The notes under the pieces were generated by a model that worked only from the letters and a program-made list of their open reading frames with translations, was not told the DNA's origin and searched no databases. A stretch of 64,000 nt of DNA from Solidesulfovibrio aerotolerans (GTDB lineage Bacteria > Desulfobacterota > Desulfovibrionia > Desulfovibrionales > Desulfovibrionaceae): NCBI RefSeq assembly GCF_009856865.1, contig NZ_WVUD01000001.1:310001-374000 (forward strand), read 5' to 3'. Below are positions 1 to 64,000 of this stretch, piece by piece. A program made the position numbers and the translations under genes. Position 1 is the stretch's first letter; every line of letters begins with the position of its first letter.

Positions 1-751
1 TGTTGCCAAGAGACACCACGCCGGTGTCCAGGGCGGTGATAAGGCCGCCGCCGTCGCAGATGACCGCGTTGGTGGACTCGCGGTAGATGCGGCCAAAGCC
101 GCCGGTGGCGACCAGGGTGGCCCGGGCCAGATACGCGGTCAACTCGCCGGTTTTAAGGCACCGGGCAATGGCTCCCATGCAGACGTCGCCGTCGTGAATG
201 AGCGCAATGGCCTCGACCTTGTCCACCACGTTGACACCCATCTGGGCGGCGCGGTTATCCAGCGTATAAAGGACACAGTGGCCGGTGCCGTCGGAGGTGT
301 AGCAGGTGCGCCACTTGGCTGTGCCACCAAAGTTGCGCGAGTGGATAAGGCCTTCGTTTTCGGGCTTTTCAAAGGCGGTAAAGGGCTTGCCTCCCTTGTA
401 ATAGGTCTGCTCGCCGGGCACGACGCGGTTCCAGGGCACGCCCCAAAAGGCCATTTGGCGCATGGCGATGGGCGCGGCATCGACGAACAGCCGGGCCACT
501 TCCTGATCGCAGCCCCAGTCGGAGCCTTTGACGGTGTCGGCGAAGTGGACATCGGGGGAATCGCCCTCGCCCATGGCCGAGTTGCCAAGGGCCGCCTGCA
601 TGCCGCCCTGGGCGGCCGAGGAGTGGGAACGTCTGGCCGGGACAATGGACAGGCAGATGACGGAGAACCCGTTGTCGGCAGCCTCGATGGCCACGCGTTC
701 GCCGGCCAGCCCTGCGCCGATGCACAAGAGATCGGTCTGGATTATTTTCAT
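1..751 (-). CDS. frdA: Fumarate reductase flavoprotein subunit FrdA (N-terminal part, runs off window)
   Basis: Catalytic FAD subunit of a membrane-bound fumarate reductase/succinate dehydrogenase. The start MKIIQTDLLCIGAGLAG gives the N-terminal Rossmann dinucleotide-binding loop. The motif RSHSSAAQGG contains the histidine that binds FAD covalently in this family. Only about 250 residues are in the window; the reading frame is open to base 1, so the gene continues beyond the left edge, where frdB would be expected. It follows the cytochrome b gene by about 10 bp, the FrdC-A(-B) order known from Wolinella-type enzymes. Fumarate reduction and succinate oxidation cannot be told apart from sequence; the dctA neighbour favours fumarate respiration (inference). 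Confidence 0.93.
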   Translation of the reverse strand, partial: MKIIQTDLLCIGAGLAGERVAIEAADNGFSVICLSIVPARRSHSSAAQGGMQAALGNSAMGEGDSPDVHFADTVKGSDWGCDQEVARLFVDAAPIAMRQMAFWGVPWNRVVPGEQTYYKGGKPFTAFEKPENEGLIHSRNFGGTAKWRTCYTSDGTGHCVLYTLDNRAAQMGVNVVDKVEAIALIHDGDVCMGAIARCLKTGELTAYLARATLVATGGFGRIYRESTNAVICDGGGLITALDTGVVSLGN

Positions 752-761
752 GGAAGCACCC

Positions 762-1421
762 TTATTTGAGCGGCAGGAAGTAGTAACGCAACAGCGACAG
801 CAGGCCGATGCCGATGAAAACGGCGGTCAGCAGATTTTCTTTCTTTTTAAGGGTCCAGCGGCCCGGCCGGTCAACGAAGCCCCATTTGACCAGGATGCGG
901 TAAAAACCGATGCCGACGTGGAGTTCCACCATGGGGAGCAGGAAGAGGTAAAAAACGAACCAGAAGCCGGTCTGGATGCGGGCGGCCGACTTTTCGGCCG
1001 TAATGGGCAGATTGGTCAGGACCACCCAGAGGTGGATGGCACCCATGATGAGGATGCCCATGGCGGTAACGGCCTGGACGATCCACAGCCAGGTGTCAGG
1101 ATGGCGCAGGCGTTTGGCGTTGGCCAGCATGACGCGCTGCTGGGCGGTATTAAACGGAATCTTTCTGGCGGCCAGGACGAAGTGGACGAGGAAGCACAGA
1201 AAGATCAGCGGGCCGCCGACTTGCGCCATGTAGGTGGCCTCGAAAAACCAGGCCAGACCGTTCATGACGCCGGGTCCGAGCAGGATGCTGGAGACGAGGA
1301 TCAGGTGGCTCCACATGAACAGGATCAGCGCCGCACCGGTGAGCATCTGCGCCCAGTCGAGATAAGCCGAGAGTTTGCCGACGGGCAGTCCCTCGTGGGT
1401 TGCCGTGGTTGGAACGGACAT
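762..1421 (-). CDS. frdC: Fumarate reductase cytochrome b subunit FrdC
   Basis: Membrane anchor of 219 residues that carries haem and passes electrons between the menaquinone pool and FrdB/FrdA. Five hydrophobic segments are visible (around residues 25-50, 70-90, 115-140, 155-180 and 198-217), with histidines in the segments (FMWSHLILV, FLVHFVLAA, MGAIHLWVV, VELHVGIGF) as expected of the dihaem B-type family of Wolinella and other epsilon/deltaproteobacteria. It lies 21 bp downstream of dctA and 10 bp upstream of frdA on the same strand, which suggests one transcript. Length is normal for this family. Confidence 0.92.
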   Translation of the reverse strand: MSVPTTATHEGLPVGKLSAYLDWAQMLTGAALILFMWSHLILVSSILLGPGVMNGLAWFFEATYMAQVGGPLIFLCFLVHFVLAARKIPFNTAQQRVMLANAKRLRHPDTWLWIVQAVTAMGILIMGAIHLWVVLTNLPITAEKSAARIQTGFWFVFYLFLLPMVELHVGIGFYRILVKWGFVDRPGRWTLKKKENLLTAVFIGIGLLSLLRYYFLPLK

Positions 1422-1442
1422 GGATTATCCTCCGTCAGGTGT

Positions 1443-2810
1443 TTACGATTTGCTGGAAGCGGCCACAGTGGCGGATTCGGCCGATTCTTCAAGGATGAGC
1501 ATGTCTTCGGGGTCGTCGGCGTATTCGTCGTCGGCACCGGAGAGAACGGCCTGGAGCTTGTTCATGTCCATGGCCCCTTCCCACTTGGCCACGACGATGG
1601 TGGCGATGCCGTTGCCGATCAGGTTGGTGATGGCCCGGGCTTCGGACATGAAGCGGTCAACGCCAAGGAGCAGGGTCAGCGAGGCCACCGGGATGGTGCC
1701 GACCGTCTGGAGGGTGGCGGCCAGGGTGATAAAGCCGCCGCCGGTGACGGCTGCCGCGCCCTTGGACGTGAGCAGCAGCACGAAGAGCAGATAGAGCTGG
1801 TGGTTTAAGTCCAGGGGTGTGTTGGTGGCCTGGGCCAGGAACACGGCGGCCATGGTCAGGTAGATGCAGGTGCCGTCGAGGTTAAACGAATAGCCCATGG
1901 GCAGACACAGGCCGACCACGGACTTGTCGGCCCCGGCGTTTTCCAGCTTGGCCATCATGCGGGGCAGGGCCGCCTCGGAGGAGGAGGTGCCCAGCACGAG
2001 CAGGATTTCTTCTTTGATGTAGACGAGATAGCGCCACAGGGAGAAGCCGGAGAACTTGCAGACGGCGGCCAGGACGACGAAGATGAAGATGATGCAGGTC
2101 GTGTAGACGCCGAGCATGAGGTAGAGCAGCTTGAGCAGGGCTTCATGACCCTGGGAGGAGACCACGTAGGCCATGGCTCCGAACGCGCCAAGTGGCGCGA
2201 AATACATGATGTAGTGGACGACCTTAAAGAGCCCTCGTCCAAACTCGTCAATGATTTTGATGATGTTTTTGGCCTTGTCACCGAGGTTGGCCAGACCGAC
2301 GCCGAAGAGGATGGAGAAAAAGAGCACCTGGAGGATTTCACCCTTGGCAAAGGCATCGACCACCGAGGTGGGCACGATGTTCATGAGGAAGTCCACGGTG
2401 GACATCTTTTTCGCTTTGCCGGCGAATTCTTCGACCTTGGCGATTTCCTTCTGGTTGGCCTGCATCTTGGCGGCATATTCGTCCATGCCGGCACCGGGCT
2501 GATAGAGGTTGACCACGACCAGACCGATGGCCAGGGCAAACAGGGTCATGGTCCAGAAATAGAGCATGCATTTGATGCCCACCCGGCCGACCTTGCCCAT
2601 ATCGCCCATTTTGGCGATGCCGGTGACGACGGTGCAGAAGATGATGGGTGCGATGATCATTTTGACCATGCGGATAAAGGCCGTGCCGAATGGCTGCATG
2701 GATTCGGCAAAGCCCTTGGTGGCCGGCACCAGGCCGAGGACGATACCGACGACAATGCCGGTGATGACCCAGAAATAGAGAGACTTGTAAAACGCTTTGT
2801 GGCCGCTCAT
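1443..2810 (-). CDS. dctA: C4-dicarboxylate:cation symporter DctA
   Basis: Inner-membrane symporter of the DAACS family (455 residues), importing fumarate, succinate or malate with H+ or Na+. Family marks are the serine-rich loop [11 protein letters not shown] and the substrate/cation motif region [16 protein letters not shown]. Eight or so hydrophobic segments alternate through the protein. The acidic C-tail ([11 protein letters not shown]) is non-membrane. It is the first gene of a dctA-frdC-frdA unit, so uptake and reduction of fumarate appear co-expressed. A sigma-54-type promoter lies about 165 bp upstream and a terminator-like hairpin lies between the two. The ATG at 2808-2810 is preceded by AAGGAGCG, a good ribosome-binding site. 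Confidence 0.92.
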
Positions 2811-2888
2811 GCAGACGCTCCTTGGCGGAATCGCAACCGAAAATCAGTGCGTCCGCGTTTGGCCGGGAAGGCCGTGGGGGTGTGCGCC

Positions 2889-2916
2889 AAAAAAACGGAA
2901 CCCGCGTGTTCCGTTT
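2889..2916 (-). terminator. Terminator-like hairpin in the dctA leader (possible attenuator)
   Basis: On the minus strand a perfect 9-bp stem (AAACGGAAC / GTTCCGTTT, 6-nt loop) runs straight into seven T residues (complement of 2889-2895), the layout of an intrinsic terminator. It lies between the sigma-54-type promoter at 2977-2991 and the dctA start at 2810. It could stop read-through from the upstream regulator gene or attenuate dctA itself; the sequence does not decide. Confidence 0.7.
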
Positions 2917-2976
2917 CGCCCTGCGCCGATGTACCGGATTTGGCGTGATCGCGCCAGACCTCTTGCGCAATTAATG

Positions 2977-2991
2977 GCAAAGAGCATGCCA
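2977..2991 (-). promoter_or_regulatory. Sigma-54 (-24/-12) promoter for dctA-frdCA
   Basis: Read on the minus strand: TGGCAT-GCTCT-TTGC, against the consensus TGGCAC-N5-TTGC. The invariant GG and GC are separated by exactly 10 bases. The only mismatch in the -24 box is its last base. A sigma-54 activator gene is immediately adjacent upstream. Confidence 0.75.
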
Positions 2992-3087
2992 GCTTGATGG
3001 TCTGTAAAATCTTAATTAAAGGTGTTTTATTTTAGTGAGTTGCAAAGAATCCGCGCGACACTGGCCGCTGCGGGTGGGGCATTGATA

Positions 3088-3105
3088 TGTGGCACTTGTG
3101 CCACA
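3088..3105. promoter_or_regulatory. Palindrome, candidate enhancer (UAS) for the sigma-54 activator
   Basis: TGTGGCAC-TT-GTGCCACA is a perfect 8-bp inverted repeat about 97 bp upstream of the -24 element of the dctA promoter. That distance suits an enhancer-binding protein. The activator gene begins its 3' end only 56 bp further on. Binding is inferred from position and symmetry only. Confidence 0.5.
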
Positions 3106-3113
3106 CATGGGGC

Positions 3114-3139
3114 GCAGGTGGGGCGTTTGCCCCACCTGC
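3114..3139. promoter_or_regulatory. Second strong inverted repeat, UAS or mRNA 3' hairpin
   Basis: GCAGGTGGGGC and GCCCCACCTGC form a perfect 11-bp inverted repeat around GTTT. An additional GGGGC/GCCCC pairing (3109-3113 with 3143-3147) can extend it. No T-tract follows on either strand, so it is a poor intrinsic terminator. It is close to the stop codon of the activator gene and could be a 3' stabilising hairpin or a second activator site. Confidence 0.45.
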
Positions 3140-3160
3140 CTGTGCCCCGCTTGCAGGGTC

Positions 3161-5935
3161 TCAACCCACGCCCAGGCGAGCCATGTTGCGGTACAAGGTG
3201 CGCCGGTCCACGCCGAGCAGCCGCGCGGCCTGGGCCCGGTTGCCCTGGGTCTGGCGCAGGGCGCCGTCGATGGCGTCGCGCGTCAGGCCGCCGCGCCAGG
3301 GGTGGTGCGGCGGCGGGACCGTCGGCCGGGGCTGCGGTGCCAGCAGTTCGCGCGGCAGATGCGCGGCCAGGATTTCGCTCTCCGGGCACAGCACGCAGGC
3401 GTGTTCCATGGCGTATTTGAGTTCGCGCACGTTGCCCGGCCAGGGATAGTCCATGAGGATGCCCATGACCTCTTCGGACAGACGCGTGATGGTCTTGCCG
3501 AAGTTGGCGGCAAAGTGGCGCATGAAATGATCGGATAACAGCGGAATGTCTTCGACCCGTTCCCGCAGCGGCGGCAGGCGCACCTCCACCACCTTGAGCC
3601 GGTAGTAGAGGTCGGCCCGAAACAGCCCCGCCCGGATGCGCTCGGGCAGATCCACGTTGGTGGCAGCCAGGACGCGCACATCGGCCTTGCGCGTTTTGGC
3701 CTCGCCCACCCGCTCGAATTCCTTGGTTTCCAGCACGCGCAAAAGCCCGAGCTGGAGGCGCGGCGAGACATCGCCGATTTCGTCCAAAAGGATGGTGCCA
3801 CCCTGGGCCGCCTCAAACCGGCCCACCTTGTCGCGGATGGCTCCGGTAAAGGCCCCGCGCACATGCCCGAACAGTTCGCTGCCGAGCAACTCATCGGACA
3901 GGGCCGAACAGTTGACCCGGATAAAGGGCTTTTTGGCCCGTGGGCCGCCGAAGTGGACGGCCTCGGCCACCAGCTCCTTGCCGGTGCCGGATTCGCCGGT
4001 AATAAGGACGGTGGTGTCCACCTCGCCGAGCTGGTCGAGCATGGGGTAGATGTCGCGCATGGGCTTGGATTTGCCGATAATCCCCCGGTGGCTGTGCAGA
4101 TCGGTCAGGCGTTTTTCCAGATCGGCCAACCGGGTGATGTCGCGGATAATGAGCACCGCCCCGACAAAGGTTGCGGCCTCGCCGGACAGGGGCATGGAAT
4201 TGATGACCACCACCCGGCCGGGGTTTTGCCCCTGGCATTCCACCCGGTATTCGATGACCGGTTTCTGGGTGGCCAGTGTCGAGCGCAGGGCCGCAAAGCA
4301 GCCCCGGCGGCAGGCACCGGACACCACCTGCTGCCCGCCCGGACCGGTCAGGATGTCGCCGACGAAACAGACGTCGGTCAGGGGCCGGTTGGTCTTTATG
4401 ACCCGCATTTTGGTATCGACAACCACGATGGCATCGGGAATGGCCCGGAAGATGGCTTCGAGGTTGAGCCGCAGGCTTTCCTTTTCGGTGAGAAGGGCGC
4501 GCGTGGCGGCTTCGGCCCGCACCCGTTCGGTGACATCCTGGACGATGGGCATGAAATAGTGCGGCCGGCCGGCCACATCGCGAATGAGGCGCACCGACAG
4601 ATGGACCCAGACCGTCTCGCCGCCCGGGCGCAGGTAGCGCTTGTCGATCTCGTAGCGGTCGAGTTCCCCGGCCAGCAGCCGTTCGGCCCAGTCAAGGGTT
4701 TCGGCCACATCCTCGGGATGGGTGATTTCGAGCATGGACTTGCCGAGTAATTCGGAGGCGGCGTAGCCGGTGATGCGGCACAGGGCGTCGTTGACCTGAA
4801 GGAAGCGGTACTCCAGGGACAGGATGCTGGCCCCGATGGGCGACTGGTCAAAGGTGCGGCGAAATTTTTCCTCGCTTTCCCGCAGCACGCCTTCGGCCTG
4901 TTTGCGGTCGGTCACGTCGCGCACCATCCAGACGCTGTGGTCGGGGCCGCCCTTGTGGGGAAAGCCGCTGGCCGAGACTTCCAGCGGCACGGTTTGCCCG
5001 CCGGGGCGAAGGCCGGTCAACTCGCCCCGGAAGCGGCCGGCTCCGGCCAGGGCGGCCAGGGCGGCAGTCAGGCGGCCGTCGGCGTCGTTTATGATATCAG
5101 CCAGGCCCGCGTCGGCCAGGGCTGCTTCGCTGCGCCCAAAAATGCGCTCGGATTCCGGGTTGGCCGTGACAATGGCCCCGGCGGCCGCGCACAGGATGAC
5201 GCCGTCGATGCTGCCGGTGACGATGGAACGGTAGCGCTCCAAAATGTCGTTGTAGGCTTCCTCGGCCCGCTTTCGGGCCGTGATGTCGATGTTGAGGCCT
5301 TCAATATACAGGGCGGCGCCGGCGGTGTCGTGCACGATCCGGGCCGCCTGGGAAATCCATTTGACCGAGCGGTCCTTGCGGTAAAAGCGGGTTTCAAGGC
5401 CAGTGACAAAGCCATCCCTGCCCAGGCGCTCCAGGAAGCGGTCGCGATCGGCCGGGTCCACGTAGAGTTCGGACCGCAGATCCGACAGGGCGGCGATCAT
5501 GTCGGCCGGGTTGTCGTAGCCGAGGATGGCGGCCAGGGCCGGGTTGACATCGAGGAAACGGCCGCCGGGGGTGGACTGGAAGATGCCCTCCACGGCGTTG
5601 GTGAAAAATCCCCGATACTTGTCCAGATCGGCGACCAGAGCGGTAACATCGGCTACGGAAAAGACGTAGAGCGGCTCGCCGCCCAGCCGCAGCGGGCGGC
5701 GCGACAGGACGAACCAGCGCAGATCGCCCCCGGCTCCCAGACGCGAAAGCAGCGCCCCGCGTCCGGCCGGCGGCTCGTGGACCGACGTCGAAAGGCCAAG
5801 CTGGCTCCAGCGCGGTGAGACGACGCCGGAAAGGTCGAGGTCGAGCAGGCGTCTGGCTTCGGCATCGGCCTCGGCCACTTCTCCGTCATCGCCAACCAGC
5901 ACCACGCCAACGGGGATGGTCTCAAAAGGCGGCAT
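3161..5935 (-). CDS. PAS-rich sigma-54-dependent transcriptional activator (NtrC/bEBP family)
   Basis: 924-residue enhancer-binding protein. The N-terminal 600 residues hold about five PAS-like modules (for example YRGFFTNAVEGIFQ near 105, RYRSIVTGSIDGVI near 230, KFRRTFDQSPIGASIL near 355, LEAIFRAIPDAIVVVD near 490); the last contains a CRRGC pair that might bind a cofactor or sense redox (inference). The AAA+ domain has Walker A GESGTGKE near 645, the sigma-54 contact loop GAFTGA, and Walker B LLDEIGD. The C-terminus is a Fis-type HTH (GNRAQAARLLGVDRRTLYRNM). There is no receiver domain, so the signal is probably sensed through PAS. Likely target is the adjacent dctA-frd unit, which has a matching promoter; the ligand is unknown. 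Confidence 0.9.
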   Translation of the reverse strand: MPPFETIPVGVVLVGDDGEVAEADAEARRLLDLDLSGVVSPRWSQLGLSTSVHEPPAGRGALLSRLGAGGDLRWFVLSRRPLRLGGEPLYVFSVADVTALVADLDKYRGFFTNAVEGIFQSTPGGRFLDVNPALAAILGYDNPADMIAALSDLRSELYVDPADRDRFLERLGRDGFVTGLETRFYRKDRSVKWISQAARIVHDTAGAALYIEGLNIDITARKRAEEAYNDILERYRSIVTGSIDGVILCAAAGAIVTANPESERIFGRSEAALADAGLADIINDADGRLTAALAALAGAGRFRGELTGLRPGGQTVPLEVSASGFPHKGGPDHSVWMVRDVTDRKQAEGVLRESEEKFRRTFDQSPIGASILSLEYRFLQVNDALCRITGYAASELLGKSMLEITHPEDVAETLDWAERLLAGELDRYEIDKRYLRPGGETVWVHLSVRLIRDVAGRPHYFMPIVQDVTERVRAEAATRALLTEKESLRLNLEAIFRAIPDAIVVVDTKMRVIKTNRPLTDVCFVGDILTGPGGQQVVSGACRRGCFAALRSTLATQKPVIEYRVECQGQNPGRVVVINSMPLSGEAATFVGAVLIIRDITRLADLEKRLTDLHSHRGIIGKSKPMRDIYPMLDQLGEVDTTVLITGESGTGKELVAEAVHFGGPRAKKPFIRVNCSALSDELLGSELFGHVRGAFTGAIRDKVGRFEAAQGGTILLDEIGDVSPRLQLGLLRVLETKEFERVGEAKTRKADVRVLAATNVDLPERIRAGLFRADLYYRLKVVEVRLPPLRERVEDIPLLSDHFMRHFAANFGKTITRLSEEVMGILMDYPWPGNVRELKYAMEHACVLCPESEILAAHLPRELLAPQPRPTVPPPHHPWRGGLTRDAIDGALRQTQGNRAQAARLLGVDRRTLYRNMARLGVG

Positions 5936-5948
5936 GGCAGCGAAGCGG

Positions 5949-6401
5949 TTAGGGCGTCACGACGGTTGAAATGGAGTTTTTGGGCGAACCTGAGACGATC
6001 CGGCGGCTTATGGCCAGATAGACAATGGCCTTGCGCTTGGGATCGTAGAGCCGGTTGACCTCGGTGTCCTTGAAAATGATGGACGTGCCTTCGGAGAACA
6101 CCTTCTTTTTCTTGGGAAACTTCTCCGGCAGGGTGACGGGGCAGGTTTTGCGGCAATCGAGGGAAAATTCCGAAGGATCTTCGGCCAGTCCCACGGCCCC
6201 GGACACGCCGCCGGTGCGAGCCTGGCTCATGTAGCAGGTGACGCAGGGCAGGTCGGGATCGTCAAAGGCGCTGACGCAGACCTTGTGGTTGGCTCCGACA
6301 AGCTTCCATTCGGTGGTGACGCAGTCGATTTCCTCGGCAACGGCCGGCTGGGCGGCTGCAATGAGGGCGGCGGCAAACAGGCAGCAGATAATGTGGCGCA
6401 T
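5949..6401 (-). CDS. creA: CreA family periplasmic protein
   Basis: 150-residue exported protein. A signal peptide (MRHIICCLFAAALIAAAQPAVAEE, with AVA-EE as the cleavage region) precedes a domain that matches E. coli CreA over its whole length: KLVGANHKVCVSAFDDPD, VTCYMSQARTGGVSG, GLAEDPSEFSLDC and SPKNSIS. CreA function remains poorly defined. This copy has extra cysteines (for example PCVTCYM, CRKTC) suggesting disulfides. The ATG at 6399-6401 is chosen because it begins the signal peptide; the frame is open further upstream without a recognisable sequence. It ends 13 bp before the sigma-54 activator start, so the two may share a transcript. Confidence 0.85.
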   Translation of the reverse strand: MRHIICCLFAAALIAAAQPAVAEEIDCVTTEWKLVGANHKVCVSAFDDPDLPCVTCYMSQARTGGVSGAVGLAEDPSEFSLDCRKTCPVTLPEKFPKKKKVFSEGTSIIFKDTEVNRLYDPKRKAIVYLAISRRIVSGSPKNSISTVVTP

Positions 6402-6568
6402 GGGCGGCCTCGTGGTTGGGGTTGGCGATTCTGGGAAAACTCCTACGCCAAATGCGCAAGGTTCGCCAGACAGGGCCGGCGTCGGGCCAGCGTCCGGCAG
6501 CTTCGGGCCGCGGGTTCGGGAGCAAAAAGCGAAAGCCCGCCTCCCCGTTTTGCGCCCGGCCAGGCGCA

Positions 6569-6602
6569 ACAAAAAAGGGGACCGGCCAAACAGCCGATCC
6601 CC
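6569..6602 (-). terminator. Intrinsic terminator after the CoA-disulfide reductase gene
   Basis: Read on the minus strand: 10-bp stem (GGGGATCGGC / GCCGGTCCCC, one mismatch, 6-nt loop) followed by TTTTTT. It is about 30 bp past the stop codon of the flavoprotein gene. Confidence 0.8.
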
Positions 6603-6633
6603 GCAAGAAACAGCGAGTCAGCGAGGAGGCCGT

Positions 6634-8337
6634 CTAGACGTCGACACCGGCTGCGTTGACCGCAGCCATGCCGCCTTCGACGCTGACCACCTGGGTAAAG
6701 CCGGCGTCGGTCAGGGTGACCAGGGCTTCGTAGGAGCGTGCCCCGGTGTTGCACATAAGGAACACCGGTTTGTCCTTGGGCACTTCCTGCAAACGGTGGC
6801 GCAACTGGCCCTGGGGGATGTTGTGCCAACGGCCGGGATGCTTTGCCTCCAGCGGAGCGCCTTGCAGGTTTTCCCGGCAGTCGATGACCTGCACGTTGCT
6901 GTCGGCGTCATCCCAAAGTTTGGCGAATTCCGTCACCGAAATGCCCTTGTTCTGGCCGGTGAGGATGTTGTCGGCGGCATTGCCCACGGTGTTTAAGATG
7001 TCCATGGCTGCGGCAAAGGGCGGCGAGTAGGCCACTTCCACGTTGGAGATGTCGGACACGGTGGGCTTTTGTGGCAGCATGGCGGCCACGGTGTTGATCT
7101 TGCCGATAAGGGCGTCGCCCATAACGCTCACCCCTTGCAGGCCAAGGACGCGCCGGGTGCCGCGCTCGGCCACCAGCTCCAGGGACATAAGACCATGCTC
7201 GGGATAAAAATGCGCCCGGTCAATGGCTGTAATGTGCGTGGCCACGGCGTCAAAGCCGGCCCGCGTTGCCCCGGCCAGGGTCAGACCCGTGCCGGCCACA
7301 CCCAGATCGAAGAGCTTGACGCACCAGGAGCCGACCACGCCCGTAAAGCGCGCGTCGCCGCCGGCCAGATTGTCGCCGATGACCCGGCCCTGCCGGTTGG
7401 CCATGGACCCCAGCGGCAGATACATGGGCTGGCCGGTGACCAGATTTTTGACTTCCACGCAGTCGCCGCCGGCATAGATGTCGGGGTCCGAGGTGCGCAT
7501 GTGTTCGTTAACCAGCACGCCGCCCCGCTCGGACACGGCCAGGCCGGCCGCCTTGGCCAGCTCGGCATTGGGCACGACGCCGACAGAGACGATGACCATG
7601 TCGGCCTCGACAACACCCTTGTCCGTGACCACCCGTTCCACCTTGCCGTTGCCCTCGATGCGGGCCACCTGTTCGGATAAACGGAAGGCCACGCCCTTTT
7701 CCTCCATGTGCTTGCGCGCCATGGTGGACAGGGTCGGGCCGGTGACGCCGGGAAGGATCTGGTCGAACAGTTCGATGACCGTCACCTCCAGCCCCCACAT
7801 GTCGGCAAAGGCCACAGCCATCTCCAGGCCGATAAAGCCCGAGCCGATAATGGCCACCGAGCCAACACTTCCGGCCGCCACCGCCGCCTTGATGGATTCG
7901 GCCGCCTCCAGGCTGTCCACTGTGTGCACGCCCGGCAGGTCAAGGCCCGCGATGGGCAGGCGCCGCGGCCGGCTGCCCATGGCCAGGACCAGCTTGTCGT
8001 AGGGGATGGTTTCTTCCCGGCCGGTGGGCAGATGCTTGGCCGTAACGGTCTTGGCCGCGCGGTCAATGGCTGTCACCTCGGTCTCGTTGCGGGCGTCCAC
8101 GTCTTTGACATCGCGGAAGAATTCGGGATTGCGCACCATGTGGAAGGCCGTGGATTGCAGGCCCGTGATTTCGCTGACCTCGCCGGAAACGTAGTAGGGA
8201 ATGCCGCAGCCGCCGTAGGAGATGCGCGGGCTGCGGTCCAGCATGATGACGTTGCTTTCCGGCTCCAGCCGTTTGAAACGGCAGGCGGCCTTGGGTCCCA
8301 GGGCGACGCCCCCGATGATGACAACCTGTTGCGACAT
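6634..8337 (-). CDS. CoA-disulfide reductase/NADH:polysulfide reductase-type flavoprotein with C-terminal rhodanese domain
   Basis: 567 residues. The first 450 are a pyridine nucleotide-disulfide oxidoreductase with FAD loop VVIIGGVALG, the single redox cysteine at about residue 44 in SYGGCGIPYY, the NAD loop near IIGSGFIGLEMA, and the FAD motif DIYAGGDC. The last 100 are a rhodanese domain with active-site loop CNTGARS. This fusion is known as CoADR-RHD or Npsr and reduces CoA disulfides, persulfides or polysulfide with NAD(P)H, which fits sulfur metabolism. Start chosen at the ATG preceded by AAGGA; an in-frame extension to 8739 has no family similarity. It is monocistronic, with its own terminator downstream. 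Confidence 0.88.
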   Translation of the reverse strand: MSQQVVIIGGVALGPKAACRFKRLEPESNVIMLDRSPRISYGGCGIPYYVSGEVSEITGLQSTAFHMVRNPEFFRDVKDVDARNETEVTAIDRAAKTVTAKHLPTGREETIPYDKLVLAMGSRPRRLPIAGLDLPGVHTVDSLEAAESIKAAVAAGSVGSVAIIGSGFIGLEMAVAFADMWGLEVTVIELFDQILPGVTGPTLSTMARKHMEEKGVAFRLSEQVARIEGNGKVERVVTDKGVVEADMVIVSVGVVPNAELAKAAGLAVSERGGVLVNEHMRTSDPDIYAGGDCVEVKNLVTGQPMYLPLGSMANRQGRVIGDNLAGGDARFTGVVGSWCVKLFDLGVAGTGLTLAGATRAGFDAVATHITAIDRAHFYPEHGLMSLELVAERGTRRVLGLQGVSVMGDALIGKINTVAAMLPQKPTVSDISNVEVAYSPPFAAAMDILNTVGNAADNILTGQNKGISVTEFAKLWDDADSNVQVIDCRENLQGAPLEAKHPGRWHNIPQGQLRHRLQEVPKDKPVFLMCNTGARSYEALVTLTDAGFTQVVSVEGGMAAVNAAGVDV

Positions 8338-8572
8338 GATGTGTCCTTGGGTTTCGCGTTGGTGTTGGGTGTCCGTCTCGGCTACGGCATCGGCCGCAGC
8401 CGGAAAATTCATACGGCGAAGGTCAGAAACTCCCGTTTTGCAGGGGGCTTGCCAAGGCCGTGGACGTTCGTGAAACGGAATTAAAGTAGGCCAAAGTGCG
8501 GTCATGTCAATGGTCGGGCCTTGCCGGGACCGACCGGCGGCTGTACCCATGGGGCAGGGAAAGGAGGCTTTG

Positions 8573-9412
8573 GTGGAGAGTTCCCCGCAGGCAACGCTTT
8601 TTATTGTGGCCACGCCCCTTGGCAACAGCGGCGACATGTCCCCCCGGGCGGCCGGGGTGCTGGCTGCGGCCGGCGTGGTTTTGGCCGAGGACACCCGGCG
8701 CACCGGGCTTTTGCTGCGAACGCTTGGCATTTCGGCCAAGCGGCTTGTAAGCTTTCACGAGCACAACGAGGAAGCCCGCCTGCCGCAAGTGCTGGCGATC
8801 CTTGGCGAAGGGTCGGATGTGGCATTGGTGTCCGATGCCGGCACGCCGCTTTTGGCCGATCCCGGCTACCGGCTGGTGCGGGCCGCCCGGGAGGCCGGCT
8901 ATGCCGTCTCCCCTGTGCCCGGCCCGTCCGCCATCCTGGCGGCCCTGTCGGCGGCCGGGGTGGCCCCGTACCCGTTTTCCTTTCTGGGTTTTTTGCCGCG
9001 CTCGGCCTCCGAGGCCCGGGCCACCTTCGCCCGGTTCGGGGCTACCGGGGCCAGTCTCGTTTTTTTTGAGCGCAAAAACCGGATCGGGACCATTTTGCAA
9101 GCGGCCCTTGAGGTGCTCGGCGACCGGGAGTGTGTCCTTTGCCGGGAGCTGACCAAGACCTATGAGGAGTTTTTGCCGGGTCGGTTGGCGGATTTCGCCG
9201 GCCGCGACCTGGAGCTTTTGGGCGAAGTGACGGTGGTCGTCGGGCCGGGCAAGGCGGGCAAGTCGAGCGAGGCCGAGGCCCGCTCGATTGCGGCCGAGGA
9301 AGCGGCGGCCGGCTCCCGGCCCAAGGAGACGGCCCGGCGGGTGGCGGCGCGGCTTTCGGGATGGACCCAGAAGGAGGTTTATGCCATTCTCATGGACCAC
9401 GAAGAGGGCTGA
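8573..9412 (+). CDS. rsmI: 16S rRNA (cytidine(1402)-2'-O)-methyltransferase RsmI
   Basis: Methylates the 2'-OH of C1402 in the 16S rRNA decoding centre using S-adenosylmethionine. The N-terminus ATLFIVATPLGNSGDMSPRA and the motifs VLAEDTRRTGLLL, LVSDAGTPLLADPGYRLV and PVPGPSAILAALSAAG are the signatures of the RsmI/tetrapyrrole-methylase fold. Length (279 residues) is normal. GTG at 8573 is preferred: GGAGG sits 5 nt upstream and the protein then begins directly at the conserved region. Upstream in-frame starts (8504, 8549) add no similarity. The histidine kinase gene follows 18 bp later and may be co-transcribed. Confidence 0.93.
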   Translation: MESSPQATLFIVATPLGNSGDMSPRAAGVLAAAGVVLAEDTRRTGLLLRTLGISAKRLVSFHEHNEEARLPQVLAILGEGSDVALVSDAGTPLLADPGYRLVRAAREAGYAVSPVPGPSAILAALSAAGVAPYPFSFLGFLPRSASEARATFARFGATGASLVFFERKNRIGTILQAALEVLGDRECVLCRELTKTYEEFLPGRLADFAGRDLELLGEVTVVVGPGKAGKSSEAEARSIAAEEAAAGSRPKETARRVAARLSGWTQKEVYAILMDHEEG

Positions 9413-9430
9413 CCGGGAGGACTCGCAGGC

Positions 9431-10996
9431 ATGACGCAGCACAGGGGGGAGACGCCGCAAACCTACTGCGAGCTTGACGCCGGGGACCGGGAGTACGTCG
9501 TCGGCGTGGTGGGAACAGGGCCGGGTTTCGACACCATCCTAAAGATAGTGGCTGGCGAGGAATTTCGCGAGTTTTTGCCGCCCATGCGTCTGGCCGGCGT
9601 AGTCGATCTGGCCTTTGACGACCCGCGGCGGGCCGGGGCCCTTTTGGCCGGCGTGTCCGCCTATCCAGACACCAGCGCGCTGTTTGCCGCCCACCCGGAC
9701 ATCAATCTGGTGGTGGATCTGCGCGGCGGGGGGACGGCCCGGGCCATGGCCGCCGAACTGCCGCAGGGTGCGTCGCTGCTGGACAGCACGGCCACATTTT
9801 TCCTGTGTGCCCTCAGTAACGCCGTGTCGGCCGGGGCGCACTGCCGCAGGCGTCTGGACCACCAAAAGCTGTTGCTCGAAACCATCCTGGACGAGGTCCA
9901 GGAGGACATCGTCCTGCTCTCGGCCGCTGGCCTGGTGGAGGATCTTAACCGCAACATCTTAAACCGTCTTGGTAAATCCAAGGACGAGCTGGTCGGTCGG
10001 CACTGCGAGGTGCTGCGCTCCGGGCCGGACGATCCGCCGCTGTGCGACCCGAATGATGTGGCCTGTCCCTTCCGGGTGTCCCTGGCTACGGGCAAAAAGG
10101 CCGAACGCCTGCATACCGCTGTTTCGGCCGACGGGCGCCTGCGCTATTACCGCACCTACACCTATCCCGTGGCGGGCCTTGCCGGACATATCGCCCATGT
10201 GGCGGTCTTTCGCCGCGATATCACCGACCGCACTTTGGGCGAAATAAACGCCCGCCAAGCCGAGCGCATCGAGACCATGGGCCGGCTGTCCTCGTATCTG
10301 GCCCACGAACTGCGCAACCCCATGTTTGCGGCCAGCGGCTTTGCCCGGCGTCTGGCCAACATGACGGAACTGCCTGAGGCGGCCCGGGAGCGGGCCACCA
10401 TTGTGGTCGAGGAACTCACCCGCATGGAGGCCATGCTCAAGCAGTTCCTGGAATTTGCCCGGCCGGTGGGCAAGGTGTCGAGCGAAGCCGACGCCGACGC
10501 CAATCGGGCCGTTGGCGACGCGGTTCTGGCTGTTCGCCCCGAGGCCGAGGGGCGGGGGGTGGGCATTGCCGTGGCCCTGGTTTCAGGGGTGGCGGCCGTG
10601 GCCTTTGATCCGGCCCTTTTAAAGCAATGCCTGATCAATCTGCTGCGAAACGCCGTGGAAGCCATGCCCGACGGCGGGCTGGTCACGGTCACCAGCGGTC
10701 GCGACGCCGACCGGGTGCGGGTGCGGGTGGCCGATAGCGGCCGCCGCATGTCGAGTGAAAACCTGGAGAACATGTTCAGCCCGTTTTACAAGGCCGAGCA
10801 CTGCGAATACGGCCTGGGGCTGGCCATGGTCAAAAAAGTGGTGGACGATTTCGGCGGCGCGGTGGAAGCTTCGGGCCAGCCCGGCGGCGGCTGCGCCATC
10901 ACGCTGCACCTGCCCCCGGCCCTGGCCGGCCCGGCATTTGCCGACGCGGCCCCTGTCAACCCTGACGCCGGCCATTCGCCTGGAGACGGTTCATGA
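9431..10996 (+). CDS. PAS sensor histidine kinase with Rossmann-like N-terminal domain
   Basis: 521 residues, no transmembrane segment, so a cytoplasmic sensor. Residues 15-130 resemble a nucleotide-binding Rossmann fold (YVVGVVGTGPGFDTIL, then a beta-alpha pattern), unusual for a sensor kinase. A PAS domain follows (about 145-270), containing a conserved-looking Cys pair in LCDPNDVACPF. HisKA has the phosphoacceptor motif LAHELRNP near 290. HATPase_c has N-box LLRNAVEAM and G-box YGLGLAMVKKVV. The canonical DxGxG is altered to DSGRR (VADSGRRMS). The stop overlaps the ATG of an Hpt-domain gene (ATGA), indicating a coupled phosphorelay; no response regulator is present here. Confidence 0.88.
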   Translation: MTQHRGETPQTYCELDAGDREYVVGVVGTGPGFDTILKIVAGEEFREFLPPMRLAGVVDLAFDDPRRAGALLAGVSAYPDTSALFAAHPDINLVVDLRGGGTARAMAAELPQGASLLDSTATFFLCALSNAVSAGAHCRRRLDHQKLLLETILDEVQEDIVLLSAAGLVEDLNRNILNRLGKSKDELVGRHCEVLRSGPDDPPLCDPNDVACPFRVSLATGKKAERLHTAVSADGRLRYYRTYTYPVAGLAGHIAHVAVFRRDITDRTLGEINARQAERIETMGRLSSYLAHELRNPMFAASGFARRLANMTELPEAARERATIVVEELTRMEAMLKQFLEFARPVGKVSSEADADANRAVGDAVLAVRPEAEGRGVGIAVALVSGVAAVAFDPALLKQCLINLLRNAVEAMPDGGLVTVTSGRDADRVRVRVADSGRRMSSENLENMFSPFYKAEHCEYGLGLAMVKKVVDDFGGAVEASGQPGGGCAITLHLPPALAGPAFADAAPVNPDAGHSPGDGS

Positions 10997-11331
10997 GCGA
11001 AGCTGCCTCGGACTGCATCAACTTGGCCCGCCTGCGCGAACGCTTTGATGACGACCAGGATTTGTTGGCGGAAATCTTTTTGGTTTTTATCAGCGAAAGC
11101 CCTGGCCGCCGGGCCGATATGGAGGCTGCCCTGGCCGCCGGCGATCTGGCGCGTCTGGCCGGCTTGTCGCATTCGCTCAAGGGCGTGGCCGCAACGCTTT
11201 TTGCCGAGCCCCTGCGCCAGGCCGCCTATGCCCTGGAGCAGGCCGCCCGGGCCGGCGACGCCCCGGCTGCCCAGGCGGCAACCGCTGTAGTCCTTGATCT
11301 GCTGGATCGCACGGCGGCCTGCCTGGGCTGA
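10993..11331 (+). CDS. Histidine phosphotransfer (Hpt) domain protein
   Basis: 112-residue single-domain Hpt protein. The motif LSHSLKGVAATL places the phosphorylatable histidine at about residue 60, followed by the conserved S-L-K-G. The rest is helical, as expected of a four-helix bundle (LRQAAYALEQAAR near 75-90). Its start codon overlaps the kinase stop codon, so the pair is translationally coupled and probably acts as sensor and phosphotransfer intermediate. The final receiver is not in the neighbourhood. Confidence 0.88.
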   Translation: MSEAASDCINLARLRERFDDDQDLLAEIFLVFISESPGRRADMEAALAAGDLARLAGLSHSLKGVAATLFAEPLRQAAYALEQAARAGDAPAAQAATAVVLDLLDRTAACLG

Positions 11332-11825
11332 GCGTGTACCCTGTCAGGGAAAGAAAAGGGCTTGCTCCTGCGGCATATTCTCCAAAAAGCAGGCGGTATT
11401 GCCCTGGACAGCGAGACGCTGCGGGGACTTGGCCACGTCGTTAAAGACCCCATGGCCGCCCATGAATCCCGCATGGCGGACCTGGAACCGGCTTATCCCC
11501 GGCGCAATCTTTCAGATTCTGCATTCTGGCGGCCTGTCTCTTTGGGGATGGGCCGTTTCCCTTTTGCCGGGCCCCGTTGTCTGCGGTTTGAGACACATTG
11601 ACCTTCGAGGAGGAAGCGGTGCGCCGCAGCGGCTCTTGCTTCGGCCAGGGCGATGGTTTCGGCATTGGACGGGGTTGCAGCGAGCAGGCTGCAACCCCTT
11701 GTTTTTTTGTTCGACAGGTTGTTGTTGCGTTTCACTAAGCGCTGCGTTTTCCCACCGAGGTCGGCCAGGGCTCGCAGTGCCCGCGACGCCGGAGAGCGCC
11801 CACGGGCAGGGCAGGGGCCTAAGAC
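11332..11825. other. Intergenic region without a convincing gene; possible sRNA or long 3' UTR
   Basis: No reading frame here has a family signature. The + strand ends in a strong intrinsic terminator (11671-11708), about 340 bp after the Hpt stop codon. That is too far for an ordinary operon end, so a separate small transcript between about 11,500 and 11,700 is possible. A ribosome-binding-site-like GGAGGAAGC at about 11610 precedes a 38-codon GTG frame that runs through the terminator; I do not support it as a gene. Confidence 0.4.
11671..11708 (+). terminator. Intrinsic terminator (+ strand)
   Basis: Perfect 10-bp stem GGGGTTGCAG / CTGCAACCCC with an 8-nt loop, followed by TTGTTTTTTTG. 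It would end transcription from the kinase/Hpt unit or from an unrecognised small RNA. cooS converges from the other side. Confidence 0.85.
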
Positions 11826-13706
11826 TCAGGGCGTCAGCCCCAGGGCCGTTCGCTTGACCCGGATGCGGGCGTCGATGAGTTCGGCGGCCTTGACCGGGTC
11901 GCCTTCCACGGCAAAGCTCGCCCCCACAACGCCTTCAAGCCCCGAAACGGCCAGATCGGTGACGACCTTGCTGCCAAGAATCGGCGGGGCCAGGCCGAGC
12001 ACGGTGAAGATGCCACTGGCCACCGCGTAGAGGCCAATGGTGGCGGCTTTCTCCGAATACCATTCCGGCGCAGCCGCAGCCACCGGCAGATCCGAGATGT
12101 CCACGCCAAGGGCCGTGGCCAGCATGCCGCACAACTGCAGGATTCGGGAGTTGTCCACGCAACTGCCCACATGCAGGACCGGCGGGATGCCCAGGGCCTT
12201 GCAGACTTCGGACAGGCCCGGACCAGCCAGATCGGCGGCAGCCGGCATTAAAAGGCCCTGTTTGCCGGCGGACACGGTCACGCAGCCGGTGACCAGAACG
12301 AGCAGATCGCGCTTGATGCACTCCCGGATCAGATTGGAATTCTGATAGTCCTGCTTCACCTTCGGGTTGTTGCAGCCGACAATGCCGACGGCGCCGCGAA
12401 TCTTGCCGGCCTTGATGGCCTCGATCAACGGCGCGGCGGTGCCGCCCAGGGCGGCGAGCACGGCTTCGTTGGAAAAGCCGGTCATGACCTCCACGGGTTC
12501 GACCGGGATTTCCACCCTGCCCGCATCACGGACCTTGAAGCGTTCGATGGCCAGTTCCACCACCTCCACGGCTTTTTGCCGGGCGTTGTGCACATCGAAC
12601 TCGATATGCGTCGCTCCGGTGAACTTGGCCTTGGGCGAGGTGGTGACGATGCGGCTGTGGTAGCAGCCGGCCACGGTGACAAGGCTTGGCATGATGCACT
12701 GGTAGTCGACAACCACCACTTCCACGGCTCCGGTGACCAGGGCCAGCTCGGTCATGAGGTGGTTGCCGGCCATGGGAATGCCCTGGCGCATGAGCAGCTC
12801 GTTGCCGGTGCAGCACAGGCCGGCCAGATTGATGCCCTGGGCACCGGCCGCCTTGGCCTTGGCCAGCAGGGCGGGAGCATGGACGGCGGCCAGGATCATT
12901 TCGGAGACGATGGGGCTGTGGCCATGGACCAGGATGTTCACCTGGTCGGCCTTGAGGACGCCGAGATTGACTTTGGAGGTCCTGGGCGTCGGCGTCCCGA
13001 ACAAGATGTCCGAGACTTCGGTGGCAATCATGGACCCGCCCCAGCCGTCGGCCAGGGAAAGCCGGGCGGCGTGCAGGCAGATATTCACGGCGTCGTTGTC
13101 CACGCCCATGTGGGTGCGGTGCAGCATCTCGACCACGTCCCGGTCGATGCCGCGCGGGGTGATGCCCACTTTTTCCCAGAGCGCGCGCCGCTTGGCCGGA
13201 ACCCGGTCGATAAAGGAAATCGAACCGCGCCGGCAGCCGAAGTCGTTAAAAAACTGTTCGGCCAGTTCCAGGGCCACCGCCTTGGCGTCCTTGCCGGCAA
13301 CCGCCAGGCCGACCTCCTCGGCGATGCGACGCAGCTTGGCCTCGTCGCGGATGCCATAGTCGGCGGTTGTTCCCTCGCCCACGGCAAGGAGCGTCTCGAT
13401 CAGGTCGCGGCCGTGATCCGAATGGGCCGCCGCGCCGGCAGCCACCATGCGCCCGAAGTTGCGCGCCACCACCACGTCGGCGTCGGCACCGCAGACCCCG
13501 CGTTGCGGGCCGTTGCCGAAAGGATCGATGCGGCAGGGGCCCATGATGCAGTTGCGGCACGACAGGCCGAGTTCGCAAAAGCCGCAGTGGGGCTCTTGTT
13601 CCCGCAGGCGGTCCCAGACCGTCTCGACGCCGTCCTCCCGGGCTTTGGCGATCATCGCCTGGGCGTCCTTGCAAATGGAGTATTCGCTCAAATCTCTCTT
13701 GCCCAT
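11826..13706 (-). CDS. cooS: Anaerobic carbon-monoxide dehydrogenase catalytic subunit CooS
   Basis: 626-residue Ni-Fe-S enzyme that oxidises CO with water to CO2, two protons and two electrons. The N-terminal cysteine cluster HCGFCELGLSCRNCIMGPC provides the B- and D-cluster ligands. C-cluster ligand motifs are visible: GLCCTGNE, VGCNNPK, TGCVTVSAGK and GSCVDNSRI. Length is typical of monofunctional CODH. It is the last gene of cooC-oxidoreductase-cooF-cooS, 17 bp after cooF. No CO-induced hydrogenase or ACS genes are in view, so electrons probably pass through CooF to a shared acceptor or to the adjacent flavoprotein (inference). Confidence 0.96.
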   Translation of the reverse strand: MGKRDLSEYSICKDAQAMIAKAREDGVETVWDRLREQEPHCGFCELGLSCRNCIMGPCRIDPFGNGPQRGVCGADADVVVARNFGRMVAAGAAAHSDHGRDLIETLLAVGEGTTADYGIRDEAKLRRIAEEVGLAVAGKDAKAVALELAEQFFNDFGCRRGSISFIDRVPAKRRALWEKVGITPRGIDRDVVEMLHRTHMGVDNDAVNICLHAARLSLADGWGGSMIATEVSDILFGTPTPRTSKVNLGVLKADQVNILVHGHSPIVSEMILAAVHAPALLAKAKAAGAQGINLAGLCCTGNELLMRQGIPMAGNHLMTELALVTGAVEVVVVDYQCIMPSLVTVAGCYHSRIVTTSPKAKFTGATHIEFDVHNARQKAVEVVELAIERFKVRDAGRVEIPVEPVEVMTGFSNEAVLAALGGTAAPLIEAIKAGKIRGAVGIVGCNNPKVKQDYQNSNLIRECIKRDLLVLVTGCVTVSAGKQGLLMPAAADLAGPGLSEVCKALGIPPVLHVGSCVDNSRILQLCGMLATALGVDISDLPVAAAAPEWYSEKAATIGLYAVASGIFTVLGLAPPILGSKVVTDLAVSGLEGVVGASFAVEGDPVKAAELIDARIRVKRTALGLTP

Positions 13707-13722
13707 GGTTCCTCCGGAAGGA

Positions 13723-14256
13723 TCAGGCCTTGACGCCGTACACGGCGTTGGCCAGTCGGTTCGTGCCTTGCTTGAGATACAGGTTCACCTCGTCAAACGT
13801 GAGCGCCCCTGTCTTGCAGGCGGCAACGCAGGCCGGGATCGCCCCTGCCGCCACGCGCTCATGGCAGCCGTCGCATTTGACGGCCACGCTTGGCCGTTCC
13901 GGAGCGCCCGCGTCCTGGTAAAAACGAATGACGTAGTACGGGCAGGCCATGGCGCACATGCCGCAACCGATGCACCGCGTCGGGTCCACAATTTTAAGGC
14001 CCTGGGCAATATCGTCGCGAATCGCCCAGGGCATGCAGGCTTCCTGGCAGGGGGCGGGTTCGCAGTGGCGGCACTTGTTGGGGAAGGGTTTGTTTTCCGG
14101 CCCCACGCCAAGATGGATGCGCGGCTTGGCCAGGATTTCCTCGCGGATGGCGCAGGCCAGGGATTTGGACTGGGAATGGGCCTGCGCGCATCGGATCATG
14201 CACTGCATGCAGCCCACGCACAGTTCGGGCCGGACGATGACGGTTTTTTTGAGCAT
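13723..14256 (-). CDS. cooF: CO dehydrogenase iron-sulfur electron-transfer protein CooF
   Basis: 177-residue ferredoxin-like protein with four [4Fe-4S] cysteine motifs: CVGCMQCMIRC near the N-terminus, CRHCEPAPCQEAC, CIGCGMCAMACPYY, and CDGCHERVAAGAIPACVAAC. This matches the CooF/HycB/DmsB-type four-cluster family and its position directly before cooS. It takes electrons from CooS. The start at 14256 has AAGGAGGAACC immediately upstream; the frame is open beyond it but lacks similarity. Confidence 0.93.
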   Translation of the reverse strand: MLKKTVIVRPELCVGCMQCMIRCAQAHSQSKSLACAIREEILAKPRIHLGVGPENKPFPNKCRHCEPAPCQEACMPWAIRDDIAQGLKIVDPTRCIGCGMCAMACPYYVIRFYQDAGAPERPSVAVKCDGCHERVAAGAIPACVAACKTGALTFDEVNLYLKQGTNRLANAVYGVKA

Positions 14257-14302
14257 GGTTCCTCCTTGCGGATCGGACAGGCCGCCGGGCGGCGGCCGCA
14301 AC

Positions 14303-15568
14303 TCAACCGAAACGGGCGTTTCCGACCAGAGCGCCGCCCGGAGCGGCCAGCGGCGCGGCGTTTTGGACGTTGGCCAGCCAGCCGGCCGGGATGTCGCGAC
14401 GACGCAGCCCGCGTTTGACGGCAAAGGCCAGTTCCCCCAGCCGGGGGGGGGCGTCCAGTCCCACCGCACCGACCAGACGCTCCTCGCGAAAGACCAGCTT
14501 GAGATAGGAGCCGCGCGGCGTGCCGACATCCACAAAATCGCAGCCCCGGGTCAGGGAGGGGTTGACCAGCCCCACCGAGATCATGCGCGAGCCGAAAACC
14601 GGGATGGCGTTCATGGCCAGACTCCCGGCGTATTCTGCCCGAAGGCCGGCCATGTTGAGTGCGGCCACACGCCCTTGCTCCACCGCCACCGGCCAGACGG
14701 CATTGGTGCGCCGATCCCCATGCACGATGTCCGGGGCCTGGGCCAGATCGCCGGCAACATACACCCGCTCGTCGGACGACCTGAGGAAGGCGTCCGCGAG
14801 TACGCCGTAATCGCACTCCAGGCCGCTGTCGGCGAGCCAGCCCGTATTGGGGAGCACCCCCTTGCCGGCCGCGACCAGATCCACGTCCAGGGCCGCGCCC
14901 GAGTCCAGGGCGAGGCGCAGCGGCTTGTCCGTCCCGGTGTCGATGGAGGTCACCGAGGTGCTGGTCAAGAGTGTGACGCCCGGCGTGTTTTGCAGGCGTT
15001 CCCCCACCCACTGGCCCACATACGCGTCGACGTTGAGCGACAGGGGGCGGGGCGAGGTCACGATCAGGGTCACCTGCATGCCGCGTTTGAGCAATCCCAT
15101 GGTGAGTTTGAAGCCCACCAGACCGCCGCCGAGGACCGCAGCCGTCCCGCCCGGACGCACCCGGGCCAGAACCTTGTCCAGATCGCGCCGGCCTCTGAAA
15201 AAGCAGACTTCGCCGGCCGCGTCGCCAGCCGTTTCAACCGGGCGCGGCCGCGCGCCGCAGGCCAAAAGCAGACGGTCGTAGGCCAGTTCCTGGCCCGACT
15301 TCAGAAGCAGCCGGCCATGGCCGGCCTCAAGGCCGACGGCCTTGTCCGCAAGGACCGAGACGCCGAGACGATTCCAGAAATCGTCGTCCGCCACGCCCAT
15401 GCCGGGCGGGGCCATCTCGCCGGCCAGGACGTAGCTGATCAGCGGGCGGGAGTAGACGGGCAGGGGAGATGGGTCCACGCCGATAATTTCGGCGGCGGGA
15501 CTGGCCTTGCGAAGCCACTGGCAGGCGCTGCGACCGGCCGCGTGCAGACCGACGACAACATAGCGCAT
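14303..15568 (-). CDS. CODH-associated NAD(P)/FAD-dependent oxidoreductase
   Basis: 421-residue flavoprotein of the rubredoxin/ferredoxin:NAD(P) reductase (pyridine nucleotide-disulfide oxidoreductase-like) group. The N-terminus RYVVVGLHAAGRSACQWL is the FAD loop with GLHAAG in place of the usual GxGxxG. A second dinucleotide loop is AAVLGGGLVGFKL, and DERVYVAGDLAQAP is the C-terminal FAD motif. No redox-active CxxC is seen, so it probably transfers electrons between an Fe-S protein and NAD(P)+. Such a gene between cooC and cooF/cooS occurs in several anaerobes. Start chosen at the ATG with GAGGT upstream, 2 bp after the cooC stop. Confidence 0.85.
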   Translation of the reverse strand: MRYVVVGLHAAGRSACQWLRKASPAAEIIGVDPSPLPVYSRPLISYVLAGEMAPPGMGVADDDFWNRLGVSVLADKAVGLEAGHGRLLLKSGQELAYDRLLLACGARPRPVETAGDAAGEVCFFRGRRDLDKVLARVRPGGTAAVLGGGLVGFKLTMGLLKRGMQVTLIVTSPRPLSLNVDAYVGQWVGERLQNTPGVTLLTSTSVTSIDTGTDKPLRLALDSGAALDVDLVAAGKGVLPNTGWLADSGLECDYGVLADAFLRSSDERVYVAGDLAQAPDIVHGDRRTNAVWPVAVEQGRVAALNMAGLRAEYAGSLAMNAIPVFGSRMISVGLVNPSLTRGCDFVDVGTPRGSYLKLVFREERLVGAVGLDAPPRLGELAFAVKRGLRRRDIPAGWLANVQNAAPLAAPGGALVGNARFG

Positions 15569-15570
15569 AG

Positions 15571-16359
15571 CTACCTCGGCGGTTGAAGTTCCGGCCCGCC
15601 CCCTGCGTCGCAGGCCGCCGGGTCGGCCAGAGCGTTCAGGACGGCGCGACAGCCCTGGTCGATGCTGTCGCGCTGGGACAGCTGTAAAACGGACGGAGAA
15701 GTGAGTTGGCGCTCGGACAAGCTCGAAAACAGCGGGAAAGAAGCGGCCAGGGGAGGAAGGCCGGGGATGTCCGGCAGCGTCGTCCCCTGCGGGGCACGGT
15801 TGAGGACCAAGGCCTGGCGGACCAGACCCAGTTCGGCCGCCAGACCGGCGATCTGGGCGGCCACGGCCAGGCTTCGCCAACTCGGTTCGGCCACGACGAT
15901 CAGCCCATCGACGTCGGCCACGGTGCCCCGTCCCAGATGCTCCACGCCGGCTTCGAGGTCAACGATGAGGTCTTGGGTTCGATCCAGCAGCAGATGGGCC
16001 AAAAGCGCCTTGAGCAAGGCATTGGCTTCGCAGGCGCAGCCGCCGCCGGCTCCTGCCACCGAACCCATGACGAGCAGACTCAGGTTGCCAAGGCGCACCC
16101 GCAGGCGCTCCGGCAGGTCGGCCACCTCGGGGCTCAAATTGATGAACCCGCTGCCCACGCGTTCCCGGATGAGGGTTTCGTCCAGGACAAGGGGCGGGGG
16201 GATGTTCTGCGGCGCAAGGCCGAGAGCCGAACCAAGGGAGAGGGCCGTGTCGGCGTCCACGAGCCAGGTTTCCCGGCCACATCGGGCGAGGTAATCGCCA
16301 ATCCAGGCGGCAAGGGTCGTTTTGCCCACGCCTCCTTTTCCAGCCACGGCCAGTTTCAA
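15571..16359 (-). CDS. cooC: CO dehydrogenase maturation ATPase CooC
   Basis: 262-residue MinD/ParA-type P-loop ATPase that assists Ni insertion into the CooS C-cluster. The N-terminus KLAVAGKGGVGKTTLAAW is a deviant Walker A with the signature lysine. VVAEPSWRS and the CACEA (CxC) motif near residue 110 fit CooC, where a CxC motif takes part in dimer/metal binding. TTG at 16357-16359 is preferred as start: GGAGG lies 5 nt upstream and translation then begins right at the P-loop strand; an ATG at 16407 would add 16 non-conserved residues. First gene of the coo operon. Confidence 0.9.
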   Translation of the reverse strand: MKLAVAGKGGVGKTTLAAWIGDYLARCGRETWLVDADTALSLGSALGLAPQNIPPPLVLDETLIRERVGSGFINLSPEVADLPERLRVRLGNLSLLVMGSVAGAGGGCACEANALLKALLAHLLLDRTQDLIVDLEAGVEHLGRGTVADVDGLIVVAEPSWRSLAVAAQIAGLAAELGLVRQALVLNRAPQGTTLPDIPGLPPLAASFPLFSSLSERQLTSPSVLQLSQRDSIDQGCRAVLNALADPAACDAGGGPELQPPR

Positions 16360-16706
16360 GAAAACCTCCAGCCAGGAAAGAGGTTCGAAGAAACAGTATC
16401 GCAACAATAGGCGCAGAAGGCGGGTTGGTCAAATCGTGAGAGCCCGTTCCATGTTTTCGGATTCTCTGCTCAAGACTGCGTGTCGATTCCAGGTGGCGGC
16501 CAGCCCCCGACTGGAATGGCCGCCACGGCCGGCTGCAAAGAGATATCTCATTGAGTGTCCTTTCTCGGAATCAATATGTACGCGCCGGTACCAACAAGGG
16601 ACGTTAAAAATATTCATTATTCCGCTGCTGCACCGAGAAATATCCTGACTACTGTGCCATTCTGGAAATCAAAGATAATCCCGTCATAAACAGAGCCGGC
16701 CACGAA
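16360..16706. other. Upstream region of the coo operon
   Basis: Non-coding, 347 bp. A perfect 10-bp inverted repeat (GTGGCGGCCA at 16493-16502 with TGGCCGCCAC at 16517-16526) lies about 135 bp upstream of cooC. I looked for a symmetrical CooA or CRP/FNR-type site and saw no convincing one. The coo promoter should be here but I cannot assign -35/-10 boxes with confidence. Confidence 0.4.
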
Positions 16707-17153
16707 TCATTTTCCCTTTTGTGTATCGCCATCGGTGTCACGGTAGCGACCGTAGGCGGCTAGTACCTCTTGTTCCGTGCTTCCGATGCGAATCCCCCGA
16801 CCTGTAGCGAAAGTGGCGGGCTTGGTAAGTGTAATCGCCGCGATCGATTTCGGTGCACCCTTTTTTGGGGAGCTCATCTTCAGAACGATACCGCACGCAG
16901 CGAACTGCCATGTCTGTACAGAGTCGCCGGTCGCGCCTTCATAGATTTCTTTGAGCTTTTTTGGGGAACAGGGGATGCTGGCGACGGTGTCACTTTCCAA
17001 GAGGCCAAGGCGAAGGCCGCCGATCCTTTCTTTGGTGGTGTCGTAACGCGTGCTGGCGGCAATTTTCTGGGCCAGCGCGTTTTGAAACCAGGGGGACGGG
17101 CCAAGGATGAGTGCTGTGACGTACAATACCAGAATGAAATAGTTTTTTTTCAT
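16707..17153 (-). CDS. Secreted protein of unknown function
   Basis: 148 residues. A signal peptide (MKKNYFILVLYVTALILG..., ending near NALAQ) is clear, so the product is exported. The mature part has two cysteines (SIPCSPKK and AACGIVLK) and a C-terminal stretch GIRIGSTEQEVLAAYGRY. That stretch resembles the 'GsseeeV...yG' pattern seen in short periplasmic SmpA/BamE-like and DUF repeats; I do not claim the family. Start at 17153 has GGAGGAGCC upstream. Single gene with no obvious partner. Confidence 0.7.
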   Translation of the reverse strand: MKKNYFILVLYVTALILGPSPWFQNALAQKIAASTRYDTTKERIGGLRLGLLESDTVASIPCSPKKLKEIYEGATGDSVQTWQFAACGIVLKMSSPKKGAPKSIAAITLTKPATFATGRGIRIGSTEQEVLAAYGRYRDTDGDTQKGK

Positions 17154-17389
17154 GCGGCTCCTCCAGCAGTCGGATATTTCCAAATAGCCGATCAAGGAGA
17201 GCCTGGGAAGTGCCGCCTTGGCTGAGGGGGGTGCCATCCGTCACCATCGGAATTCATTGCGACGCCGGGTCCATAATTTTTACTTGCCCAAATCAGTAAG
17301 GGGTGCTTTGAATATGACAGTACAGTGGTGGGCAATGCTGTTCATGCCTTTGCGTGTCAAAGACCCCAGTGTGGAATAAGGAAGCGTAT

Positions 17390-17947
17390 ATGAAATCCGT
17401 CCGTTTGATAGTTGTGTTCCAACTCCTCCTGCTTGGTCTTGGCGCGTTTGCTGCCATGGCATCTGGACAAGTCCGGGACGGCCCCAAGCCAAACCTCTCA
17501 GCCTACCACCTGGCTGCAAGCGACGCCGAGAAGACCCTGGAGCGGGTGCTTCGCGCGTCCGAAAAGGACGCCAATCTGTTGGACTTTGTGCTGCATACCC
17601 CGTGGTACAAGCCAAGAGCTGACAAAGGGTACGTCGGATATTTTACCAAGCATTTCTTGAGTGTCATGGCCGAGATGGAGAAAAAGGCCGTCAAGGAAAA
17701 CTGCAAAGGGAAATATCTCAAGGGAGAGATTTGCGGTCTGGATTACAATCCTTTGACCTGCGCTCAAGATCAGGCCGAGACGCCGTACTTGTACCGGGCC
17801 GATTCCTCCGACGACGCCAAGGCGGTCATTTCCTACATATGGCCCGGAGAAGCACAGAGAGCCGCCGTGTTTGAGATGCTTTACGAGAATGGGCGCTGGA
17901 AAATCGATGCCGTGCGCTGTCGGCCGGATGATGGGCCGCCAAATTAA
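17390..17947 (+). CDS. Secreted protein of unknown function
   Basis: 185 residues with an N-terminal signal peptide (MKSVRLIVVFQLLLLGLGAF..., cleavage near AMASG). The mature protein is charged, with three cysteines (ENCKGKY, EICGLDYN, LTCAQD) and a C-terminal stretch FEMLYENGRWKIDAVRC typical of small periplasmic DUF3828/NTF2-like proteins (weak resemblance only). The ATG at 17390 has AAGGAAG upstream; an upstream in-frame ATG at 17354 is less likely because it precedes the signal peptide. Monocistronic. Confidence 0.7.
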   Translation: MKSVRLIVVFQLLLLGLGAFAAMASGQVRDGPKPNLSAYHLAASDAEKTLERVLRASEKDANLLDFVLHTPWYKPRADKGYVGYFTKHFLSVMAEMEKKAVKENCKGKYLKGEICGLDYNPLTCAQDQAETPYLYRADSSDDAKAVISYIWPGEAQRAAVFEMLYENGRWKIDAVRCRPDDGPPN

Positions 17948-18453
17948 ACGTCAGCGTGGAGCTGCAGATTCAGGTGAATATTGCCTCTCGCCACGAAGAA
18001 AGACGCACCCGCCTGGGCCTGCTGGTGCGTGGACATCGTCCTCGACCCCCTTAGACTATGCCCTTTCCATATATCCGAAGGCCGATGCGCCTGGAAGCCC
18101 CCGGGCGAGGCTGCTGCGCCTACGCCCCAAGGTGGAAAGCAGGGATATATGAACGTCTGCAGGGCTGTGGCCGCAGGGGAGGCAGAAGGGAGGGCGCTGT
18201 GGCGTGGGGGTGCTGGTCAGGTAGATTGAAGCAATGGGCCAGGGGCCACAAAAGAGCGTGGCCCTTGGCCCATTGCCTGATCTGATTTCTCGTAGTGCTT
18301 GAGCGCGTCCAAGACCGGCGCGTGGCCTGGCCTTGGGATCGAGTCGTGCCAGCGCTGGGGCCGCACCGCGCCCGGTGGCAGCACTGCCAGCGGCTTCGAC
18401 CGTATCTGTTGGGAATAGCGCGGAAAAAGAAAAAGGGCTTACGAAGTTACCTT
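17948..18453. other. Gene-free chromosomal stretch with strong hairpins
   Basis: No gene is supported. It holds an inverted repeat CATATATCC (18068-18076) / GGATATATG (18143-18151), and a long hairpin at 18231-18276 described separately. It lies immediately downstream of the displaced 3' half of tRNA-fMet. Confidence 0.5.
18231..18276. repeat. Long near-perfect hairpin
   Basis: GCAATGGGCC at 18231-18240 continued by AGGGGCCAC pairs with GTGGCCCTT continued by GGCCCATTGC, a 19-bp stem with one G:T and an 8-nt loop. No T-run follows directly, so it is either a factor-assisted terminator or part of a structured RNA. Confidence 0.6.
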
Positions 18454-18464
18454 CGTAAGCCCTT
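18429..18464 (-). terminator. Original terminator of the tRNA-fMet gene (displaced)
   Basis: On the minus strand a 14-bp perfect stem (AAGGGCTTACGAAG / CTTCGTAAGCCCTT, 4-nt loop) followed by T-rich sequence. It lies just 3' of the truncated tRNA copy and was separated from the tRNA 5' half by the integration. Confidence 0.8.
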
Positions 18465-18526
18465 GAACTTTCTGGTTGCGGGGGTGGGATTTGAACCCAC
18501 GATCTTCGGGTTATGAGCCCGATGAG
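18454..18526. repeat. attL: 73-bp direct repeat with truncated tRNA-fMet copy
   Basis: Identical to 51736-51808. It contains the T-arm, variable loop and anticodon arm of tRNA-fMet (minus strand) but diverges at 18527, before the D-arm, so this copy has no 5' half. Crossover most likely took place in the anticodon stem-loop, a usual target of tyrosine integrases (family knowledge). Confidence 0.93.
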
Positions 18527-18528
18527 TT

Positions 18529-18568
18529 GACTTCTAAACCCCGTAAATGTAGGTAATTCCTAGAAGTC
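18529..18568. repeat. Inverted repeat next to attL
   Basis: GACTTCTA (18529-18536) and TAGAAGTC (18561-18568) flank 24 bp immediately inside the left attachment repeat. Downstream (about 18605-18658) GGTTAGTC/GGTTAGG-like motifs recur four times. These may be integrase or excisionase sites; position is the only evidence. Confidence 0.45.
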
Positions 18569-18664
18569 GTTTTGGCAAGTGGTTGTTCTGACAGGCATAT
18601 TGTTAGCCTTGGTTAGTCTAGGTCAATTTTGGTGCGTGACGGTTAGTCAAGGTTAGGATAAAGA

Positions 18665-18693
18665 TTGCCACCAAATTGCCACCACTGCCACCA
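18665..18693. repeat. TTGCCACCA repeats at left end (candidate integrase arm sites)
   Basis: TTGCCACCA at 18665-18673 and 18676-18684, then CTGCCACCA at 18685-18693. The same 9-mer occurs inside the right end with the same 11-bp step, as arm-type sites of tyrosine recombinases do. Confidence 0.65.
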
Positions 18694-18710
18694 GCCCGGG
18701 AGTTATCAAA

Positions 18711-20012
18711 ATGAGCCAAAAATGGGAACCGCTGGCCGGCGTCTCGGCCCTTTTTTACCGTGACTACGGCCAGGATGGCAAAACCTGGATGTTCCGGCAG
18801 ATGGTCAACGGGACGCGGATCACAGACTATCTGGGAGCTATGAGCCAGGAACGGGCTATTGTCGTTGTCAGTCAGTTGCGCGAAAACCGGAAACTCGGTG
18901 CAGGCCCCCAGACCTGGGCAGAGATGGAAGGGGTGGCCCAGGAAGAGGCAAAGGCAGATAAAATAAAGGAGGAGCAGGAGCGCAAACGGCTGCTCGCCGC
19001 TGATGAATTTACACGATCAAACACAATCGAAAATTATTGGATCAATGTTTATTGGCCGGAAAGACAAAAAGATGGTTCCGCGCATAATAACAAATCAATT
19101 TCGGGCATTTTTGAAAATTGGATTCGTCCGGTTGTCGGAAACATTCCGCTTCAAGAATTGACCTATATTGATGTTAACAAAATGTTAGATAGAGCGAGGG
19201 AAGAAGGGCTTTCACAAAAAACACAGAGAAATATTTACGTCACGCTGCAAGCCCTTTGGAACGATGCTAAAATGTACCATTCTGTAAAAAGAAACATGGA
19301 ATTGCCGATGTTTCCGGGCAAAGGGGTCAAGAAAGATAGGCTTCGAATTAACAATAAAAAAACCTGCTTTTTAGATACTGAAGAAGCAAAGCTTATGCTT
19401 GAAACGCTTCGGAACTGGCGAGAGTTTTACAAACAGCACAAAATGGCAATCAAAGGCCAAAGCGCAAATGATGCTTATGGTATGGCCGTTGTGGCATTGT
19501 TTTCCGGTTTGCGTTTTGGTGATATTGCTTCATTAACTTGGGGCGAAGTAGCTAATAAAGAACAGGCTTACGCTCGAAACCCCAAGGGCGGGCGGGCTTA
19601 CGGGATTCATCTTAATATTTCAATCATTCGTGAAATGTTGGCAGAGAGAAAAAAACGCCTACATGAAGAACCAAAGCCAGATGAACTAGTGTTTAAAAAT
19701 GCTCGCGGTGAAAAATGGGTTTCTGTTCCACAAATTTATAAAACCGTTATCCAAAAGTTAGGTTTTAACGAAGTGCCTCGCAGATATAAAAATCCGGCGC
19801 AAAAAATCGACTTCCACGCCTTGCGGCACACGTTCGCAAGTTGGTTGGCGATGCAAAGTGTATCGCTATACACAATCATGAAGCTAATGGGGCATCAAAG
19901 TCTAGCAATGACAGAGCGTTATGCGGACCTTGACCCAACCCTGACCAAAGCCTGTGTTGAAAAAATGTATTGGAATTTCAGCGATTTGACAGAAAAAGAG
20001 GGTGACGAATAG
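18711..20012 (+). CDS. Site-specific tyrosine recombinase/integrase of the element
   Basis: 433 residues. The C-terminal catalytic domain shows the pattern R...HxxR...H...Y: FSGLRFGDIASLTW (Arg near 270), FHALRHTFASWL (His-x-x-Arg near 370), MGHQSLAMTERYADLD (nucleophile Tyr near 404). The N-terminal part has an AP2-like/arm-binding region and a SAM-like core-binding domain (about 100-200). Codon use and base composition are AT-rich unlike the flanking chromosome. It lies beside attL and reads inward, the standard placement for tRNA-targeting integrases; it should catalyse integration into and excision from tRNA-fMet. Confidence 0.93.
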   Translation: MSQKWEPLAGVSALFYRDYGQDGKTWMFRQMVNGTRITDYLGAMSQERAIVVVSQLRENRKLGAGPQTWAEMEGVAQEEAKADKIKEEQERKRLLAADEFTRSNTIENYWINVYWPERQKDGSAHNNKSISGIFENWIRPVVGNIPLQELTYIDVNKMLDRAREEGLSQKTQRNIYVTLQALWNDAKMYHSVKRNMELPMFPGKGVKKDRLRINNKKTCFLDTEEAKLMLETLRNWREFYKQHKMAIKGQSANDAYGMAVVALFSGLRFGDIASLTWGEVANKEQAYARNPKGGRAYGIHLNISIIREMLAERKKRLHEEPKPDELVFKNARGEKWVSVPQIYKTVIQKLGFNEVPRRYKNPAQKIDFHALRHTFASWLAMQSVSLYTIMKLMGHQSLAMTERYADLDPTLTKACVEKMYWNFSDLTEKEGDE

Positions 20013-20393
20013 ATTCCACTTGATACGTTTAGGTTAGTGTTGTAATGGGGAGGTGGGTAGAGACATGACCCCGCCGACCCGGGGGGCATGCTGGCGCACC
20101 ACTGTACGTAAAGTGGCAGTCTGAGTGCAGCGGATTAGAAACATCTTATTAAACCCGCTAAGCGACGGCGCTTAACGGGATAAACTGCAAGCTGCTGCTC
20201 CACCCACTGAGTAGATTGTTAGCTCGGCATAATGACGAGAAAATGACGCTGCATGTAGCAGCAAGCTAACAAGCCTCGGAAAGCATCAGGTCCAACCATG
20301 ACCCCTTGAAAAGGGGGTTAAGGGTTTTGGCCTGTGCTTTACCGGGGCTTTTTGCATTCTCCCGCCCCCGCACAGGCACCCATCGAGGGTGCT
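20013..20393. other. Gene-free stretch with hairpin
   Basis: Between integrase and the next gene. Contains a stem of 11 bp with one mismatch (CCCGCTAAGCG at 20154-20164, CGCTTAACGGG at 20169-20179) and a short CCCCTT/AAGGGG hairpin near 20303. A structured RNA or attachment-related sequence is possible; no coding sequence is supported. Confidence 0.4.
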
Positions 20394-20783
20394 ATGCACG
20401 ACGATACCGCTTCAATTCCTGCCGCGACTGCGCTTCTTGTTAAAGAGTTGCGGCGTGCTTTAAACGTCAAAAATCTTCCTCTTACGCTTGGCGTCGATCA
20501 GGTTGCATCGTCGCTGGGCGTACATGCACAGACAGTTAGATTGCGTGCCAAAGCCGGTACACTGCCGTTTAGCCGTATCAGTGTCACAGACGGCCGGAAC
20601 TGGCGATTTCGTACAGCCGATGTCCTCGCTTATCTGCTCAATGACAGAGCTTTAGCCCCCACCCCGCCCGCTCCTGCTACGCCGCCAGCCCCGCGCAAGG
20701 GGCCGGGGCCGGGGCGGCCCTTTGGCTCGAAAAACAAGACCAAGGCCGCCGCCCAGGCCGGGAAGGGGGCGTTAGGCATCTGA
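20394..20783 (+). CDS. Small DNA-binding protein (HTH, excisionase/MerR-like) with AT-hook-like tail
   Basis: 129 residues from the ATG at 20394 (GAGGG upstream; a longer frame opens at 20334). The middle part LGVDQVASSLGVHAQTVRLRAKAGTLPF...WRFRTADVLAYL has the helix-turn-helix plus wing layout of excisionase/MerR-type proteins. The tail is Pro/Ala-rich and ends with GRPFGSKNKTK, a GRP-core AT-hook-like or H-NS-like minor-groove motif. It could be the excisionase or a replication/transcription regulator of the element. Function is inferred from motif and position. Confidence 0.65.
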   Translation: MHDDTASIPAATALLVKELRRALNVKNLPLTLGVDQVASSLGVHAQTVRLRAKAGTLPFSRISVTDGRNWRFRTADVLAYLLNDRALAPTPPAPATPPAPRKGPGPGRPFGSKNKTKAAAQAGKGALGI

Positions 20784-20819
20784 TTTCACAATAATTATTG
20801 AGATGGTGAAGAAAAAGGA

Positions 20820-20841
20820 AAGCCCCGGCTGCAACCGGGGC
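20820..20841. terminator. GC-rich hairpin before the DUF3987-type gene
   Basis: AGCCCCGG / CCGGGGCT with a 6-nt loop. On the minus strand it is followed by a short T-rich stretch; on the plus strand by AAG and A-rich sequence. Terminator function is plausible but not strong. Confidence 0.4.
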
Positions 20842-20922
20842 TAAGAAAAACGAATGGCACTCAAACGTGTTGAGCCATTCGTTGCCCAAAACCGAGCAAA
20901 AGTCAAGAGAAAGGGAAACGAT

Positions 20923-22554
20923 ATGGCTATGAAAGTGCCGCATCTTCGCGCAGTCCATCCCGAGGACGACGATATTCCGCCAACCGCCCGAGGACTTGCC
21001 CCGCAAAAACTGGAAGATGACGCGCCCCTTGGCGTCGATGATGATTTTGCCGGCAAATTGCCGCCAATGCCGCTGGAAGTCTTCCCGGAAAAGGCGCGCG
21101 AAGCGATTGCGACTATTGCTGCCAGTAAAGGCGTGTCGCAAGATATGATCGGTGCATTTTTCCTTTCCTTATGTGCTTCTTGCATCGGTCGAGCCAGAAC
21201 GGCGCGTTATTCGAGAACGTGGCAAGAGCCAGGAAACTTATATTTTCTCGTTGCTGCTGAAACCGGCACGGGTAAAAGTCATACAATGAAATTCGTGTTC
21301 AGCGAACTCGCCAAAATGGAAGCGATTGCCAAAATGCAATATCGCGAGGATCGGCGCAAATACGAAGAAGACATGATCGTATTTCGCAAGCGCAGTTCCA
21401 AAGAAGGAAACAAGGACAAGAAAGGCGAAGCGCCGAATTGTTCGCCCAATGCAGGGAAAAAAGACGAAATGCCGAAACGTCCGCCAAATATTCAGTACGT
21501 TTTAACAGATACGACCATGGAAGCGGCCATGGACCTTCTTTATGATAATCCTCGCGGGTTATGCTGGCTCGTTGACGAATTTCACAATTTTATTCCAGGA
21601 TTAGATCGGTATTCGGCAAAAGGCACAAGCGAAGGGAAACGCCGTCTTTTATCAACTTGGGATGGAGCGACGATTTGTGTTAACAGAAAAGCTAAAGATG
21701 GTGTTTCGAACGAACTTTATATCGAAAATGCTACCTTTTCGATCTGCGGTTGTATTCAGCCGCACCTCTTGCCTGAAGTGTTTACTTATGATGATTTACA
21801 CCAGGGATTGCCTGAGCGGTTCTTGTTCGTTAATTGCCAGCCGCAACCGCCTGCGCCTATGCCTATGCCGGAAATCTCGGAATGGGTCGAAAAATATTTG
21901 ACCCGGATTACTCGGGTCATGTTGGGCTTTGCTATGGAAGAAGATCAAGACGGTCGCTTGCGAGGTCTTGCGATCGATCTCGATGACGCGGCTCGGAAAG
22001 AATTCAATACGTTCAGCAATACCATCATGAAAAAAACGTATGGTTTGACTATTCATGGATTTGCAATGAAAATGCGCGGCATAACTTTGCGACTGGCGCT
22101 GCTGCTGCACTGTTTGCGCCATGCCAGCGACGGAGACGTGACCGATGGCGAAATCACGTTCGGCGATATGACCAACGCCATTGCCTTGAGCGACTACTTT
22201 TTTGCCCAAGCCCAAAAAATGTATCGATATATCCCTGACAAAAAGGGAAATTCGAAAACGGCAACAGGCGACACTAACGCCGCTCGCATCGCTGAAATTT
22301 TGCTGGAACATATCCATGAAATTGGCCAGCTTGAAGGGAAAATCGAAAAAAAGGTGTTCGAAGGCTGGTTCAAAAAAGCCAAGCTGAAAATCGATCAAAG
22401 CCGACTTTTAGAGGCGTTTGCAACGCTTGGAATTGAAAAAGGGCGTAGTAATAGCCGGCGATACCACGTTGTGACAACGAAGGTGTTAGATGAATGCGAA
22501 AAACGGACAAATCGCATCATCGGCGTGTTCGAAGACAACGACGACGACGACTGA
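20923..22554 (+). CDS. DUF3987-type P-loop ATPase (plasmid/phage replication-associated)
   Basis: 543 residues from ATG 20923 (AAAGGG upstream; an in-frame ATG at 20854 lacks a ribosome-binding site). The N-terminal 80 residues are acidic and flexible. Walker A is AAETGTGKSH (near 115); an acidic Walker B-like segment is GLCWLVDEFHNF; downstream TFSICGCIQPHLL and GLPERFLFVNCQP match the DUF3987 primase-helicase-like family found on plasmids, phages and integrative elements. C-terminal 100 residues look like a winged helix. Suggests autonomous replication or replication control of the excised element; it lies just before an iteron-like array. Exact activity unknown. Confidence 0.75.
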   Translation: MAMKVPHLRAVHPEDDDIPPTARGLAPQKLEDDAPLGVDDDFAGKLPPMPLEVFPEKAREAIATIAASKGVSQDMIGAFFLSLCASCIGRARTARYSRTWQEPGNLYFLVAAETGTGKSHTMKFVFSELAKMEAIAKMQYREDRRKYEEDMIVFRKRSSKEGNKDKKGEAPNCSPNAGKKDEMPKRPPNIQYVLTDTTMEAAMDLLYDNPRGLCWLVDEFHNFIPGLDRYSAKGTSEGKRRLLSTWDGATICVNRKAKDGVSNELYIENATFSICGCIQPHLLPEVFTYDDLHQGLPERFLFVNCQPQPPAPMPMPEISEWVEKYLTRITRVMLGFAMEEDQDGRLRGLAIDLDDAARKEFNTFSNTIMKKTYGLTIHGFAMKMRGITLRLALLLHCLRHASDGDVTDGEITFGDMTNAIALSDYFFAQAQKMYRYIPDKKGNSKTATGDTNAARIAEILLEHIHEIGQLEGKIEKKVFEGWFKKAKLKIDQSRLLEAFATLGIEKGRSNSRRYHVVTTKVLDECEKRTNRIIGVFEDNDDDD

Positions 22555-22568
22555 TACCATGGCATACC

Positions 22569-22971
22569 GTGACCGGCGTGTCTCCACCTGTCACGCTTTT
22601 GGTCACTCATAAGCCCCGGTATGCCCGGGGCTTTTCTGTTTGTGACAGCGTGTCAGGGGTGGGGGAGGAAGGGACCGTGACAACCCGTGACACCCCCTGT
22701 CACGGGTTTTGTCACACATAAGCATATGAAATAACATGGTTTTTTTGTTGCGTGACAGCGTGACAGGGGTTTCTAAGAGGAGAAGGAGAAATGCGCGCGC
22801 GGGGGGAGGGCGAACTTTTTAGAATTATCAATTATGACAGATAGATAAATAAAATATTTTCATACCCCTATTAAGGAGAGGGTGTCACGGTGTCACGCAG
22901 GGTGAAAAACCAATAAATACTTGATGTTAAGAGTGACAAAAACCGTGACAGGGGGTGTCACGGGCTGTCAC
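22569..22971. repeat. Iteron-like array of GTGACA/TGTCAC motifs (candidate origin or operator cluster)
   Basis: About fourteen copies of the hexamer GTGACA or its complement TGTCAC occur in 400 bp (for example 22642, 22677, 22687, 22698, 22710, 22752, 22760, 22883, 22891, 22933, 22945, 22956, 22966). Two form large palindromes: AACCCGTGACA-CCCCC-TGTCACGGGTT at 22682-22708, and CCGTGACA-GGGGG-TGTCACGG at 22943-22963, which is the same core in reverse orientation. An AT-rich tract (about 22805-22860) lies between them. This layout fits a replication origin with iterons plus an unwinding element, next to the DUF3987-type gene; a multi-site operator is the alternative. Confidence 0.7.
22611..22635 (+). 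terminator. Intrinsic terminator after the DUF3987-type gene
   Basis: AAGCCCCGG / CCGGGGCTT stem of 9 bp with a 5-nt loop followed by TT. Located 57 bp after the stop codon. Confidence 0.7.
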
Positions 22972-23000
22972 GAAACCCGGCATCTGTCCCGATCCGTAAA

Positions 23001-23279
23001 AACAGCCAACAGCCAGCCCTCGGGGAAGGGGGAGGGAGGCGAACAGCCAAAACCACATAACCCATTGAATTTGTTGAATCCGAACCCGTCGCCGAAGGGC
23101 TCGGGTTCATAAACCGCCTTATCCCACCGATTTACTTGAAATTCCAGGCCGGTCTTCCGGCTGTTGGCTGTTGGCTCGGGGAATCCCCGGGGCAGGGGTC
23201 CCCGGGGATGGCTCCTTGGCTGTTCGGCTGTCGGCTGACCTCCCCCTTCCCCGAAGGCGGATTTGGCTGTTCGGCTGTT
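23001..23279. repeat. Second repeat block: GGCTGTT/AACAGCC copies in inverted arrangement
   Basis: AACAGCC copies near 23001-23049 and GGCTGTT copies near 23158-23279 form an imperfect inverted duplication of about 45 bp; the core CCTCCCCCTTCCCCGA at right matches TCGGGGAAGGGGGAGG at left. Between them a perfect 10-bp inverted repeat, ATCCCCGGGG / CCCCGGGGAT, lies at 23183-23209. The whole stretch 22,980-23,590 has no supported gene. Confidence 0.6.
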
Positions 23280-23590
23280 AGCCTTTTTCCGAGGCTGGTG
23301 CCTCGGAAGGCTGGCTCCAACAGCCCGACCCTTGGTGCCGGCCGCAGGCCGGCGGCTAACTCCTGCTTCACACCCCCTTCGCGGTGGCCCAAAAAGCATT
23401 TTTCTTGCGCCGCTTGGCGAAAGAAAAACTGTCTTTTTGGGCGGAAGGGCCTTGTAGAGCGCGAGGGCGGAGCCCTTAGGGGGGAACCAAGCCCCAGGGT
23501 CACTGATGTTTTTTTCTATAGCGAAAAAAATCGCCTCGGATTATTCTTAAGAGAATAAAAATCGCCTTTCGGCCCCTCACGCGGTGCTTA

Positions 23591-25078
23591 ATGACAAAAA
23601 AATCTTTCGACGATCTCCCCGACACGTTTGTCTCTACCTCCGAGACTACGAACCTGGCGTCTAAATCCGTCCGCGCCGGTAAACTCAGGAAACTCGCCTC
23701 GCGGCTCTATAGCCGAGACCTGACAAGCGATCCCGAAACCATCGTACGGCGAAACCTCTGGCAAATCGTAGCCGGATTCTTTCCTGATGCCATCATCGCC
23801 GACCGCACCGCCCTAGAGGGCGGCCCGGCGAAAGACGGCTCCGTATTTGTTGTTTCCCAGAAAGGGCAAAGTGATGTTTCTTTGCCTGGGTTTACTTTGC
23901 GGCCACGAAAGGGAGCGTCTGCTCAATCGAATGACTTGCCGTTCATGGGGGTTTTGCGTCTGTCCTCGCCCGAGCGTTCATTGTTGGACAACTTTGCAGC
24001 CAGCCGTAGCCGAGGCTCCGTCTCGCGTACGCTTTCGCGTAAAGAAATCGAACAGCACCTCGACAAAATATTACGCCAATCAGGCGAAGGCGCGTTAAAC
24101 CGTCTCCGCGACGATGCGCGACATATTGCGGCCACGATCGACCGGCAAAAGGAATTCACTGACCTTGATAGGATGGTCGGCGCACTTCTCAGCACACAAG
24201 ACGATCATCTTCAAACGCCCGCCGCCCGCGCCCGGCAAAAGGGTGTCCCCTTCGACCCTTTGCGCGTCGAACTGTTCGAGATGCTCCGCACGGAACTTCA
24301 TCGCACACCGCCACAAACACGCCTTGCGTTGCCTGACGACGGCGCGACGCTTCCTTTTTTTGAAGCCTATTTCTCAAACTTCATTGAAGGCACCGAATTT
24401 GCCGTCGATGAGGCCGCCGCCATCATCTTTGAAAGCAAAATCCCAAAGGCACGCCCTCAAGATGCCCACGACATCATTAGCACCTATCGCATTGTCACCG
24501 ATATGACCGAGATGGTTCAAGTCCCGACATCCTTTGACGAGTTCGAGCGACTTCTCAAGCGTCGCCATGCCGCTATCATGCAAGCCCGCCCTGACAAAGC
24601 GCCGGGCCAGTACAAAACCGAGGCAAACCGCGCGGGCATGACCATGTTCGTCGCACCCGACCTCGTGAGGGGAACGCTCGATCAGGGGTTCAAAGCCTGC
24701 CGCTCCCTTGCCACGCCATTCCAACGTGCAGTTTTCATGATGTTTCTCGTTTCCGAGGTACACCCTTTTGCTGACGGCAACGGGCGCGTCTCGCGCATCA
24801 TGATGAACGCGGAACTAGTTGCGGCAGGCGAGCAGCGCATTCTCGTTCCCACAGTCTACCGTGAAAACTATCTCAGCGCCCTTAAAGCGATTTCCAACCG
24901 CAACAGCGCTGAACCGATCATTCGCACGCTGGATTTCGCCCAACGGTTTTCACTCGCAGTCGACTGGACAGGCTTTGAACGCGCTGAGTCTGACCTCAAA
25001 TCCGCCAACGCCTTCATGACCAGCAACGAAGCCGAAGAACGCGGCACACGTCTGAGGATTCCAAATCATGACGGATAG
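23591..25078 (+). CDS. Fic domain protein (AMPylase-type) with N-terminal inhibitory motif
   Basis: 495 residues. The Fic core motif HPFADGNGR is at 391-399, matching the active-site consensus HPFx(D/E)GNGR, so transfer of a nucleotide or phosphate moiety to a target protein (usually AMP) is expected. The motif SNFIEG at 262-267 fits the inhibitory-helix consensus (S/T)xxxE(G/N), here N-terminal to the core as in class II Fic proteins, so it is probably auto-inhibited. Residues 1-150 may form a winged-helix antitoxin-like domain (AbiEi-type resemblance, weak). Could be a defense, toxin or addiction protein; no separate antitoxin gene is adjacent. Confidence 0.85.
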   Translation: MTKKSFDDLPDTFVSTSETTNLASKSVRAGKLRKLASRLYSRDLTSDPETIVRRNLWQIVAGFFPDAIIADRTALEGGPAKDGSVFVVSQKGQSDVSLPGFTLRPRKGASAQSNDLPFMGVLRLSSPERSLLDNFAASRSRGSVSRTLSRKEIEQHLDKILRQSGEGALNRLRDDARHIAATIDRQKEFTDLDRMVGALLSTQDDHLQTPAARARQKGVPFDPLRVELFEMLRTELHRTPPQTRLALPDDGATLPFFEAYFSNFIEGTEFAVDEAAAIIFESKIPKARPQDAHDIISTYRIVTDMTEMVQVPTSFDEFERLLKRRHAAIMQARPDKAPGQYKTEANRAGMTMFVAPDLVRGTLDQGFKACRSLATPFQRAVFMMFLVSEVHPFADGNGRVSRIMMNAELVAAGEQRILVPTVYRENYLSALKAISNRNSAEPIIRTLDFAQRFSLAVDWTGFERAESDLKSANAFMTSNEAEERGTRLRIPNHDG

Positions 25079-25270
25079 CATTGATTTTATGGCTCTTCCG
25101 GGTTTCCCGTGGGTAACCCCACCTGCGAGCTGACTGGGTAGAGGTCCAGACCGCCGCAGAAGAAGTAGATGGCGGTCTTGCAGTGGTCCCGCCCCGTCCC
25201 CAAAAACCCGCCGCTCTCACTTACCAAAATTTTCGATCTCGGGACCGCCCTGGCCCTCCTGGCCCCCTTT

Positions 25271-27163
25271 TCATTTTCCGGGCGAAAAAATTTCAAATTC
25301 TTCCATGCATTTTTTGCACACCTTTGCCTTGTTTTCTAATTCATTTCCACAGATCGGACATAACTGCGAAGTGGTTTCTAAAAACCCATCAAGAATGCTT
25401 ACGTTTGCAGAATTGCTCATTCCGAGGCACAGTCCGCCCTCGTTTCCAACGTGAAGGTTGCAAATATCGATTTCTAATCCAGTTCTTTCAAAAGCGGTCA
25501 AAGCGTTTTCGAAAGCGTTGATCCATCCATTTGGAATTTGGATTGACACTCTTCCGCCCTTTTGGGCTGTTTTGAAAAAATGCGGAAATCTTTCAACTGT
25601 TCTCCTCATATTTTCAGGAACTTTCATTTTTTGCATTGCTTCAAGTTCTTCATCATCATCTTCTTGATTAAAACGCATTCTGCTAACAATTCGCCCAGGA
25701 ACTTTCGGAGGTTCCAAGGTTGTCATCTGTTTTCCTTTTTCCTTATCATTTTCTTCTAAAGTTTCAAGAATTGATTCCAAATTGGCAGCTTCGTCAACTT
25801 CTTCAATTTCTTTCTCGGCACTCACAGGAATGCCGGCCAGCTCCTTTTTTAACGCATCGTGAGCCTGTTGCATAGTTTCAACATATTGTAAGTGTCTACG
25901 TGTTTTAGAATCAAATTTGACAACGAAACAATTTCCAGGGTTGAGTTCGTTTAAAAAAACAGTCTCGTTATATCTTCTAGTGACATCTTGCGTAATTGGA
26001 TCATCGCAGTAAAAAAAGAGCCGATTATTGATGTTGTTTAAAAATTCCATGACAGCCGAGCCGTTAGCACCTCGACTCGACAGCGAAGAAATAGATTGTG
26101 TTCCGACGACTGTGATATTCTTATATTCCCTGGATTTTGCTGCAAACGCGTTGTCGTTAAGTCGATTTCCGGGATTAAAATTGCAAAACTCTTGAAACTC
26201 GTCTCCAATGAAAAAAGTGTACTCATCCGCTCCCAATTTCAAGCCATTTTCAAAAACAGCTTTGTAGTACGTGCTCAGAATATATCTTGACAGCCAAGCT
26301 CCAACCTGTCCCGAAGTTCCGTCAAATTTCAAAACCACAATTTTCTTTTGTCCATAAATAAAATCAGCAATATTTAAACAGTTCTTGTTTGAAGCGAAAT
26401 TTTTAACAATATCGTAGTTTTGAAGAAATTCTGTCAGGCCATTTCTGACAGCAGTGAGTCGCCAAGTCGTTTGTTCGTTATAAGTATGACTTCCACTTTT
26501 TTTATTGTCATAAACAAGTGGATTGAAATTATCAGACTGAATTCTATTTACAAAATCACTTTGTTCTTTGTTTTTGCTGTCAAAAACATGTTTCTTAAAA
26601 TAGTTGAACAAGCGAGCCGCTAAAGGCCAGTTGTTCAGAATATCAACTAAATATCTTAGATTTGGTTGAATTGTATCGTGTTTTTCATGTAAATATTTCA
26701 ACAAAACGATGCATTCCGTCGCGACACTAACTCCTTTCATGTGCCAGTCCAAATTTTGTGTCAAATTACCAAACTGGAACGTTGTAATAATGCTTAATAG
26801 CTCACGGACTTCATTAATCTCAAGTCCGTTTAATAAATCAATTTTAAAAGCGTTAGCGCTTGATCCGAGTTCAACAATATCTTCCAATCTTCCACGGGTT
26901 TTTGCCAAAATCTTCACTTGCTCGGTAAGATTTCCCTTAATATCAATGATTAATCCGGCGTGGCCTTTTTCGATTAAGTTTCCGATTGCAGGCAAAATCA
27001 CGCTTGTCGTTTTTCCCGTGCCTGTCGATCCCAAAATCAACGTATTGTAACATGCTTCCGGCTCGGAAATCGACACTCCGCTGTCAAATCGGACAATTGC
27101 GTCCTCGGCTGGCTCGATTTTGATACGTTCCGGAGCTTTAACGCAAAATCCGATGGCGGCCAT
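25271..27163 (-). CDS. VirD4/TraD-like coupling ATPase with C-terminal zinc ribbon
   Basis: 630 residues. Walker A GSTGTGKTT at 45-53, Walker B FFIGDEFQEF, and the VirD4/TraG pattern (IIDIKGN after motif A; VVGTQSISSLSSR sensor region). It lacks N-terminal transmembrane helices that anchor classical coupling proteins, beginning almost directly with the ATPase fold. The end carries CPIC...CKKC (Cys 602, 605, 616, 619), a zinc ribbon. Expected role is linking the relaxosome to a helper type IV secretion channel. AT-rich. Transcribed away from the half-HsdS gene. Confidence 0.8.
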   Translation of the reverse strand: MAAIGFCVKAPERIKIEPAEDAIVRFDSGVSISEPEACYNTLILGSTGTGKTTSVILPAIGNLIEKGHAGLIIDIKGNLTEQVKILAKTRGRLEDIVELGSSANAFKIDLLNGLEINEVRELLSIITTFQFGNLTQNLDWHMKGVSVATECIVLLKYLHEKHDTIQPNLRYLVDILNNWPLAARLFNYFKKHVFDSKNKEQSDFVNRIQSDNFNPLVYDNKKSGSHTYNEQTTWRLTAVRNGLTEFLQNYDIVKNFASNKNCLNIADFIYGQKKIVVLKFDGTSGQVGAWLSRYILSTYYKAVFENGLKLGADEYTFFIGDEFQEFCNFNPGNRLNDNAFAAKSREYKNITVVGTQSISSLSSRGANGSAVMEFLNNINNRLFFYCDDPITQDVTRRYNETVFLNELNPGNCFVVKFDSKTRRHLQYVETMQQAHDALKKELAGIPVSAEKEIEEVDEAANLESILETLEENDKEKGKQMTTLEPPKVPGRIVSRMRFNQEDDDEELEAMQKMKVPENMRRTVERFPHFFKTAQKGGRVSIQIPNGWINAFENALTAFERTGLEIDICNLHVGNEGGLCLGMSNSANVSILDGFLETTSQLCPICGNELENKAKVCKKCMEEFEIFSPGK

Positions 27164-27307
27164 GGGAATACCTCGATGTGTTTGGGGGAAGTGCCATTTT
27201 TTAGGGCATTAGCGCCCTGAATTCAGTTTTAGAGCACAACTGCCTTAAAATCAACATCTAGGGCGCAGGTACATTGATATTTTTTGAGAGAAATTTTAAG
27301 GAGGGTC

Positions 27308-27874
27308 ATGAAAACAACACTTGGTGAGATTGCGGAAGTTATCCGCTGCCAACTGCCCCGTCAGCGTGCTGCGGGGAGTGATGGGTGGGTTTTGTGTCAG
27401 GAAGTGGTCCAAGCCGATTTTGGGACAATTTCGGGGCTTGTCGATGATGTCAGTGAAAATGTGTGGGTTGAAATCGATCCGAAGAAAAAACAGCAGAAAT
27501 ATTTAGTTCGAGATGGAGACATTCTTTTTTCATTTCGGGGCACGGAATCGACTTTGGGCCAAGTCGGGCTGTATATTGGTCAAAATAAAGAATTCGTAGT
27601 TTGTGGTCAAAGCTTGTGCATCCTTAGACCAAAAAACGTGGATGGCACTTGGTTCTATTATTATATAAGGAAACGAGAGATTCGGGAGGTTTTGTTAGCA
27701 AAAGCTGCTGGAAGCCGACTTATGACTATCAATCTTAATGATTTGAGAGAAGTTTTACTAGAAATGCCTACTGAAGAAGATTTTTTAGCAGTTCACAGAA
27801 AACATTCAAGAATTTTGGAAATACATAAAAAAATGAATATATTGAGAAAAGAGTTAATTGAGTTGATGAAATAA
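27308..27874 (+). CDS. Half-size HsdS-like protein (single target-recognition domain)
   Basis: 188 residues from ATG 27308, preceded by AAGGAGGG. It contains one type I restriction specificity domain: TLGEIAEVIRC at the start, DGDILFSFRGTESTLGQVGLY in the middle, LAKAAGSRLMTINLNDLREVLLEMPTEEDF, and a C-terminal helix IHKKMNILRKELIELMK, the conserved spacer helix. Full HsdS has two such halves; half-size forms exist and dimerise. No hsdM or hsdR is adjacent. It could supply a specificity half for a methyltransferase elsewhere, possibly the defense operon of this same element. Confidence 0.8.
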   Translation: MKTTLGEIAEVIRCQLPRQRAAGSDGWVLCQEVVQADFGTISGLVDDVSENVWVEIDPKKKQQKYLVRDGDILFSFRGTESTLGQVGLYIGQNKEFVVCGQSLCILRPKNVDGTWFYYYIRKREIREVLLAKAAGSRLMTINLNDLREVLLEMPTEEDFLAVHRKHSRILEIHKKMNILRKELIELMK

Positions 27875-27875
27875 G

Positions 27876-27902
27876 AAAGGCTGGTAAGCGCCAGCCTTTT
27901 TA
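27876..27902. terminator. Intrinsic terminator after the half-HsdS gene
   Basis: AAAGGCTGG / CCAGCCTTT stem, 6-nt loop, followed by TT. It stands directly after the stop codon. Confidence 0.85.
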
Positions 27903-27978
27903 GCATTGTTTGTCACATCTACATTCCTGACGCGGCGGTTACGTATTGTTTCTCTTCTTTGGCCTGCCATCCCTGACT

Positions 27979-28278
27979 TTATCGCTCACAAATTCGTTCC
28001 GAAACATATTGTTTAGGCATAAAAGCGGAGAATTCATCGTTTTTTAGTATTTCCTGTTTTACATAAGAAATGAACGACCCGTAACTTACATGAAACTTGC
28101 TGTTTTTTAAAAGTGCAGTGTGTATAGTCCTGTAATCAATGCCTTTTGACCTTAAATAGCAAATTTTTGAAATTAATTTTTTTACAATATATCTGTCTAT
28201 GGATTGATGTCCAGGGATTAATGCATCCAAAGCAAATTCTGCTTGCTCTAGAACTTTTGCCTCATAATTTGACTTCAT
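27979..28278 (-). CDS. TraK-like mobilization accessory protein
   Basis: 99 residues from ATG 28278 (AGGAGAAATTGAA upstream; the frame is open further). The segment LRSKGIDYRTIHTALLKNSKFHVSYGSFISYVKQEI resembles the DNA-binding part of IncP TraK proteins, which bind oriT. It is divergent from the mobC/relaxase unit, with the candidate oriT between. Resemblance is by pattern only. Confidence 0.55.
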   Translation of the reverse strand: MKSNYEAKVLEQAEFALDALIPGHQSIDRYIVKKLISKICYLRSKGIDYRTIHTALLKNSKFHVSYGSFISYVKQEILKNDEFSAFMPKQYVSERICER

Positions 28279-28439
28279 TTCAATTTCTCCTGTTTTGTGT
28301 AAGCTTGCGTAGTATTTTATTGCAAGCAATGTAAATACTGTATCAATATAATATCACTTGTCAAGCAAAAGTCAGTAAAAATACTTTGTGAAATGTAGTA
28401 ACAATGTCAGTTTGCAGTTGACGTACTGGTTAACTGTGT

Positions 28440-28760
28440 TATTTATTATTCATGAAACATCGCAATGGCAAGTCAGTCCCAGTCCCACTCGCTGCGCTCA
28501 TGGCCCTTGAGACGACTTGTTGGGGGTTCCCCCCAAGCCCCCTGGATCGCAGCAGCGATTATTTGTGCAATAAATGCTTTTTTCGAACGACATTTGAACG
28601 ACACCTTGCTAGGACTTGCTTGGATTTTTCTCGGAAGTACGTGGGAATGTCTTGGGAATGCTCGGACTTGCTTGACATTGCTTGAGACTGTCCTGGAGTG
28701 CTTGAGGATGCTTGGAAGTTCTCGGCTAGTGTTGAACGAGAGCATATTCAGAACGTGAAG
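28440..28760. other. Candidate origin of transfer (oriT) region
   Basis: Non-coding interval between the divergent TraK-like and MobC-like/relaxase genes. Contains the inverted repeat TTGGGGG-TTC-CCCCCAA at 28520-28536 and the decamer array below. In MOBP systems oriT usually adjoins the relaxosome genes. No exact nick consensus was recognised, so the nick site is not assigned. Confidence 0.5.
28606..28730. repeat. Decameric tandem array with TGCTTG core, about 12 degenerate units
   Basis: TGCTTG occurs at 28617, 28669, 28679, 28699 and 28709, and degenerate forms fill the intervening steps (TGCTCG at 28659, TGTCCT at 28689). Between 28659 and 28714 the step is exactly 10 bp, one helical turn, so the motifs fall on one face of the DNA. 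It precedes the MobC-like gene by about 100 bp. Confidence 0.75.
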
Positions 28761-28823
28761 TGTCTTGAGAATGCTTTCTAATGTTGAGTTAAAATGATCA
28801 ACTTTATTTGAACGGAGGGCGTC

Positions 28824-29117
28824 ATGCAAAAGTACCCATATCAATTGCGAACAAAAGTTTCCGAAAACGATCTTCAAACCATAACGCTAAATGCTGAAAA
28901 AGCCGGTCTTTCAATATGTGCTTATCTGCGCGAAATAGCGACACGAAAACAGATAAAATCTACTATTGAAATATCTGCCGTGAACGTTCTTAATAAGATC
29001 GGAGCCATGGTCAAGTTGATGATGCGAGATGATCGTGATTTAGCTCCTGAAATTCTTGAGACTTTGATTTCACTTCGCGAGGCGATCGAGTCTAATCATG
29101 AAAATCAAAAAAATTAA
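28824..29117 (+). CDS. MobC-like mobilization protein
   Basis: 97 residues with good ribosome-binding site (CGGAGGGCGTC). Pattern: RTKVSENDLQTITLNAEKAGLSICAYLREIA is the ribbon-helix-helix-like start of MobC/TraJ-type relaxosome proteins; the C-terminal half is helical. It overlaps the relaxase gene by 20 nt, which suggests translational coupling. Expected to bind oriT and help the relaxase open the nick region. Confidence 0.75.
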   Translation: MQKYPYQLRTKVSENDLQTITLNAEKAGLSICAYLREIATRKQIKSTIEISAVNVLNKIGAMVKLMMRDDRDLAPEILETLISLREAIESNHENQKN

Positions 29118-30999
29118 GACAAAAGACAAATCACGTCGAAGTGCGAAAGCTTCGGCTGCTTATCTTATTTCAGAAAAGACCAATGACTCTCAATGTGATG
29201 ACGTCGAATTCGATAAAACCAATGGAGTATCTGAAACAAACGTTCGCGTTTTGGCGTCAGGTTCTCTTAATACCTTTGGAAATTCTTTCGACGAAGGCCG
29301 TAAAGAATTAGAGCTTTTGGATAAATCTTACAAAGGAAGGGGTGACGCGGTTGGTCATTACATGCTCGCATGGCGAGCAGGCGAAACTCCGACTAAAGAG
29401 AAAAAAATAGACGCTATCAATATTTTACTCAAAAACGTTGGTTTTAAGAATCATCCTTGCATTTGGGTCGAACATGGAGATCGTCCGCATCCTCATGTTC
29501 ATCTTCTGGTCTCAAGAATTGATCCTGATTCCGATCCAATTCGACCAGACATTAAAAATTTCGGAGGGATGGTTCAGCTTAAAAGCACTCGAAAAAAAAA
29601 AGAAATTCTTCATACTCACGAAGAATTTTGTTGCGCACGCGCCGAAGCGGAAATTTGTCACGACCAGGGGTGGGAGCCAACGCCTAACGCTCTTTATAGC
29701 TCTGATTTGCAACTTGTCGAACGAAATAACGTTCAAAACGAATTAAAATTACGTCCCCGCATTTTGACTTACGAAGCGCATCACAATAAACCCCATCCAG
29801 CAAGAATTTTAGGAAATACTGCAATAGATGTTCTTAAAAAATCAAGTTCTTGGGAAGAAGCTTTTGAATTATTTGCAAAAAAAGCGATTTCTCTTGAACG
29901 TGTTCAAAAGGGGCCGAAAAATCGAGAAGGCGCTTATTTGCGATCCGGCCGCACGTCTCTTAAACTTTCCGCATTGCCGAATGAATTTTCATTGAAAAAT
30001 CTTGACAAAAAATTTGGGAAACCCGTTTCGGATCAAGAAAAGCCCGAACCAGCAATTGCCTGCGAACTGGCTTTGCATGTTGTCGCCGCAAAACCGATTT
30101 CAGAGAACTATTCACTGAAACAAATTAAAAATGTTCTCAAAAAGAGTGTTTCTGATGCACTTTCATGGAAAGATTTTTTGAATGATTTGAAACGTGAAAA
30201 TTGGAAAGTTGAAAGGGCCGGCGGCGGTGCTTTGATTGTTGCTGGTGAGCACCGGGTCAAAATTTCTCAAATCCCAGGGAAAAATAGCTATTCTAAACTT
30301 TGTTCAAAGTTTGGGCAAACAATTGAAGAAGCCAATCTTTCATGCGATCTTTTGAATATTGTACAATATCATGAAGCGATTTCTCCAAAGATTACAAATA
30401 AAGAATTCTTTGATGTCGAGACTGAAGTTATTCATAGTAATTTAAATTCGCCATCTTTGGCACAAGAAAAGAAAATTCAAGTCGAAGTACAATATCCGAA
30501 ACGTAAAATCATTATTGAAGCTCAAAGCATCATTCGTACCAGTATGACTATTGACACTTCTATTCAACATACGACTGATCGTCTGTTTGTCGCTGGATTC
30601 TCTGTCAAATTTCAAACATACGAAACAAGTGACGGGAGAATATTTGCTTCAAATCTTACATTTGAAAAAAATGATTTTTTTGTCTCTTTGAACAATCTTT
30701 CTGAGGACTGCAATAAACTGAGCAAAATCGGTGAAGCTTTTGGAGAACGCTACAACAAACCGCTTCCACAAAATTTTATCAACAGAATCGAAAAAAATAA
30801 CGGTTTTATTGATTTTGTCAAAAAATGTTTTTCGCTTATAACGCGTTTTATTCCAAATTACAAAAAATTTGAAACAAAACATAGGACTTTTTCAAACAAC
30901 ATGAGCATTGCGCAAAAAGTTCAAATCATTGAATCGCAAAAAGCGATCATTGGAACACAACAACTAGCAATCCATGAGGAACGTCATGCAATTCGATAA
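29098..30999 (+). CDS. MOBP-type HUH relaxase
   Basis: 633 residues, AT-rich. The N-terminal 200 residues hold relaxase motifs: motif I Tyr in AAYLISEKT (Tyr 22), DAVGHYMLAWRAGE (His 87), and the metal-binding HUH motif EHGDRPHPHVHLLVSRID (His 126, 131, 133, 135). This is the Relaxase/MobA family; it nicks oriT and pilots the strand in transfer. The remaining 430 residues lack recognisable primase or helicase domains. Partners: overlapping MobC-like gene upstream, coupling ATPase nearby. Confidence 0.87.
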   Translation: MKIKKIKTKDKSRRSAKASAAYLISEKTNDSQCDDVEFDKTNGVSETNVRVLASGSLNTFGNSFDEGRKELELLDKSYKGRGDAVGHYMLAWRAGETPTKEKKIDAINILLKNVGFKNHPCIWVEHGDRPHPHVHLLVSRIDPDSDPIRPDIKNFGGMVQLKSTRKKKEILHTHEEFCCARAEAEICHDQGWEPTPNALYSSDLQLVERNNVQNELKLRPRILTYEAHHNKPHPARILGNTAIDVLKKSSSWEEAFELFAKKAISLERVQKGPKNREGAYLRSGRTSLKLSALPNEFSLKNLDKKFGKPVSDQEKPEPAIACELALHVVAAKPISENYSLKQIKNVLKKSVSDALSWKDFLNDLKRENWKVERAGGGALIVAGEHRVKISQIPGKNSYSKLCSKFGQTIEEANLSCDLLNIVQYHEAISPKITNKEFFDVETEVIHSNLNSPSLAQEKKIQVEVQYPKRKIIIEAQSIIRTSMTIDTSIQHTTDRLFVAGFSVKFQTYETSDGRIFASNLTFEKNDFFVSLNNLSEDCNKLSKIGEAFGERYNKPLPQNFINRIEKNNGFIDFVKKCFSLITRFIPNYKKFETKHRTFSNNMSIAQKVQIIESQKAIIGTQQLAIHEERHAIR

Positions 31000-31345
31000 T
31001 GCGCTACTTGAGCAATTCAAAGACTCTTTGTCCTCCTATGTTGAAGGCTACAACGTCGCAGAAGAGATTTTCGAGATAGAAGACATTTTCGGGCCTCTTT
31101 GCTCACATTGCGAATTTGCCGAGTTAAACATTGACGTTGTCGAAAATCCGGTAAGCGGATGGTGGCGGCACGTAATGAATGTATCGTTGCGATGCGGCAA
31201 GACATGCAAAGAAAGCCTTTGCTATCAAGTTTATTTTGACGGGGAAAGCAGGGTAAAACCCGAGCCAACCGATCGTTTCCCCGGAAATATTTCAGTCAAG
31301 ATGGCTTGTGTTCATTTTACTGCAAAAAAGTCCGCAATTGAATAA
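30986..31345 (+). CDS. Unknown small protein, downstream of relaxase
   Basis: 119 residues from the ATG at 30986, with GAGGAACG upstream; overlaps the relaxase stop by 14 nt. Contains CSHCEFAEL near residue 33 and later cysteines (LRCGKTCKESLC), possibly metal-binding. No family recognised. AT-rich like other mobility genes, so it belongs to the transfer module. Confidence 0.55.
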   Translation: MQFDNALLEQFKDSLSSYVEGYNVAEEIFEIEDIFGPLCSHCEFAELNIDVVENPVSGWWRHVMNVSLRCGKTCKESLCYQVYFDGESRVKPEPTDRFPGNISVKMACVHFTAKKSAIE

Positions 31346-31383
31346 TTTTTTAATAGATAATAAAAAAAGCTCCGCACACGGTC

Positions 31384-31543
31384 GTCAATCGGTTGCTGAC
31401 TGTGGAACTCGAACGCCGCGAAGAGCGGCGAATACGCATGGCACGCAAAGCTCTCCGGGTTGCCACCGGGCATGAGACTTGGGAACTTCGACTTCAGCTT
31501 CCAGCCGAGCATCGAGCGCAGCCGTATTGACAACGCTCTCTAG
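31384..31543 (+). pseudogene. IS21-family istB remnant (3' end, frameshifted)
   Basis: One frame reads NRLLTVELERREERRIRMA and after a frameshift another reads LGNFDFSFQPSIERSRID followed by a TAG at 31541-31543. The string FDFSFQPSI(E/D)R is characteristic of IstB, the helper ATPase of IS21 elements. Only about 50 codons remain. It lies between the AT-rich transfer genes and the defense operon, marking a past insertion at that border. Confidence 0.75.
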
Positions 31544-31653
31544 TGCGATTTTGTACGGCAAACAATTCAATACCCGAAGCGGCACATGCAGTGGTTAAAA
31601 AGCAGACTTTAAAACAGCCTCTAGGGCCTTTAGCATATCCATTGTGCCTTCTG

Positions 31654-34600
31654 CTAACCTACGGCCGTTTTAGTGCTGCCACCATGCTGCGTGATGCGAG
31701 GACGGCACTTGATCTTTACCGCACCCCGGGTGAAGGAGTCGTCCGAGGCCTTACTCGACCACATATAGGCTTCGCCGGTTCCGAGATGGTTCATCTTGTC
31801 GGAGGTCAGGTCGCTAAGGGCGGCATTTGCCTTCTGGATGTGTTTCAACCATGCGGGCGAGTTGAATTTATGCATGATGATCTGAGAAGACAGCTCGATC
31901 AGTGAGATCGGGACCGATGGCGGGTCCTGAGAGGCGACCATGATGCTGGTCCCCTTGTGCCGCATCTCACGTACGACCTCTACCAGGCCGGAAACCAAGT
32001 CATCGTTCTCAATGTACTTGTGGGCCTCATCGAAAACCACCAGCTTGTTAAAAGCGATACCCTGATAGGTAGCTTCCGAGAAAATCTGCAGCATCACCAC
32101 AAACAGACCGAGGGCCTCGTCCTTTTCAATGTATTCATCTCGCAGATCCACGATGATCAAACGGCCTGGGCGAATCAGATCCTGGAGACGCTGGTTATCA
32201 TCGATATATTCGCTGGAGAACAGTAGGCGCGTCTGGGCCAGCTCTTTCAGGTGATCGGACAGGCCAGAGTTATCGATGCCTGCTCGCAGGGCGTCCAAGG
32301 TCAGGTTCTCCCGCAGTCCCCTCATGATAAGATTGATTTGCCGCATATACATGCTCTGGCTGCCAATCGCTCCCATCAGGAATTTCCAGTGCGCCGCCTT
32401 GAGTTCGGAGGCAGAAAAAGCAATAGGCTTAACCTCGAGATCCGGGAACTCAGCCCGGCGATCATCAACCTTGTTGGCTGGGGTAAGAATCAGGACATCC
32501 TTCAGGGATTCCGGGGTGGCCTTGTAACGCTCACGAAGGATGCGGATCTCTTCATCCACCGAGTTGGCATTGATCATCGAGGTAAACTCCGGCGCATAAT
32601 CCTGCGTCGGGCTGTAATGGAAAATGACCGTAGCGAGCGGGCTTGGCAGCACATTGATGTGTTGAAGCGGCATGGAGGCCATCTCAATGACGGTTCCAAG
32701 GGTGTAGCTCTTGCCGCCGCCTTGAACCCCAAAGAGACTGATTGTGTGGGTATGGTTGAGGTCCAGGGCTATCTTTCTGCCGGAAACTTCTCCGAGCAAA
32801 CCGTACTGGGGTGAGTCGCCATTAACGCCCAGCATGATGTCATAGCTGACTTCGGCTTGAGGCGCGGGTATCGGATGCTCCGGCTCTTCATGCTTGGGTT
32901 GAACAGGTTCTTCCGGTTCAACCGCAACGGCGGCGGGCTGTTTGTCTTCTTTTTTTTGTTCGGGCGCGATGGTGGTAGATCGGGGTGCGTGCTCGACAGA
33001 TTTCGCCTGTTCTTCCTTTTCCTCTTGGGCAGGTGCGGATGTTTCCTCTGCGACAGGAGATATTGGCTGGTTGATTGGAGCCTCCGACTCTTCGTCCCAG
33101 AGCTCATCCACCGTCCAGGACGTTGACCGGGCTCTCTTGGGTGCGATGAAAGCGGCTGTCTCGAGCTTCGGCACGTTCGGAATAAACTGCTCGCTCAGGA
33201 GAGGGACGGTCGGCTCCTCCTCAATCTCGACGGACACAGGTCTGCGGCAGTTCTCCAGCAAGGCGTGAATAAGATCCTTGCCGATGCGGTGGAATTCGAT
33301 GCCCACCTCGTTGTCAGGGACTTCGGTACCTGTCTTGTCAAAGTCGAAGATCAGTGCGCACCGTCTGAATTGAAGCGAGTAGCCCTGTTCGATGGATTCA
33401 ACTAGCCCTCGCGCTTCAAGCGCGGCTGTCACATCAAATATCCCGTAACGCAGGGAGCGTTCCAGATAGAATCGAAGGATCTGAGACAACTCCCGGCTCT
33501 TGAGCAACCTATCCGGCCGGTCCGGTTTTTTCAGGGCCGGGTCAAAGTGGCGCTGGAGGATGCGTTCACTCTGATTGATTTGGGCGGAGATCCGCTCCTT
33601 CAGTTGGTTAAAGGCCGCAAAATCGCCGACCTGTGAATAACACTTCACCTCGACCAGGTTGCAAGTGATCGTCCTGGTGTTCAAATCCAAATCAAACAAA
33701 CCCAAGTCGGTGCGTTGCAGGCTGATGGCATCGTTGACGTCGTCTGATTCTCCGCTTGAGCGGTAGAGGTCCGTGTGTGCGTCCAACGGCACAATGACCT
33801 GATTGCTCAAAGCGCCCTGATATTCGAGATAGAGCCGCGCCAGGGCCAGACCAAGAGCTTCTGCCTGCTGCGTGCGTGCGGAAATCAGTTTCAGGGCGAG
33901 CTGGCCGGAAAGTGACCGCAGATTTGCCAGAATCTGAACTGACTGCTCGCCGTCGGCGGACAAGCCGTGCTCAAGCAGTACCGGCTTCAGCATGGCCTCT
34001 AGTTCATTGTTCGAGCGCGAGGAGATGATCAGGTTGTGTGTCGCCTGGGAGCTGGCTCCCGGCACATAGTCAATCAGATAGTCCGGTCTATTCTTCCGGC
34101 CACCATGGTCGAAAAACTCAATCCCCATATTTCGGTCGATGGTGAACACCCAATCACTGACCTGGTGAACCTCGTAGATCAGCTCTCGTTGGGCCACGTT
34201 GAGGCCAAGGGTCACGACGGGTACGGCCTTAAAACTGCCACCAGAAGCAGCAACCGCTGAGGTCGCAAAACAGAGGTGACGGCTCAAAGACGACAGTAAA
34301 TCAAAACACGCGGCTTGGTTGTCTGCGCCGAGGGAGCGCCCGACAATCGGTCGCTTATTCCAGAAGGTCCCCGAATCGTCATCAACGAATTCTGTGTCGA
34401 AGTCCTGTATCAACCCATGCAGTGGCGTCACACCCATCGTTTTCTCGGCGATGGAAAGCTCCTCGGCGGGAAAAACATCCAGAAGAACACTGATGTGTGT
34501 CGGAAACTCCTTAGGGTTTGCATGGAAATCATTCAGCGCGTGCTTGGCCAAGTTGAGCTTGGAGAACAGATAGCTGCCGGTTGACGTCGAAAACGCGTCA

Positions 34601-37110
34601 GCGCCCTCGTTTACCGTCGCTCCTGGACAGACCATAGATTCAAGCGCCTCACCCAAAACAGGCGAGTCGGGATCGGAGGTAAAGAGCCGGATGTCATAGC
34701 GCAAATCGGAATGCTCACGCTTCTGCTGGAGCGATATCAGGGCCTCCGCTATCACCGAACCGGCCCCGGGATTGAAGATGTTAAGAGATAGCTCCCGCAC
34801 ATACGGATGCTGGGAGAGGTAGCGCTCGATTTTGTCCGCAATGACCTTTCCGGAAATATTGGTCCCCGCCGCAGAGGGTTCTGCCAAGCCGAGGGCCGAA
34901 CAGATCTCCGCCATCAGGCCACGGGAATTTTCTTCGGTTGTCGAGGCGTAGAGCGCCCAAAACGCATTCAGGTTGTCCACCGGAGTGAAGATGCGGCCAT
35001 CCTCAACGGGAATACCAACCGGATAGGCCGAGGGCACAAGACCATCCAACAGCGCGGAACGGACGTGAGGAATGTGATCTTTCCCGCCTGACTTGATCTT
35101 CTTGATCCAATCCTTGCCCAGCGTGACCCAACTGCTCAGCCACAAGGCGCGGAGCGGATGGGTTGGGGAGACCAAAACAGCCTCGCGATGCCTTCCACGG
35201 AAATCAGTCAAGATGACATGAATGGAATCAACTGCCAGCACGTTTCTGAGCGCTTGCAGGTGTTGCTGGCGCTCGGCACCAGAAGTCGTCTCGGCCTGAC
35301 GGATGAGACTCCTGATCAGGTCAAGGTAGCTTTCAGCATACGCGAGGCATTCTTTTTCCGAATCTCGGAACGAAAGCCCCTGCATGATCAGCTCGGCAGT
35401 GTCTTTGCGCACCGCTGAAAACAATTCTTCGCGGGCAGCCAGGAAGGAGGCCATCGCGGCGGAAGATGGCAGCGTGAGTCCTACCTCGGAGGGCGGCTCG
35501 GCGGTATCCAGATTGATCTGCATTCGCCAGCCCGACGGGTGCTTGGGCTCCGCCAAGATGCGCTGCTCGATGGTTTTGAGCATACGCGAAAGCGGGATCT
35601 GAACAGCGCCCTCGCGACCGAATTTTACGTGCAGGGTTTCCTGACGGGAGGTCTTCTTGGAACGACCGCCCTCGGCCCAGGCGACACCACTGATGGCGAT
35701 ATCATCAGGGTCGCGCTCATCGCCCAGGGCAGTCAGTTGCAGCCGAAAACGTGCATGCTCCAGGCTCTGCTCAATGGGTATGGCGCGTTGCGGCGGTTCT
35801 TCCTCGATGTTGCCACCGGGCAGAACATAAAAGGGTTCGCTCTCGAAAGAGCGTTTAGCGCCCTCGGAGGCGGAATCCGCTTCCAGCGGAATTGGGTCGC
35901 CATCGGCCGTCCAAGGCATTACACGGATGAAATGCCATCCTTCCTCGAATTCGATTTGATTGAGTTTGGCTAGATTGGTCGTGCATTGCAGGCGGTTTGG
36001 CGTCCAGGCTTTGACCTTTTTGGATTTTCCTACCGGGCCGTCGTTCTGCGAAATAATTTGAACCGTAAAATGGTCAAGCCCGCTGACCTTGCCGGGGTGA
36101 GGGTTAACCTCGAACACCACGTTCATTTTACGGCGGTCATTCGGGACCAGAACCTGTTGCCCGATGAGGCCAGAGAATTGGTCGTCGGTCTCATCCTCCG
36201 CAATAACCGGCAAGTCGGTCTCCAGCACCGTCAGAAGAACCTTATCCAGCGAAAGCTCTGCCTGGAACGTCCATTTGTCGAAAGAAATGCTCCACCAGCT
36301 CTTGTCTGTCGCGATGGGCGGCGTCCAGGATTCTGGCTCTTGGACATCGTATTTTTCAAAGTAGGTGGACAGGCGCGACTCCAATACCTTGTCGCTGAGT
36401 CCCAGATCGGCGATACGGCCACGAACCGACTTGTGCGAGGTCATCAGACTGCGGACGCTGCCGAGGTTACGGCGAATCTTGCCATTGACAATGCCGGGGT
36501 CGGCAAAAAACTTGAAGTCAGGAATCAACATCAATTCATACAGACTAGCTCCGAGGGTTTCTCCATCAATCCCGTTTTCGAGCGCGGTGAGCAAGTACCG
36601 CACGCGAGAAACATCGTCGGCAAACAGCCACTCCTCCTCGGTAAGAATGCCCAAGAGATCGCGGACATGGCCGACCAGCGTTGCCGGGAGCCGATCAAGC
36701 AGCGAGTCGTTCAAATCCTCGTAGATGCCGGTGAAAGCCAGCTCCTCGAAGGTTGCCACGCCAAAAGAGTCCTCGGCACTGGTACGGAGCGAGGTCGGTA
36801 TGAAGACCAGCAAAGGCTGGCGCAGTTCGCCGTTCGCGTCAGGGTTACGCAGCTCCACCAGCTTGGTGGAGGTCACCCGGAAAGGCATGCCTTCTTGGTC
36901 ATGGCCGCCGAGGATAAAGATGTTTCCGGCGGGCCGGGTTCGCCGAAGTTCCTTGCAGACCGATTCCATGACATCGTCATCAAGATCGGTGACCCGCATG
37001 CAGTGGCCTGGTCCACGATCTCCCAGGATCGCTTCGATACGAGGACAGAGCAGACCAGCGACCGCCGCGTTCAATTTATCCTGGGAAAGCTTGCTGAACG
37101 CGTTACTCAT
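31654..37110 (-). CDS. Giant nuclease/HerA-type ATPase, last gene of MADS-like operon (MAD8-like)
   Basis: 1818 residues. The N-terminal 1100 residues have no domain I can name. Around 1138-1155, LGLFDLDLNTRT...LVEVKCYS gives the D...ExK arrangement of PD-(D/E)xK nucleases. A Pro/Glu-rich linker of about 100 residues (near 1320-1420) leads to a HerA/FtsK-like ATPase: Walker A LFGVQGGGKSY near 1460, Walker B LVVFDEAHKY near 1690, SIMVASQDP sensor. Size and layout recall DptH of phosphorothioate restriction and the ATP-binding MAD8 of MADS. Probably the DNA-translocating and degrading effector (inference). Start overlaps the previous stop (ATGA). Confidence 0.75.
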   Translation of the reverse strand: MSNAFSKLSQDKLNAAVAGLLCPRIEAILGDRGPGHCMRVTDLDDDVMESVCKELRRTRPAGNIFILGGHDQEGMPFRVTSTKLVELRNPDANGELRQPLLVFIPTSLRTSAEDSFGVATFEELAFTGIYEDLNDSLLDRLPATLVGHVRDLLGILTEEEWLFADDVSRVRYLLTALENGIDGETLGASLYELMLIPDFKFFADPGIVNGKIRRNLGSVRSLMTSHKSVRGRIADLGLSDKVLESRLSTYFEKYDVQEPESWTPPIATDKSWWSISFDKWTFQAELSLDKVLLTVLETDLPVIAEDETDDQFSGLIGQQVLVPNDRRKMNVVFEVNPHPGKVSGLDHFTVQIISQNDGPVGKSKKVKAWTPNRLQCTTNLAKLNQIEFEEGWHFIRVMPWTADGDPIPLEADSASEGAKRSFESEPFYVLPGGNIEEEPPQRAIPIEQSLEHARFRLQLTALGDERDPDDIAISGVAWAEGGRSKKTSRQETLHVKFGREGAVQIPLSRMLKTIEQRILAEPKHPSGWRMQINLDTAEPPSEVGLTLPSSAAMASFLAAREELFSAVRKDTAELIMQGLSFRDSEKECLAYAESYLDLIRSLIRQAETTSGAERQQHLQALRNVLAVDSIHVILTDFRGRHREAVLVSPTHPLRALWLSSWVTLGKDWIKKIKSGGKDHIPHVRSALLDGLVPSAYPVGIPVEDGRIFTPVDNLNAFWALYASTTEENSRGLMAEICSALGLAEPSAAGTNISGKVIADKIERYLSQHPYVRELSLNIFNPGAGSVIAEALISLQQKREHSDLRYDIRLFTSDPDSPVLGEALESMVCPGATVNEGADAFSTSTGSYLFSKLNLAKHALNDFHANPKEFPTHISVLLDVFPAEELSIAEKTMGVTPLHGLIQDFDTEFVDDDSGTFWNKRPIVGRSLGADNQAACFDLLSSLSRHLCFATSAVAASGGSFKAVPVVTLGLNVAQRELIYEVHQVSDWVFTIDRNMGIEFFDHGGRKNRPDYLIDYVPGASSQATHNLIISSRSNNELEAMLKPVLLEHGLSADGEQSVQILANLRSLSGQLALKLISARTQQAEALGLALARLYLEYQGALSNQVIVPLDAHTDLYRSSGESDDVNDAISLQRTDLGLFDLDLNTRTITCNLVEVKCYSQVGDFAAFNQLKERISAQINQSERILQRHFDPALKKPDRPDRLLKSRELSQILRFYLERSLRYGIFDVTAALEARGLVESIEQGYSLQFRRCALIFDFDKTGTEVPDNEVGIEFHRIGKDLIHALLENCRRPVSVEIEEEPTVPLLSEQFIPNVPKLETAAFIAPKRARSTSWTVDELWDEESEAPINQPISPVAEETSAPAQEEKEEQAKSVEHAPRSTTIAPEQKKEDKQPAAVAVEPEEPVQPKHEEPEHPIPAPQAEVSYDIMLGVNGDSPQYGLLGEVSGRKIALDLNHTHTISLFGVQGGGKSYTLGTVIEMASMPLQHINVLPSPLATVIFHYSPTQDYAPEFTSMINANSVDEEIRILRERYKATPESLKDVLILTPANKVDDRRAEFPDLEVKPIAFSASELKAAHWKFLMGAIGSQSMYMRQINLIMRGLRENLTLDALRAGIDNSGLSDHLKELAQTRLLFSSEYIDDNQRLQDLIRPGRLIIVDLRDEYIEKDEALGLFVVMLQIFSEATYQGIAFNKLVVFDEAHKYIENDDLVSGLVEVVREMRHKGTSIMVASQDPPSVPISLIELSSQIIMHKFNSPAWLKHIQKANAALSDLTSDKMNHLGTGEAYMWSSKASDDSFTRGAVKIKCRPRITQHGGSTKTAVG

Positions 37111-38789
37111 GCGTGCCTCTCGTGCTTATCAGTTCCGTCATTCTTCTCAATGGCATAGCGGGGCGATACCTTCTGGGTCACGTAGGCATCCGACAGGTCC
37201 TCGTAGAACCCGATTTCACGCAGGCGGCGCTTAAAGGCTTCAAGGTTGAGGCGCAGGGCGCGTCTGTCCAGGATGCTGCTGTTAGCCTGGTTCCCTTCCG
37301 GCAGCCGATCGATATGAAGGCTGTAACGGTTTCTCAAAAAGGCCAGCAATTCCTCAATGCGAACCTCGCGGGTCACAAAACGCCCGCCGTCCTGGGTGAG
37401 CACGGCAATCTGAAGGAGCACTTCGAGCAGCTTGCTCCCCAGCACAAATCGCCGAGGACTACCCTTGGTACGGGATTGAGCCAGCAGGCCGTTTTCTTTG
37501 TTCTTCAGCAGCAGAGAGTCCAGACACTCAGTGATGTATTGGCGGTGATACTTGCCGCGATACGCCATCAGGATTTCGATGAAAGATTCGAACTCGCCAA
37601 GGCCCATGCCGGTGACTTCCCGGATTTCCGGATCGACGTCCTCGTTTCTGGAGGTCGATTCCTCAATCAGGCTCGCCAAGCGGAATTTGAAGTAGGCTTG
37701 ACGCTCGGCGTCGTGTTCGGGCTTCAGCAGGGATACCAGATCGCCTACGGTGAACACGCCGCCCCCAGGGGGAGCCAGCTTGCCCGTTTTTTTGCTCAGG
37801 TATTCCGCCATCTCATCGAGTTTTTTGACGACGAAATTGGCCTGCACAAAGGCCGGTATCTGACGATAGAGCCGGTCAGTGGACTTGCGAGCCAACTCGG
37901 CCATGTGCGGATTGTTGACGTCACCCATGTCCACGACCAACGCCACGCGGTAAGGGCAGCCTTCCAGCGCATTGTCGAGGCCCGGGGTGATTGGGCATTC
38001 TTTGGCGGTACAGAAATCGTTGCCGGAGCGCTGTTTCACCAGCTTGGGCAGCATCTGCAGTTGTTTGAGCTGGTAAAGAGCCAGATGGAATGCCATAAGG
38101 GTCTTGAGGTAATCCACCAGCACCGAACGCGGGATGTAGGGCTCATAGGCCAATAGCCGCAGAATATCGTCGGCCATAATATCGGCCTGGCCGATACACA
38201 GCGGCTGGAAACGCGAGGGCTCCTTGGAGTCCTTCATGTCCTGGGTAACTTGATGATCCAGACGCAGGATAGCTTGCGTCTCCACATCCACGGATGCGTT
38301 GGGATCGTAGCGGTCCGTCACCAAGTCGATTCCCGGGAAGAAGAAGCGCTTCAAGGCATCCCGCGCAGCTTGGCCCTTGCCTTTGCGGGCATAGAAAAGC
38401 ATCCAGTAGATCTGCTCGGCAGCGCCGTAATCACGGGTATGTTTGGCGTTGCGGAATTTATAAGTGTTGCCATGCAGCGGCCTCGGTGCGGCTACGGCCT
38501 GATTGGCTTTGCCTCGATTAACCACATCCATCAGATCGGTTTCGACCCAGCGGTGTACCACCTGCGGAAAACGATCAAAGCCCGCAAACCATTCGGGATG
38601 CTCGAGGAAGTCCTCCATGAACTCTTCAACGGTCAGATCGCCGCCACGAGGCGGGCGTCGGCTGGCATAGCCATCGTATTTCAGCCGGGGAAAGAGCATA
38701 GTCAGCACACGATCCATTTCGATGTGCTTGAAATCGATGTAGGTGGTCTTGGGAGTGCGGAACTCCTTGTCTCTGCCTTTGATGCTCAT
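37107..38789 (-). CDS. Conserved unknown of MADS-like operon (MAD7-like by position)
   Basis: 560 residues, mostly helical, no membrane segment. Visible features are a possible metal site FCTAKECPITPGLDNALEGCPYRVAL near 260-285 and a charged C-terminal half with winged-helix-like stretches (REVRIEELLAFLRNRYSLHI). Not assigned to a known family. Overlaps both neighbours by 4 nt (ATGA at each end), so it is stoichiometrically coupled to the kinase and the big ATPase. By gene order it corresponds to the unknown protein between kinase and ATPase in MADS; this is from memory, not a search. Confidence 0.7.
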   Translation of the reverse strand: MSIKGRDKEFRTPKTTYIDFKHIEMDRVLTMLFPRLKYDGYASRRPPRGGDLTVEEFMEDFLEHPEWFAGFDRFPQVVHRWVETDLMDVVNRGKANQAVAAPRPLHGNTYKFRNAKHTRDYGAAEQIYWMLFYARKGKGQAARDALKRFFFPGIDLVTDRYDPNASVDVETQAILRLDHQVTQDMKDSKEPSRFQPLCIGQADIMADDILRLLAYEPYIPRSVLVDYLKTLMAFHLALYQLKQLQMLPKLVKQRSGNDFCTAKECPITPGLDNALEGCPYRVALVVDMGDVNNPHMAELARKSTDRLYRQIPAFVQANFVVKKLDEMAEYLSKKTGKLAPPGGGVFTVGDLVSLLKPEHDAERQAYFKFRLASLIEESTSRNEDVDPEIREVTGMGLGEFESFIEILMAYRGKYHRQYITECLDSLLLKNKENGLLAQSRTKGSPRRFVLGSKLLEVLLQIAVLTQDGGRFVTREVRIEELLAFLRNRYSLHIDRLPEGNQANSSILDRRALRLNLEAFKRRLREIGFYEDLSDAYVTQKVSPRYAIEKNDGTDKHERHA

Positions 38790-41700
38790 GCGTCAGTCCT
38801 CCTGCTTACCTTTCCCAGATGCAGGATGCCTTTGTCGTCGCGCCGGATCTGGAAGAATTCGAAGCCGCTTTCGGTGAGGAGCACCTCCTGATAGGGAGCG
38901 GCGGATAGAACGTTCTTGAACACCGCCAGACTCAGGTAGAAACCTTCCTGCTCCTCGATGCTGGGGCGGTAGCCGTTGTTGAGCCGCATTAGCATTTCAT
39001 AGATGTCGAGATTGATGCGCAGGCTGGCCTTGTGCCCGTCGCCGGAGTAGTAAAGCAGCTCCAGCGCCTGAGACAGGCACTCGAGGAAAGGATGCGCTGC
39101 CGTTTCCTGCTCGGTGCGGAGCGTGAAATGATCGCCGTCAAAGAGACGATAACTGCGGATGGTGCCTTTATCCACCTGGCGAACACGCAGCGCCAATTGA
39201 TTTCCCAGCCGCGCCGGATCGCTCAGGCCTTCTCCCCGGTTGATGGCACGGAGAATGGCGGTCACCTCATCGGCGCTTTTCGCGCCTGGCTGCTCAATGG
39301 CATCCACGAAGGGATCGATACTTCCGTAAGGTAACATCTCCTTCCAGCCGATGTCGCGTCGCTCAAAGAAATGGCGGCGGCGCATGTGCGAGAGGTAATT
39401 CCGGTGCTTGGCGATCAATCGGCCACGGTTCTTCGATGAGTAATCGCGAGGCAGACTGCCAAACAGCGCCTCCACCAATTCATTGTCATATCCGGCTCGT
39501 TCTGCAAACGAGAAGCGGCTCATAGTCTTGGTCTTGGGATTGAGAAAGCCAAGCTCGCGGTCCAGATCGGGGTTGCTGACTTCAGCAACGTCGATCTCGC
39601 GCAGCAGGGCAATCAGCCGGTCATTTGAGCCTTCCGATCCGCCAAGCCACGAGTTGAAATAAAAACCGTCAAGGATACGATTCTGGGCCGCCTCACCACC
39701 GTTCTGATAGAGTTGGTGAATTCCGTCGCAATCCTGGGTGCTCACCAGCATGAAGGCCAGCGACGAACGCAAGTCGCGCATGGTGATGTGCAGTCGGCCG
39801 CGCAGGTGGGTAATGGTGTAGAGCATCTTCAGGCGCTCGATCACCTTGGGTCCGGCAACCGGGTCCTGAAAGGTCCGGGCGTTATGGTAGGCAAAGCACT
39901 TGCCCTTGAGGTCGCACTTCTCGCAGGCCTGCCAGTATTCCTGTTGCGTCATGCGGGCGATCAGTCGCTCCAGAATCGAAGGCTGGCCTTCCACGGGTTC
40001 GGCGACCACCGAACGCAGGTTGAGGTTGATGACCGCGATGCCGCCTTCCGGAGCGGCTCCGGCCAACCCCTGCTGGATCTGCTTGGCGAGCAGCGGGAAC
40101 TCCTCTTCATGTTCGAGGAAAAAATCGACCAGCCGCCCCTCGTTGATGGCGATCAGGCGGGTCTGATTCTCGGTCCAGCCAGATGCGTCCTTGCCCGCGA
40201 AGGGTGCAAAGAACCTCTGTAGCACGGCATCGTTACGCTCGTCGCCTTCATCCTGGCTGCCGTCGTAGTTGCTCTGGTAGGTATGCCCCTTGAGCTGGAA
40301 CACAGCCCCATTCGCACCGCGCTGCATCTGTGCGCCCTTGCTCTCGGCAACGGTTTCGAATTGCTGAATGAAGGCCGTCTTACCGTCACCGGCGTTACCG
40401 CTGATGATGACCAGGCGGAACTCGCCCTTGAGCAGCGCGGGCTTGAGCTTCTCATCCAAATAGGTCGGCACGTAGGTGGCCTTGCCAACTTCGTCGAGAC
40501 CTCGGGTGCCTGCGTTGGACACCTGGCTCTGGCTGTAGAGGGTCAGCAGATGCGTGACAAAAGGGTTGGTGTTGGGCTTGGTCGGCTCGAAGCCCAGTTT
40601 GGACACCACCTTGGGTCCGGCACCAATCTCGCCGGTGGTCAGCACCGAGCGCAGACGCTTGACCTCGGCCATGGCGGTCAAAAACTCATCGACTGAGGCG
40701 AAGCGATCCTTGCGCTCCGGCGCGATCATCTTCACCAGCACATTGACCAGCGACGAGCTGAGGTCGGCGCAGCCTTTGAACTGCTTTGGGTCCTTGGGCT
40801 GAGTCTTGATCGGCGGCGTGGGGTCGTCGAACGGATACTTGCCGGTTAGGCACTCATAGAAGGAGACGCCCAGGGCGTAGAGGTCACGGTCCATCCAATC
40901 CGAAGCATCCGGCTCGGAGTTGTAATTGTAATCCGGCGGCAGGTAACGGCGTGTGCCGCCACCGCCTTGAACCTCATCGTTCTCTGAGACCGCAACGTTG
41001 AAATCGATGATGCGGACGCCCTTATCGGTCCACAGCAGGTTGGAGGGCTTGACGTCCTGATGATAGACCCCGTGCTCGTGAAGATGGGCCAGCCCATCGG
41101 CGGCCTCGCGCACGATGCGCACGGCATCATCCAGCGACAGCGCCTCGGCATCGATCAAATCAGAAACATCCAGACCTTCCACATACTCAAAGACGATGTA
41201 CGGCGTCTGCTTGGCGTCGGCCATGCGGTCCGCCCAGATCACCTTCACCACATGCGGATGGTCGGGCAGATTGGTCAGGGTCTTATATTCGCGGCGCAGC
41301 CGCTCATACACGCTGCGGCGGTCCTTGGTCACCAGTTTGATGACGCGCACCACATCGCCCAGGGAATCAAACACCTTGTAGGCCACACCGAAGCCGCCGC
41401 TGCCTAGCTTCTTCTGAATGCGGAAGCGATCCGCCAGGATGAAATCCTGTGGCAGGTCCATCAGGTTATCGGGGAGCTGCGGCACGACCACGGCCGGGCC
41501 GCTCGCATCCGGGGCGGAGTCATTCTTGGCCTCGGGCAGAATCAGGTCACCCAGTGCCTTGCGGGCGATGGCCGCGCTGGTATGCCGTTCCTCGGGGTCG
41601 AACTCGCAGAACTTCTGCAGCCACTCGTCAATCCCCTTGGGTAGGTCGGGCTTGTGTTCCGAGGGCTTCATCGGGAAGCGGCCGTCAGCCTCCATCATCT

Positions 41701-42928
41701 GGTCGACGCTTTCAAAGGGCAGCTCGCCGGTCAGCAGTTCGTAAAAGATCAGCCCGACGGCATAGAGGTCGGAGGCGATGCTGGCCTGGGTCGGGTCCTT
41801 GAAGCACTCCGGAGCCTGGTAGGCGGCTTCCAGATCATCCGCCACCTGATCGGCGATGGTGGAGGTGCGGTTCTTGCCCACCCGAGCGAAATCGAAACCC
41901 GTCACCCGGGCTTGGCCGCCCTTGGTTACCAGAATGGCATCCGGGGTGAGATTGCGGTGGATCACCTCATGCCGGTGCGCATGATCCAGAGCCGACAGCA
42001 CATCGCGCATCACCTGGAGCTTCTGGTCAAATGTCAGCGCCAGGGAGGCCTTGTTGATGTGCAGGCGCAGGGCTTGGCCGGGCAGGTCCTCAGTGACCAG
42101 CACCACCTTATCTTCGTCATCGGAGACGAACAGATCCTTCACCGCCAGCACATTGGCGTGGGTCGGCATGTGCGCCACGGCGCGATAAGCGTTGCTGATC
42201 TTCTTGAACTCTTCCTTGCGGGCGGCTTCGTCCTGGTAAGGGTCGGCCTGATAGACCCGCAGGCGGGCGTTGCCGCCCCTCTTGCCCAACAGGTTGTGCT
42301 TGGCGCGGTATTCGGTGTAGCGGTCGGAGCCGCCGAGTTTCTCCTCCACCTGCCAGTCGCGGAACACCAGTGCCGCGCTCTTGGGCTTGGCGTTGCCGGT
42401 GATCGCCTTGGCGATCTGGGAGTGGAAGCGGGTGATGTTATCCAGCCGGTTGTCCGGGATACGGCTTTGGTCGCGGAAGTATTTCAGGCAATGTTTGAAG
42501 TCGGTCACATCCGGGCTGTCGATGCCCGCCTGGTCGAACACGGCGGCGTCATCGGCAGTCAGTAGCACGGCGGCATGCACATGGGCCTTGCGCAGCTCGA
42601 TCAGACCGGTGTTGCTCTCCCGGATGATGGTGGCCATGGTCTTGGCGTGGCTGCGCAGCTTGGCCAGCGGCGAGAAAAACGGCTGCCGCCCCTCGGGGTA
42701 CCACTTGGAGCCATACACATCGATGTTGCCCCGCGTCCCTTTGACATCCACCAGGTACACCGCGTGAGGCGCGAGGATGGCGATGTCGATTTCGAACACC
42801 TCCTCACCCTGGCGCATCTCGAAGTTGTGGAAGATCAGCCAGCCATCAGGAAGATGATCCCGGAGAAAGCCGATGGCTTGGCGTTCAGAGTCGTTTACGG
42901 GCTGGCCGATGGGTATGACCTTCGCCAT
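38786..42928 (-). CDS. NERD-pseudokinase-kinase-NTPase fusion (MAD6/PglW-like)
   Basis: 1380 residues. Domain order: NERD nuclease-like domain (14-130; EIDIAIL...LVDVKG); a kinase-like domain at 190-405 whose catalytic loop reads HRNLTPD (Asp replaced by Asn 326) and whose VAIK lysine position seems lost, hence a likely pseudokinase; a second kinase at 502-700 with GSGGFG (509-514), Lys 531, HQDVKPSN (Asp 625) and DFN (642), which looks active; a P-loop NTPase with GNAGDGKT at 844-851; and a long C-terminal part containing CxxC-type cysteines (ACEKCDLKGKC). Resembles PglW of BREX-2 and the protein kinase of MADS. Probably senses infection and signals by phosphorylation (inference). Confidence 0.85.
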   Translation of the reverse strand: MAKVIPIGQPVNDSERQAIGFLRDHLPDGWLIFHNFEMRQGEEVFEIDIAILAPHAVYLVDVKGTRGNIDVYGSKWYPEGRQPFFSPLAKLRSHAKTMATIIRESNTGLIELRKAHVHAAVLLTADDAAVFDQAGIDSPDVTDFKHCLKYFRDQSRIPDNRLDNITRFHSQIAKAITGNAKPKSAALVFRDWQVEEKLGGSDRYTEYRAKHNLLGKRGGNARLRVYQADPYQDEAARKEEFKKISNAYRAVAHMPTHANVLAVKDLFVSDDEDKVVLVTEDLPGQALRLHINKASLALTFDQKLQVMRDVLSALDHAHRHEVIHRNLTPDAILVTKGGQARVTGFDFARVGKNRTSTIADQVADDLEAAYQAPECFKDPTQASIASDLYAVGLIFYELLTGELPFESVDQMMEADGRFPMKPSEHKPDLPKGIDEWLQKFCEFDPEERHTSAAIARKALGDLILPEAKNDSAPDASGPAVVVPQLPDNLMDLPQDFILADRFRIQKKLGSGGFGVAYKVFDSLGDVVRVIKLVTKDRRSVYERLRREYKTLTNLPDHPHVVKVIWADRMADAKQTPYIVFEYVEGLDVSDLIDAEALSLDDAVRIVREAADGLAHLHEHGVYHQDVKPSNLLWTDKGVRIIDFNVAVSENDEVQGGGGTRRYLPPDYNYNSEPDASDWMDRDLYALGVSFYECLTGKYPFDDPTPPIKTQPKDPKQFKGCADLSSSLVNVLVKMIAPERKDRFASVDEFLTAMAEVKRLRSVLTTGEIGAGPKVVSKLGFEPTKPNTNPFVTHLLTLYSQSQVSNAGTRGLDEVGKATYVPTYLDEKLKPALLKGEFRLVIISGNAGDGKTAFIQQFETVAESKGAQMQRGANGAVFQLKGHTYQSNYDGSQDEGDERNDAVLQRFFAPFAGKDASGWTENQTRLIAINEGRLVDFFLEHEEEFPLLAKQIQQGLAGAAPEGGIAVINLNLRSVVAEPVEGQPSILERLIARMTQQEYWQACEKCDLKGKCFAYHNARTFQDPVAGPKVIERLKMLYTITHLRGRLHITMRDLRSSLAFMLVSTQDCDGIHQLYQNGGEAAQNRILDGFYFNSWLGGSEGSNDRLIALLREIDVAEVSNPDLDRELGFLNPKTKTMSRFSFAERAGYDNELVEALFGSLPRDYSSKNRGRLIAKHRNYLSHMRRRHFFERRDIGWKEMLPYGSIDPFVDAIEQPGAKSADEVTAILRAINRGEGLSDPARLGNQLALRVRQVDKGTIRSYRLFDGDHFTLRTEQETAAHPFLECLSQALELLYYSGDGHKASLRINLDIYEMLMRLNNGYRPSIEEQEGFYLSLAVFKNVLSAAPYQEVLLTESGFEFFQIRRDDKGILHLGKVSRRTDA

Positions 42929-44334
42929 TAGCGACCTCCCTCCTCGATAGCGCGTTCGACGAGGGCAACGGCCTGGTCTTCAAGTTCGAGTGCGTGGTCC
43001 CGCAGGTATCCGGCTCGGTCTACCATCGAAGCAATTTCTTGCTCTTTTTCATCATCAAGGCGGGGAATAGGCATATTCGCCATAAGCACCGGGTGTTGAT
43101 ATTGCTGTTTGCTACCAGTGCTCATTGAGCGGTTCATTCTAAAAGCAAATCGAGACCGAAGAAATGCAAATAGATAACCTGAAGGGATTGTGCCTTCTCT
43201 TGGAATGCATCTATAAAAATCGCCCGAATATGCGTACTTTGAAGTTCTGGGTGTCACCAAAGCGGCTCGGCAGTAGAGTTCGGACTCACCAAGGGTCCCG
43301 TGGCAAGGAATTACCGTTGTACCCGCAGGTACCTGAAGGCCAAGCCCTTGAATAGATTTTTTTGAGATCCATCGACCTTCAGGTCGCAAATGAAATGCAT
43401 CTCTTTGTCCAACTAGCATTACGCCGTGCTCTGGATCAGCGTCTATCCGCTTGAATACTATGTGACCCTCAAAGTTAGACCTATCAACTAGGTCTCCGAG
43501 CAAGCCGTGCCTAATGCTAGACACAGCCTGCCAAAGCCCTTTGGATCTTGGGTCATAGTTCAAAGCTCTCAGACTGAAGGCATCGAAACTCGATTCACTC
43601 CAGCCTTGTCTTTTCTCATCGCTAAGATACTCATGATTTTGTGATTCATTGAGGCCAGCGTTAGCAAATAAACTATTTGTTGCTGACGCCATTAGCGAGG
43701 AAGACTCAGAAAGCTCATCTGCAGCCTGCTGAATCAAATCATGCACTTGTTCCTCGATTTCTTTCAGTCTTGGCACTGGCAAGTCAGCTATGTGATGGGG
43801 TTCAATGTGCTGAATGACTGCGCCGTAGGTTCCAGATGCTATAAGTGGCACACCGAAACGACTTGCAAGATAAGCATGAAGGTACCCCGGCAAAATGGCG
43901 TCTGGATTGGCAACGACCTTCATGATGTCTTGGTTGGACCAAGCTCCCGCCATCGACTTTCGCGAGTAAGCCATGCGTCCAATGCTTCCGGAGCATGTGA
44001 TTAAAGTCATGCCTTCTTTGATTTCCAGATAGCGCAATTTGCTTGAGAGCGCGTCGGCTTTCCGAAGTAAGGGTAGAGTGCTGAGATCGCTATGCAGCAT
44101 TGATGATGTTGTTAAAAAAGGCACACCGAATTCAGGATCGGTGACGTAGTTCCTTACAAACTGAGGGCCGTTGTATATGCCGCCATCATGCCCGGCAGTA
44201 AGTTTGTGCATAGGCATGGTTTTTAGTTTGCTTAACAGTTCCCGCGCCTCAATAGCGCCGGACATATATGGACCGCAGTCAAGACGTCGACCGTTGTGAT
44301 CAAGCCAGGAGCTGGGAACGTGTTTGATTTTCAT
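42928..44334 (-). CDS. Type I specificity subunit HsdS-like protein (MAD5-like)
   Basis: 468 residues, the usual size of a full HsdS with two target-recognition domains. TRD-type anchors: VPFLTTSSMLHSDLS, TLITCSGSIGRMAYSR, IQHIEPHHIADLPVPRLKEIEEQVHDLI (first conserved spacer) and, repeated in the second half, TTVIPCHGTLGE, YQHPVLMANMPIPRLDDEKEQEIASMV. It follows the two methyltransferases with a 4-nt overlap and should direct them to a bipartite recognition sequence, so that self DNA is marked. Base composition is slightly lower in GC than that of its neighbours, consistent with TRD shuffling. Confidence 0.87.
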   Translation of the reverse strand: MKIKHVPSSWLDHNGRRLDCGPYMSGAIEARELLSKLKTMPMHKLTAGHDGGIYNGPQFVRNYVTDPEFGVPFLTTSSMLHSDLSTLPLLRKADALSSKLRYLEIKEGMTLITCSGSIGRMAYSRKSMAGAWSNQDIMKVVANPDAILPGYLHAYLASRFGVPLIASGTYGAVIQHIEPHHIADLPVPRLKEIEEQVHDLIQQAADELSESSSLMASATNSLFANAGLNESQNHEYLSDEKRQGWSESSFDAFSLRALNYDPRSKGLWQAVSSIRHGLLGDLVDRSNFEGHIVFKRIDADPEHGVMLVGQRDAFHLRPEGRWISKKSIQGLGLQVPAGTTVIPCHGTLGESELYCRAALVTPRTSKYAYSGDFYRCIPREGTIPSGYLFAFLRSRFAFRMNRSMSTGSKQQYQHPVLMANMPIPRLDDEKEQEIASMVDRAGYLRDHALELEDQAVALVERAIEEGGR

Positions 44335-46349
44335 ATGGCCACCTCACTGTCTCCCTTGAACTGGCTGAACTTTTCTGACACAAGCGGAAGTTCATCATCG
44401 ATGCGCCTAGTCCTGCGAATAACACGCCTTACGTGGACCTCACCACCTTCACGGACTCGTTCAATAACCTCGTCGCTAAATACCAACTCTTCCCCATCCG
44501 GAGCCCTTTGAAAAAGCGGATTACCTTTTCGATCCATTCCAGCTCTATCAACCAAGGCCATGAACACCTTGTACTCAGGGTGCCCGGCCTGGATCAGGTC
44601 TTCATGTGACCGACGACGGAGTATAAGCAAAGAGCACATGGCCGGTGTTAATCCAAATTCCTTGACGGTGGAGATGAAGGGTTCGACGGGAAAATCCACA
44701 CTGGCCTCTATCTGGCAGTTTCGAAGTATCCACCAGCGAACATGCTCATCGCCGGGGTTTCCCAGTAGGCCATCAGGAAGCAGGATTCCGACGCGACCGG
44801 TGCCTGGCTTCACCCACTGAAGGGCGCGCTCCAGAAAGAGGACTTCGGGCGGGACGCCACCAGAGCTGAGGTTCCCTGTGTTTCTAAAACCACCTTCATC
44901 ATCGCGCTCCCACGCATGTCCCAAGTCGTACGCGCTCAGGATGGAGGCGTCAGTGATCTTATCTTGACTAGAGAACCAGGGGTTCAGCAGAACAACATCC
45001 ATGCTGCCCAGCGGCAAGGCCGGGCGGGCGGCTTCGATGCCATCCAGATCGCCGTCCGGGAAGGTACGGGCATCAATGCGGTACACTCGACCGGGGTTGC
45101 CTGTGGTGAACAGAAGATTCATGCGACTGGCCACTGCCAGGAAGGGATCGATGTCGCAGCCCAGGGCATTGCTGGCCGCCCAGGCGGCGGTTTCGTTTTG
45201 CGCCTGGCGGATCTGTTCGTTGGTGGCCTCTTCAGGCGTGGTGCCCATGGCCGCCAGTTTCTTTTTGAAGATGTGCGCGGCGGTCATGGCCAGGAAAGTG
45301 CCGGTGCCGCTGGAGCAGTCCATGATGCGTTCGCCGGGTTGCGGGTCGAGCATCTCCACCGCCATTTCGGCCACGTTGAGCGGCGTGGGGTAGCGGCCCT
45401 CGCGGCCGTCCATGACGCTGCGGGCGACCGCACGGAAGGCCCCAGTGCGGTAGCGGGGCTGGGTTTCACTCAGAGAGTAACGAGCCAGCTCCATGACCAC
45501 GCGGGCGGTCTCGTGAGGTTCCAGCGTCAGATCCCAGCCACGGGTCAATAGGTTCGGCTGCCAGGCCTTGGCGGCGGCAATGGATTCGTTGATGCGCTGG
45601 GCAATGGCCTGTTGACCCGCCTCGGTGAAAGGCTCGTCGCCCCTGATCCAAAATCTGCGTTCGCCGGTGGGCAGGGTCTCGTCGTGGATCTTGGCCAGCA
45701 CCAGCACGGCCAACTGCTTGAAGGAATCCTTGTGATCGAGCCCCAGGTTGCGGTTCAGGTATTGGCGGCAGCGCAACATGGCGTCTTCCAGGTCCTCCGC
45801 TTCTGCGCTGACCTGAATGACACCACCGGTGCGGTCGAGATCGGTGGTGCGTTCGCCAGGAACCGGCCAAACACCCAGCGGTTTCGCTCGGACCTCGAAG
45901 CGAGTGCGCTCGACTTGGAACAGGAACTCTTCCTGGCCGTTGGTCCACATGCCCAGCGTCGCGTCGGGGATCAGCTCCAGCAGTTCCTTGAGCTCGCGCA
46001 GGTCGGCATCGGCCTCGGCAATGGAACGGAGCTTGTCGCGCTTCTTCTGATTCTTGCAGACGATGATCCGCTGCAGGTTGTCGTTTGTATGCTCGGCATC
46101 GGGACGGAAAATCGCGACGTCGATGCGCTTCCGCCCCTGGCGGGGGATCTGGGGGTTGTAGTTGACCTCCAGGTCGTTCCGGTCAAAGCCGTAGCTCTCG
46201 ATGAGCTGGCGCAGAACCTTCTGCACCAGCAGCTTCTTGGCCGAGGCGCTCTCTTTGTTGCCGGTCAGGATGTCGATGAAAAAGTTATCCGGGCCGCTCT
46301 CTTCGGCAGCATCCTCCGGGGCTTCAATGATGTCGTCTTGATCGCTCAT
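44331..46349 (-). CDS. Second, divergent N6-adenine methyltransferase-like protein
   Basis: 672 residues. N-terminal 130 residues resemble the type I HsdR N-terminal (HSDR_N-like) domain, with the nuclease strand altered (RIIVCKNQ). The methyltransferase core has motif I MDCSSGTGTFLAM instead of DPACGTGGF, and motif IV LLNPWFSS, i.e. NPWF in place of (D/N)PP(F/Y). These changes suggest altered or lost catalysis. It is a paralogue of the following upstream gene by layout and overlaps it by 4 nt. It may form a heteromeric methylase with it. As I recall MADS, this position holds other genes, so this may define a variant. Confidence 0.82.
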   Translation of the reverse strand: MSDQDDIIEAPEDAAEESGPDNFFIDILTGNKESASAKKLLVQKVLRQLIESYGFDRNDLEVNYNPQIPRQGRKRIDVAIFRPDAEHTNDNLQRIIVCKNQKKRDKLRSIAEADADLRELKELLELIPDATLGMWTNGQEEFLFQVERTRFEVRAKPLGVWPVPGERTTDLDRTGGVIQVSAEAEDLEDAMLRCRQYLNRNLGLDHKDSFKQLAVLVLAKIHDETLPTGERRFWIRGDEPFTEAGQQAIAQRINESIAAAKAWQPNLLTRGWDLTLEPHETARVVMELARYSLSETQPRYRTGAFRAVARSVMDGREGRYPTPLNVAEMAVEMLDPQPGERIMDCSSGTGTFLAMTAAHIFKKKLAAMGTTPEEATNEQIRQAQNETAAWAASNALGCDIDPFLAVASRMNLLFTTGNPGRVYRIDARTFPDGDLDGIEAARPALPLGSMDVVLLNPWFSSQDKITDASILSAYDLGHAWERDDEGGFRNTGNLSSGGVPPEVLFLERALQWVKPGTGRVGILLPDGLLGNPGDEHVRWWILRNCQIEASVDFPVEPFISTVKEFGLTPAMCSLLILRRRSHEDLIQAGHPEYKVFMALVDRAGMDRKGNPLFQRAPDGEELVFSDEVIERVREGGEVHVRRVIRRTRRIDDELPLVSEKFSQFKGDSEVAI

Positions 46350-48349
46350 CCGTTCTGCTCCTTGAGAAATTCGCGGTACTTCTCAGCGATGACCGGCAGA
46401 TCGTTGTCCTCGATCTTTTCACTGCGAGTCAGGGTCCGTTCCACAAAGCGCCCGCCGATGCGGATGTGCTCGATGTGCTGCTTGGGCTCGACAATTTCTT
46501 CGCCGTCCGGGGTGCGCTTGTAGAGCTTGTTGCCACGGCGGTCGAAGCCAACCTTGTCGGCCACGGCCATGAAAACCGGGTATCCATCGATGCCACCCAG
46601 TGCCTCGGCGCGTTTTTCCTCTTCACCCTTGCGGCGCAGGAACAGCAGACTGGTGAGGATGTTGACGTTGGCCTCGGCGATGAAGGCCTCCACCGGCAGG
46701 TCGACGGAGGCGAGCACCTGGGTTTCACGCATGATCCACCAGCGGATATATTCCGCCGCCGGGTTGCCGAGAACGCCGTCGGGCAGGACGATGCCCATGC
46801 GGCCGGTGCCCGGTTTGAGCCACTTGATGCAGCGCTCGATAAAGAGAATCTCAGGCGCGACGCTCCCCTTGGGGGTGCCAGTGTTGCGGAAGCCGCCTTC
46901 ACCGTCCGGTTCCCAGGCGTGCGCCAGCTCGTATTGCTCCAGGATGTGTTTGTCGGTGATCGGGATGTCGGAGCCGAACGGAGGATTGGTGGCGATGATA
47001 TCCACCGCCCCCAGCGGGATCTCCTTCTTGGCGGAGGGCAGATCGGCCAGATGTCCCAGCGGAAACTCCAGGGAGTTGATGTTGTAAATGTGCCCCCGAC
47101 CGTCACCCGCCAGCACCATGTTCATCTGGGCGGCACGGATCAGGAACGGGTCAAAGTCGGCTCCGAACACATTGGCAGCGGCATATTCTTTCAGCCGCTC
47201 GTGGACGTTCAGAAACTCGGTGGTGTTTTCGTTCCCGACCTGGGTATTCTGCTCATCACGGAATTTCTTCAGCATGTGTCCCAGGGTGGCGACCAGGAAG
47301 CCGCCGGTCCCACAGGCCGGGTCCAACAGCGTCTCGCTCTCCTTGGGATTGAGCATTTCCACGACCAGCTTCACCACGCCCCGAGGAGTGAAATACTGAC
47401 CACGGTCGCCGCGCAGATTGACGCCCACCAGCTCTTGATAGGCCACGCCCTTGGCATCGACATCCGTGCGGGTGAAATCGTATTTGGCTAATTCAGAAAC
47501 GATAAAGGCCAGCGCCCGGTCGGAGAGGGTGATCTCCTCGTTGCCCCGGAAAATGTTCTTGTACTGCGTTTTGACCTCGGTGAAGAGCTCTTCAATACGG
47601 GCACGGATGGCCTTGCGGCCCTGAGGCTCGAACTGTTCCTTCGGGCCAGCCCAGAACCGGCGTTTCCAGGCCTGGCGCTGCTTGCCGCGCAGATTCTCAT
47701 CGTGCATCTTGCAGAAGATAAGGTAAAGGAACTGCCAGAATGCGGCATCCTTGGGCATACCCTCGTTGCCATGGATGTAGTTGTGGCAGCGGCGGAAGGT
47801 GATCTTGAGCATCTCGTTGTCGGCGATGCGGGTATGGGCATCGGAGATGACCTCCTTGGTGCCGATCGACTCTTCTGCCATCGGCCAGTCGCCGATGGGG
47901 TTGCACTTGGTTTCGAAGCGCTTTTGTTCCTTTTCGACGAAGAAGAACTCCAGGCCGTTGGTCCACAAGCCGTATTGAACCGCGTCGACCTCGCGCATAA
48001 TGGTCTCGATCTCATCGAGGTCCTGGGCGGCCTGCTCAAAATCGCGGATGCGCACGGTATTCTTGCCGACGTTCGGTTCCTGGCGGCAGAGAACGGCTCG
48101 CCCCAGGTTCTCGATGGTATGCACCTTGTCATGGTGGAAGATGGCCACGTCCACTTTCTTGCGGCCGCCAATGGAAAAATCCAGCTCCATGTCTTCCGGC
48201 GAGAATCCGTATTCGTGGATCAAGGCACGAACGACCCGCTGCCGGACCAGCTCCTTCTTCGTTTCCTTGACCTGTTTACCGGAAACGTAGTCGAGCGTGT
48301 ATCCCGCCGGGATGGTGTTCTCAGCCTGCTTGTTCTTCTTTCTGCTCAT
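46346..48349 (-). CDS. N6-adenine DNA methyltransferase (HsdM-like, MAD2-like)
   Basis: 667 residues. Motif I LLDPACGTGGFLVATLGHML and motif IV IIATNPPFGSD are canonical for type I M subunits, so it is likely catalytically active. An N-terminal domain of about 120 residues (YGFSPEDMELDFSIGGRKKVDVAIF) looks like the HSDR_N fold, as in the second methyltransferase. The stop overlaps the next start by 4 nt. Likely role: methylates host DNA for self/non-self discrimination together with the HsdS-like protein. Confidence 0.9.
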   Translation of the reverse strand: MSRKKNKQAENTIPAGYTLDYVSGKQVKETKKELVRQRVVRALIHEYGFSPEDMELDFSIGGRKKVDVAIFHHDKVHTIENLGRAVLCRQEPNVGKNTVRIRDFEQAAQDLDEIETIMREVDAVQYGLWTNGLEFFFVEKEQKRFETKCNPIGDWPMAEESIGTKEVISDAHTRIADNEMLKITFRRCHNYIHGNEGMPKDAAFWQFLYLIFCKMHDENLRGKQRQAWKRRFWAGPKEQFEPQGRKAIRARIEELFTEVKTQYKNIFRGNEEITLSDRALAFIVSELAKYDFTRTDVDAKGVAYQELVGVNLRGDRGQYFTPRGVVKLVVEMLNPKESETLLDPACGTGGFLVATLGHMLKKFRDEQNTQVGNENTTEFLNVHERLKEYAAANVFGADFDPFLIRAAQMNMVLAGDGRGHIYNINSLEFPLGHLADLPSAKKEIPLGAVDIIATNPPFGSDIPITDKHILEQYELAHAWEPDGEGGFRNTGTPKGSVAPEILFIERCIKWLKPGTGRMGIVLPDGVLGNPAAEYIRWWIMRETQVLASVDLPVEAFIAEANVNILTSLLFLRRKGEEEKRAEALGGIDGYPVFMAVADKVGFDRRGNKLYKRTPDGEEIVEPKQHIEHIRIGGRFVERTLTRSEKIEDNDLPVIAEKYREFLKEQNG

Positions 48350-48377
48350 ATATAAACTCCGTTCACCGAGGCTGGTA

Positions 48378-48584
48378 TCAATTCTGCTCGTCCTCGCCGA
48401 AATCCTGGGTCGGGTGTTTCTGTTGCTCTATCCATCCGTCGATGTCCTTTCGGGAGAATCGCCACTGGCCTCGGACCTTGAAAGCAGGCAGTTCCCTGGT
48501 CTGAGCCATGGAATAGACCGTCTTCTCGCCGACCTTAAGTAAGGCGGCGACATCCTTTAGTTTCAGAACTTCTTCATTGCTCAT
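48378..48584 (-). CDS. Small helix-turn-helix protein, first gene of MADS-like operon (MAD1-like)
   Basis: 68 residues with excisionase/MerR-like HTH: LKLKDVAALLKVGEKTVYSMAQTRELPAFKVRGQWRFSRKDIDGWIEQQ. This motif occurs in both excisionases and small operon regulators. It is 28 bp upstream of the methyltransferase and is the promoter-proximal gene. The ATG is preceded by GGAGAGGCGTC. Confidence 0.85.
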   Translation of the reverse strand: MSNEEVLKLKDVAALLKVGEKTVYSMAQTRELPAFKVRGQWRFSRKDIDGWIEQQKHPTQDFGEDEQN

Positions 48585-48669
48585 GACGCCTCTCCTGCAG
48601 GGCGGTTGGCCGTCAAGGCACAGTGCCAGAACAGGGGTAAGTTACTTGCTTCTGAGTAAAAACAAATAG

Positions 48670-48698
48670 AATATACCAAACTTTGCCAAAGATTGCCA
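48670..48698 (-). promoter_or_regulatory. Candidate sigma-70 promoter of the defense operon
   Basis: On the minus strand TGGCAA (48698-48693), 17-bp spacer, TATATT (48675-48670). It lies about 85 bp upstream of the HTH gene and back to back with the regulator promoter. Confidence 0.5.
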
Positions 48699-48704
48699 GG
48701 AAAA

Positions 48705-48726
48705 TTTAGTGTTGCAAAACACTAAA
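48705..48726. promoter_or_regulatory. Palindromic operator for the XRE regulator
   Basis: TTTAGTGTT (48705-48713) and AACACTAAA (48718-48726) form a perfect 9-bp inverted repeat around GCAA. It covers the -35 hexamer TTGCAA (48712-48717) of a promoter (CATATT -10 at 48735-48740, 17-bp spacer) for the XRE gene, and abuts the -35 of the divergent defense operon. One bound dimer could control both directions. Confidence 0.65.
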
Positions 48727-48747
48727 CACTGAGGCATATTTGACGCC

Positions 48748-49098
48748 ATGAAACACTTTGGCGAGACCATCCGCGACCTTCGAGTCGCCCAAGACCTCGG
48801 GCTGCGTGAGACGGCGACCAAGGTAGGCATTTCCCCCGCCTATCTGAGCCGCATCGAGCGTGGCAAGGAGCGTCCTCCCAGGCCAGAGGTAATCAAGGAG
48901 CTGGCCAAGGTACTGGCCGCTGATCCCGACGTGCTGTTCCGTTTGTCCTCGTCTACGGACCCGGAAGTTGTCGACTACCTTCATGACCAACCCGAGGTCA
49001 TGAATTTGCTTCGCTACATCAAGGAAACCAGCTTTACCGAGGATGAGATCAAGAGCCTTATCCAGTCAGCCGAAAGCATCAAAGCCAACACTCATTAG
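48748..49098 (+). CDS. XRE-family transcriptional regulator of the defense operon
   Basis: 116 residues, XRE/Cro HTH at 3-65 (GETIRDLRVAQDLGLRETATKVGISPAYLSRIERGKERPP). The C-terminal half (YLHDQPEVMNLLRYIKETSFTEDEIKSLI) is a helical dimerisation region. It is divergent from the seven-gene operon with a shared 160-bp control region that contains a palindrome. The ATG follows the -10 box by 7 bp, so the transcript is probably leaderless or nearly so. Likely autorepressor and repressor of the defense genes. As this count goes, the regulator makes eight genes in the locus. Confidence 0.85.
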   Translation: MKHFGETIRDLRVAQDLGLRETATKVGISPAYLSRIERGKERPPRPEVIKELAKVLAADPDVLFRLSSSTDPEVVDYLHDQPEVMNLLRYIKETSFTEDEIKSLIQSAESIKANTH

Positions 49099-49336
49099 CT
49101 CCGCAACTCCCGGTTAATTCTCTCCTCATTTGTAAACCGAGCTATCCTGCAAATCTATACTTTAATCCAAGTATTCCGGCATCCAGCCGCCACAATCACC
49201 CTCTGTCTGGGGCAAGCCCCAGCCCCCAAGAAAAATTCCAACTAGCTGAAAATATTAGTTAATATTGCAAAAATTTTGCTTGTACATACGCCCAATAAGC
49301 GTACGGTCATACACAAATGATGCAAGAGGAGGGAAA

Positions 49337-49468
49337 ATGACGCCGGAGCAAAAACAACAACAGATTGAGTTTGTGCAAAGCGCGGAAAAAATGCTTGGTT
49401 TTAACACTGTCAAAATGGCAAAAGCTCTTTTTGTTGACTACGAAACATACAGCAAGTGGAGCAAATGA
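49337..49468 (+). CDS. Tiny putative HTH protein
   Basis: 43 residues from ATG 49337 with a strong GGAGGG site 4 nt upstream. The sequence MLGFNTVKMAKALFVDYETYSKW looks like the core of an XRE-type HTH, with the rest missing. It may be a truncated regulator or a short phage-type DNA-binding protein. AT-rich, outside the defense cargo. Confidence 0.45.
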   Translation: MTPEQKQQQIEFVQSAEKMLGFNTVKMAKALFVDYETYSKWSK

Positions 49469-49615
49469 CAAAGATATATAATGGCAGTAACGACAACCAG
49501 CATAAAAATGCTTGTTTTGATGAATCTTTGCAGCACATCTAAAAAAAATATGTTCGGAGGGTAAATTGGTAAAATACAACTTTCACAACAAAAACCATAA
49601 ACAACGGAGTATATA

Positions 49616-50050
49616 ATGGGAATCACCTCGTCAATCGACAACCTTTGCGCCAAAGACGCCCTTTCTTGCAAAACCTTCGAAATCCGTCGCGCTTATGTTA
49701 TTCTGTCACGCGATGGTGTTGTGACAGCTCAAACGCTTTCAGAGGCTCAAAACGAGGTTTTGAAACAAAGTGTTAATTTTTTCGAGGTTTCGACAGATGT
49801 CGATTGCGACGAGTTGTTAAAAACTTTGCATGAAGAGGATGTGCAGAACATGCTCAATGACGTCTACAGCGGATATGTCGAAGACGAAGAATGCAAAAAC
49901 AATTCTTGTATTCGCTCGCCGGAACCAGACCACGAACCCAGCGCCGCATATGCAGCGTCAATGATGCTTTCGATCCTTTTTAGCGATATTCGCTCACCAG
50001 AACCAGAACTGCCAGCTAGCGAAAGTGATTTTGACGACATCAAATTTTAA
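49616..50050 (+). CDS. Unknown acidic protein with repeated RSPEPE motif
   Basis: 144 residues, with GGAG 7 nt before the start. Acidic, especially toward the C-terminus. An internal repeat appears as CIRSPEPDHEPSA and DIRSPEPELPAS, each following a charged or hydrophobic segment. No family recognised. The stop codon is followed at once by ISL3 remnant sequence, so the natural end of the gene may have been altered by that insertion. Confidence 0.5.
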   Translation: MGITSSIDNLCAKDALSCKTFEIRRAYVILSRDGVVTAQTLSEAQNEVLKQSVNFFEVSTDVDCDELLKTLHEEDVQNMLNDVYSGYVEDEECKNNSCIRSPEPDHEPSAAYAASMMLSILFSDIRSPEPELPASESDFDDIKF

Positions 50051-50075
50051 GGGTCTTCGACGTTAGCTGTGGAAT

Positions 50076-51293
50076 TCACGCCTCCAGGAGTTGGGTGATG
50101 GGCGCGCCGATCAAGTAGATCATGGTGATGAAGGTGGTTACGTTCCGATACCCTCTGGCCCTCGAGCGAGCAGCCTGAAAGGGGCCATTGAGCCCTTCCA
50201 GGCGGGCATTGGAGAGCAAGGATTCCCATCTTCGTAGGATCCGAGGCAAATGGTCCTCGAACGTGTTCAGCGCCTTGCGCACCGGCGCGAGCAGAACCGA
50301 GTCCCCGGCAAGTTCGCGAGCGAATTCGTAAACTGCGTCGCCCGCCATCTCGCACCCTGCCTGGTGTCAGCCTTGCGCACCCACCGCAGTAGTTCCTTCA
50401 CCCGAAACGCGGTGGCCGTCGCCAATCCGCGTTCCTCCAACTCCTTGAGGGCCGACCTGCTCCTCGCTGCGCCAAGTCTCCAGGCCCTTGAGAACCGCTC
50501 ACCGGGCAGCCTTGGGAAGTTTGACCTCCCTGGCTTCGAGACGCCGGACCTCGTCGAGGGCTTTGGTGAAAATCCGGACTACATGGAACCAGTCTACGGT
50601 TACCGCGGCATTTTTGAAGGTGCCTCGGCTGCGGCCAGAAAGGCTGGCGACATGTCGCACACCACCTCGACCACGTTCTCCGGATTGCCCTGACGCCCTT
50701 TGAGGTACGCGGCAAAGGTCTTGAGGCATTCCTTGCCCTTGCCTGGAGTCGCGCGTTGACATCACCGGCCGGCTTTCACGGTCCATGTCCACGAAGATGG
50801 TGACGTAATGATGGCCACGCTTGGTTGCCGTTTCGTCGAGGCCGATTCCGCACAGTCGGCTGAGATTAAGCTTGCCCATGGCCTTCAAGACGTAGTGCGT
50901 CACGCCCCGCCATATCCGCTTGTCGGTGACGCCGACGTAACGCGCCACGGCGTTGGCTGATCGGCATCACTCGGGCAAGAAGCATGAACGCTTGCTCGAA
51001 AAGCAGGGTGAACCCGCTGCCAGGCCGAGCCCATGGAACATTGACGCGCTTGAGGCCATGCTCCGGGCATCTGACTCGAGGAACCCTGGCCGTAATCAGG
51101 CAGTGGTGCTGGAATAAGTCAGAGGTGCACGCCAGCTGAATTCCGCGAAGTCATGGGCCTTACTGGGAGCACCGCACCCCGGGCAGGGATAGCGCTCGCC
51201 TCGCGCGGCCTCGACCTCAAGGCGAAGCTCGCTGGGTTTCTTTGAGAGGTCCAGGGACTGGCCTACGACCCGCCAGGGCTCAGTTGAGGCCAA
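50076..51293 (-). pseudogene. ISL3-family transposase remnant, frameshifted
   Basis: Pieces of one transposase read in order on the minus strand in different frames: YPCPGCGAPSKAHDFAEFSWR (N-terminal zinc finger) near 51220-51150, LCGIGLDETATKRGHHYVTIFVDMD (DDE strand) near 50860-50780, TVDWFHVVRIFTKALDEVRR, and SLLSNARLEGLNGPFQAARS plus RARGYRNVTTFITMIYLIGAPI at the C-terminus (near 50200-50090). These are ISL3 signatures. Several frameshifts break the gene, so it is inactive. Terminal inverted repeats were not found with confidence. Confidence 0.8.
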
Positions 51294-51494
51294 GCCCTAA
51301 CGCCAGCAAATCGTTAGTATCCACGGGATGTTGCCTCCTGTAAGGAGACAGGAGTTACGATGCATCAGGAAGTGCAGTCAAGAAAGTTGATTTCCACGCC
51401 TCGCGTCGAGGAACCAAAAAAACTTCAGAGCGTGGGAGCAGATGAAGCGACAAGAGCAGATGAAGAGACAAATGGGAGTCTAGCAAAAGATGCC

Positions 51495-51532
51495 AAAAGA
51501 AGGCCCCAGGCGAAAACCTGGGGCCTTCTTTT
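51495..51532. terminator. Bidirectional intrinsic terminator
   Basis: Perfect 16-bp stem: AAAAGAAGGCCCCAGG (51495-51510) with CCTGGGGCCTTCTTTT (51517-51532), 6-nt loop CGAAAA. A/T runs at both feet give U-tracts in both directions. It insulates the end of the element. Confidence 0.9.
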
Positions 51533-51581
51533 GGGCGCGGGCCGCGTCCTGCCCCGGGGCGGGCCAAAACTACCACCACCA

Positions 51582-51675
51582 TTGCCACCACCTCCCGCGA
51601 TCCTGGCCCCCGCCCCGTGAAGGGGAGGGCGGCCAGCCCTCCCTGTTGGTGGCAATTGCCACCAATTTGCCACCA
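51582..51675. repeat. TTGCCACCA repeats at right end (candidate integrase arm sites)
   Basis: Copies at 51582-51590, 51647-51655 (complementary orientation), 51656-51664 and 51667-51675. The last two have the 11-bp step also seen at the left end. These are about 60-150 bp from the right attachment repeat. Confidence 0.65.
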
Positions 51676-51713
51676 CTAATGCCCCTTTATTGCCAAAAAG
51701 TAGCCCGGGAAAA

Positions 51714-51746
51714 GAAAAAGGGCCTACGCTTTTGGCGTAAGCCCTT
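51714..51746 (-). terminator. Terminator of the reconstituted tRNA-fMet gene (element-supplied)
   Basis: On the minus strand AAGGGCTTACGC / GCGTAGGCCCTT, a 12-bp stem with one wobble and a 5-nt loop, followed by TTTC. It differs in sequence from the displaced original at 18429-18464 but has the same design, so the element carries its own terminator along with the tRNA 3' half. Confidence 0.8.
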
Positions 51747-51808
51747 GAACTTTCTGGTTGCGGGGGTGGGATTTGAACCCACGATCTTCGGGTTATGAGC
51801 CCGATGAG
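51736..51808. repeat. attR: 73-bp direct repeat within tRNA-fMet
   Basis: Identical to 18454-18526. Here it continues into the D-arm and 5' acceptor strand of an intact tRNA gene, so integration left the tRNA functional. Confidence 0.93.
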
Positions 51809-51831
51809 CTACCGGTCTGCTCCACCCCGCG
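51755..51831 (-). tRNA. Initiator tRNA-fMet (CAT)
   Basis: 77 nt including encoded CCA. The 5' end CGCGGGG and 3' end CCCCGCAACCA pair with the C1:A72 mismatch characteristic of initiator tRNA. The anticodon arm TCGGG-CTCATAA-CCCGA has the three consecutive G:C pairs recognised by IF3 and the P site, and the CAT anticodon. Target of the integrated element. Confidence 0.96.
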
Positions 51832-52282
51832 TCCGTGTCGGCGAGAAGAGAAAATAGGCAGATGGGGCCTTTTCGTCAAGCAGAATTTTCAGAAATGTTG
51901 AATTCTTTTGTTTTTAAGTAATATTGGTAATTATTCTAGTATGTTACGTGTTTGCTGGCCGCATGTGGCGGGCTTTGGGTGGGGAGGGGGCATCTCGGGA
52001 CTTCCCAGTTTGCCGAAAAACGGGCAAGGTGTTCGCCCTGGCCGGGAGGGGATGCTGTGGGCGGCGGCCCTCGCCACTGTCGATGCGGTACCCATACCTG
52101 GCCTGCTCGCCTTGGGGAGGAGCGTTCGGTTGGCGCGATGCACCTGGACGATTCCTTTTTGGCTGCTCCCTTGGTCCGGGCCGGCCCCGGGCTGACGCCA
52201 TAGCGGTTGTGACCGCAAACTTCCTTGACGAGCGAGGGGAAGACGGCTATTGAAAAACGTTCACCACAATTCTTTGGAGATT
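51832..52282. other. Divergent intergenic region between tRNA-fMet and rpmH
   Basis: AT-rich at 51840-51945, GC-rich after. It must hold both the tRNA promoter (minus strand) and the rpmH operon promoter. A possible + strand promoter near 51908-51938 (TTGTTT, 18 bp, TATTCT) is weak. No gene supported. Confidence 0.4.
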
Positions 52283-52831
52283 ATGCATGAGCAAGAAGAC
52301 ATACCAGCCCAGCAAGATTCGCAGAAACCGCAGTCACGGATTCCTGGTGCGCTCCAGGACCAAAAACGGACAGGCCGTCATTCGCCGCCGTCGGGCCAAG
52401 GGCCGCAAGCGCCTGGCTGTCTAGACTTTTCTCCGGCGCACAGGCTCCGGACGCGAGGGGAGTTCGCGGCCTGCTTCGCAGCAGGCCGCCGCTATTATGG
52501 CAAATCCTTCCTTCTTTTTGTCCGGCCGCGCGCGGATAAGTCTGCGCCCTGGCGGCTCGGCATGGCCATCAGCAAAAAAGTCGGCAATGCTGTTGCCCGC
52601 AATCGCGTCAAGCGTGTCTTGCGCGAGTGTTTTCGGCTATGCGCGCCCCGGGTCGTCTCGGGCCTGGATATTGTGGTCGTGGCCAAAAAAAGCCTCGAAC
52701 CGCGTCTTATGACTTTGCGCTTGGCCTGCCACGATCTCGAGCCGCTCCTGGTGCGGCTGGCCAACGACCTCGACCGCCCGGCTCAGTCGGGAAGCGTGAC
52801 CGCATGCGACGCGCCGTCATCTGGGGTATAA
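52283..52831 (+). CDS. rnpA: Ribonuclease P protein component RnpA, N-terminally extended over rpmH
   Basis: Protein subunit of RNase P (tRNA 5' processing). Core homology begins only after the rpmH stop: [18 protein letters not shown], then [23 protein letters not shown], the conserved RNR-type motif. The frame is open all through rpmH, and between 52283 and the core there is no ATG, GTG, TTG or CTG. The only canonical start is ATG 52283, four bases before the rpmH ATG and served by the same GGAG. That gives a 182-residue protein with an extension of about 47 residues. The same nested arrangement is known from Thermus. A non-canonical start (ATT/ATA) or sequencing error cannot be excluded. 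Confidence 0.8.
52287..52424 (+). CDS. rpmH: 50S ribosomal protein L34
   Basis: 45 residues: starts [20 protein letters not shown] and ends [13 protein letters not shown], the complete L34 pattern. GGAG lies 7 nt upstream of the ATG. The gene is entirely contained, out of frame, in the open frame of rnpA. First gene of the rpmH-rnpA-yidD-yidC-jag cluster. Confidence 0.97.
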
Positions 52832-53190
52832 AATTTTATCAGCTGGCTCTTTCGCCGCTCAAGCCTTCGTGCTGCCGTTTCCTCCCCACCTGCTCCGAAT
52901 ATGCCGTCGAAGCAGTGGGGCGTTTTGGCGTGCTGCGAGGCGGGCTTTTGGCATTGTGGCGGCTGTTGCGCTGTCATCCGCTGGCTCGCGGCGGTTACGA
53001 TCCTGTTCCGCAGTCACCCTGGCCCCGCCTGAGGGCTCCTCGCCGTGCGTCGCCTTGCCGACACACCCACTCTTATCGACGGGATATGAAGGACAATGGA
53101 AAACAAACGCGTAATATTGGCCGTGGCTCTCTCCCTTGCCGTCCTGGTTGGCTGGAACTTCCTGTTTCCTCCCGAAAAGCAAGCCCCTAA
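52804..53190 (+). CDS. yidD: Membrane protein insertion efficiency factor YidD
   Basis: 128 residues. The family core is [61 protein letters not shown]. It assists YidC/Sec insertion at the membrane. YidD is usually about 70-90 residues; here a basic 50-residue tail runs on, overlapping the yidC start by 95 nt. The start overlaps the end of rnpA by 28 nt. The tail may be dispensable read-through. Confidence 0.9.
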
Positions 53191-54691
53191 AACGGAGACT
53201 GCGGTCCAGCAATCGGCCTCGCCGAGCGCCTCCTCCGCCACTGCCGCGCCAAAAGCCGAGTCCTTGTCGGCGTTTGCTCCCACGCCCGGCAAAAAAATCA
53301 CCGTGGACACCCCTCTGTACACGGCAGTCCTCAACGCCACCGGCGGCGTGCTCGAACAGTTTTCCCTCAAAAATTACCACCAGACCATTGCCCCGAACGC
53401 CCCCCTGGTCAATCTGATCAGCGATACGGCCCGGGCCAAGGCACCGCTGGGCATCATCTTAAACGGTTCCCCCACCTGGCAAAACGTCGAGTGGTCCGTG
53501 GAAGGCGGCGATCTTAAGCTCGACGCCGCCGCTTCCGGCTCCCTCGTCCTGGTCGGGCGCATGGGCGACACCGTCCTGAAGCGGGTCATGACCTTCACCG
53601 GCGATTCCTACCTCATCGACGAAAAATTCTCCCTGTCCAACAACGGCGGCACGCCGTTGCGCAATCGCCTGTCCATGACCGCCTCGGTGGAACGCCTTTC
53701 CGCCGCCGACGACTCGTACAACCCCACCCAGTCCGCCTTTTACGGCGCTTCGGGCCTGAGCCTGGAAAGCGGCGACAAAAAGCTCATGGAAGGCATCGCC
53801 CTGGAAAAGCCGGTTGAATGGGGCGCGGTGATGAGCAACTATTTTCTCGTCGCCATCATCCCGGACACCACGGATCTCCACGGCAAAGCCAAGATCGAGG
53901 ACGGCATCTTCCGGGTGGCGCTGGACAAGGACGGCATTGAAATACCGGCCGGCGGCCGCTCTGATCTGTCCATTTCCTATTTTCTCGGTCCCAAGGTGCC
54001 CAAGTACCTGGAAATGGCCCCCCACAACCTGATCGCCTCCATTGACTACGGCTGGTTTGATTTCGTGGCCAAGCCGTTGATCAAGCTGCTGCACTTTTTC
54101 TATGACTATGTCGGCAACTACGGCACGGCCATTATCCTGCTGACTATTCTGATCAAGCTCATTTTCTGGCCCTTGTCCCAGAAGTCCTACAAGTCCATGG
54201 ATCAGATGAAAAAGCTTCAGCCGCTGCTCACCCAGTTGCGCGAGAAGTACAAAGATGATCGCACGAAGATGAATGAAGAGATGATGCAGCTTTATAAGAC
54301 CTACAAGGTCAACCCGGCCGGGGGCTGTCTGCCCATGGTCGTGCAGATCCCGGTCTTTTTTGGACTGTATCAGGCCCTGCTGCACTCTATCGAACTGCGG
54401 CACGCCGCCTTTATCACCCATCTGCCGTTTACAAACATGATCTGGCTGGCGGATCTCTCGGCAAAAGATCCGTTTTATATCACCCCCCTTGTCATGGGTG
54501 CCACCATGTTTTTGCAGCAAAAGATGACACCGGCTCCCGGGGACCCCACCCAGGCCAAGGTCATGCTGCTCATGCCGGTGGTCTTTACCTTTATGTTCCT
54601 GAACTTTCCCTCCGGACTGGTCATTTATTGGCTGGTCAACAACGTCATTTCCATCGCCCAGCAAGGCTGGATGCTCAACAAGAAGTCTTGA
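53096..54691 (+). CDS. yidC: Membrane protein insertase YidC
   Basis: 531 residues. N-terminal membrane anchor ([22 protein letters not shown]), then a Pro/Ala-rich linker and the periplasmic beta-supersandwich domain, then the conserved C-terminal 60KD_IMP domain with [46 protein letters not shown] and [20 protein letters not shown]. Inserts membrane proteins alone or with SecYEG. ATG preceded by GAAGG. In operon between yidD and jag. Confidence 0.96.
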
Positions 54692-54756
54692 CGCCCTCGT
54701 CAACGAGCATCGCAGCCAGATCCTGGGTGCGACGGAAGTGCAATCAAGGAGCAACT

Positions 54757-55977
54757 ATGAGCGAATGGAAGACCTTTAGCGGCAAATCCGTTGATGAGGC
54801 CATGGAAGAGGCCGGCCGCCACCTCGGCGCTCCCCGCGAAAAGCTGGAAGTCGAGATCCTCTCCGGCGGTTCTTCCGGTATCTTCGGTCTTGTCGGCAAG
54901 AAAAAAGCCCAGGTCCGGGCCAGGGTGCGCGAGGACGTCACGCTTCTCGGGGATATACCCGGCGGCAGGGACCGCCGCGAATCCTCCCGCCGCGCTCCGC
55001 GGCAGCCCGAGCCCCAGCGTGGCGAACCGGCCAAGCAGTCCCGGCCCGAGCAGTCCCCGCGCAGCGAATCGGACCAGCAGTCCTCGCCCAGCGAATCGGC
55101 CCCGCGCAACGAATCGACCCCGCGAAGAGAACCGGCTCAGCGCAGAGAACCGGCCCAGCGAAGAGAACCGGCCCAGCCAAAAGCCCCGGCCCGGTCGGCT
55201 CAGACTCCGGCTCCTGCGGCCAAATCGGCCCCGGCCCCGGTTGCTGACGCTGCCCCGGCCCCTGAGCCGGCTCCCATCGTCGCCCCGCCCCAGGCTCCGG
55301 CTGCGCCGGCTGCCCGGCAGCGGCCGCCGGTCAGCCCGGCCCTGGCCGAGTTCGAAATGGCGCTCAGTGACGCCGAGCCGTTTGGTGATGACGATTTCGA
55401 CGAGGGCCCCGAGACCGAGGACAGCCGCGCCTCCCGTGAATCCCGCCGGTCCGGCCCCCAGGCCGAGCCCCAGCCCCTGACCCCGGAACTGTCCGCCATT
55501 GTGCGCGAGGTCATGGACCAGATGCTCGACGGCATCCTGGGCCAGAAGCCGGAATTCGAGATCACCGGCCACAGCGAACGCGTCTCGGTGCTGATCTTCG
55601 ATGAAGAAAATTCCGGCCTGCTCATCGGCCGCGAAGGCCAGACCCTGGCCGCCATCCAGTACATCGTCAACCGCATCGTCATTCGTCGCCACGGCAGCCC
55701 GGTAAAGGTCCAGATCAATACCGGCGAATATCGGGAGCGCCAGGACGACAACCTGCGCAAGATGGCCATTTTCCTGGCCGACAAGGCCAAGACCCTGGGC
55801 CGGCCCCAGTCCACCAAACCGCTGTCGTCCTACCATCGCCGGGTGGTCCATCTGGCCTTGCAGGAGGATGAAAGCATCTCCACCCGTTCCAAGGGCGAAG
55901 GGCCGCTCAAGCGTGTGCTCATCCTGCCCCGTGGCGGACGCGGCGAGGGGCAGCAAGCCGGCCAGCGTTCCCAGTAA
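54757..55977 (+). CDS. jag: Jag/KhpB (EloR) RNA-binding protein
   Basis: 406 residues. Jag_N domain at 1-55 (WKTFSGKSVDEAMEEAGRHLG...SGGSSGIFGLVGKKKAQVRARV), a long low-complexity Pro/Ala/Arg/Glu linker (about 65-240) with tandem REPAQR units, a KH-like domain (FDEENSGLLIGREGQTLAAIQYIVN) and a C-terminal R3H domain (YHRRVVHLALQED). RNA-binding regulator normally next to yidC. The linker is much longer than in Firmicutes Jag. ATG chosen after AAGGAGCAACT. Confidence 0.94.
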   Translation: MSEWKTFSGKSVDEAMEEAGRHLGAPREKLEVEILSGGSSGIFGLVGKKKAQVRARVREDVTLLGDIPGGRDRRESSRRAPRQPEPQRGEPAKQSRPEQSPRSESDQQSSPSESAPRNESTPRREPAQRREPAQRREPAQPKAPARSAQTPAPAAKSAPAPVADAAPAPEPAPIVAPPQAPAAPAARQRPPVSPALAEFEMALSDAEPFGDDDFDEGPETEDSRASRESRRSGPQAEPQPLTPELSAIVREVMDQMLDGILGQKPEFEITGHSERVSVLIFDEENSGLLIGREGQTLAAIQYIVNRIVIRRHGSPVKVQINTGEYRERQDDNLRKMAIFLADKAKTLGRPQSTKPLSSYHRRVVHLALQEDESISTRSKGEGPLKRVLILPRGGRGEGQQAGQRSQ

Positions 55978-56110
55978 CTGATCCTGCCCCGGCAGCCCGC
56001 CAGCACGTGTGGCGGCCGGGCGTTCACGCGAAGCCGCGCGGCAAGGCCACCCTTGCCGCGCTTTTTTTGCAGGCGCCGCTTCGGAGCGGGGCTGGCCAAA
56101 GGAGACCGCC

Positions 56111-57013
56111 ATGCGCAGCACTTCGGTTCGGGCCGACGTCCTTTGCCTGATTACCGCCCTGATCTGGGGCTTTGCCTTTGTGGCCCAACGCCTGGGTATG
56201 GACCATATCGGCCCCATGGCCTTTAACGGCATCCGCTTCGCCCTGGGCGCGGCGGCCTTGACCCCGCTGGCCTTGCGGTCCATGCGCTATCCGCCGCCGG
56301 CCCCGTTTCTGGCCGGTGCCAAGGACGGTTTTCCCTGGCTTGGCGGGCTATTGGCCGGTGCAATGCTCTTTACCGGGGCCACCTTGCAACAGGTGGGGCT
56401 TCAATACACCACTGCCGGCAAGGCCGGGTTTATCACCGGCCTTTATGTGGTGCTGGTACCGTTGTTGGGGCTTTTTTTCGGCCAACGCGCGGCCCGCGGC
56501 GACCTGGTCGGGGCCGTGGCTGCGGCTGTCGGGCTCTATTTTCTGTCTGTCACCGAAGATTTCACCCTGGCTCCGGGCGATGGCCTGGAGCTGATCGGGG
56601 CGTTTTTCTGGGCCGGCCATGTGCTGCTCATCGGCTGGCTGTCGCCGCGCACCCGGGCCTTGCCCCTGGCCCTGGCCCAGTACGCCGTCTGTTCAGCCTT
56701 AAGCCTCGTGTGCGCGCTCCTCTTTGAGGACACAACGCTTGCCGGTATTCGCGGCGCAGCCTGGCCCATTCTCTACGGCGGCCTGCTCTCGGTCGGGCTG
56801 GCCTATACCCTGCAAGTGGTGGCCCAGCGCGACGCCAATCCCACCCATGCCGCCATTCTGCTCAGTTTCGAGACGGTGTTTGCGGCTGTGGGCGGGGCCA
56901 TGTTTTTGGATGAAAGCCTGGGGGCACGCGGGCTTTTCGGCTGTTGCCTGATGTTTGGCGGCATGTTGGCCTCCCAGTTGTGGCCCAAAGCGCCTGTTCG
57001 CCCCGGCGCGTAA
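56111..57013 (+). CDS. DMT-superfamily (EamA) transporter
   Basis: 300 residues, ten hydrophobic segments in two EamA repeats: ADVLCLITALIWGFAFVAQRLG...MAFNGIRFALGA in the first, and AQYAVCSALSLVCALLF...GLLSVGLAYTLQVVAQRDANPTHAAILLSFETVFAAVGG in the second, which carries the usual C-terminal motif. Likely an exporter of metabolites or amino acids; substrate unknown. ATG preceded by AAAGGAGACCGCC. Ends at a strong bidirectional terminator. Confidence 0.9.
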   Translation: MRSTSVRADVLCLITALIWGFAFVAQRLGMDHIGPMAFNGIRFALGAAALTPLALRSMRYPPPAPFLAGAKDGFPWLGGLLAGAMLFTGATLQQVGLQYTTAGKAGFITGLYVVLVPLLGLFFGQRAARGDLVGAVAAAVGLYFLSVTEDFTLAPGDGLELIGAFFWAGHVLLIGWLSPRTRALPLALAQYAVCSALSLVCALLFEDTTLAGIRGAAWPILYGGLLSVGLAYTLQVVAQRDANPTHAAILLSFETVFAAVGGAMFLDESLGARGLFGCCLMFGGMLASQLWPKAPVRPGA

Positions 57014-57026
57014 TCCCGCCAGCCCG

Positions 57027-57064
57027 CACAAAAAAAGCCCGGCCGAAGCCGGGCTTTTTTTGTG
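57027..57064. terminator. Bidirectional intrinsic terminator
   Basis: 17-bp perfect stem: CACAAAAAAAGCCCGGC / GCCGGGCTTTTTTTGTG, loop CGAA. It lies between the convergent transporter and LysM/TPR genes. Confidence 0.93.
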
Positions 57065-57080
57065 CCACTCGCAACCTGCC

Positions 57081-58487
57081 TTACTGACAGAGCTTTTCCT
57101 TTTTTACACTTTCCAGCAGTTCGCAATCTCCCAGGCTGCAGGCCTTTTGATAGTCCTGGCACATGGGGGCGTATTGCTTCAGATGCAGGTAGGTGAACCC
57201 CCGGCCCTTGTAATAGTCGGCTTCATTGGGGCCAAGGCTGATGGCCTTGTTAAAGTCCTCAATAGCCTGGGGATAGCGGCCGGACCGGGCCCGGCTTAAG
57301 CCGCGCATGGAATAGGCCAGGGCAAAGGAGGGATTCTTCTCGATGGCCTTGGTGTAGTCGTCTATGGCCTTGGGATATTGGGTCGTATAATAGTGGGCGT
57401 GGCCCCGGCTGGCGAAATAATCCGCCCGGTTGGGGTTGAGCTTGATGGCTTTGTCGAAAAATTCGATGGCCTTTTGAAACTTGTTTTGCTTGCCGAATTC
57501 AATACCCTTTTCAAAGGCGGTTTCCGCCTCGGCCGAGTCGCGGGTTTCCGGCACGGCCGGCGTGGGATCAGCCGGTTCCGGGGTGCGGGGGGCCTTGGCG
57601 GCCGGACGTTCGGGGATGGCCTCCGGCTCGTCTTCGGGCGCGGGCTGGCGGGGTGCGGTGTCGCTGGCTTTGCTTGAACCGGCCGGAACGACCAGTTTTT
57701 GGCCGTCATGCAGTTTTTTGCCCATGTCCGGGTTAAGACGGGCCAGCTCTTTGACGCTGATGTGGTAACGCCGGGCCACCGAATCCGGCGTTTCGTGCCG
57801 GCGGACCGTATGGGTGGCGGTGGGTTCCTGGGGTTCGGCCGCCGGTTTTTGCGCCTTGGCTGCGGGCTTCTCGGCGGGTTCGGCCCGGGGGGCGGGCTCG
57901 GCCTTGCTCCCAGCGCCGCCGGGCAGGGCGATCTCCTGGCCGACTTGCAGCTTGTTGGCGGAAAGGCCCTTGTTGGCCTTGAGAAGGTCGGCGGTGCTCA
58001 ATCCATGCTTGGCAGCGACGGAACCCAGGGTGTCGCCTTTTTTGATCGTATAGGCGGCGGCTGTGGCTGGAGCCGGGGCAGCGGAATGGGGGGCAAGGGT
58101 CTTGCGTTCCCTGGCCATATCCCGGGCCTCGGCGGCGCGCTCCTTGGGCGAGAGTGGCTCGACTTTGGGCGCAGTCTTTTCTTTTTTGGCGTCCCGGGCC
58201 GGTTCCTGCTCCGGCGACTTTTTGTCCGAGGGCTTTTTCTCCTGGGGCTTGGCCTCCGGTTTGGCTGGCGCGCTGCCAGGAAGGACCAGGGTATCGCCAA
58301 TGAGCATTTTGCTGGGCTTCAGGTTCTTATTGGCTTTGAGCAGTTCGTCCACGGAGATATTGTGCTTTTTGGCAATACTCTGGGGCGTGTCGCCAGCTTG
58401 GACAGTATAGGCGCGGGCTGTGGCCGGCACGCACAGGGTCAGGCCAAGGCAGATCAGAGCGACAGCAGAAACAAAAAATCGAGGCAT
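57081..58487 (-). CDS. Secreted LysM and TPR repeat protein
   Basis: 468 residues. Signal peptide (MPRFFVSAVALICLGLTLCVPATARA), then three LysM modules: YTVQAGDTPQSIAKKHNISV near 27, YTIKKGDTLGSVAAKHGLST near 150, HTVRRHETPDSVARRYHISV near 235. They are joined by charged Pro/Ala/Lys-rich linkers. The C-terminal 130 residues are three to four TPRs (AIEFFDKAIKLNPNRADYFASRGHAHY and repeats). LysM binds peptidoglycan; TPRs bind protein, so a cell-envelope scaffold is likely. Confidence 0.9.
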   Translation of the reverse strand: MPRFFVSAVALICLGLTLCVPATARAYTVQAGDTPQSIAKKHNISVDELLKANKNLKPSKMLIGDTLVLPGSAPAKPEAKPQEKKPSDKKSPEQEPARDAKKEKTAPKVEPLSPKERAAEARDMARERKTLAPHSAAPAPATAAAYTIKKGDTLGSVAAKHGLSTADLLKANKGLSANKLQVGQEIALPGGAGSKAEPAPRAEPAEKPAAKAQKPAAEPQEPTATHTVRRHETPDSVARRYHISVKELARLNPDMGKKLHDGQKLVVPAGSSKASDTAPRQPAPEDEPEAIPERPAAKAPRTPEPADPTPAVPETRDSAEAETAFEKGIEFGKQNKFQKAIEFFDKAIKLNPNRADYFASRGHAHYYTTQYPKAIDDYTKAIEKNPSFALAYSMRGLSRARSGRYPQAIEDFNKAISLGPNEADYYKGRGFTYLHLKQYAPMCQDYQKACSLGDCELLESVKKEKLCQ

Positions 58488-58624
58488 ATCACCACCTTGC
58501 ACTGTCAGATTCTGCGGAGAATCGTTTGGCGTGAATAAATTTGAAGTTTTCTGTTTAGACTACCTCGGCCCAAGGGGCAACGTTTTTCCAAATGTGAAAG
58601 ATTACAGTAAAATGAACATTATGT

Positions 58625-61171
58625 TCATGTTCGGGGCTGGCTCGGGACAAACTGTCCGGCCTCGTCGGCGGGCTTCTCGGAAAACCCTTTTGGGCTGAAA
58701 AAACGCAGGCGCAGGGCGTTGGTGACAACGGTGAACGAGCTGAGCGCCATGGCCGTGCCGGCGATCATGGGGTTGAGCGTCGGGCCGCCAAAGAGGTGCA
58801 GCGCGCCGGCAGCCACGGGGATGCCGATGGTATTAAAGGCAAAGGCCCAGAAGAGGTTTTGCTTGATATTGCCGATAACGGCCCGGGACAGTTCCAGGGC
58901 AGCGGGCACGCCGCGCAGGTCGTTGCGCATAAGGACGACGTCGCAGGATTCGACGGCCACATCGATGCCCGACCCCATGGCCATGCCGAGGTCTGCTGCG
59001 GCCAGGGCCGGGGCGTCGTTGATTCCATCGCCGACCATGGCGACCTTTTGGCCGGCAGCGGTCAGGCGGGCCACTTCAGCCGCTTTGCGCTCGGGCAGGA
59101 CGCGGGCGATGACGGTTTGGATGCCAAGCGTACGGGCCATGGCCCTGGCCGTGCGTTCGTCGTCGCCGGTGAGCATGACCACGTCGATGCCGCTTTGTTG
59201 CAGCCCGGCCACCACGGCGGCAGCTTCGGGGCGCGGGGTGTCGGCCACGGCCAGGACCGCGGCGGGGGCACCGTCGAGGGCGAGATGGACCACGGTTTTG
59301 CCGGCGTCGGACAGGGTGGCGTCGGCCGCGGCCAGGGTCGGGTCGGCGGGAATACCTTCTGCGCGCAAAAAGGCCGCCGTGCCAATAAGGACGGTGTGGC
59401 CGTTTATGCGGGCGCGAACACCGTGGCCGGGCACGGCTTCGAAATGATCGGGGGTGGCCAGAACGCTATTTTTGGCCGCCCCGGCCTTCGCGATGGCTTT
59501 GGCCAGCGGATGCTCGGAGCGGGCTTCGGCGGCGGCGGCCATGGCGAGCAGGGCGTCGGGATCATGCCCCGGGGCCGGGACGACGTCGGTTAAGACCGGC
59601 GTGCCGTGGGTAAGCGTGCCGGTTTTGTCAAAGACGACGGTGTCGATGTCCCCGGCGATTTGCAGGGCGGCCCCGGATTTGACCAGGATGCCCAGGCGCG
59701 CGCCCCGGCCGGTGCCGACCATAATCGAGGTGGGCACGGCCAGTCCCATGGCGCAGGGGCAGGCGATGACCAGGACGGCCACGAAGATGCGCAGCGAAAA
59801 GGGCAGTCCGGCCCCGCCGATAAAAAACCAGCCAAGTGCTGCCGCTGCGGCCACGGCCATAACCGTTGGTACAAAATAAAAACTGACCGTGTCGGCCAGA
59901 TTGGCGATGGGGGCTTTGGAGCCCTGGGCCTGCCGCACCAGGGCCACGATACGGGCCAGGGTGGTGTCCTGGCCGACGCGGCTGGCCCGCACGATGACCG
60001 CCCCGGTGGTATTCTGGGAACCGCCGGTAACGGTGTCGCCGTTTTTTTTGGCCACGGGCATGGCTTCGCCGGTGAGCATGGCTTCGTCGATGCGGGTGGT
60101 GCCGTCGATGACGACGCCGTCGGTGGGGACGCGCTCGCCCGGTCGCACCAAAAAGGTGTCGCCGGGTTCGAGTTCGTCCAGGGGCACAATTTCCTCGACC
60201 CCGTCACGCACCACGGTGGCGGTGTCCGGGGTCAGGCGCAACAGGGCCGCAATGGCCCCGGAGGTTTTGATCTTGGCCGAGGCTTCCAGGTATTTGCCAA
60301 GGCTGATCATGGCGAGAAGCACGCCGGCCGATTCAAAATACAGGTCCATGGCCCGGCCGACCGGATTGGAGCCGGCCAGGATGAGGACGAGGTTGGCCAG
60401 ACTGTAGGCCAGCGCCGCGCCGGTGCCCAGGGCCACGAGGCTGTCCATGTTGGGGCCGCCGCGCAAAAGGGCCGGAATGCCGTCGCGGTAAAAGCGCCGG
60501 CCGAGCCAGACGATGGGAGCGGTCAGCGCCAGTTGGGCCAGGGCGAAGGTGGCTGGCGAGGCGTCGGGATGCAGGAAATGGGGCAGGGGCAGGCCCAGCA
60601 TGTGGCCCATGGACAGGATGAGCAGGGCAGCGGCGCAGGCCAGGGCCGGAATGAGCTGGCGGCGGGCTGCGGCCAGTTCGGCCTGGGCCTGGCGTTGGCG
60701 CTCGGCCAGACGGTCACCCGAGGGGCTGGCCGGGGTCGTGGCGAAGCCGAGGTCGGCTACGGCCTGGCGGATTTGCCGGCGGGACAGGACGGCCGGATCA
60801 AAGGTGAAGCGCCCGGATTCGCCGGGCAGGTTGACCACGGCGGTGACCATGCCCGGCAGTTTGCCGGCCACGCGTTCGATACGCGTGGAGCAGGCGGCGC
60901 AGTGCATGCCGGCGATGGCCAGATCAAGGACGGCGTGTTCGGGCGGGGGCGGGCCGAGGGAAAAGCCGAGATCGGCCACCCGGGCGGCCACGGCGTCCAG
61001 GGAAATGATTGCAGGATTGAAATCCAGACGCAACGAGGCGTCGGCCAGGTTGACGGCAGCCGCGTCAACACCTTCCATGGCCCCTACCACGCGTTCGATG
61101 CGCGCGGAGCAGGCGGCGCAGTGCATGCCCGAGACGGGAAGGGTGACGGTTTTGGCGGGAATGTGCGTCAT
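58625..61171 (-). CDS. copA: Copper-translocating P-type ATPase (CopA-like)
   Basis: 848 residues. Two N-terminal heavy-metal domains with GMHCAACSARIER and GMHCAACSTRIER. P1B ATPase motifs: GEAMPV actuator loop, CPCAMGLAVP metal site in TM6 (CPC, as for Cu+), phosphorylation site DKTGTLTHG, SEHPLA, GDGINDAPALAAADLG and the C-terminal segments. Exports Cu(I) (possibly Ag(I)) to the periplasm. ATG at 61169-61171 chosen because the HMA domain begins soon after; the open frame continues upstream without similarity. Confidence 0.94.
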   Translation of the reverse strand: MTHIPAKTVTLPVSGMHCAACSARIERVVGAMEGVDAAAVNLADASLRLDFNPAIISLDAVAARVADLGFSLGPPPPEHAVLDLAIAGMHCAACSTRIERVAGKLPGMVTAVVNLPGESGRFTFDPAVLSRRQIRQAVADLGFATTPASPSGDRLAERQRQAQAELAAARRQLIPALACAAALLILSMGHMLGLPLPHFLHPDASPATFALAQLALTAPIVWLGRRFYRDGIPALLRGGPNMDSLVALGTGAALAYSLANLVLILAGSNPVGRAMDLYFESAGVLLAMISLGKYLEASAKIKTSGAIAALLRLTPDTATVVRDGVEEIVPLDELEPGDTFLVRPGERVPTDGVVIDGTTRIDEAMLTGEAMPVAKKNGDTVTGGSQNTTGAVIVRASRVGQDTTLARIVALVRQAQGSKAPIANLADTVSFYFVPTVMAVAAAAALGWFFIGGAGLPFSLRIFVAVLVIACPCAMGLAVPTSIMVGTGRGARLGILVKSGAALQIAGDIDTVVFDKTGTLTHGTPVLTDVVPAPGHDPDALLAMAAAAEARSEHPLAKAIAKAGAAKNSVLATPDHFEAVPGHGVRARINGHTVLIGTAAFLRAEGIPADPTLAAADATLSDAGKTVVHLALDGAPAAVLAVADTPRPEAAAVVAGLQQSGIDVVMLTGDDERTARAMARTLGIQTVIARVLPERKAAEVARLTAAGQKVAMVGDGINDAPALAAADLGMAMGSGIDVAVESCDVVLMRNDLRGVPAALELSRAVIGNIKQNLFWAFAFNTIGIPVAAGALHLFGGPTLNPMIAGTAMALSSFTVVTNALRLRFFSPKGFSEKPADEAGQFVPSQPRT

Positions 61172-61294
61172 GCGGCATAGTAATCCCCGAAGCGGAAAGT
61201 GCAAGTCGGCCGTAGTGCAAGCCTGGGAGGCGCTGGCAATTGGCGTCAGGGCAGGGTATAGGGCGCTAGGCGAGAAGCCAAAGGAGTCCGGGAC

Positions 61295-61660
61295 ATGCAC
61301 GCAGACACGCTGGCCCCTCTGTGGGAGGGTCAAAACCGCGAGCCCAACCGCTGGGAGCGGCTTCGCAATGTGTACGAGAAACTGCGTCTGGTTCTGGATA
61401 TGCCGGGACTCAGTCTCGGCGGTGTCGATGACTTGCTGGAGCAGTTGGAACAGCGTCTGAGCGAGGCGACACTGCTTTTCCCGGAACCGGATTGGCTGGA
61501 CGAAGACGTTTCCGGCCCCGAGGGTCTGGAGCGCTACTGCGCCAATCATATGGGGGCGTTGCTCGATGTGCTGGTGCAGGCCGTGGAGCAATTGGCCGAA
61601 GAGCGGGCCAGGGAACTGGCTCTGGGGACGGGTGGAACCCGTATCGGCACCGGGGAGTGA
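61295..61660 (+). CDS. Small acidic protein of unknown function
   Basis: 121 residues, GGAG 9 nt upstream of the ATG. Predicted helical, acidic, soluble (RWERLRNVYEKLRLVLDM..., LEQLEQRLSEATLLF..., LLDVLVQAVEQLAEERAREL). No family recognised. Lies between copA (divergent) and tRNA-Pro (convergent); monocistronic. Confidence 0.6.
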   Translation: MHADTLAPLWEGQNREPNRWERLRNVYEKLRLVLDMPGLSLGGVDDLLEQLEQRLSEATLLFPEPDWLDEDVSGPEGLERYCANHMGALLDVLVQAVEQLAEERARELALGTGGTRIGTGE

Positions 61661-61735
61661 AAAAAGTCGTTTCGCGACGCGCTTCGCCGCCCTGGCCCGG
61701 TCGCAACCCGCATGACAAGCGCCGGGGAATGAAAA

Positions 61736-61763
61736 AAGGGGTCATGCTTGCGCATAACCCCTT
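61736..61763 (-). terminator. Intrinsic terminator of tRNA-Pro
   Basis: On the minus strand AAGGGGTTATGC / GCATGACCCCTT (12 bp with one wobble) and a GCAA loop followed by TTTT. Starts 8 nt after the tRNA 3' end. Confidence 0.9.
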
Positions 61764-61771
61764 GAACTATC

Positions 61772-61848
61772 TGGTCGGGATGAGAGGATTCGAACCTCCG
61801 GCTTCTGCGTCCCGAACGCAGCGCTCTACCAGGCTGAGCCACATCCCG
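61772..61848 (-). tRNA. tRNA-Pro (CGG)
   Basis: 77 nt with encoded CCA. Acceptor CGGGATG / CATCCCG, anticodon arm CTGCG-TTCGGGA-CGCAG giving anticodon CGG, T-arm GGTTCGAATCC. Own terminator downstream. Confidence 0.95.
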
Positions 61849-62018
61849 TCGTGAGACAAAGGCTTCTAGAGCATCCCGCGGGGTTTGGCAAGTACAAAGT
61901 TCGGTTGTCAGAATGCAAAGAGTCATCTAATCATGACCAAGGGGACGGGCCGCCCGATTGGGGCTTCGCAGAGAAGCCAGCCGGGTGACCCACGTTATGC
62001 CGCCTTCAGGAGTGATGC

Positions 62019-63134
62019 GTGATCAAGGTAGTGGTCATCGACGATTCGGCCTTCATGCGAAAGGCGCTGAGCACCATGCTGTCCAAAGACCCGGAAATCG
62101 AGGTCGTGGCCACAGCCCGTGACGGCGAGGAAGGCTTGGAAATGATCCGCCGGCACCAGCCCGACGTGGTCACCCTGGATATTGAGATGCCCCGTATGGA
62201 CGGGTTGACCGCCCTGCGGCACATCATGATGGAGATGCCCCGGCCGGTGCTCATGGTCAGCTCCCTGACCTCGGAAGGGGCTGAGGCTACGCTGAAGGCC
62301 ATGGAACTTGGGGCTGTGGATTTTATTCCGAAACAACTTTCCAAGGTGTCGCTGGACATCGTTAAGATCGAAGACGATCTGCGGGCCAAGGTCAAACTCA
62401 TCGCCCGTCGGCGCATGAGCCACCTGTCCCGCTCCCCCCTGGCCGGCCGGGTGCGCGCTGCCACTGCGGCACCGGCTGCCCAGACATCGTCGGCCGGTGC
62501 CGCCCCGGCTGCGGACCGGCCGGAACGGGCGACCCGGGCCACCCGGCCCGGCGGTTCCCAGACCCGCGATCTGGTGGCCATCGGCGTCTCCACCGGCGGG
62601 CCGCCGGCCGTGCAGAAGGTGCTGTCGTATCTGCCCCAGGATTTTCCCGCCGGCATCCTCATCGCCCAGCATATGCCGGCGGCTTTTACCGGCCCGTTTG
62701 CCAAGCGGCTGGACAGCGTGTGCCAGATCACGGTCAAAGAGGCCGAGGACGGCGAACGGTTCCAGCACGGCGTGGCCTATGTCGCGCCGGGTGGCAAGCA
62801 TCTGCGCATTGACCAAAAGATCAGCCGCATCGAGGTGCGGGTGGTGGAAGAGCCGCGCGAAGCGTTGTACAAGCCATCGGCTTCGGTGCTGTTTGAATCG
62901 GTGGCCGCTGGCGTTGGCCGGCGCGGGCTTGGTGTGGTATTGACCGGCATGGGCAGCGACGGCCTGGACGGCATGCGAGTCCTTAAGGCCAAGGGCGGGC
63001 GCGCCCTGGCCCAGTCCGATTCCACCTGCGTGGTCTATGGCATGCCCAAGGCCATCGTGGACGCCGGGCTGGCCGATGAGATTGTTGATATCGACGACAT
63101 GGGCGAAATGATCCTGCAAAACCTTTATAAATGA
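62019..63134 (+). CDS. cheB: Chemotaxis protein-glutamate methylesterase/deamidase CheB
   Basis: 371 residues. N-terminal receiver domain (VVVIDDSAFMRKAL with DD pair, phosphoacceptor Asp in VVTLDIEMPRMDG, switch Lys in DFIPKQ), a linker of about 55 residues rich in Ala/Arg/Thr, then the methylesterase domain with catalytic Ser in GVSTGGPPAV, His in AQHMPAAFTGPFA and Asp in TGMGSDGLDG. Removes methyl groups from chemoreceptors. GTG start at 62019 with AGGAG upstream. Other che genes are not in view; the next gene is a HEAT-repeat protein 32 bp away. Confidence 0.95.
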   Translation: MIKVVVIDDSAFMRKALSTMLSKDPEIEVVATARDGEEGLEMIRRHQPDVVTLDIEMPRMDGLTALRHIMMEMPRPVLMVSSLTSEGAEATLKAMELGAVDFIPKQLSKVSLDIVKIEDDLRAKVKLIARRRMSHLSRSPLAGRVRAATAAPAAQTSSAGAAPAADRPERATRATRPGGSQTRDLVAIGVSTGGPPAVQKVLSYLPQDFPAGILIAQHMPAAFTGPFAKRLDSVCQITVKEAEDGERFQHGVAYVAPGGKHLRIDQKISRIEVRVVEEPREALYKPSASVLFESVAAGVGRRGLGVVLTGMGSDGLDGMRVLKAKGGRALAQSDSTCVVYGMPKAIVDAGLADEIVDIDDMGEMILQNLYK

Positions 63135-63166
63135 CCGTTCCCGCACGGGACGGCCTAGGATGCGGC

Positions 63167-64000
63167 ATGGTGGACAGCAACGACTTGTGCCAGAGACTTG
63201 GCAGCAACGATCCTGATGTGCTGCGCGACGCCGCCTATGACGCCGGCGAGTCCGGCGCTCTTGAGGTCGTACCGCTTTTGGCCAACCTCTTGTGCACGCA
63301 CAATCTCGGTGTACAGGAAGCGGCGGACCGGGCGCTGCGCAAAATCGGCGGCAAGGAAGTCGTAGCCGCCGTCAAACCACTGCTGCGCTCCGATGACGCT
63401 CCGGCGCGCAACGCCGCCATGGACATCCTGCGGGCCGTGGGCGCGCAGGATTTTCCGACTTTGCTCGAACTGCTCCACGATGCCGACCCCGACATTCGGA
63501 TTTTCGCCTCCGACATTCTGGGTTCCACCGAAAGCCGTCTGGCCGTGAGCCCGCTGTGCGAGGCGCTGCTCAAAGACCCTGAAGTCAACGTCCGCTATCA
63601 GGCCGCCGTGAGCCTGGGCGAACTGGCCTTTGCCGAGGCCGCCCCGGGCCTGGGCAAAGCCCTGGGCGATGAGGAGTGGGTCCAGTTCGCCGTCATCGAG
63701 GCCCTGGCCAAGATCCGCGACGCCGCTTCCGTCGGGGCGCTGGTCAAGGCTTTGGATAAGAGCACCGATCTGGTGGCCTCCATGATCGTGGACGCCCTTG
63801 GCGAGATCGGCAACATCAAGGCCGTGACCATGCTGCTCAAACGCATGGACGCAGCCCCCGGGGTGCTGCGCAACAAGATTGCCAAAGCCGTGGTGCGTAT
63901 CCTGGGCGGCAAGGCCCTGTCGCTTTTGTCTCCGGTCGAGCGCGACCGGTTTCGCGGCTATCTGCTGGCGGCCCTTGGCGACGACGAGGACGATGTGCAG
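63167..64000 (+). CDS. HEAT-repeat protein (N-terminal part, runs off window)
   Basis: At least 278 residues, frame open to the last base. Repeating helical pairs with alpha-solenoid periodicity (about 30 residues), for example DPDVLRDAAYDAGESGALEVVPLLANLL, DAPARNAAMDILRAVGAQDFPTLLELL, PEVNVRYQAAVSLGELAFAEAAPGLGKAL. HEAT/PBS-lyase-like repeats mediate protein contacts; in Desulfovibrio-type genomes such proteins often sit next to chemotaxis genes (inference). ATG with AGGA 6 nt upstream. Confidence 0.85.
   Translation, partial: MVDSNDLCQRLGSNDPDVLRDAAYDAGESGALEVVPLLANLLCTHNLGVQEAADRALRKIGGKEVVAAVKPLLRSDDAPARNAAMDILRAVGAQDFPTLLELLHDADPDIRIFASDILGSTESRLAVSPLCEALLKDPEVNVRYQAAVSLGELAFAEAAPGLGKALGDEEWVQFAVIEALAKIRDAASVGALVKALDKSTDLVASMIVDALGEIGNIKAVTMLLKRMDAAPGVLRNKIAKAVVRILGGKALSLLSPVERDRFRGYLLAALGDDEDDVQ

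Follow-up and report, generated by a model that had tools for sequence, protein, structure and literature searches.

Does a defence locus with two genes of the MAD2 methyltransferase family contain two methyltransferases, and, if the second gene encodes something else, what might its role be? The question is raised by a locus of Solidesulfovibrio aerotolerans that lies in a stretch of 64,000 nucleotides, analysed at its full length and called the window below. The defining paper of MADS, the methylation-associated defense system, is reportedly that of Maestri et al. 2024, the abstract of which is said to mention MADS-like systems; the form with two methyltransferase genes, or the slot described below, may partly be in print already. 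Among the literature matches listed, no second methyltransferase or swap slot in MADS was found in the parts of the papers available, including PMC12904381, PMC11842806, PMC13321033, PMC12839542, PMC12322248 and PMC13293514.

Organization of the locus

Seven closely packed minus-strand genes occupy positions 31654-48584, and the gene of an XRE-family regulator, identified by HTH matches, diverges from them on the plus strand (48748..49098). Neighboring operon genes overlap by 4, 4, 1, 4 and 4 nt, and the final gap, to mad1, is 28 bp. The open reading frame coordinates agree in this with the original prediction, made from the DNA letters, which had spoken of an eight-gene module. Eight is correct if the XRE gene is included; as mad genes there are seven, and the MAD1-MAD8 numbering excludes the regulator.

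All seven operon proteins exceed the curated NCBIfam cut-offs, in the order MAD1, MAD2 (twice), MAD5, MAD6, MAD7 and MAD8, and the PADLOC models mad1, mad2, mad5, mad6, mad7 and mad8 match them as well. The mad1 gene (48378..48584) encodes a small excisionase-type HTH protein of 68 aa (NCBIfam MADS1 89 bits, cut-off 80; PADLOC mad1 E 1.8e-5). It is followed by mad2a (46346..48349), which encodes an N6-adenine DNA methyltransferase of 667 aa with an HSDR_N-like N-terminus (MADS2 1022 bits, cut-off 720; Pfam N6_Mtase), and by mad2b (44331..46349), a diverged mad2 paralogue of 672 aa, 38% identical to mad2a, above the MADS2 cut-off and predicted to be non-catalytic. The N6_Mtase and HSDR_N_2 domains are present in both. 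The DNA-specificity subunit Mad5 (42928..44334; 468 aa) has two target-recognition halves (MADS5 567 bits, cut-off 400; PADLOC mad5). Mad6 (38786..42928; 1380 aa) combines a NERD nuclease-like domain, a pseudokinase, a kinase and a C-terminal SspF/DndF-like P-loop module (MADS6 862 bits, cut-off 460; Pfam NERD, Pkinase). Mad7 (37107..38789; 560 aa) is SspG-like (MADS7 670 bits, cut-off 410; PADLOC SspG E 7e-9), and Mad8 (31654..37110; 1818 aa) carries a C-terminal HerA-like ATPase and is weakly DndH-like (MADS8 233 bits, cut-off 175; PADLOC mad8 E 3e-39, HerA, DndH E 5e-6).

These profile results match the domains originally named for the operon (HTH, methyltransferases, HsdS, NERD/kinases, HerA), with the AAA match C-terminal to the two kinase stretches of Mad6 staying below threshold. 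The kinase gene, the giant ATPase gene and the gene called unknown, which is mad7, all match MADS models in PADLOC and, above cut-off, in NCBIfam, as the suggested MADS identity required.

A variant of MADS

The locus shares with the reference type of MADS (mad1-mad8) the MAD1, MAD2, MAD5, MAD6, MAD7 and MAD8 models in the same order. In the reference-type locus L002, on a Piscinibacter plasmid, the space between mad2 and mad5 holds the genes of an AAA ATPase, which reaches 547 bits with the MADS3 model, and of a small protein, which reaches 233 bits with the MADS4 model, whereas here a second MAD2 paralogue with the motif NPWF takes their place. The original prediction had placed a second methyltransferase-like gene at the MAD3-MAD4 position and had asked whether the reference MAD3 and MAD4 might themselves be that methyltransferase; in L002, MAD3 is an ATPase and MAD4 an unrelated protein. 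Because these two are absent here, the locus represents a variant and not reference MADS. In the strain's own genome, the MAD3 profile gave only weak ATPase matches, which lie on other contigs and reach at most 53 bits against a cut-off of 420; the MAD4 profile gave none, and the same search was also silent in every control genome. By its profile matches, the locus thus belongs to the MADS defence system, as a variant in which mad2b replaces mad3-mad4.

The Mad3 of L002 also has an AriA-like PADLOC match (E 2e-25), which ranks behind the mad3 and HEC-01A models. The AlphaFold model of Mad4 has a pLDDT of 79 and no match in the PDB at E 0.001 or better; a likeness to TOPRIM was noticed by eye only, and this assignment is not claimed.

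A slot with changing gene content between mad2 and mad5

The gene arrangement is not due to chance, since 45 distinct loci share the backbone order mad2-(slot)-mad5-mad6-mad7-mad8. The junction of mad2 and mad5 is an exchangeable slot for different gene modules: in the 45 loci read it is occupied by mad2b, by mad3-mad4, by a diverged ATPase pair, by a Fic gene or by nothing recognised. The distance between mad2a and mad5 varies from -4 to 3155 nt and exceeds 150 nt in 43 of the 45 loci; the mad5-mad6, mad6-mad7 and mad7-mad8 gaps are never greater than 26 nt (45, 48 and 49 loci, respectively). The backbone tree (Mad6+7+8, 45 rows) shows at least 11 changes of the slot. Three loci bear scars of mad2b, namely L017, with an empty slot, L018, with a Fic gene, and L031, with mad3-mad4. 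MADS, a recently named defence system, is thus modular at one exact place.

The borders of the slot are sharp in a comparison of L026, which carries mad2b, with L057, which carries the ATPase pair. The two loci align to within 10 bp of the mad2a stop and again from 4 bp before mad5, and are 83% identical from mad5 through mad8. This pair represents a clean natural experiment, in which a similar backbone and specificity gene are combined with different cassettes.

The commonest occupant in this window-centred sample is mad2b. As the loci, many of them from metagenome bins, were picked mostly by the similarity of their Mad7 to that of the window, the sample favours the window's own slot type. 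Of 5426 complete E. coli genomes, 10 carry the same two-MAD2 form. The proposal of a variant or subtype stands as far as the variant is concerned; it is not peculiar to one strain, and recurs across the sampled loci and E. coli. In four sets of whole genomes, the centre genome included, the Mad7 model matches 6/395, 5/369, 4/244 and 8/349 at E 0.001 and exceeds the family cut-off in 4, 1, 2 and 3 genomes; the weaker matches mostly span part of the model, chiefly the C-terminal part. Mad2b matched 10 of 50,697 phage records, at best over 90% coverage with 29% identity, and a search of viral contigs with Mad7 gave one locus, L082, which bears mad2b.

Mad2b probably does not transfer methyl groups

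Mad2a of the window has NPPF as motif IV and GQYFTPR as motif X, and NPPF with GQ[YF]FTP[RK] is present in 42/42 Mad2a sequences; NPPF is also found in all five outgroup methyltransferases. Mad2b has NPWF and GRYPTPL in these places in 26/26 sequences, including that of L014, which is cut near its C-terminus. In the tree, the Mad2b sequences group in a single clade with SH-aLRT 100, whose stem is 2.79 changes per column long. Mad2b is thus a paralogue with a single origin from a Mad2-type enzyme.

The gene is under purifying selection, with dN/dS of 0.057-0.162 in nine pairs and a mean column identity of 89% in 20 sequences. Over residues 481-560, Mad2b and Mad2a share 62-65% identity. Among the columns conserved in both paralogues, 10 of 24 in the catalytic motifs and 64 of 177 elsewhere differ (Fisher p 0.65); paralogue-specific changes do not cluster there. 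Since catalytic-motif columns differ no oftener than others, the change was not aimed at the motifs. Mad2b retains the D and GTG of motif I and the N, P and F of motif IV, so that a residual or altered activity is possible. Nevertheless, the invariant NPWF suggests that Mad2b is probably non-catalytic and has lost methyl transfer. The second methyltransferase of the original prediction is therefore methyltransferase-like, a paralogue in the slot, and probably inactive. The AlphaFold model of Mad2b is poor (mean pLDDT 47), and a sequence search of solved structures returned remote methyltransferases only, four for Mad2b and 13 for Mad2a at E 0.01.

A common form of MADS would then encode a strongly conserved homologue of methyltransferases that probably does not act as one. 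In current annotation both copies bear the name 'DNA methyltransferase MAD2', as in 9/10 of the E. coli rows of RefSeq, and the shared name hides the divergence of Mad2b.

Specificity subunits with and without Mad2b

The Mad5 of L057, a locus without mad2b, is 92% identical in TRD2 and 77% in TRD1 to that of L026. The Mad5 of L031, a mad3-mad4 locus, is 87% identical in TRD1 to L008 and 87% in TRD2 to L016, both of which are mad2b loci. Of the 14 S subunits from loci without mad2b, most lack a near-identical counterpart over both halves among the mad2b loci, and for the TRDs the median identities within mad2b loci equal those between groups. Because its presence varies among some closely similar S subunits, Mad2b is probably an accessory of MADS. 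Outside the TRDs, the N-terminus and two conserved regions of Mad5 have higher medians within mad2b loci than between groups (62.5 vs 50.0, 43.9 vs 37.5 and 40.8 vs 35.4%), a likeness which could be due to kinship or to contact with Mad2b.

Mad6, Mad7 and Mad8 compared with known systems

The C-terminus of Mad6 (residues 801-1380) is SspF-like (E 4e-28) and weakly DndF-like (3e-7, PADLOC), Mad7 is SspG-like, and Mad8 is weakly DndH-like. The Walker A motif GNAGDGKT is present in 48/48 Mad6 sequences; by eye, the pseudokinase has the motifs HRN and GFD and the kinase HQD and DFN. A sequence search of solved structures found HerA-like chains for Mad8 (four at E 0.1) and none for Mad7 at E 1. A front of NERD, inactive kinase and active kinase on DndF is described in the available part of PMC10853773. 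SspFGH and DndFGH have no significant identity to each other, according to the available part of PMC8092258, and the kinship of Mad6-8 is for that reason remote, to a loose group. The matches, significant but partial, tie the restriction side of MADS to machinery studied for its action on unmodified DNA. SspFGH and DndFGH accompany phosphorothioation genes, whereas Mad6-8 accompany a methylase and an S subunit; none of the seven operon genes or the XRE gene has an NCBIfam match to the DndABCDE or SspABCD modification genes.

Mad6 shares with PglW of BREX type 2/Pgl the order NERD, pseudokinase, kinase, but reaches only 225.6 bits with the PglW model (226 when rounded), far below the cut-off of 990. 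PglX models match mad2a only below cut-off, and PglZ models match none of the operon proteins at E 0.01. Pfam and NCBIfam profiles revealed no HsdR in any of the seven operon genes.

Possible working of the locus

By combining these observations with the properties of the protein families, it is possible to describe how the locus may work; we hold this description, taken as a whole, to be probable. Mad2a together with Mad5 would methylate adenine in a bipartite target and so mark the host genome. Mad6, Mad7 and Mad8 would assemble into a complex like SspFGH/DndFGH and attack DNA that lacks the mark, and the NERD-kinase front of Mad6 would serve as a sensor or backup effector. Mad2b, having arisen once from a Mad2-type enzyme and probably lost methyl transfer, would be a slot accessory that can be swapped with mad3-mad4, Fic or nothing. 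As an inactive partner or a decoy, it might regulate the complex of methylase and specificity subunit or stand guard over it, and its engagement by a phage factor would alter the defence output. A regulatory or guard role appears the most likely one because Mad2b is still as long as a complete methyltransferase and because AAA-ATPase pairs and Fic occur in the same slot.

Guard genes reside inside restriction loci, such as PrrC in EcoprrI and PARIS in BREX loci. They are accessory modules among modification genes, as are the occupants of the MADS slot, for which guarding is a putative function. The AriA-like match of the L002 Mad3 is a second point in common. A bolder version, which we consider doubtful, is that the slot is dedicated to guard modules that replace one another, namely the ATPase pair, Fic and the pseudo-methyltransferase, and that Mad2b is a decoy, resembling Mad2a but inactive, whose engagement by phage anti-restriction proteins triggers or unleashes defence.

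Two other roles would place Mad2b in a complex with Mad5, and both appear unlikely. In the non-canonical Type I (M1M2S) system PacII, two unlike M subunits are encoded next to one S subunit, as here; M1 with NPPF makes m6A and M2 with NPPY makes m4C, according to the available part of PMC9613975. A heterotrimer of Mad2a, Mad2b and Mad5, with Mad2b active and altered in its choice of base (e.g. N4-cytosine, on one strand), would agree with this precedent, with the motif I core and N-P-x-F kept in Mad2b, and with the somewhat greater likeness of Mad5 outside the TRDs within mad2b loci. However, Mad2b has NPWF and not the NPPY of PacII M2, with GRYPTPL as the second pocket motif. It is also exchangeable, being repeatedly lost or replaced while Mad2a and Mad5 stay, and closely similar S subunits occur without it (L057 resembles L026 in both halves, L031 its counterparts by halves); a base-specific half enzyme should forbid this. 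Alternatively, Mad2b with Mad5 might be a non-methylating target finder that brings Mad6-8 to sites lacking methylation, the marking being left to Mad2a with Mad5. The whole M-subunit length of Mad2b and the identity of its residues 481-560 to Mad2a fit such a role, but loci without Mad2b retain mad6, mad7 and mad8, and the finder would be dispensable there. That Mad2b is a functionless, decaying duplicate is very improbable. Its catalytic motifs are altered, the scars are there, and two copies are broken, one in three pieces (L029) and one interrupted by an IS3-like element (L014); the selection data, together with the NPWF common to all 26 copies, speak strongly against decay. An accessory that regulates or guards the methylase remains the preferred role for Mad2b.

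The island and the regulator

The locus resides in an integrated island, in keeping with the mobilizable element of the original prediction. The ends are marked by a 73-nt perfect direct repeat, with tRNA-Met attachment-site copies at 18454..18526 and 51736..51808. The island encodes a tyrosine recombinase as integrase (18711..20012, plus strand; Pfam Phage_integrase E 6e-20), a type IV coupling-protein homologue (25271..27163, minus strand; TrwB_AAD_bind E 3e-9), and a NikA-like mobilization protein with a MobA/VirD2-type relaxase (28824..30999, plus strand; NikA-like E 6e-12, Relaxase E 5e-17).

XRE homologues are located upstream of mad1/mad2a in several relatives. A perfect palindrome, TTAGTGTT-GCAA-AACACTAA, lies between xre and mad1 (48706..48725) and is a putative XRE operator. 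It has one match in the window at up to two mismatches, compared with a mean of 0 in 100 shuffles, and its exact core is present in 4/97 loci (L011, L028, L056 and L052, the last being the window's own).

A variant of the methylation-associated defense system

Seven minus-strand genes form a tightly packed array running from 48584 to 31654, with overlaps of 4, 4, 1, 4 and 4 nt or a spacing of 28 bp, and a divergent XRE regulator gene lies at 48748-49098. The original prediction assigned this locus to the methylation-associated defense system (MADS), whose reference form is mad1-mad8, and the profile searches agree. PADLOC models assign mad1, mad2 (two genes), mad5, mad6, mad7 and mad8 in the operon. 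All seven genes exceed the curated cut-offs of the NCBIfam equivalog models (bits/cut-off): MADS1 for mad1, 89/80; MADS2 for mad2a, 1022/720, and for mad2b, 802/720; MADS5 for mad5, 567/400; MADS6 for mad6, 862/460; MADS7 for mad7, 670/410; and MADS8 for mad8, 233/175. The perfect palindrome at 48706-48725, between xre and mad1, is likely the XRE operator; its core is found exactly in three further MADS loci (L011, L028 and L056).

The N6-adenine methyltransferase gene mad2a (46346-48349) is followed by its diverged paralogue mad2b (44331-46349). As predicted, this second methyltransferase-like gene takes the position that MAD3 and MAD4 occupy in reference MADS, and the locus is without both. 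The reference MAD3 and MAD4 are not themselves a second methyltransferase: in L002, a reference-type locus on a Piscinibacter plasmid, all eight positions are occupied by genes, the third matching MADS3 (547/420 bits) and the fourth MADS4 (233/160). MAD3 was not found above the cut-off in the whole genome of the window, where the best of the weak ATPase matches elsewhere reaches 53 bits versus 420. The MAD4 model likewise gave no match across this genome, which is weak evidence because 14 control genomes gave none either. MADS is a known system, and the locus is a genuine variant of it that occurs in several phyla. Two features are new, a conserved probable pseudo-methyltransferase and an exact swap slot; no description of either in MADS was met in the literature searched, and part may be in print.

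Exchange of genes between mad2 and mad5

The slot, the mad2-mad5 junction, is readable in 45 of 50 distinct mad7 loci (five duplicates dropped). Most of the loci were collected because their Mad7 resembles that of the window, so the following proportions are not population frequencies: mad2b occupies the slot in 24 of the 45 loci (in L014 an IS3-like element interrupts it close to the end), mad2b with a gene resembling ImmA/IrrE peptidases before or after it in two, a broken mad2b in one (L029), mad3-mad4 in nine, a diverged ATPase pair in three, a Fic gene in two (L018 and L043), and no recognised slot gene in four (L003, L004, L017 and L077). Remnants of mad2b persist in L018 (after Fic), in L031 (after mad4) and in the otherwise empty slot of L017, here only 27 residues at 63%. 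The genes adjoining mad2b in L020 (1306-2433, before) and L041 (3343-4452, after) belong to one family; the L020 gene, the only one scanned, has a sub-threshold ImmA/IrrE-like peptidase match (Pfam, 18 bits versus a cut-off of 22). The other junctions are fixed, with gaps of at most 26 nt: mad5-mad6 in 45 loci, mad6-mad7 in 48 and mad7-mad8 in 49.

On the Mad6+Mad7+Mad8 tree (45 rows) the slot changes at least 11 times. The mad2b label changes 8 times, and at least 7 of these changes are forced by well-supported branches. The exchange is directly visible when pairs of loci are aligned. L057, a locus with the ATPase pair, belongs to the bacterial family of the window. The two match at 82% until 10 bp short of the mad2a stop; the alignment resumes, at 86%, about 60 bp short of the mad5 end and runs to the mad8 end. 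Between these blocks there is no blastn match save a 204-bp stretch in which mad2b matches mad2a. L026, which carries mad2b, also matches L057 until 10 bp short of the mad2a stop; here the second block starts 4 bp ahead of mad5, with one 257-bp mad2b/mad2a paralogue match between the blocks.

Mad2b as a probable pseudo-methyltransferase

Mad2b is 38% identical to Mad2a. In a tree of 73 sequences (26 Mad2b, 42 Mad2a and five other methyltransferases), all Mad2b form one clade (support 100) whose stem measures 2.79 changes per column. The clade adjoins 40 of the 42 Mad2a, leaving outside two Bacteroidota Mad2 and the five other methyltransferases; the exact root is unsure because long branches meet.

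All 26 Mad2b carry NPWF in motif IV and GRYPTPL in motif X, while all 42 Mad2a have NPPF and GQ[YF]FTP[RK] (pattern search; two rows that it missed were checked separately) and all five outgroup methyltransferases have NPPF. The motif I D and GTG are retained in Mad2b. Mean column identity among Mad2b is 89% (20 sequences), and dN/dS of mad2b is 0.057-0.162 in nine pairs, in which mad2a, mad6, mad7 and mad8 give 0.00-0.17. The motif changes together with the low dN/dS suggest that Mad2b is useful to the locus and yet probably transfers no methyl group. A simple story of lost catalysis is weakened, since catalytic-motif columns differ between the paralogues no more than other conserved columns (10/24 versus 64/177, p 0.65). 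Residues of about 481-560 of Mad2b are 62-65% identical to Mad2a, other 40-residue blocks being at 20-48%; this could reflect a shared interface or gene conversion.

Proposed mechanism

Mad2a together with Mad5, the DNA-specificity subunit, would mark the host DNA, and Mad6-Mad7-Mad8 would be the restriction side, a module similar to SspFGH/DndFGH. The C-terminus of Mad6 resembles SspF (E 4e-28), Mad7 resembles SspG (E 7e-9) and Mad8 weakly resembles DndH (E 5e-6). SspFGH is described as damaging unmodified DNA and as toxic in cells without the mark (PMC8092258). As SspFGH and DndFGH are reported there to lack significant identity (PMC8092258), the kinship of Mad6-8 is to a loose group. DndF proteins with a front of NERD, inactive and active kinase domains have been described (PMC10853773), and PglW has the same order (PMC12839542). 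The P-loop GNAGDGKT is present in all 48 Mad6 checked.

It is less likely that Mad2a, Mad2b and Mad5 make up an M1M2S m6A/m4C methylase in which Mad2b is a needed base-specific half; in that model M2 carries NPPY (PMC9613975). The target-recognition halves (TRDs) of Mad5 from mad2b loci would then be expected to differ from those of other loci. High TRD similarity is taken to mean the same target. The comparison used 40 Mad5, setting aside three from Bacteroidota: 26 come from loci with mad2b, intact or broken, and 14 from the other loci. Median identity within mad2b loci versus between groups is 51.7% versus 53.1% for TRD1 and 21.7% versus 23.9% for TRD2. L057, without mad2b, is 92% identical to L026 in TRD2 and 77% in TRD1, and each Mad5 half of L031, a mad3-mad4 locus, is 87% identical to a half from a mad2b locus (L008, L016). 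However, most S subunits of loci without mad2b lack a partner this similar across both halves, and within mad2b loci the Mad5 N-terminus (62.5 versus 50.0%) and two conserved regions (43.9 versus 37.5% and 40.8 versus 35.4%) are somewhat more alike than between groups. On balance, Mad2a alone probably suffices for methylation.

Mad2b in the accessory slot may then be a regulator, an inactive partner or a decoy. The other occupants of the slot, the ATPase Mad3 with an AriA-like match and a SoFic-like Fic protein, make it a candidate guard.

The island and the occurrence in E. coli

The predicted mobilizable element is borne out by a 33.3 kb island (18454-51808), bounded by 73-nt perfect repeats in tRNA-Met copies, which carries genes for an integrase, an HTH protein, a DUF3987 protein, a Fic protein, a coupling protein, a NikA-like protein and a relaxase, with MADS as cargo. 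A fragment of an ISL3-type transposase (50499-50948) lies near the island end. The Fic-domain gene (23591-25078) is separate from the MADS locus; elsewhere, Fic genes are found in the slot of L018 and L043 and near mad8 in L003 and L004. In L003, a Bacteroides plasmid locus, a PP2C phosphatase gene (22106-22771) lies directly 3' of mad8, possibly as a counterpart to the Mad6 kinase.

Of 5426 complete E. coli genomes, 10 match the mad1-mad2a-mad2b region of the window (megablast; 68% of the query, 84-85% identity), and the same ten match the mad7 gene taken from one of them. The three E. coli regions inspected all have the mad2b form; one lies next to tRNA-Phe and the other two next to tRNA-Leu. 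Five of five further Mad2b proteins scanned also pass the MADS2 model; since both methyltransferase genes pass it, the name MAD2 is given to both in annotation, in E. coli too. Two loci, L013 and L044, from Atlantibacter and E. coli, show 97% identity over the stretch between the mad5 end and the mad8 end but 89% over the part that begins ahead of mad1 and extends to the end of mad2b; most of mad5 does not align. This difference in identity around mad5 indicates that recombination inside the locus also swaps the S genes.
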